Below are positions 1 to 22,338 of a DNA stretch of 22,338 bases, piece after piece. The stretch's first letter is position 1, and each line of letters starts with the position of its first letter. The stretch comes from a virus. The translations under genes and the position numbers were made by a program. The notes under the pieces were generated by a model, which saw only the letters and a list, made by a program, of their open reading frames with translations, was not told where the DNA came from and ran no database searches. The DNA lies in the IMG/VR virus record IMGVR_UViG_3300031673_005607, positions 1-22,338 of that record. The stretch is one strand, 5' to 3'.

Positions 1-385
1 ACATAGCATCTTTCTTAACTTGGTGGATATTACCCTCCTTATTAGCATAAAATCTAACCAGCCCCTCTAAAACTGCATGTACTTTAGTTCCTCCCTCACG
101 AAATATAATGTTATCAGGAAGTTCATGCGCCTCTTTACTCTTCTTACCATATCGTTTTTCAAACACTTTCTTAGGAATATCAGATACACGCTTATGAATT
201 TCAACACCCATAAAAGTATATCTTGCATTCTCTCCCTTAGGCTTAATTAGATTTTCATCAATAAACTTAAGGGCTGCCACAAGATCGGCCTGAGTTTTAA
301 TAGTCGTTGGATCTATTAACGCTCCACGGTGCTTGACAATATCTGCAAGCTGTTCTTTGGTCTTATTTGTTACTGCACAACTCAT
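1..385 (-). CDS. Possible PD-(D/E)XK-family nuclease, N-terminal 128 residues (3' end beyond window)
   Basis: The frame opens at ATG 385-383 and runs off the left edge, so only the first 128 residues are seen. The start overlaps the TGA stop of the giant upstream gene in an ATGA arrangement, which suggests translational coupling; a GGA lies four bases before the ATG and may be a weak ribosome-binding site. The visible part has a short aromatic/charged stretch (RYTFMGVEIHKRV, about residues 56-68) and then GTKVHAVLE at residues 99-107. A G-x-x-x-H-x-x-x-E helix of this kind is typical of the first conserved motif of RecB/Cas4-like PD-(D/E)XK nucleases, and crAss-like phages do encode such nucleases. 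The catalytic D...ExK residues would lie outside the window, so the family call is an inference from one motif. The gene itself is well supported by its coupled start and uninterrupted frame. Confidence 0.5.
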   Translation of the reverse strand, partial: MSCAVTNKTKEQLADIVKHRGALIDPTTIKTQADLVAALKFIDENLIKPKGENARYTFMGVEIHKRVSDIPKKVFEKRYGKKSKEAHELPDNIIFREGGTKVHAVLEGLVRFYANKEGNIHQVKKDAM

Positions 386-3300
386 ATTCCACACATTTGT
401 TCTAGTTCTCCTATAGAAAGGGCATCCACAAAAGCTGTCCTTTCAGATACATTCATATAATCTAATGCTGGATAATACTTTTCAAAATTAGTTATAATTT
501 CGTTTTTAGACCCTACCCCAGCATCTTCCTTATCAAATTCTTTAAAGTTATTTTCTGCAGTTATTTCCTTACTAACCTCTTCAATTTTATTAACATTGCG
601 TTCAGGATTCTGTATAATAACTTTAGCTAGTTCTTTACCTTGTTTTGGTGACATAGAAACATTTTGAGTACCAAAAGCACTTCCAGCCTGCTTAAGGAAT
701 TCTTCTGCCTGAGAAGTACTTCTAAAGTACCTATATTTAACATTCCCTATTTGCCTATCAGCAAACAAACTATTCCAGTTCATAGAATCAAGAGCATATA
801 AACTAGTATCAGTACCAAGTTCTTCAGCCTTACGAGTTAAACCCTCTAGTTCTAAGTTCATAATATTATAAGCACTTCTTTTAAAAACATCCTGAAGTCC
901 AAATGCCTTACGAACATAAGTCCATAAAGCTTTCCACCAGTTACTAACCTGTCCCTGCTGATTTTCAGAGAGTGCAGGAGTATGTACTACATCTGTTCTG
1001 TTAAGTTGTACCATATGCTGTGCTATTAGTTGCCCAACAGCTTCTTCTTTAAACTGCTCTTCAGTAGTATAGAGATCAGCATATTTTGTCTTAACAGTAT
1101 TATAGATATCATAGTTGGTAATCTTATTCATCATAGACTTCTTTAGAGGGTGTGTATCAGGAAGCAGTGCTACATATACATGAGCAGCTTCTTCTGGCAG
1201 ATGATGTATTGCTAACCTACCATCAACAGCTTGTACAGTTCTCTGAGCTATATTAGCCATAGCTACCGCCTTAGGAACTTCTTTACCAAACTTATCATAG
1301 ATTTTTTCCACAGACTGTAATTCAAACCCAACCGCTTTAAAGAATTCTTCAACCTTATCTCTAAGTTCTTTAGTTTCTCTTATGGTTCTCTTTTGATCAA
1401 AAGTTACTCTCTCTCCTGGTGCTTGAAAGTATAAATTTTCTAGTTCTTGGGCTAAACTCTCTCTAACAGAATCAGGTATATCTTCACGATTTAGTTCAGA
1501 TAAAACCTCTTTCATCCGGTCTACTTCTTCAATACCAAACATTTGTTTATCCACCATAGAAGCAAGAGCTTGCTCTACTGCTTCCGGCCTGTCCTCAGTA
1601 ATTCTATCATATTCTGAAATAGGTCCCGCCTTAAACTGAGGAGCCTTATCGTCCATTATATTAAGTCTGCCTAAATGATCATGATTGGGATTATACATAC
1701 TTCTAAATTCAGATCTAGAAATATCATCAGCCATAACAGGATAATATTCTTTAAACTTAAAAGAATTTCCCATCTTAGGAATGGCTGTAAACATTATCTT
1801 ACCAGTTCTAGTATTTAAACCTTTCTTAAATAATACTGTAAAGAATTGATTGTCCTTCACATAAGTTCTAGTATAGTATTGATTGTCTTCAGACTTTTCT
1901 CTATCAGAATATGGAGCCCAAGAGCTCTTATACTTAGTCCAAGAAGTAACCTTACGTCTACTAGGAACTATATCAGAATTATTCCAGTTATTACGATACA
2001 TCTGCTCTTCAAAAGTCTTCATTAATTCTTGCTGTAGTTTAACAGGATAATTAGAGAATTCTTCTAGAGCCTTGCTAGCTACTTCACTATAAGCAGCATT
2101 AGGAGCATACTTAAGATATGCAATAGGAGAGTTATTTACTCCTGATTGATATAATGCGCCACGAATAAGCTTCCTAGCAAATGCCTGAACGCCTTTATCA
2201 GGATGTTCTAATAAGTCTATCCATGCAGAAGTAAACGAGTTCTGAGCGTATAAATCAGCCTTCTTATCGAAGGTAGTTACATAATCTTGTGGTGAAGTTC
2301 TTTTAGTAGATCTGTTATATTCAGCTATAACAGGCTCAATTTCATTAAGAAGTTCATTATTAATAAGAGGTTTAATGGCTAATAATTGTTTAGCAGTACT
2401 AGTCTCTGAAAATAAAGTATCTTCATAATCATTGTGTACCTCATCGTAGCTACGTCCAGTAGTTTCAATTAAGAATGTTATAAAATCACTTTCTATGGTC
2501 CTTAAAGCAACAGCACGTTTATTGGCCCCCCATATCTTTTTAGTAAATGGTTTTACAAACCTTTCATAGAAAAATGAGTTTACTTCCGGGTACTTCTTGG
2601 TGATGAACGCCCAAGAATACATTTTTCTGGTATCATCTCTAACAGTGTTAAATGTACTAAGTAATGGATTAGATTTCATTAGGGCCTGTATATCCTCAGG
2701 ATCAAAGAATCCATTATCCATAAGTTCTTCTTGTATAGCAATCTTAGATTCCATGGCACTAATGCTGGGCTCTAAATTAGAATCTCCATTACTTATAGTG
2801 TTGAGTTTACTTAACTGATTAGCGAAGAACTCATACATTAAGAAATTATCCAAAACTTGAATTTGCTCTTTATTAGAAAGCTTACCCTTTAACGTTGCCT
2901 TACTTAGAGGAACATAATCATATTCATTAAGTTTTCTTTCAAGTTCAGCTTCAGCTTTGGTCCTCTCAGTAGTGCCCTCAGGAGCTTCAAAATATGCTTT
3001 ATAGGAAGCAGCCAAGGTCTGCTCATATGTATCAGGAACACCTTGAATACTAATAGATCCTAACTTATTTAATAAAGCACTCACTCTATCATCATCAAAT
3101 CCTGGATTTATTTCTTTACTGGTTCTCCAAGAAAGGCTTTTAGACTTCTTTTGTATAGCAAGATAATCTAGTATGATATCCTGAGTCATAAAATGAGCTA
3201 ATGTTTCTGCTCCTACACCTTCATTTCTACCAAATCTATTTAAAAAGGCCCATATACCAAAAGCATCAGTGCCAGTATTCAAGTAAAATACCCGTGGATC

Positions 3301-6300
3301 TTTAGCAACATCAAGAAATGATGTCATAAATTCAGATAAGTTCTGAGATATCTTTCTACCATCAGAGTCTTCTAAGTGTCCGCTAACGTATTCAACAAAA
3401 GGACTATCTTCTTTAGATATTGTTTGCCCCTCAAAGAATAATTTTACTAACTTACTTTTGATTGCAACGGGGGTTTGTTGATGTGTTGCGTTAGATTTAT
3501 TATGTATAGCAGCTAGCCCAATAACAGCCTTACCTCCCCAGAACTCAGCGGCCCTCTGGAAGTTATACCACATTTGAGTTGCCTTACTCCAGTTTTGAGT
3601 ACTATTAGCTTGTTCTAAGTTAGTTTGCTTTCTTTTGACAATAATATCATCTGCTAGTTTTTTAATATACTTATCATCATTAGGAGTAAGTAAATCATTA
3701 AATCTTCTAGGATCAAGTAGGGTAGTAAAGGCTATATCATTAAGTTTATCTTCATTATTATCTTTATATATAAGTTTACCACCTTCTATCTTCATATTCT
3801 TCAGGTAGGTAGTCATCTTATCAATGTCAAAGTCAGAACCTGCTTTAACAGTAACTTCGTGAGGCATTAAAATTTTACTTCCCATATAAGCAGGTAAGAA
3901 CTGCACTATATTCATAGCTTCCATAGAGTTCAGTCCCTGTACAGGAATACGTACACCAGAAATATTTAATGCTTTATCAATATCTCCATAAATACTACGT
4001 AATCTAGACCAGTTTCTCTCTTTAATAAGGCCGTTAAGTAAATCTAATCCACCTTTTTCTTCTACAAGTCTTGTCCATTCCTTAGGAAGTGGTACAGCTA
4101 CTTGCATAGCTACGGTTTCATTCTCATTTCTCCTATAGAAATTAAGATCATCACCAAAGTATAAGTAAGAAGACTCCTGAATAAGGAGTTCTCCATTAGT
4201 CTCACGATGAATAAGTTTATTTCTAACCATAGAAAGCAAGACCTCTTCAATTTTATTCTTGTTGACAAGAATATCAAATACTTTAAGTTTAGTTTTAATA
4301 ACCTCTTTAATACCATCAATAGCATTATAGGGCATAGCTCTATTCCAGAATGCTTTCTCTAAAAGATTTCCAAACCTTTCAGCATTTTCTTCAGTTAATT
4401 CATATACACCCTCAGAAGTTTTAGTAAGTCCTGAGTCAGAGATTAGGGTCTGAAAATCATTCTGAGCTATTTCCTTTATAAGATTATAATACTCATCGTA
4501 TAAATCAGATTCAATAACCATATCTCCTAATTTAAACATATCCAAGAATTCCAGGCGTTCTCTCTGGGTAGATCTAGTAACACTACCTTTAGGATCTTCA
4601 GCTATATTAAGTTGAATACCAAACTCATCATAACTCATTTCTTGTATAGCAGTAGTTGCTTCATTAACAAGTTGTGGTTTACCTTCTGAATCTAATAATT
4701 GATTAGTTTGCCCTTCATGTAACAAATGAGTTACTTTATCAGCAGTTACAAATCCAAAAGCACCTACGCCCTCTTGTAACATAGATAGATGGTGCTTCAA
4801 CATATCATCATTTAGAAGGCTCGGAAATATAGGAGCCATTGATAGCTTATAAAACTGAGTAGCATTTAAATCAGATACATTAGCTATATGCCCAAATGAT
4901 TGTGGCTTAAGTGGTGGTAATGGAGTCATTTCTTCTTGAGATATAACTTTACCAGCATACATAGGGCTACTAGGAATCTGTCCATTAGTATGATCATAAA
5001 AGATTCCACCCTCTGCAATAAATATTCCTTCATCAAGTGGGAATACCTTCAGCAATTCTGGATTATTTAGAACCTTAATAGCCAACTTCTGCATTTCATA
5101 CTGGTAAGTTTTTTCATTACCCTCAAACCAACTACCATCACGTAGCATAATCCCACGATATTCATCTAAGGTAGCCCATACCTGAGCATCTACACCGTTA
5201 GCTTTAGCATACTTACTAGATACATTTTTAATTAGATCTTGATCTACTTTATTAATAGACTTTGTAATATCAGCGTATACAATCTTACGCATAGTCTTAC
5301 TGTGTGGTCTTCTATCAAATCTTTTATATCGTTCATTTATTTGATCAATATACCATTGATCATTTATTAATTTTTGTCGAGTTGAAGCAGCCCCTGTAGT
5401 TCTCTTATGGAAGTTATCTACATTACTGTACATAGCAAGATCACCAAAAAATATCTTTAGTTGCTCTTGATTTCCTACCCAAGAATTATAAGACGCAACT
5501 CTAGCAAGCTGTCTCATCTCTTGAGCAGTTATTTCTCCTCGTACTATATTTATACCTGCATCAGCCACTAAAGAAGTGTCAAGCCCTGGTATAATATATC
5601 CAATAACATTACCAGAATCATCTTTTTTTGGAATAATAACTCCACTTTCAGTTAAAGATTCAATATTTAAATCAATGTTCTGTTTATTATATTTACTAAT
5701 AATCTTGTCTAATAGTGCTTTATTCTCTGAAATATAATTATCAGATAATTCCTCTAATTCTTCATTACTAAGTTTTATATCTGGCTCAACATTATCAGAT
5801 ATAAAATCGTTAAGACTAGTAAGAGTGCCTTTAAATCCTTTAGTGAATGCTTCATCAAAAAGATAATCAAAAGATCTTAATCCTTGGGCATTAGTACTAT
5901 AGTTAGCCAAGTTACTTCCTACTTTATTAACTAATAGTGCAAAACTAGTAGCTAATTCATCTTTAAGATAATTATAAGAATCGGATAAGAATCTACCATC
6001 AGTAATACCATAATTAGTTGCATCCATTTTAAAGGCATACTCAAGCTTTCTATCAGCAGCTCTAAGCATGGGTATAGTATTGTCTAGAATACTATTAAAT
6101 AGCATTGCTTTGTAGTCTGTATAAGTAAGTTTAGAAGTATCAACACCAGAAGTATTATTTTTAGCACCTCTAAGTAAAGTCATTTGTAATTTACGGCCCT
6201 CTCTTATACGCTTAAGCCACAGTGACTTTGCTCCAAACAAATTATCAAACAGATACTGTGAGGAAGAATTGGTTTCTCCTGTCTCAGCAACTTCATTAAG

Positions 6301-9300
6301 TTTAGTAACAGTATTAGAGATGTGTGAGTTAAGAGTAACACTATATTCAGATCTACCTTCTTGGTTAATAAACATAAGATCTGCATCATTAGGTATTACA
6401 GTAGCAACATATTCTAATAAAGCCTTTGTCTCTCCTTGACTTTCAATAACTTTAGGATTAAATAAGTCCTGTAAAGTAACATCTTCTTTTTCAGCCTTAA
6501 GTTGTTTGGCAGTCTCATTTACGTAGTCATATAGAATAGAAAGATTATCTATATTATAAATGTACTTATCTAAGTTAAGACCAGTAGCTTTAAGAATAGC
6601 ATAAGCAATATTCATTTGTTCTTGCTCACTAGTAGCCTTAATCATATTAATAGCATTCTGTATATAAGATGGTTTATCTACGATATATTTACCATCCTTA
6701 GTTTTCTTAATAAGAGAATTAGGTTGGCCTGCCTCTGCTTTAGCAGTATTCATCCAAGAGTTCTTAAGAACTTTAGTATCTTGAATATCTACAGCATTAA
6801 TAACAGACTTTCTACCATCATTTTCAAAAACAAAAATCTTAGGAATATTCTTATTATTACTAAATGCTTTATATAATTGTACTAATAGAGTAAGTTGTGA
6901 ATCAGATACATCTTTAATATCATTATTATCCAAGGGAACTCCTAGTCTATTTAAGAGATGGTCTATCTCAGGATATCCCGATAATCGTAATCTTTGTAAT
7001 TCATCTACCATTCCCCAGAAAGTATCTATATTAGATAAACTATTCTTAAGGATATTCATAATCTTATTATAAGCAGCAGTGGAATTAGTATCAAAGTCTG
7101 ACCAAGTTAAATCAGTTGTACCCTCTCCATTTCTAGTAACAGAAGGAAGGCCAGCTATAGTTAATCTAATAGCATGAGGAGTAACAGTATTCATAGACAC
7201 TACATTGCTCTCAAAGAAAGATGGAGAATCTGAAATTCTTTCATCATCTTCAATAAATTCTCTAATATCTAAATCATATTGAAAAACATAATCCCTATGA
7301 CTTTTAACAGCGCTTTCCCAATTTCTCAACAGACTAGCAGCAGCAGAATTAAAATCTACCGGAACATCTTCTACCTCAGGAATTCTTCCTTCAGCCATAA
7401 GATCTTCAGCAAGTTCATCTTTGTAGTCTTGTTTAAGTGCATCATATAATTGAGACTGAAATTGTTTATCTTTCTGCAGTCTAAATATACCATCCTCAGA
7501 AATAATCTCAGTGGGCCCAAATAGCTTTTGGAAGAACCTAAAGTTCATATCTTTTACATATGCAGTACTTTCTCTCTCTGATAGCTCTCCTATTCTGTTA
7601 AGAGTTTCTTCAGACCAACTTTTACGATCTACTAAATTAAATTCTTTTGTATTAATGTCTTCAAATAAAGTCAGGGCTTGGCTGGGCTTATTAAAGCTAG
7701 TCCCAAACATTCCATTAATTATTTGAAGTAAGTAGTCAAGAATCTTTTGAAAGGTACTCTTTCTAATATCAACTGTACTACCAAATTTATAATTACCATC
7801 AGCCATCATATACTCACGAAATTCTTCAGCAAGTATCTCTTCAATTTCTGCATCAGTAGCTTTAGGTTTATTTAATACTTTTCTAGTCTCCACATAGAGC
7901 GAATTACTTTCCTCAGAAGATAAGAATATCTTACTTACTACATGAAATGCTTCGTGGTATTCTGTACCAACAGCGGCTAAACTACTAAGAAGAACTTTAG
8001 ATCCTTTATAAAACTGTCCCCATGCTCTACCATCTATTAGGCCGGCCACCATCTCAACAGGAAGGCCAGGAAATTTTTGTTCTAACCATTGACGAGCAGC
8101 AGAAATATCCATGGCTTTATATCTAGAAATATCATTAACTAATCTATAGATATTATTATCATTGCCTTGTTTTTGATATGCTCTAAAGGCTCTAGTCTTA
8201 GCAGCAGACTCAGAAGCATCTTTTAAATAGTAATCGTACTTAGTAGGATTATTTTCTTTCAGCCATGCCCAATAAGCCTCTGCATCTACAAATCTATTGG
8301 TAGGAGGTGCAGGATCATCTTGTTTTAATACTTGATCAGAAGTATTATTCTGCGCTTCAGATGCACCATGTATTACTTCTGCAGGATTAGTGGGCTTCCA
8401 AGTATCTTCAGTTGGAGTATTCTCTACTTGTGTATTTTGCTTATTTAAACTAGCCAGTATTCCGCCACTAGCGGGAGGTGGTTCAGAAGGAGGGGGAGGA
8501 GTTTCTGTGGTAGTAGTAGTAGGTTTGTTTAAACTGGCTAGTACTCCGCCAGCCTGAGGAGTAACAGGAGCATTTGTAGCCCCCATAAGAATCTTAGCAT
8601 GTACAATATTAGTAGGCTGCGCCTGTAAGCGACCTTCAATTTCTTGTTGTGTAGGAGCATGAACAAGTCTAATAGCTTGATTCATATACTGAGGGGCCTT
8701 AGTAGAACCCACCTCTGTACTTGCTCTGGGAGTAATATAAATAGTTCCTTTAGGAGTGCCCTTAGAACTAAATAAAAAACCCTTGTAACCACCATCTTTA
8801 GTTTCCCAGACGGTTTCAGTCTGTTTCAGACTATTATCAACTTTAAACTCTGTAAAGTTCTCTGCCTTTAAAGCCTTGAAACTAAAGTTCCAATACTTAT
8901 CTTTAAGAAATTCTTTAAATTCAGCGAGGCCTTCATTATTTGTAAGTTGCTCTTTGGTTACTTCTCCTTGATCACCAAACAATATCTTAGTAAATTCTCC
9001 GCTACGTAATCCTTTAAGCCCTGAAGGACGTACAAATGCCATTCTATACTTAAGTTTACTTTCTTCAACAGTATTAGTCATATTAAGAATAATCTTAATA
9101 TAAGTTTCTATCTGTGTCTTATTCTCAGGATCATTAGCAAGATATCTAAATAGGTTAACTATATCATCAACACTGTTAGTTGAATCTAATGTTTTTGGAG
9201 TAACAATCTCTAGCCTACTACGATACTTAACATACCCATATCCAGCCCTAGGGCTAAACTTAGTACCACTAAGCTTAACAGTAGCATCGTCTTTATCATA

Positions 9301-12300
9301 TATCTTAAAACTAAGAAACTGAATATCTTTATCTTCTTTACCAATAGCCTGCATTACCTCTTGCTTATCAGCATTCTTATAGTTCTTTGCTCCTGGAGCA
9401 ATAGAATCTATATTAAAAAATCTAGAAGTACTTTTAAGTTCTTCACGAACTTTAGCAAATCCTTCTGCAGACTTTTCTAAAGTGGCTTGAGCAAAGTTAT
9501 TAGCTTGTTTCTTAAGTTTCTCTGGAGCATCTTCAAGTTTACCCTGAAGTTTAGATTCTTTTAGTAATTCTTTAAGCTTGGCTTCATAGATATTTTTAAG
9601 ACTAAATCTGTCATAGTTTCTAGCAGTTTTAATATCACCAGAAAGTAATGAAGTAAAGAATATATCAGTAGCATTTTTAGCAGTAATATCTCCTTGGGCA
9701 TCAGCACTTAAGAGGTTGACAGTCATCTTACCATCAATTTCCTTACGTTCATATGCAACTACTTTAATATCTTCTTTAGCAGTTTCTACAGCTATTTCAG
9801 GAAGTTTCTGTAATTCTTCATAAGATTTAAATCCATATTCTTTTCCTGCCCAAAACTTAAGTTTAGTTCTAAGAGGATGACTTTCTTTAAAATCAGCAAC
9901 TGTACTATAACTAAAAGACTTAAGCAAGAATTTCTTCTTACCTTTGAACTTACTTTTATTACTAGTAAATGTCCAATAAGCGTAGTCTCCTACAAACCTT
10001 TGCCAACGTATCATATCATTGATATCGCTATCAGTGTAAGTATCCCCATACTTTTGAGGATTTAATAATACATCTTGATTACTTGTAGTATATAACCACG
10101 ATTTCTCATCCACAAATGGGTGCTTAACCCCTTCTTCAAATCCTTCAACTATCTTCCTCTCAGAAGAATTTAGATTTTCATAAGTATCTTCAAGAGTACC
10201 AGACTTAGCAGCCTCTTGGTCTATATTAGTAGACAGTAATCCCATAGATTCCAAATAGTTTTTATAAACTTCTTGGAACTTCTCTTTAACTTTATTTCTT
10301 TGACTATATGCTAGTTTAAGCCTATCTTTTTGAAAATCAGCATTAAATGCTTCCGAAGCAAGAGCAGCTATAGTATCCTCTGTTTCACGAATTTTATTAC
10401 GTAATGCTATTATATTGTCTAAAACACCGTCTATCTCATTAAATTCATCAGTAAGTCCATCAGATGCATGAAGCGCTGCAGCAATGGCAGATGCTTCAGT
10501 AAGAGCTTTTTCTGAATCACCCATCTCAGGATTATTTCTAATGAAAGCAATTCTATCAGATATACCTAACAGCCTAGCAGCCGTTGTATTATATCCTCTC
10601 ATAAGAGTACGAAGCTTCTTTAAATAATTATCAGCAATGTTTAGTGCAGAACTAGAGGCATCTATTGTAGCATTAGTTTGATCTATCTGTTCTTTAATAA
10701 GATCTATAGTGGTATTAAGAATGTTTCCCATTCTTTCATCAGAAGTACTAACAAGGACCTGCTCATTTTCTTCCTGAAGTTGTTCCATTCTTACAACTCT
10801 ATTATCTCTGGCCTCTTCTAGTCGTAGAATAGTATTTCTGGTGTACTCTATTTCTTGCTGAATTTGATCAGCATTTAGATACATTTGAGTAATACGACTG
10901 CCCCTACCGCGTAATACTTTAATAGATTCTACTCTAGTAGAACCTTTACGAGTTAGTTTAGTACCATATTTCTTTAGACTTTCAAGCTCTTTTTGTTGTA
11001 ACTTTTCTTGTCTTTCATACAATTCTTGTATATAATCAATACCTTTAGTAATACGGCCCTGCAATCTTAAAACACTATTTTGATAAAAATCTATTGCTTC
11101 TTTTAAAGCGTCTACTCTACTCTGTAAGTGTCTATCTTTAATTACATCGTCTACTGATTTCTTAACATCAATCTTTTCAATCTCGTATTGTTCATCTCTG
11201 GTATATCCAAAGGTATTATCAGCGTTAATAAAAGCAGTTCTTCCATCAGTATCTTTAACGATAAGATTTCCTTGTTGGGTATCAGCTCTACCAGGAACAA
11301 TACTTACAGTAGCTTTCTGAATATTACCTTCTTTATCTTTATAACTAACCTCAAGTTCTGAAGAATGTACAGCATCAAACTCCTCAGCTCCTACCTTAAC
11401 AGTCTCATGTTGGGTATGAATATCATATAGTCCTTGTAACTTAGGATCAAGTCCAGCAAGAGATTCATTCTTCTTAACATTACTCTTAGAATCTTCAAGA
11501 TCTTTGTCAGCCTGTTGCTTCTTTTGAATTAATTCAAAATAACCTTTTTGAAGAATAGTTTTGTTGTATAAATCTTTCTCACGAATCTTAGATTCTTTAA
11601 GACTTTTCTCATGAACTTCAAAATCTTCTATGGCCTTATTAATAGTATCAATATCTCCAGCAGAGAGTTTATCTTTCTGCTCCTTAAGAGATTCTTTATA
11701 TCCTTCTATAGTATCATCCGTAGAAGTAATAGGAACTTTTTGTCCGCCTTTATCATACTCACTAAGTTCTTTCTTAATGAGATTCATTCTACGAATATAA
11801 TGATCCTGACTAGCAGCCTCAGAAAATTTACTATATTTTACAGTATTACTATATTGATCAAAGATAGCTTGATCTGCTTTATCATGTTTAATATTAAAAT
11901 TAGGAGAATGTCTTTGCTCAATCTTATTAACAATTTTATTATATGTTTCAGCCTTTGTAAGTAAATCAGCTTTAATATCATTTATATCACCAGGATCAAT
12001 ACCAGTTTCTTCTTTAAAAGCAGCGGCATCTTTTTCAGCCATATGATTAATATGCTGCTTAAGTAGTTCGTATCCTCCAGGTTGTTGTAGGAAGGGCAGC
12101 ATATAATCAAAATCATCTTGCTGCTTAAGGTATTCATACATTTCTCTTTCACCTAGATGAGCAGCAGCAGCTCTTTCTGCCTTACGTTGAACCTCCCTCA
12201 TTGCATGAGATCCAGCCTCTTTAACTTTAAGGGGATCTAATTTATATCTACCATCTTCTTCAACAGGATTACCCGCCTCATCTCTTTCTACGAGATCCAT

Positions 12301-13707
12301 AAAAGTGCGGTATCTATTGAGATAGTTATTTTGAAGAAGAGAATGAAGTCCGGCAGATTCTTTACGATCTTGCATACCTATAAACTTAGCAATACCCTTA
12401 CGAGTCTTAGCTGTAGTTCCTTTAAGCATTTGCTCTTCTTGCTGTAGATCACGAACAGAACTTATAGTAGTCATACCTCCACCAAGTACAGCACCCAGGA
12501 AGATATTCTTTTGCATTTCAGTCTCAGTGATATTGTCTAAGTAAGTCTCAAGAGTGCCTAAAACACTATTAAAAATATTCTCCTGTTCTCCATCAGCAGC
12601 CTTTTCTTTAGCATATTCTGCAGAAGCATACTGCATACCTTCTTCAAAGAAACCTTCCATGCCAATACCCTTAAGAGCATTAGTAACAATTTTATTAGCT
12701 TTGAAGTATTTTGGTCTAGCAGCTACATCTGTAAGTAGTTCTCCCGTTTCTTTATTAATAAGTCTACCAAGTCCTGCTTTCTGTGCTGCTTTAGATACAT
12801 TAGTTGAAGCAGCAGCGGCCCTATTAAATCCACCAAATAGCCAACGTTGTTGTAATAAATTAGGTCCTAACAGAATTAAGAAATTAGCCTTCATGGTATT
12901 TGCAGCGGCCTCTCCAGCTTTCTGCTTATCACCCGTTTGAGACATCATATCTCTATATGATTCACCGGCCTCTGCTCCTGCCTCATAAAGAGTATTAATA
13001 GTAGCAGCAGCCATCATATCTGCTTTACTTATAGCACCTAAAGTAGCTGAAAATCCTGGTTTAACTAACTTAGGTAAGTTAGCAATGCCTTTACCAACCT
13101 TTAAGGCTTTTAAAGCTTGACCAGGAACTAACATAGATAGGAGAAATCCTATACCATCGGCCCCCTCATTGGCCCAAAATGAAGATGAAAATATATTTGC
13201 CATTAGGCCTCCATCTTGTACAGATTTAGGTGTAAAGACGGGCATAGCTTCTTTAACTTCTTGTTCTGCACCCTGTACAGCTTGAATCCATCCATTATCA
13301 ACCATCTGTCCAATCTCAGAAGGATCAAAACCAGTAGCAGCCCACATACCTAAACCACCAAGGTATCCAGGAATCTGTGCAACTTCGGATAATACTTTAG
13401 TTCCAATTCTAGGGATCATATATGCTAACCGTTCAGCAACAGTTTGGTCTTGAGCAAGTCTTTCATTAAGATCACCAAAGTAAGGATCATATCCTACGCC
13501 CAATCTTCTACTGGCAGACCTTGGAACATCACCTATAGGCACAGTAAGTACACTGGGCTGGACAGTGCTTGTAGTAGGATCATAAGCAAAACCCATTCCC
13601 TTCATTAAATCTGCTGAAGAGATTTGAGGAATATCTCCTGGTGTAGTAGGATCTATAACTGTATTTCTTTCCTCAATAAGCTTCTTAGTACTATCTTGTA
13701 ATGCCAT
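382..13707 (-). CDS. Giant virion RNA polymerase fusion protein with zincin domain(s), crAss-like
   Basis: This 4441-residue protein (about 500 kDa) is most likely packaged in the virion and ejected with the DNA. Visible layout: residues 1-430 are helical, with hydrophobic segments near 180-195, 274-286 and 400-417, as in ejected internal virion proteins. Residues 430-1200 are charged and coiled-coil rich. Residues 1200-1710 are mixed and unrecognised. Residues 1715-1830 form a Pro/Thr-rich linker. A zincin follows (HEAFH 1918-1922, Glu-rich helix at 1954-1962). The polymerase region is about 2040-3650, with FFGD ending at D2756, a LKPQSF segment around K2934 that may belong to the beta-like barrel, and DFDID at 3292-3296 preceded by RIPVQGLNSMEA. 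This parallels the bacterial beta' RPPV...NADFDGD region, and DFDID is the catalytic motif of the crAss-like phage phi14:2 polymerase. A degenerate zincin (EEAAH 4172-4176) lies near the C-terminus. The only cysteine is C4439. The start at ATG 13707 lies 1 bp after the upstream stop. Confidence 0.9.
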   Translation of the reverse strand: MALQDSTKKLIEERNTVIDPTTPGDIPQISSADLMKGMGFAYDPTTSTVQPSVLTVPIGDVPRSASRRLGVGYDPYFGDLNERLAQDQTVAERLAYMIPRIGTKVLSEVAQIPGYLGGLGMWAATGFDPSEIGQMVDNGWIQAVQGAEQEVKEAMPVFTPKSVQDGGLMANIFSSSFWANEGADGIGFLLSMLVPGQALKALKVGKGIANLPKLVKPGFSATLGAISKADMMAAATINTLYEAGAEAGESYRDMMSQTGDKQKAGEAAANTMKANFLILLGPNLLQQRWLFGGFNRAAAASTNVSKAAQKAGLGRLINKETGELLTDVAARPKYFKANKIVTNALKGIGMEGFFEEGMQYASAEYAKEKAADGEQENIFNSVLGTLETYLDNITETEMQKNIFLGAVLGGGMTTISSVRDLQQEEQMLKGTTAKTRKGIAKFIGMQDRKESAGLHSLLQNNYLNRYRTFMDLVERDEAGNPVEEDGRYKLDPLKVKEAGSHAMREVQRKAERAAAAHLGEREMYEYLKQQDDFDYMLPFLQQPGGYELLKQHINHMAEKDAAAFKEETGIDPGDINDIKADLLTKAETYNKIVNKIEQRHSPNFNIKHDKADQAIFDQYSNTVKYSKFSEAASQDHYIRRMNLIKKELSEYDKGGQKVPITSTDDTIEGYKESLKEQKDKLSAGDIDTINKAIEDFEVHEKSLKESKIREKDLYNKTILQKGYFELIQKKQQADKDLEDSKSNVKKNESLAGLDPKLQGLYDIHTQHETVKVGAEEFDAVHSSELEVSYKDKEGNIQKATVSIVPGRADTQQGNLIVKDTDGRTAFINADNTFGYTRDEQYEIEKIDVKKSVDDVIKDRHLQSRVDALKEAIDFYQNSVLRLQGRITKGIDYIQELYERQEKLQQKELESLKKYGTKLTRKGSTRVESIKVLRGRGSRITQMYLNADQIQQEIEYTRNTILRLEEARDNRVVRMEQLQEENEQVLVSTSDERMGNILNTTIDLIKEQIDQTNATIDASSSALNIADNYLKKLRTLMRGYNTTAARLLGISDRIAFIRNNPEMGDSEKALTEASAIAAALHASDGLTDEFNEIDGVLDNIIALRNKIRETEDTIAALASEAFNADFQKDRLKLAYSQRNKVKEKFQEVYKNYLESMGLLSTNIDQEAAKSGTLEDTYENLNSSERKIVEGFEEGVKHPFVDEKSWLYTTSNQDVLLNPQKYGDTYTDSDINDMIRWQRFVGDYAYWTFTSNKSKFKGKKKFLLKSFSYSTVADFKESHPLRTKLKFWAGKEYGFKSYEELQKLPEIAVETAKEDIKVVAYERKEIDGKMTVNLLSADAQGDITAKNATDIFFTSLLSGDIKTARNYDRFSLKNIYEAKLKELLKESKLQGKLEDAPEKLKKQANNFAQATLEKSAEGFAKVREELKSTSRFFNIDSIAPGAKNYKNADKQEVMQAIGKEDKDIQFLSFKIYDKDDATVKLSGTKFSPRAGYGYVKYRSRLEIVTPKTLDSTNSVDDIVNLFRYLANDPENKTQIETYIKIILNMTNTVEESKLKYRMAFVRPSGLKGLRSGEFTKILFGDQGEVTKEQLTNNEGLAEFKEFLKDKYWNFSFKALKAENFTEFKVDNSLKQTETVWETKDGGYKGFLFSSKGTPKGTIYITPRASTEVGSTKAPQYMNQAIRLVHAPTQQEIEGRLQAQPTNIVHAKILMGATNAPVTPQAGGVLASLNKPTTTTTETPPPPSEPPPASGGILASLNKQNTQVENTPTEDTWKPTNPAEVIHGASEAQNNTSDQVLKQDDPAPPTNRFVDAEAYWAWLKENNPTKYDYYLKDASESAAKTRAFRAYQKQGNDNNIYRLVNDISRYKAMDISAARQWLEQKFPGLPVEMVAGLIDGRAWGQFYKGSKVLLSSLAAVGTEYHEAFHVVSKIFLSSEESNSLYVETRKVLNKPKATDAEIEEILAEEFREYMMADGNYKFGSTVDIRKSTFQKILDYLLQIINGMFGTSFNKPSQALTLFEDINTKEFNLVDRKSWSEETLNRIGELSERESTAYVKDMNFRFFQKLFGPTEIISEDGIFRLQKDKQFQSQLYDALKQDYKDELAEDLMAEGRIPEVEDVPVDFNSAAASLLRNWESAVKSHRDYVFQYDLDIREFIEDDERISDSPSFFESNVVSMNTVTPHAIRLTIAGLPSVTRNGEGTTDLTWSDFDTNSTAAYNKIMNILKNSLSNIDTFWGMVDELQRLRLSGYPEIDHLLNRLGVPLDNNDIKDVSDSQLTLLVQLYKAFSNNKNIPKIFVFENDGRKSVINAVDIQDTKVLKNSWMNTAKAEAGQPNSLIKKTKDGKYIVDKPSYIQNAINMIKATSEQEQMNIAYAILKATGLNLDKYIYNIDNLSILYDYVNETAKQLKAEKEDVTLQDLFNPKVIESQGETKALLEYVATVIPNDADLMFINQEGRSEYSVTLNSHISNTVTKLNEVAETGETNSSSQYLFDNLFGAKSLWLKRIREGRKLQMTLLRGAKNNTSGVDTSKLTYTDYKAMLFNSILDNTIPMLRAADRKLEYAFKMDATNYGITDGRFLSDSYNYLKDELATSFALLVNKVGSNLANYSTNAQGLRSFDYLFDEAFTKGFKGTLTSLNDFISDNVEPDIKLSNEELEELSDNYISENKALLDKIISKYNKQNIDLNIESLTESGVIIPKKDDSGNVIGYIIPGLDTSLVADAGINIVRGEITAQEMRQLARVASYNSWVGNQEQLKIFFGDLAMYSNVDNFHKRTTGAASTRQKLINDQWYIDQINERYKRFDRRPHSKTMRKIVYADITKSINKVDQDLIKNVSSKYAKANGVDAQVWATLDEYRGIMLRDGSWFEGNEKTYQYEMQKLAIKVLNNPELLKVFPLDEGIFIAEGGIFYDHTNGQIPSSPMYAGKVISQEEMTPLPPLKPQSFGHIANVSDLNATQFYKLSMAPIFPSLLNDDMLKHHLSMLQEGVGAFGFVTADKVTHLLHEGQTNQLLDSEGKPQLVNEATTAIQEMSYDEFGIQLNIAEDPKGSVTRSTQRERLEFLDMFKLGDMVIESDLYDEYYNLIKEIAQNDFQTLISDSGLTKTSEGVYELTEENAERFGNLLEKAFWNRAMPYNAIDGIKEVIKTKLKVFDILVNKNKIEEVLLSMVRNKLIHRETNGELLIQESSYLYFGDDLNFYRRNENETVAMQVAVPLPKEWTRLVEEKGGLDLLNGLIKERNWSRLRSIYGDIDKALNISGVRIPVQGLNSMEAMNIVQFLPAYMGSKILMPHEVTVKAGSDFDIDKMTTYLKNMKIEGGKLIYKDNNEDKLNDIAFTTLLDPRRFNDLLTPNDDKYIKKLADDIIVKRKQTNLEQANSTQNWSKATQMWYNFQRAAEFWGGKAVIGLAAIHNKSNATHQQTPVAIKSKLVKLFFEGQTISKEDSPFVEYVSGHLEDSDGRKISQNLSEFMTSFLDVAKDPRVFYLNTGTDAFGIWAFLNRFGRNEGVGAETLAHFMTQDIILDYLAIQKKSKSLSWRTSKEINPGFDDDRVSALLNKLGSISIQGVPDTYEQTLAASYKAYFEAPEGTTERTKAEAELERKLNEYDYVPLSKATLKGKLSNKEQIQVLDNFLMYEFFANQLSKLNTISNGDSNLEPSISAMESKIAIQEELMDNGFFDPEDIQALMKSNPLLSTFNTVRDDTRKMYSWAFITKKYPEVNSFFYERFVKPFTKKIWGANKRAVALRTIESDFITFLIETTGRSYDEVHNDYEDTLFSETSTAKQLLAIKPLINNELLNEIEPVIAEYNRSTKRTSPQDYVTTFDKKADLYAQNSFTSAWIDLLEHPDKGVQAFARKLIRGALYQSGVNNSPIAYLKYAPNAAYSEVASKALEEFSNYPVKLQQELMKTFEEQMYRNNWNNSDIVPSRRKVTSWTKYKSSWAPYSDREKSEDNQYYTRTYVKDNQFFTVLFKKGLNTRTGKIMFTAIPKMGNSFKFKEYYPVMADDISRSEFRSMYNPNHDHLGRLNIMDDKAPQFKAGPISEYDRITEDRPEAVEQALASMVDKQMFGIEEVDRMKEVLSELNREDIPDSVRESLAQELENLYFQAPGERVTFDQKRTIRETKELRDKVEEFFKAVGFELQSVEKIYDKFGKEVPKAVAMANIAQRTVQAVDGRLAIHHLPEEAAHVYVALLPDTHPLKKSMMNKITNYDIYNTVKTKYADLYTTEEQFKEEAVGQLIAQHMVQLNRTDVVHTPALSENQQGQVSNWWKALWTYVRKAFGLQDVFKRSAYNIMNLELEGLTRKAEELGTDTSLYALDSMNWNSLFADRQIGNVKYRYFRSTSQAEEFLKQAGSAFGTQNVSMSPKQGKELAKVIIQNPERNVNKIEEVSKEITAENNFKEFDKEDAGVGSKNEIITNFEKYYPALDYMNVSERTAFVDALSIGELEQMCGI
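1180..1194 (-). other. Degenerate zincin-like motif EEAAH (residues 4172-4176)
   Basis: The segment HHLPEEAAHVYVALL resembles a zincin active-site helix, but Glu4172 stands where the first histidine of HExxH should be. A KEEAVGQLIAQH helix (E4221, E4222) follows about 45 residues after H4176, where a gluzincin would carry its third ligand. A WWKALW...F...A helix pair follows. I infer a zincin fold that is inactive or has altered metal binding. H4168 and H4169, just upstream, are possible substitute ligands. Confidence 0.5.
3820..3834 (-). other. RNA polymerase catalytic DFDID motif (residues 3292-3296)
   Basis: These codons encode D-F-D-I-D, within GSDFDIDKM. The three aspartates (D3292, D3294, D3296) match the DxDxD triad that binds the catalytic magnesium in the double-psi beta-barrel of two-barrel RNA polymerases. 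Cellular beta' has NADFDGDQM; the Gly-to-Ile change is the form known for crAss-like virion polymerases. The flanking order, with an RxPV segment and then SMEA about 30 residues before the triad, also follows beta'. Confidence 0.9.
7942..7956 (-). other. Zincin metallopeptidase motif HEAFH (residues 1918-1922)
   Basis: The codons give H1918-E1919-A-F-H1922, a complete HExxH zinc-binding and catalytic motif. It is preceded by a GRAWGQFYKGSKVLLSS stretch. The Glu-rich helix EEILAEEF (about 1956-1963), some 35-40 residues downstream, could supply the third zinc ligand as in gluzincins. The domain sits between the Pro/Thr linker and the polymerase region. Zincin domains are known in crAss-like giant proteins; the substrate here is unknown and could be the host envelope, a host factor or the protein itself. 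Confidence 0.8.
8440..8550 (-). repeat. Duplicated GG[VI]LASLNK motif flanking a Pro/Thr-rich linker
   Basis: GGVLASLNK (residues 1720-1728, bases 8550-8524) and GGILASLNK (residues 1748-1756, bases 8466-8440) are repeated 84 bp apart in direct orientation. Between them lie a run of five Thr and a Pro-rich stretch (ETPPPPSEPPPASG). The two copies differ at several synonymous positions, so the peptide has been kept while the DNA drifted. They mark the boundary between the N-terminal half of the giant protein and the zincin-polymerase half. Confidence 0.8.
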
Positions 13708-13708
13708 A

Positions 13709-15274
13709 TTATTCAGATTTTGCTAAAATTCTAGCTATTTTATTGTACTCTTCTGGATTATTTTCACGCATATATTCTGTATAATTGTAAAAATCTACTC
13801 CCTTGCTTTGATCTAAATCTTCATAAAATTTAGCCATAGCCATAGTTAATAGAAAATTAGGAGTTCTTACAATGGCTTCTAATGGTTTTCCATCCTCTGT
13901 AGTTCCAGAAACTAATAACGACAATCCTAACATCGGATGTATATTCATTCCACCAATCGCACGATCTTTTTTAATCTTATCTAAATTCTTTTGAGAGGCT
14001 TTATCAATACCTTCCCATTGAGCAACAGTCTCGTCAAATTCTGCATCAATCTGATCTGAAATTTTATTAATAGAAGTAATATGTTTACCAGAAGCAAGTC
14101 CTATCTTATCAATATCGTCCATTACTAGGCCTTCTTTTTCAATAGTTTCTATAAATGTACTTTGAATTTCTGCAAGATCTTGTTCTGCAGTATTTCTACT
14201 AAGATCTATATCTTCTCTGGGCTGTATAGCCCCAGACCTAGCAGCATGTCCAATATTACCAAACTTACCTATACGTTGTTTACTAGCAGAATTAACTTGC
14301 TTTTGCAAATCTGCCATACTTTCATATCCTTTAGCTACTGCCAATGCATTAGATAGAGGTGCAAAATAACCACTATGTAAGTCAACCATTTCTTTGGGAG
14401 CCTCTACAACTCTTCTAGCTGTCATCATATTACTAGGAACTCCAGTAGGAGCATCATACGCAGGATTTCCAACAGCTTGTCGCTCTGTTCTACCAATAGC
14501 ACTATATGCACCTGTCCTAATAGCATCCGTAACAGCCTGTTGATCCTTAATACCTGCCAGTTCAGGCATAGAATTATAAATTTCTTCAACCATCATCTGC
14601 CCCTCTTTAGTTCCAAGAAAATCATCAACTTCTTCAGGAGTACCAAAACCTCTTTGATCCATATGCTGTATTAATCTACCACCAGCAGTATCTTGCCAAG
14701 CTCCAGGCTTTCTAATAGCATTAGCCATGGACTTAAATACATTAACGCTGGCTGCAGTTATATCTTGTTTGTTAATTGGGGTATATTCAAATGTAGCACC
14801 CTCTTTCCAATCATTAAGTCCTACATCTGTAGGATCTCCTACTGATAAGAAGTTAGCACCAAGCCTACGTTTATCTTGTTGGTAAGTTTTAACGGCTTCT
14901 ACCTTCTGTTTATTAAAAGCATAGAAAGGATCTCCCCTTTCTTGGCCCACCATAATAGCAAGTTCATTAGCAGCAGCACTGTAGTCTCCGCCATATTTAT
15001 CTTGTACAAGTTTATTAACTTTGCCCTTGAAGGTTCCAACACGCCCCTCAAGTTCACCTCTATCATAAGTTTCAATATCACCCATTCTAGCTAACTCTTG
15101 GGCTACCCCTTGATTAGCGGCATCAAACCTCTGCTGTCTACCAGCTACGGCCTGGGTTAGTCCGGCCTCTGATTCTGGCCTATACATTGAATATATAGGA
15201 GGTCCTCCTGATTGTCCAGTAGGAACTGAATTAGCCATTCTATTTGGGCTTATCCCCTGATAATATCTTGCCAT
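13709..15274 (-). CDS. Virion-associated protein of unknown function, probable cargo/ejection protein
   Basis: This 521-residue protein (about 58 kDa) has no motif that I can tie to a known activity. It looks largely helical and soluble. Residues 1-45 are Gly/Pro/Ser-rich and probably flexible. Residues 48-190 are charged and helical, with D/E-rich repeats (RGELEGRV, NELAIMVGQERGD). The C-terminal 110 residues hold a QWEGIDKASQKNLDKIKKD helix and an IHPMLGLSLLVSG segment. There is no signal peptide, no obvious membrane span and no cysteine. The ATG at 15274 lies 2 bp after the upstream stop (TAA 15279-15277), and its own TAA is followed after 1 bp by the start of the giant polymerase gene, so the three are probably translated in a coupled way. 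No Shine-Dalgarno sequence is seen. Its place between a cargo-like gene and the virion polymerase gene suggests a packaged structural protein; that role is inferred from position only. Confidence 0.85.
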   Translation of the reverse strand: MARYYQGISPNRMANSVPTGQSGGPPIYSMYRPESEAGLTQAVAGRQQRFDAANQGVAQELARMGDIETYDRGELEGRVGTFKGKVNKLVQDKYGGDYSAAANELAIMVGQERGDPFYAFNKQKVEAVKTYQQDKRRLGANFLSVGDPTDVGLNDWKEGATFEYTPINKQDITAASVNVFKSMANAIRKPGAWQDTAGGRLIQHMDQRGFGTPEEVDDFLGTKEGQMMVEEIYNSMPELAGIKDQQAVTDAIRTGAYSAIGRTERQAVGNPAYDAPTGVPSNMMTARRVVEAPKEMVDLHSGYFAPLSNALAVAKGYESMADLQKQVNSASKQRIGKFGNIGHAARSGAIQPREDIDLSRNTAEQDLAEIQSTFIETIEKEGLVMDDIDKIGLASGKHITSINKISDQIDAEFDETVAQWEGIDKASQKNLDKIKKDRAIGGMNIHPMLGLSLLVSGTTEDGKPLEAIVRTPNFLLTMAMAKFYEDLDQSKGVDFYNYTEYMRENNPEEYNKIARILAKSE

Positions 15275-15276
15275 AA

Positions 15277-17868
15277 TTAATCTACTTTATTACCTTTAAA
15301 TGAAGTCTTTCCTTTTTGTCCCAATATCCATTGTAATGGAGTAGGTTGTGCAAATTGAGCATTAGGAGCTCCTAACTGTCTAGTTTGTTGATCATTTCCA
15401 TAGGATACATTATCACCAAGATAACTAGCACCTATCTTCAACCAGTTAGATAGTGGATCAGCATTACGAAGTTGTTCCCTATATTGATTACGTAGCATTG
15501 TATTATATGCACCCTCTTGGCCTCTCATCTGAGCATTAGATAATCTGGCTTGTTGTGTAGCCTGCATATTAGCCATATTAGTTTGTTGTCTTAATTGAGC
15601 ATTAGTAGTAGCTTCATTTTGTATACTCTGACCAATCTGTTGGCCTGCTGCTCTCTGGATACCCAATCTTGAAGCTCCAATATTAGCAGCGGCTTGTCCA
15701 CCACTAAGTCCTAAGTTACGGGCCGTTCTAGCAGCAACTGCAGATCCCGTAGTAGCTTGTTCTCTAGCCATTGCTCTCTCAGGAGCAAAGCTTACTTGTT
15801 CAGCAGCAGCTCTAGCTGGCACAACATCTGGACCCATATCAACCTCTTCAACAGGATTTTTCTTAAGTCTATTATAATCTCTAGTAGCAGCTAGTCCAGA
15901 AAGAATATGTCCTGCAGGACTTAGTAAGCTTGCAAGATTAAATCCTTCCCCACCCATTGATTTATTTGGGTCCATAAATGTATTACTAGTGTCTTGAGTT
16001 CCAAGTGGACCCTGTCCAGCATTATAGTTACCATAAGCACTAGTAACAGCTCCTGGCTGTCCTTGTATAGGACTCATTGGTTTTCCATAAGGAATTGGTT
16101 GTGCCTGGGTTGAAGCCTGTCCTCCCTCTGGTAATCCTAGTCTACTTCCTCCAGCAATAAATGGTGAGCCCTGTACTGAATAAGGAAGTGTTAGTGGAGA
16201 TGCTTGGATACCAACAGAAGATCCTCCATAGGCCCCACTAGATGTAATAGGCCCCTGATCTTGTCCTTGATTTTGTTGCCAAGGAAATGAAAATCTCCTA
16301 TCTTGATACTGCTCTTGTTCCCATGGGTACATAAAAGTACCATCACCATATTCAGGAAGATCACCGCCCTCTTCCATCATACGTCCACCACGTTTATATT
16401 TTTTTACTGATTCTTGCTCTTCTGCAATTGAATCTAATCGTAGATTCAGTGCTTCTTTAGCCATCTTATCAGCACCATTAAGGTCTTTGCCTAAAGCCTT
16501 CTGGAAGTTCTTTTGTACTTTAGCAACCTGTTTAGCATGTCCAGACTTCTTAGAATATATAAATACTCCTTCGCCCGTGTGTCTAGCTATCTCTCCACCC
16601 TCTACTAGGGCTACAGGATTCTGCTTAGTGACTCTAATAGGATTGCCTGTGTGGTCTACAGGAATTCCTCTCTGGGCACTATCAGCATGAGAAGGACCAT
16701 TATAACTAAGAAGTCCTCCATTAGCAACTACAGGTGCATATACAGGAGCCTGTGGCATAGCATTTAATTTATTTTGTACCATAGTGTCTCTACGTTCTTG
16801 TTCATTAAAGTCAGCACCCTGAGCTTTTTGATCTTCTAATAGTTTTGCCTGATCTGCGGCTCGTGCTTCTTCAGCATTTTTAGCAAGTTTTTCTTGACGA
16901 TGCCCAAATATTCCTTTAATAAGTCCTATTCCTCCACCAATAATTGCTCCTATTGGAGAGAGTACACCAGCTCCGGCTAAAGCACCAGTACCAGCACCTA
17001 TAGCCGTTTGTGCTAAAATACCTCCAAGCCCTTCTTCAGGCAACTGTTGTACATCAGATAACCCAGCAGATGCTTCAGCGGGATTTAATTGTATTTGTCC
17101 TGTTATAGTCCCACTCATTCCAGAAGTTAATGGACCCCCTTCTACTGGATTGTTTCTTGCTTGCCTTGCTTCAATTCTCTCCCTAATACTTTCAACGCCT
17201 GACATACCTGGGCCTATCATACCTGATGATTCAAACATTTGAAGCATTCCTCCCATATCTTTTTGAGGTAAATAATATTTTATTTTAGGTTTATTTTTAT
17301 TCATAGTTGTTTGTGTTAAAGTACCTCCAGACCTCTTCTCTTCTAAGTATTGATAGGGCCCCATACCAATAGATATTTCACCTTTACCCGACTGATCAGA
17401 TCTAAGTCTAGGCATAATCATACTTCTAATTCCAAATTTTTGTTTTGTTACTACATCTTGATCTTTTCCAACTGTCCCTGTGGGAGCATATCTATTAAGA
17501 AGATTCCAATAATCGGTTGAATCGGCCCCAAGAGATTTACTAATTTGATCTGGCTGAATAGCTAAATCTCCATATTGGTTAATGGCATCCATGCCTCTAT
17601 CTGAGGTATTTAATATAGTCATAGGGTCTTCAAGGCCCTGTGCTTTATTAAGTATATCTCCTACAGGTACATTAGGGTAAGCCTTAGCAAATTCACCAGT
17701 AAGTTTGCCCTGATAATCTCTTAATCTAGTAAGATCATCAAACCTTTCACCTATACCATGTTTATAGGTAGACTCTCTCATTTGACTATACTTAGGATAT
17801 AGTCTTGCCATTTTAGCATATAAGGACTCTTTAGTGTCCTTCTTCTTATTTTTCTTAGGGTCAGGCAT
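15277..17868 (-). CDS. Gly/Gln/Ala-rich virion cargo-type protein with glycine-zipper segment
   Basis: This 863-residue protein (about 93 kDa) begins with a Lys-rich tail (MPDPKKNKKKDTK). Residues about 283-318 form a glycine-zipper hydrophobic stretch (IGAGTGALAGAGV, then GAIIGGGIGLIKGIFG) that could insert into or cross a membrane. A charged helix follows (318-360), then a module with SYNGPSHADSAQRGIPVD and VEGGE (residues 422-426), a pattern I associate with structural proteins of Bacteroidetes gut phages. Residues 500-660 are Gly/Pro/Gln-rich low complexity, and 680-810 are Ala/Gln/Asn-rich helix. There is no cysteine. In the crAss-like phage crAss001 a cargo protein is encoded just after the muzzle gene, so position and composition suggest a packaged protein ejected with the DNA; this is inference. 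ATG 17866-17868 is the first start after a 54-bp gap holding a promoter-like sequence, and the Lys-rich N-terminus supports it. Confidence 0.8.
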   Translation of the reverse strand: MPDPKKNKKKDTKESLYAKMARLYPKYSQMRESTYKHGIGERFDDLTRLRDYQGKLTGEFAKAYPNVPVGDILNKAQGLEDPMTILNTSDRGMDAINQYGDLAIQPDQISKSLGADSTDYWNLLNRYAPTGTVGKDQDVVTKQKFGIRSMIMPRLRSDQSGKGEISIGMGPYQYLEEKRSGGTLTQTTMNKNKPKIKYYLPQKDMGGMLQMFESSGMIGPGMSGVESIRERIEARQARNNPVEGGPLTSGMSGTITGQIQLNPAEASAGLSDVQQLPEEGLGGILAQTAIGAGTGALAGAGVLSPIGAIIGGGIGLIKGIFGHRQEKLAKNAEEARAADQAKLLEDQKAQGADFNEQERRDTMVQNKLNAMPQAPVYAPVVANGGLLSYNGPSHADSAQRGIPVDHTGNPIRVTKQNPVALVEGGEIARHTGEGVFIYSKKSGHAKQVAKVQKNFQKALGKDLNGADKMAKEALNLRLDSIAEEQESVKKYKRGGRMMEEGGDLPEYGDGTFMYPWEQEQYQDRRFSFPWQQNQGQDQGPITSSGAYGGSSVGIQASPLTLPYSVQGSPFIAGGSRLGLPEGGQASTQAQPIPYGKPMSPIQGQPGAVTSAYGNYNAGQGPLGTQDTSNTFMDPNKSMGGEGFNLASLLSPAGHILSGLAATRDYNRLKKNPVEEVDMGPDVVPARAAAEQVSFAPERAMAREQATTGSAVAARTARNLGLSGGQAAANIGASRLGIQRAAGQQIGQSIQNEATTNAQLRQQTNMANMQATQQARLSNAQMRGQEGAYNTMLRNQYREQLRNADPLSNWLKIGASYLGDNVSYGNDQQTRQLGAPNAQFAQPTPLQWILGQKGKTSFKGNKVD

Positions 17869-17872
17869 AATA

Positions 17873-17904
17873 CAAAGATAATTAATTTATATTTAACTTC
17901 CAAA
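17873..17904 (-). promoter_or_regulatory. Candidate Bacteroidetes-type promoter (TTTG-N20-TAnnTTTG)
   Basis: On the minus strand, TTTG (17904-17901) is followed after exactly 20 bases by TATCTTTG (17880-17873). This matches the -33/-7 consensus TTTG-N19-21-TAnnTTTG used by the primary sigma factor of Bacteroidetes. It lies in the only real gap of the window, directly before the 863-residue gene. The -7 box ends four bases before the ATG, so transcription would start at or very near the start codon and give a leaderless or almost leaderless message. The gap is very AT-rich, which raises the odds of a chance match. No terminator hairpin is seen in the gap. Confidence 0.45.
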
Positions 17905-17922
17905 CAATTATACACCAATCTT

Positions 17923-20900
17923 CTACCTAATCTTAGTAGGAGAATAATCAGTAATTAGTGGATGTAAAACATATTTATAGTTATTGGAATTATCAGTAAG
18001 TGTGATATCTAATTGTAAGTAGTTATCTCTAAGCCTCTTATCACTAGTATCTCTTAATATATTGTTTCTCCAAGTCCTAATCCTTTGTTTAAAAGTAGTA
18101 AGTTGAGCACCTGTCTGAGTGCTAGTAGAAAGATCTATAGAATCTATAGTAGTATTAGGTAGGTGTGTTTTACCATTATATACATTTGTTAAAAACTCTA
18201 GTACATGATACGTAGCTGTACGCATCTTAAGAGGATTAACTATAAGTGATATAGTACTATCATAAGCAACATCATAGAAAGTACCATACTTACCTATATT
18301 GTGCCTATACATACTACCTTCATTAGAAGACAAAGACAGTACAACATCTCCCTTAGAGATAAATTTAGTTGTAGTAAAGTCCTGAAATGGTGCAAAACTA
18401 TCTGTAAATAGACTATATACAATAGTTCTATCATCATATAAGTTAGTATCTTCATGGAATAAAGAGAAAAGTACCTCTCTATTCTCCTTATCATATACTC
18501 CTACTACATTAGACATCTCTCGCTCATTAAAGAAAGTTTTCATTCCTTTAATTTCAGAGAGAGCTTGGACACCTTCAGCAGCTATTCTTTTAAGGTCTCT
18601 ACTATAATTGTCATAATAATATAGTCCCTGCTCAGTCGGCACAATAGCGTCATAGAAGTCAGTACCACTATTAGTAGTTAGATAGTCATATCTTTCTAAT
18701 ACTCCACCAGAGCCAATAGAGAGGCTTTGTGAGGTATTACTTGGGAGTACTTCTCTATCTAGTACAGATACCTTGCTTACAGCGAATGGTTGGAATGCAA
18801 ATAGATCATTGTGGATTGCAAGTAATCTAACTACTTCACCATAGTTACCATCCATATCTAAATAATTATTAGCTCTGAATTTTAACCAACTGTCCACATA
18901 CTCTCCAGCAATTTTCTGATCAGAATATCTTATTCTAGTATCATACGATACTACCCTATTGAAATCAAAAGGAGTAGGTATGAATTGTCTGGATACATCT
19001 GCAGTAGAATATACAGAATTATATCTATATAAATCAAAGTTAGTGGGATAATATACGGGATAATTTTGTATTCCCCAGGTAGCACTCTCATTTAAATGAT
19101 AATTAGGAGTAGTAGCACTGTCTCCAAATGATACTTGATTCAACAGTGGATCTAATCTCCAATCTACATTTATACTAGATATGGTTGGAAAAGTAATTAA
19201 ACTTTGTCCAGAATCATTCTCTGCATCATTGATATACTCAGGATCATATAGATTTTTTAAATAGGAGAAATATGAGTAATACACATCTCCGCCCCTAATA
19301 TAGTTTGTATCATACCCACCCTGATCTATTCTATCTATAAATGGACTACAGGGTATATATGTAGATAAACTACGTTGTGAATAAGTAGATCCTCCATACA
19401 TACCCAACCCTAAATTTCTTTTATAACTAGCTACGATAGCTTCTCCAGCAGTAGTTGCAGTAGGAATTGTTGCACTTGCAAATCTTTGTATATCTAAAAC
19501 AACAGAGCTTCCTTTATAAGTCTCTGCTTTAGTAGTAACAGCTCCTCCATCAGTTCCCCTGGCGAAGTAGATTTTACTATTTACAGTATGAGATACCGGA
19601 TCTTTTTGTTCTGAGTTAGAGAAAAATCCATCTTGAACTGCTCCCCACAGATTACCTCTACTTGCTGGAACAGTGAGTTCAGCATAGTTACCTGTAATTA
19701 TTTTGCCAGATACAAAACTATAATATCGCATCTTAGGGGCAGCAGCAGTATAAGCACTAGTTACTTCTCCTAATGAAGAAGCATCTAGGTTACCAATGCC
19801 TTCTATATAGTCACCCGTTTGTATAGAGAACTCTTTATTAAAAGCAGAATCTGCAGATATGAATTCTACTAATGAATAATAAGGATCTGCTCCTGTTTTA
19901 TTATAAGTCATAGAACTAGGAGCATTCCAATTAGAAATAGATCTAACTGCTCCTGTAGTGGCGGGTATATTCCAATCTGCTGCGGAAGTTAAATATATAG
20001 AACTATAAATATTATTAGCAGCATCTTCAATAGTCATACTAAGTATCCCCTGCGCCACTACAGATTTATCTGCTGCACGCCGTTGACACCTTACAAATTG
20101 ATATCCTTTGATCTTATTCCAGAATCCCACAGGAAATGCATCAGTATTCAGTCTATATCTAATCTGTGGAATATTATATCGAAGTTCGTTAGAGAAAGGA
20201 TTAAATTCTCTCATATTAGGCATTCTAATATCTCCAATCCATTGGGTAAAGGAAGGCCGCATATTAAGATCATAGAATATTACTCCTTGCCTATATACTT
20301 CATCTGGCATATACACAGCGTCCTCAGCACTTCTATCATAGTTCATATATATATTATATGTCCAAGGATTAGGAGAAGTAGCTATAGCATGATCTCCTGG
20401 AGTTCTAGTACCAAACTGCCCTACCCAAACAGTATCATAATCATCTATTAACCTATAATCTATCATTGGTCCCTCACCACCTATAGTAGTACCATCACTT
20501 TGATATATAAAATTGTCTTTATACTCTTCATCATTATTAACATCATTAAAGGTGTTAATAGCATCATTAGTGGCTAATATATTAGTATATGTAGTAGTAG
20601 TTACTATCTGTTCTCCTGCATTTCCTCTATTAAGAACACACTCAGAAATAGATGCTCCAGCACCAACAGCCTTAGTATAAGTATAGAAGTATTTATAAGT
20701 AAAGTCTACTGTAGCAGTAGTAGTAGCACCAATATCTTGTGCAAATGTTAAATCAAGATAAATTGCATCTGGTAAAAATGTTGGCATATAATTAATACCT
20801 TTAATCGTAAGGATAAAAGTAGTTTCATCATATGTAACTGTTGCTCCTGTTAATAGTAATCCTATTATTCTTTCAGTTCCTAGCCCCTCATCTATTGTTA

Positions 20901-22338
20901 CCAAAATCTGACCATTATTTAGACCAAGCACAGAATCAGTACTCATTGTTGAATACACGTATCCTACAGGGGGACCAGTAGGAGCAACTACTGCAGTTAT
21001 GGGAATATATAGTTTCCAACTACCAACAGTAGGATCAATACCATTTTCATAAGTAGGAAATGTAGGATAACTTAAGCCATCACCATATGAAATAAAAGAA
21101 TTTCTATTCCGTACATCTTCATCTGTTCTAACATTAATCTCTTCTTCAGTAACATCTTCATTGCTTCCTGCTCCTCCATCTGTGTAAGTTCTCCAGCGGT
21201 AGGCCCTTGTATCTAAGAATGGATGAAAAGTAGTTCCTGATGAATCTTTATTAACTTCTTCAAGATAAAGATTTTCTACATCAAAGAATTCATCTGTAGT
21301 ATTAGCGGTAATCAGATAATTATTTTTACTAGTAAAGGTAGCAGCAGATACATCATATTGTATAAACTGAAAATCTTCTAGAGTTATTTCACCAATAGAA
21401 TCCCCATAGTCATATATAGTAATAGTAGAATCTAATAAAGGTTGTTCTGCTACAATTCTAACAGTAGGAGGAAGATCTAATTGAAAATATTCTATACATA
21501 CTACCCTAATCCTATCAAAAATATCCCCAGAAGTGCCGGTATCAATAACAACTTTAGCAGATTTTGTAGCAATCTCTCCAAGTTCTCCTCCCCTAAATAG
21601 TTCTGCTACGCTAATATCATCTGAAATAGGACTAATATTAATCATAGTAGAAGAAGGAGAATACATAGTCTCTGCTCCATAGGCTTTGTATAATTGGTAA
21701 GACCATTGTTTTCTTCCACAACTTAGATGTCCTCCAGATTGCAAAGTAATATCAATACTTTGATGGTCCATAGTTGGAACCATTTTTAATAATTCTGGAT
21801 CTAAACTAATTAAATCGTTGGCTACTGAATCATATACTATATTTAGATGGTGTAATAGAGTGTTTTTTCCCATCCAATAAATTTTTTGGATTGCAGATGT
21901 TTCATAGTTAGCAAACATTCTAATAGTATCATTAGGATCTAATCCTAAATCTCCTCTATATACTAAACTATTATAGAAATATGTAGCAGCATTATAATAG
22001 ATATTAGTATCATCTCCTAAAAAATAATGACTTCGAGCAAGAGTAAAGTCTTTATAAAAATATATTTGGCCTGCTTGATCTGATACATATGTAGCAGTTA
22101 TATAAAAAATCCCAAAATCAATAAAAGTTATAACATATTCATTATCATAATTAGTAGTTCCTACAAGTCTTACTACATCTCCTGTTGATAATCCATGAAT
22201 TGCAACAGCTACACTAATTGTTCCAGCAACTGTACCACTATAATCAGCAATGGCTGTTATAGTTAATGCGTGTTCTTTCCTAAATAGTTCTAAAGGTATT
22301 CTATGTATTTCATCATCTTCTACTAAAGAAATATACAT
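17923..22338 (-). CDS. Tail stabilisation/muzzle-like protein, crAss-like (5' end probably beyond window)
   Basis: This is a beta-rich tail protein of 1471 visible residues. The pattern AIQKIYWMGKNTLLHHLNI, then GGHLSCGRKQWSYQLY and YSPSSTMINI (about residues 150-235), together with a C-terminal third containing TEQGLYYYDNYSRDLKRI, GVYDKENREVLFS and LRDNYLQLDITL, matches what I recall of the large crAss-like tail protein called stabilisation or muzzle protein (gp44 in crAss001), which closes the distal tail. Residues 25-95 resemble the small beta domain annotated in phage tail proteins as FCCH-like (HGLSTGDVVRL...NYDNEYVIT). Residues about 449-559 look like another beta insertion. The ATG sits on the last three bases of the window and the frame is open to the edge, so the true start is probably further upstream. 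The TAG stop (17925-17923) is backed by an in-frame TAA five codons later. It has five cysteines, unlike the next three genes. Confidence 0.75.
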   Translation of the reverse strand: MYISLVEDDEIHRIPLELFRKEHALTITAIADYSGTVAGTISVAVAIHGLSTGDVVRLVGTTNYDNEYVITFIDFGIFYITATYVSDQAGQIYFYKDFTLARSHYFLGDDTNIYYNAATYFYNSLVYRGDLGLDPNDTIRMFANYETSAIQKIYWMGKNTLLHHLNIVYDSVANDLISLDPELLKMVPTMDHQSIDITLQSGGHLSCGRKQWSYQLYKAYGAETMYSPSSTMINISPISDDISVAELFRGGELGEIATKSAKVVIDTGTSGDIFDRIRVVCIEYFQLDLPPTVRIVAEQPLLDSTITIYDYGDSIGEITLEDFQFIQYDVSAATFTSKNNYLITANTTDEFFDVENLYLEEVNKDSSGTTFHPFLDTRAYRWRTYTDGGAGSNEDVTEEEINVRTDEDVRNRNSFISYGDGLSYPTFPTYENGIDPTVGSWKLYIPITAVVAPTGPPVGYVYSTMSTDSVLGLNNGQILVTIDEGLGTERIIGLLLTGATVTYDETTFILTIKGINYMPTFLPDAIYLDLTFAQDIGATTTATVDFTYKYFYTYTKAVGAGASISECVLNRGNAGEQIVTTTTYTNILATNDAINTFNDVNNDEEYKDNFIYQSDGTTIGGEGPMIDYRLIDDYDTVWVGQFGTRTPGDHAIATSPNPWTYNIYMNYDRSAEDAVYMPDEVYRQGVIFYDLNMRPSFTQWIGDIRMPNMREFNPFSNELRYNIPQIRYRLNTDAFPVGFWNKIKGYQFVRCQRRAADKSVVAQGILSMTIEDAANNIYSSIYLTSAADWNIPATTGAVRSISNWNAPSSMTYNKTGADPYYSLVEFISADSAFNKEFSIQTGDYIEGIGNLDASSLGEVTSAYTAAAPKMRYYSFVSGKIITGNYAELTVPASRGNLWGAVQDGFFSNSEQKDPVSHTVNSKIYFARGTDGGAVTTKAETYKGSSVVLDIQRFASATIPTATTAGEAIVASYKRNLGLGMYGGSTYSQRSLSTYIPCSPFIDRIDQGGYDTNYIRGGDVYYSYFSYLKNLYDPEYINDAENDSGQSLITFPTISSINVDWRLDPLLNQVSFGDSATTPNYHLNESATWGIQNYPVYYPTNFDLYRYNSVYSTADVSRQFIPTPFDFNRVVSYDTRIRYSDQKIAGEYVDSWLKFRANNYLDMDGNYGEVVRLLAIHNDLFAFQPFAVSKVSVLDREVLPSNTSQSLSIGSGGVLERYDYLTTNSGTDFYDAIVPTEQGLYYYDNYSRDLKRIAAEGVQALSEIKGMKTFFNEREMSNVVGVYDKENREVLFSLFHEDTNLYDDRTIVYSLFTDSFAPFQDFTTTKFISKGDVVLSLSSNEGSMYRHNIGKYGTFYDVAYDSTISLIVNPLKMRTATYHVLEFLTNVYNGKTHLPNTTIDSIDLSTSTQTGAQLTTFKQRIRTWRNNILRDTSDKRLRDNYLQLDITLTDNSNNYKYVLHPLITDYSPTKIR

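Follow-up and report, generated by a model that had tools for sequence, protein, structure and literature searches.

For the most abundant human-gut phages it is still to be explained how several giant proteins leave a virion in order through a tail narrower than themselves, and the question is raised here by a locus in which three consecutive genes encode 5825 residues with a single cysteine. The window (the whole stretch of 22,338 nt analyzed) represents 22.3 kb from an uncultured crAss-like phage and belongs to the Crassvirales virion cargo/RNAP cluster. Its minus strand encodes, in order, the muzzle protein, homologues of cargo proteins 1 and 2, a polymerase fusion and the start of a gp49 homologue. 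Iterative profiles were seeded with phiCrAss001 gp45, gp46, gp47, gp49 and gp50 and with phi14:2 gp65, gp66 and gp67. The muzzle (tail gatekeeper) protein (17923..22338, minus strand, 1471 aa) matched PF25731 crAss_MUZ with an E-value of 3.7e-129 and the PHROG class of virion structural proteins; its ORF opens with an ATG at the contig end, and the true start possibly lies beyond. Next comes the homologue of cargo protein 1 of the phiCrAss001 gp45 family (15277..17868, minus strand, 863 aa; gp45 iterative profile, E 5e-12), which is syntenic in sitting between the muzzle and cargo 2. The homologue of cargo protein 2 of the gp46 family (13709..15274, minus strand, 521 aa) was found by profile search at 3.7e-36 and scored 27.1 bits against Pfam PF25712 crAss_CARGO2, at the cut-off of 27. 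The window thus has the crass-fold muzzle upstream of the cargo genes and both cargo homologues by which the cluster is recognized. No relatives were found in viral contigs with the muzzle or cargo 2 of the window, each alone, as query, nor were any found for cargo 2 by tblastn against phage records. Proteins of this cluster are virion cargo in phiCrAss001 by mass spectrometry (PMC10172136), and their phi14:2 counterparts have likewise been noted in virions in published work.

The third gene (382..13707, minus strand) encodes a 4441-residue virion RNA polymerase fusion with gp47-like and gp50-like (catalytic) parts, which matched the gp50 profile at 3.2e-196 and the profile seeded with phi14:2 gp67 at 5.7e-199. 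Its gp47-like part, matched by phi14:2 gp67, covers about residues 1-2016 (7660..13707, minus strand), and the hmmsearch domain bounds place the gp50-like catalytic part at residues 2017-4003 (1699..7659, minus strand). The catalytic motif DFDID (residues 3292-3296; 3820..3834, minus strand) aligned with phi14:2 gp66 and phiCrAss001 gp50, with D3292, F3293, D3294 and D3296 invariant among the three proteins; the surrounding SDFDIDK (residues 3291-3297), which lines up with gp66, conforms to DFDxD. The stop codon of the fusion gene overlaps the start of the next gene in an ATGA (382..385, minus strand), from which the first 128 residues of the gp49 (RNAP-associated) homologue are read up to the contig edge (1..385, minus strand). 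In phmmer this fragment was collinear from residue 1 with the gp49 of loci L109 (E 3e-23), L107 (3e-17) and L108 (2e-16). An alignment of 11 gp49 sequences was too diverse to scan.

The initial annotation had counted no cysteine in the 863- and 521-residue proteins, one in the fusion at residue 4439, five in the muzzle and one within the first three residues of the next gene, and recounting the ORFs bore out every figure. The muzzle, which is not cargo and serves as the internal contrast, has its cysteines at residues 207, 281, 567, 751 and 997, and in the fusion neither the gp47-like part, the gp50 junction included, nor the catalytic part contains any. At the rate of the muzzle, 20 cysteines would be expected in the 5825 residues (P(<=1)=5e-8), at that of the other ORFs in related loci 38 (P 8e-16), and at that of the non-cargo proteins in 13 Crassvirales genomes 69 (P 1e-28); the Fisher comparison of the window's cargo with the single muzzle protein only gave p=0.0017. 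Avoidance of a DNA word as the cause was rejected, since out-of-frame TGY is plentiful in the polymerase gene, where TGT/TGC occurs once in frame, as against 58 and 260 occurrences in the two remaining sense frames. A general compositional bias was likewise rejected, since strong depletion among the 20 residues is limited to cysteine, with a log2(cargo/other) of −2.91 across the 13 genomes against −0.57 for histidine, the second most depleted residue. In those 13 genomes, which represent two families, cysteine makes up 0.06-0.6% of the cargo and 0.7-1.4% of the remaining proteins, so that non-ejected proteins are not equally poor and the cargo of relatives lies 2- to 20-fold below the other proteins of the same genomes, both as the initial annotation had supposed. 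Homologues of the muzzle adjoining the cargo have ordinary levels, mostly 0.5-1.2%, and the interior of the polymerase proteins holds 0.04-0.08%. The upper end of the cargo range is formed by cr124 (0.6%), and L084, L090, L105 and cr124 each have 10-28 interior cysteines in one protein; they retain the terminal cysteines described below, except at the C-end of gp50 in L084 and at the gp50 start of cr124, which lies at the record edge. Cysteine is absent from the ends of cargo 1 and 2, with rare exceptions only. An unexplained C-x7-C occurs in Steigviridae cargo 1.

The lone cysteine of the fusion, encoded by a TGT codon at 391..393 (minus strand), is the third residue from the C-terminus (..EQMCGI) and occupies an invariant alignment column, and the next protein starts with MSC, the codon for its Cys3 being a TGT at 377..379 (minus strand). 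To see where cysteines stand in this protein series, which in phiCrAss001 names is gp47, gp50 and gp49, the first or last 10 aa of all complete termini were tallied in 13 genomes and 111 IMG/VR loci, the tally covering 125 sources (97 clusters at 60% identity). All 94 gp49 homologues (72/72 clusters) had a cysteine at the N-end and none of 92 had one at the C-end. Cysteine was found at the C-end of gp50 in 110/116 cases and at the N-end of unfused gp50 in 57/61, and at the C-end of gp47 in 27/28 as against 0/23 at its N-end; the background in other ORFs was 6-12%. L084, in which the C-terminal cysteine of gp50 stands 26 residues from the end, apart, the exceptions were gene pieces seemingly broken by introns or frameshifts or cut at the record end, and from their sequences these look like breaks that are no real protein ends. 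In the cluster alignments the cysteine was conserved in 72/72 at gp49-N, 85/85 at gp50-C, 40/40 at gp50-N and 20/20 at gp47-C, while no other aligned residue, the initiator Met aside, exceeded about 35% at the first three; the gp47-C flanks were up to 55% conserved (11/20 Glu), and the tails share some glutamates. Chance or inheritance was rejected as the source of the terminal cysteine, because it stays while its flanks are unalignable. By these alignments the thiol floats freely on a tail of variable sequence. The window follows the same rule, with no cysteine at the N-end of the fusion or at the gp47|gp50 junction, Cys4439 near the C-end and Cys3 in gp49, whose C-end lies beyond the contig. 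Read in this way, Cys4439 and Cys3 are one terminal pair of this kind, so that the near-total absence of cysteine first noticed here stands as a count, and the single residue left is conserved and paired rather than a leftover.

Fusions and splits of the series were then compared with the positions of the cysteines. None of 47 gp47-gp50 fusions, the window included, had a cysteine at its N-terminus or around the point of fusion. The C-end of the upstream gene and the N-end of gp50 agreed in 69/71 cases (28 both with cysteine, 41 both without, 2 discordant), and the C-end of gp50 and the N-end of the next gene in 96/99, all 96 with cysteine at both and three discordant. A gp50-gp49 fusion in L154 has no cysteine in 4206 aa. 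Some lineages have their gp47|gp50 break 800-1500 residues farther upstream, with the cysteine pair standing at this new position. Extra links occur between gp50 and gp49, of 169-204 aa in L120, L168, L180, L185 and L186 and of 700 aa in L139, and each has a cysteine at both ends and none inside; those of L168 and L139 share homology with the N-terminal region of an intact gp49, and the intact gp49 homologues of L135 and L160 have their own N-terminal cysteine only. The gene that follows the fusion in L155 begins 568 nt farther downstream, with no cysteine at its start as called. A prediction for a third family, Intestiviridae, was set down before inspection and agreed with 6/6 genomes: gp50 and gp49 are fused, the surviving pair is gp47|gp50 only, the gp47-like protein has a cysteine at its last or last-but-one residue, and the fusion starts with MSC and has no cysteine at its end. 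The fusion is annotated as starting 32 residues before the MSC in crAss002 and 14 residues before it in cr110. The fused junction in this family differs from that of the window, and here too it is the break still left that bears the pair. The best tree has five fusion/split transitions, two of them forced by well-supported branches, and independent pairs were too few for significance. Given these few events, the argument draws its weight from conservation over 72-97 divergent clusters, from the small inserted links and from the Intestiviridae prediction. The depletion, the position rule and its tracking of fusions and splits are direct observations, and the pattern that they form, as read from sequences, is that of a protein chain whose interior is free of cysteine and whose every internal joint bears a thiol.

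Because meeting ends have one thiol each, non-meeting ends have none and fusion removes the need, an interchain disulfide is the simplest account. We therefore consider that the virion RNAP proteins of crAss-like phages are probably links of one linear chain, most likely joined by disulfides, threaded in order and freed by reduction. The broader statement, that the Crassvirales polymerase is delivered as a reducible covalent string with terminal disulfides from N to C, in which gene fusion and terminal disulfide would be interchangeable means of making a single threadable chain, is also one that we favor on balance. The disulfide, the direction of threading and the reduction in the host are what we infer from the pattern. 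The order would be gp47, gp50, gp49, probably passing N to C with gp47 first. The two cysteines of a pair would stand on flexible tails, one at the C-terminus of a link and the other at the N-terminus of the link that follows, and would most likely be bonded in the virion as an interchain disulfide. Joined in this way, the links would act like a single polypeptide of some 5,500-7,500 residues, with storage at a fixed 1:1:1 ratio and ordered passage through the narrow tail, until reduction of the bonds in the host cytoplasm freed the subunits. The near cysteine-free interior would allow end-to-end bonds only, because side-to-side or internal bonds, as loops or side branches, would block passage. 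In the window the chain would consist of two links, the 4441-residue gp47-gp50 fusion with Cys4439 and the gp49 homologue with Cys3. The annotated thioredoxin gene of p-crAssphage is a possible candidate for a helper in reduction.

Several observations bear on this model. In phiCrAss001 virions gp47, gp49 and gp50 are present and disulfides are resolved in the tail, whose constrictions of <50 A are expected to require partial unfolding (PMC10172136). AlphaFold modeled the C-terminal 341 residues of the window's fusion with low confidence (pLDDT 54), and the model suggests no more than that its last 8 residues are flexible. The paired tails showed no co-variation in charge (r −0.08, p 0.24), and charge complementarity was rejected. 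Counting against easy disulfide oxidation, phages assemble in a reducing cytoplasm and many of the hosts are anaerobes, and the lineages with 10-28 interior cysteines indicate that the exclusivity of terminal cysteines is not strict. A chain of the three proteins is predicted to weigh near 693 kDa (262+277+154 kDa). For phiCrAss001 the linked peptides were computed, predicting ICGANTLYEL=CAIIPQVR for gp50-C to gp49-N (M 1992.017, [M+3H]3+ 665.013) and CNS=CITTNSTIEELAAK for gp47-C to gp50-N (M 1812.823, 3+ 605.282).

The initial annotation had offered another reading, in which proteins threaded through the tail are selected to be thiol-free since oxidation would cross-link or misfold them; as a full explanation, it would have any leftover cysteine tolerated at harmless termini. 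This agrees with the strong interior depletion in Crassvirales, with the reasoning published for N4 and with the ejected proteins counted, which are without cysteine in N4 (gp50, 51 and 52; 0/4294 aa), T7 (gp15 and 16; 0/2065 aa, compared with 12 in the non-ejected RNA polymerase) and P22 (gp7, 16 and 20; 0/1309 aa). However, a thiol is kept at the termini facing the next protein in nearly every complete case, and tolerance predicts neither a cysteine in 94/94 at one end of gp49 and 0/92 at the other, nor pairing between neighbors, loss upon fusion and gain upon splitting; cargo 1 and 2 also have free ends and yet, rare exceptions aside, no cysteine there. As a full explanation thiol avoidance is already contradicted, and we regard it as very unlikely; in part the interpretation is supported. 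As a general signature of ejected proteins, depletion holds for N4, P22, T7 and Crassvirales but is not universal, given phiKZ (16 cysteines in 2614 aa) and the cr124 cargo at 0.6%. It is also very unlikely that the terminal cysteines make homodimers (gp47-gp47, gp50-gp50, gp49-gp49) with no mixed chain: every protein does have a cysteine at an end and several copies of each are packed, but homodimers do not account for the cysteine-bearing ends being those that fusions join, for gp47-N and gp49-C always lacking one, or for middle links with cysteines at both ends arising wherever the chain is cut.

That signals in the DNA or RNA where genes meet, such as start/stop overlap and translational coupling, set the termini with cysteine as a by-product has next to no probability, even though the ATGA overlap of the window recurs in many relatives. 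In phiCrAss001-like genomes gp47 is encoded on the opposite strand, some 10 kb away from where gp50 begins, and both ends keep their cysteine, so that shared DNA signals are no explanation, and for the gp47|gp50 pair of these phages they are already refuted. Cysteines are also kept across the 77-170 bp gaps of Intestiviridae, and codons and flanks vary. The alternative to be taken most seriously, although we still consider it unlikely, is end-to-end joining by other chemistry or for another purpose, through a metal or third-protein bridge or as a redox latch for assembly or packaging and not ejection. The pattern settles the partners and not the bond, and a packaging role is compatible with equal copy numbers of the three proteins (6 copies each, for example). 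Against such chemistries, a usual zinc site calls for more than the one cysteine present on each side, with no conserved His, Asp or second Cys adjoining, and native chemical ligation needs a cysteine at residue 1-2, whereas here it is mostly at 3-6.

If true, the disulfide-linked string would answer order, stoichiometry and release together, and it yields residue-level predictions testable on reduced and non-reduced virion data as gathered for phiCrAss001. The terminal-cysteine rule would provide a sequence test for membership and order within one ejected chain, and the string, if confirmed, would set a precedent in nature for joining proteins end to end, in a reversible way, so that they can be translocated. 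The idea of oxidation and threading is already published for N4-like virion polymerases, whose lack of cysteine and its tail/periplasm explanation were printed in 2009-2014 citing Kazmierczak 2002 (PMC2784036, PMC3715699, PMC3915230) and whose cysteine absence served as a recognition mark in 2023 (PMC10747016); the new finding is the terminal-cysteine positions. A literature search, outside which lay most subscription papers including that on the phi14:2 polymerase structure, found no report of terminal cysteine pairs in crAss-like phages. Neither cysteine depletion nor such pairs are described in the published accounts of Crassvirales virion RNAP and cargo that were examined, and Bayfield et al. 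reported phiCrAss001 disulfides in tail and portal-vertex proteins only (PMC10172136).

Compared with known systems, the window's fusion resembles the cysteine-free virion RNAP of N4-like phages (Schitoviridae; 3500 residues) in being giant, without interior cysteine and presumably virion-packaged and ejected. The N4-like enzyme, however, is one polypeptide of T7-type fold with no terminal cysteine and no partner, whereas the window has the conserved Cys4439 and, with no Pfam polymerase match found in it, a motif of the DFDID double-psi-barrel type and homology to gp66/gp50. The podovirus ejection proteins (T7 gp14/15/16, P22 gp7/16/20) are nearly or wholly cysteine-free, like the window's cargo, and are ejected through the tail, as that cargo presumably is, but they have no paired terminal cysteines; T7 gp14 and gp6.7 have a single one at residue 2, with no known partner. 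In Thermus phage P23-45 the tape-measure-fused virion polymerase gp96 (5002 aa) is a long tail-threaded chain with no cysteine (PMC10770324), whose linkage is by gene fusion, unlike the separate links of Crassvirales. A control with the virion and non-virion polymerases of P23-45 was uninformative, as the whole genome is cysteine-poor (0.33%) and the non-virion polymerase gp64 has none. The phiKZ virion polymerase (gp80, gp149, gp178 and gp180) consists of several separately encoded subunits, as in Crassvirales, and, delivered by a contractile tail, is not depleted and has no terminal pairs; at 0.61% against 1.13% in its pair it is only mildly poorer, which indicates that depletion is not universal. 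The window is itself a member of the group that includes phiCrAss001 gp45-gp50 and phi14:2 gp65-gp67, with which it shares the order of muzzle, cargo 1, cargo 2, polymerase fusion and gp49.

In some lineages, namely those of cr124 (W12) and of the loci L084, L090, L105, and L106, the depletion of interior cysteines in the virion RNA polymerase proteins is relaxed and the terminal cysteines are nonetheless retained; the interior cysteines in these proteins number 12–28. An interrupted gene for the catalytic polymerase protein was found in four loci (L079, L081, L082, and L102), with the break falling inside the catalytic DFDxD motif in three of them, and the broken ends of the gene carry no terminal cysteine.

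Around the terminal cysteines themselves, the start of the L168 gp50 (MSLCPNLSDPIVSKQFNE) resembles the gp49 starts of W04, L105, and L106, and the pattern common to these N-terminal tags is C-P-N-L-S-x-P-x-V..E-F-x-E. Such likeness in sequence between tags on different links of the proposed gp47–gp50–gp49 chain looks as though a joint module had been copied from link to link. In the polymerase fusion of the window and its close relatives L107–L110, the C-terminal cysteine is preceded by a short motif, NF[DE]xYYPxY..LSxxEKxAF....GE[IL]ExxC, which is predicted, with low confidence, to form a small helical unit following a disordered linker. Homologues of crAss002 gp_33 (L197 9242) and cr110 gp40 (L199 12542) start with MSC; the annotated start codons of these two genes are probably placed too far upstream, by 32 codons in the former and 14 in the latter.

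Among the upstream cargo proteins, cargo protein 1 is free of cysteine in several Steigviridae except for a C-x7-C pair that it retains. In phiCrAss001 gp45 (L001 41987–44515) the pair is formed by Cys 390 and 398, which lie between the part of the protein bound to the tail and the part bound to the portal; the homologues in W07, W08, W10, and W14 likewise carry it, and DAC15 cargo protein 1 has it twice. Within the Crassvirales genomes compared, this pair was not found in cargo protein 1 of families other than Steigviridae. A lone C-terminal cysteine with no evident partner occurs in a few upstream cargo proteins, those of p-crAssphage (L198 30140–32713), L112 (a 444-aa ORF), and L085 (cargo 2, 494 aa).

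In phage T7 (L188), the ejected proteins gp6.7 (18864–19130) and gp14 (27728–28318) each contain exactly one cysteine, at residue 2 in both, whereas the ejected gp15 and gp16 contain none.
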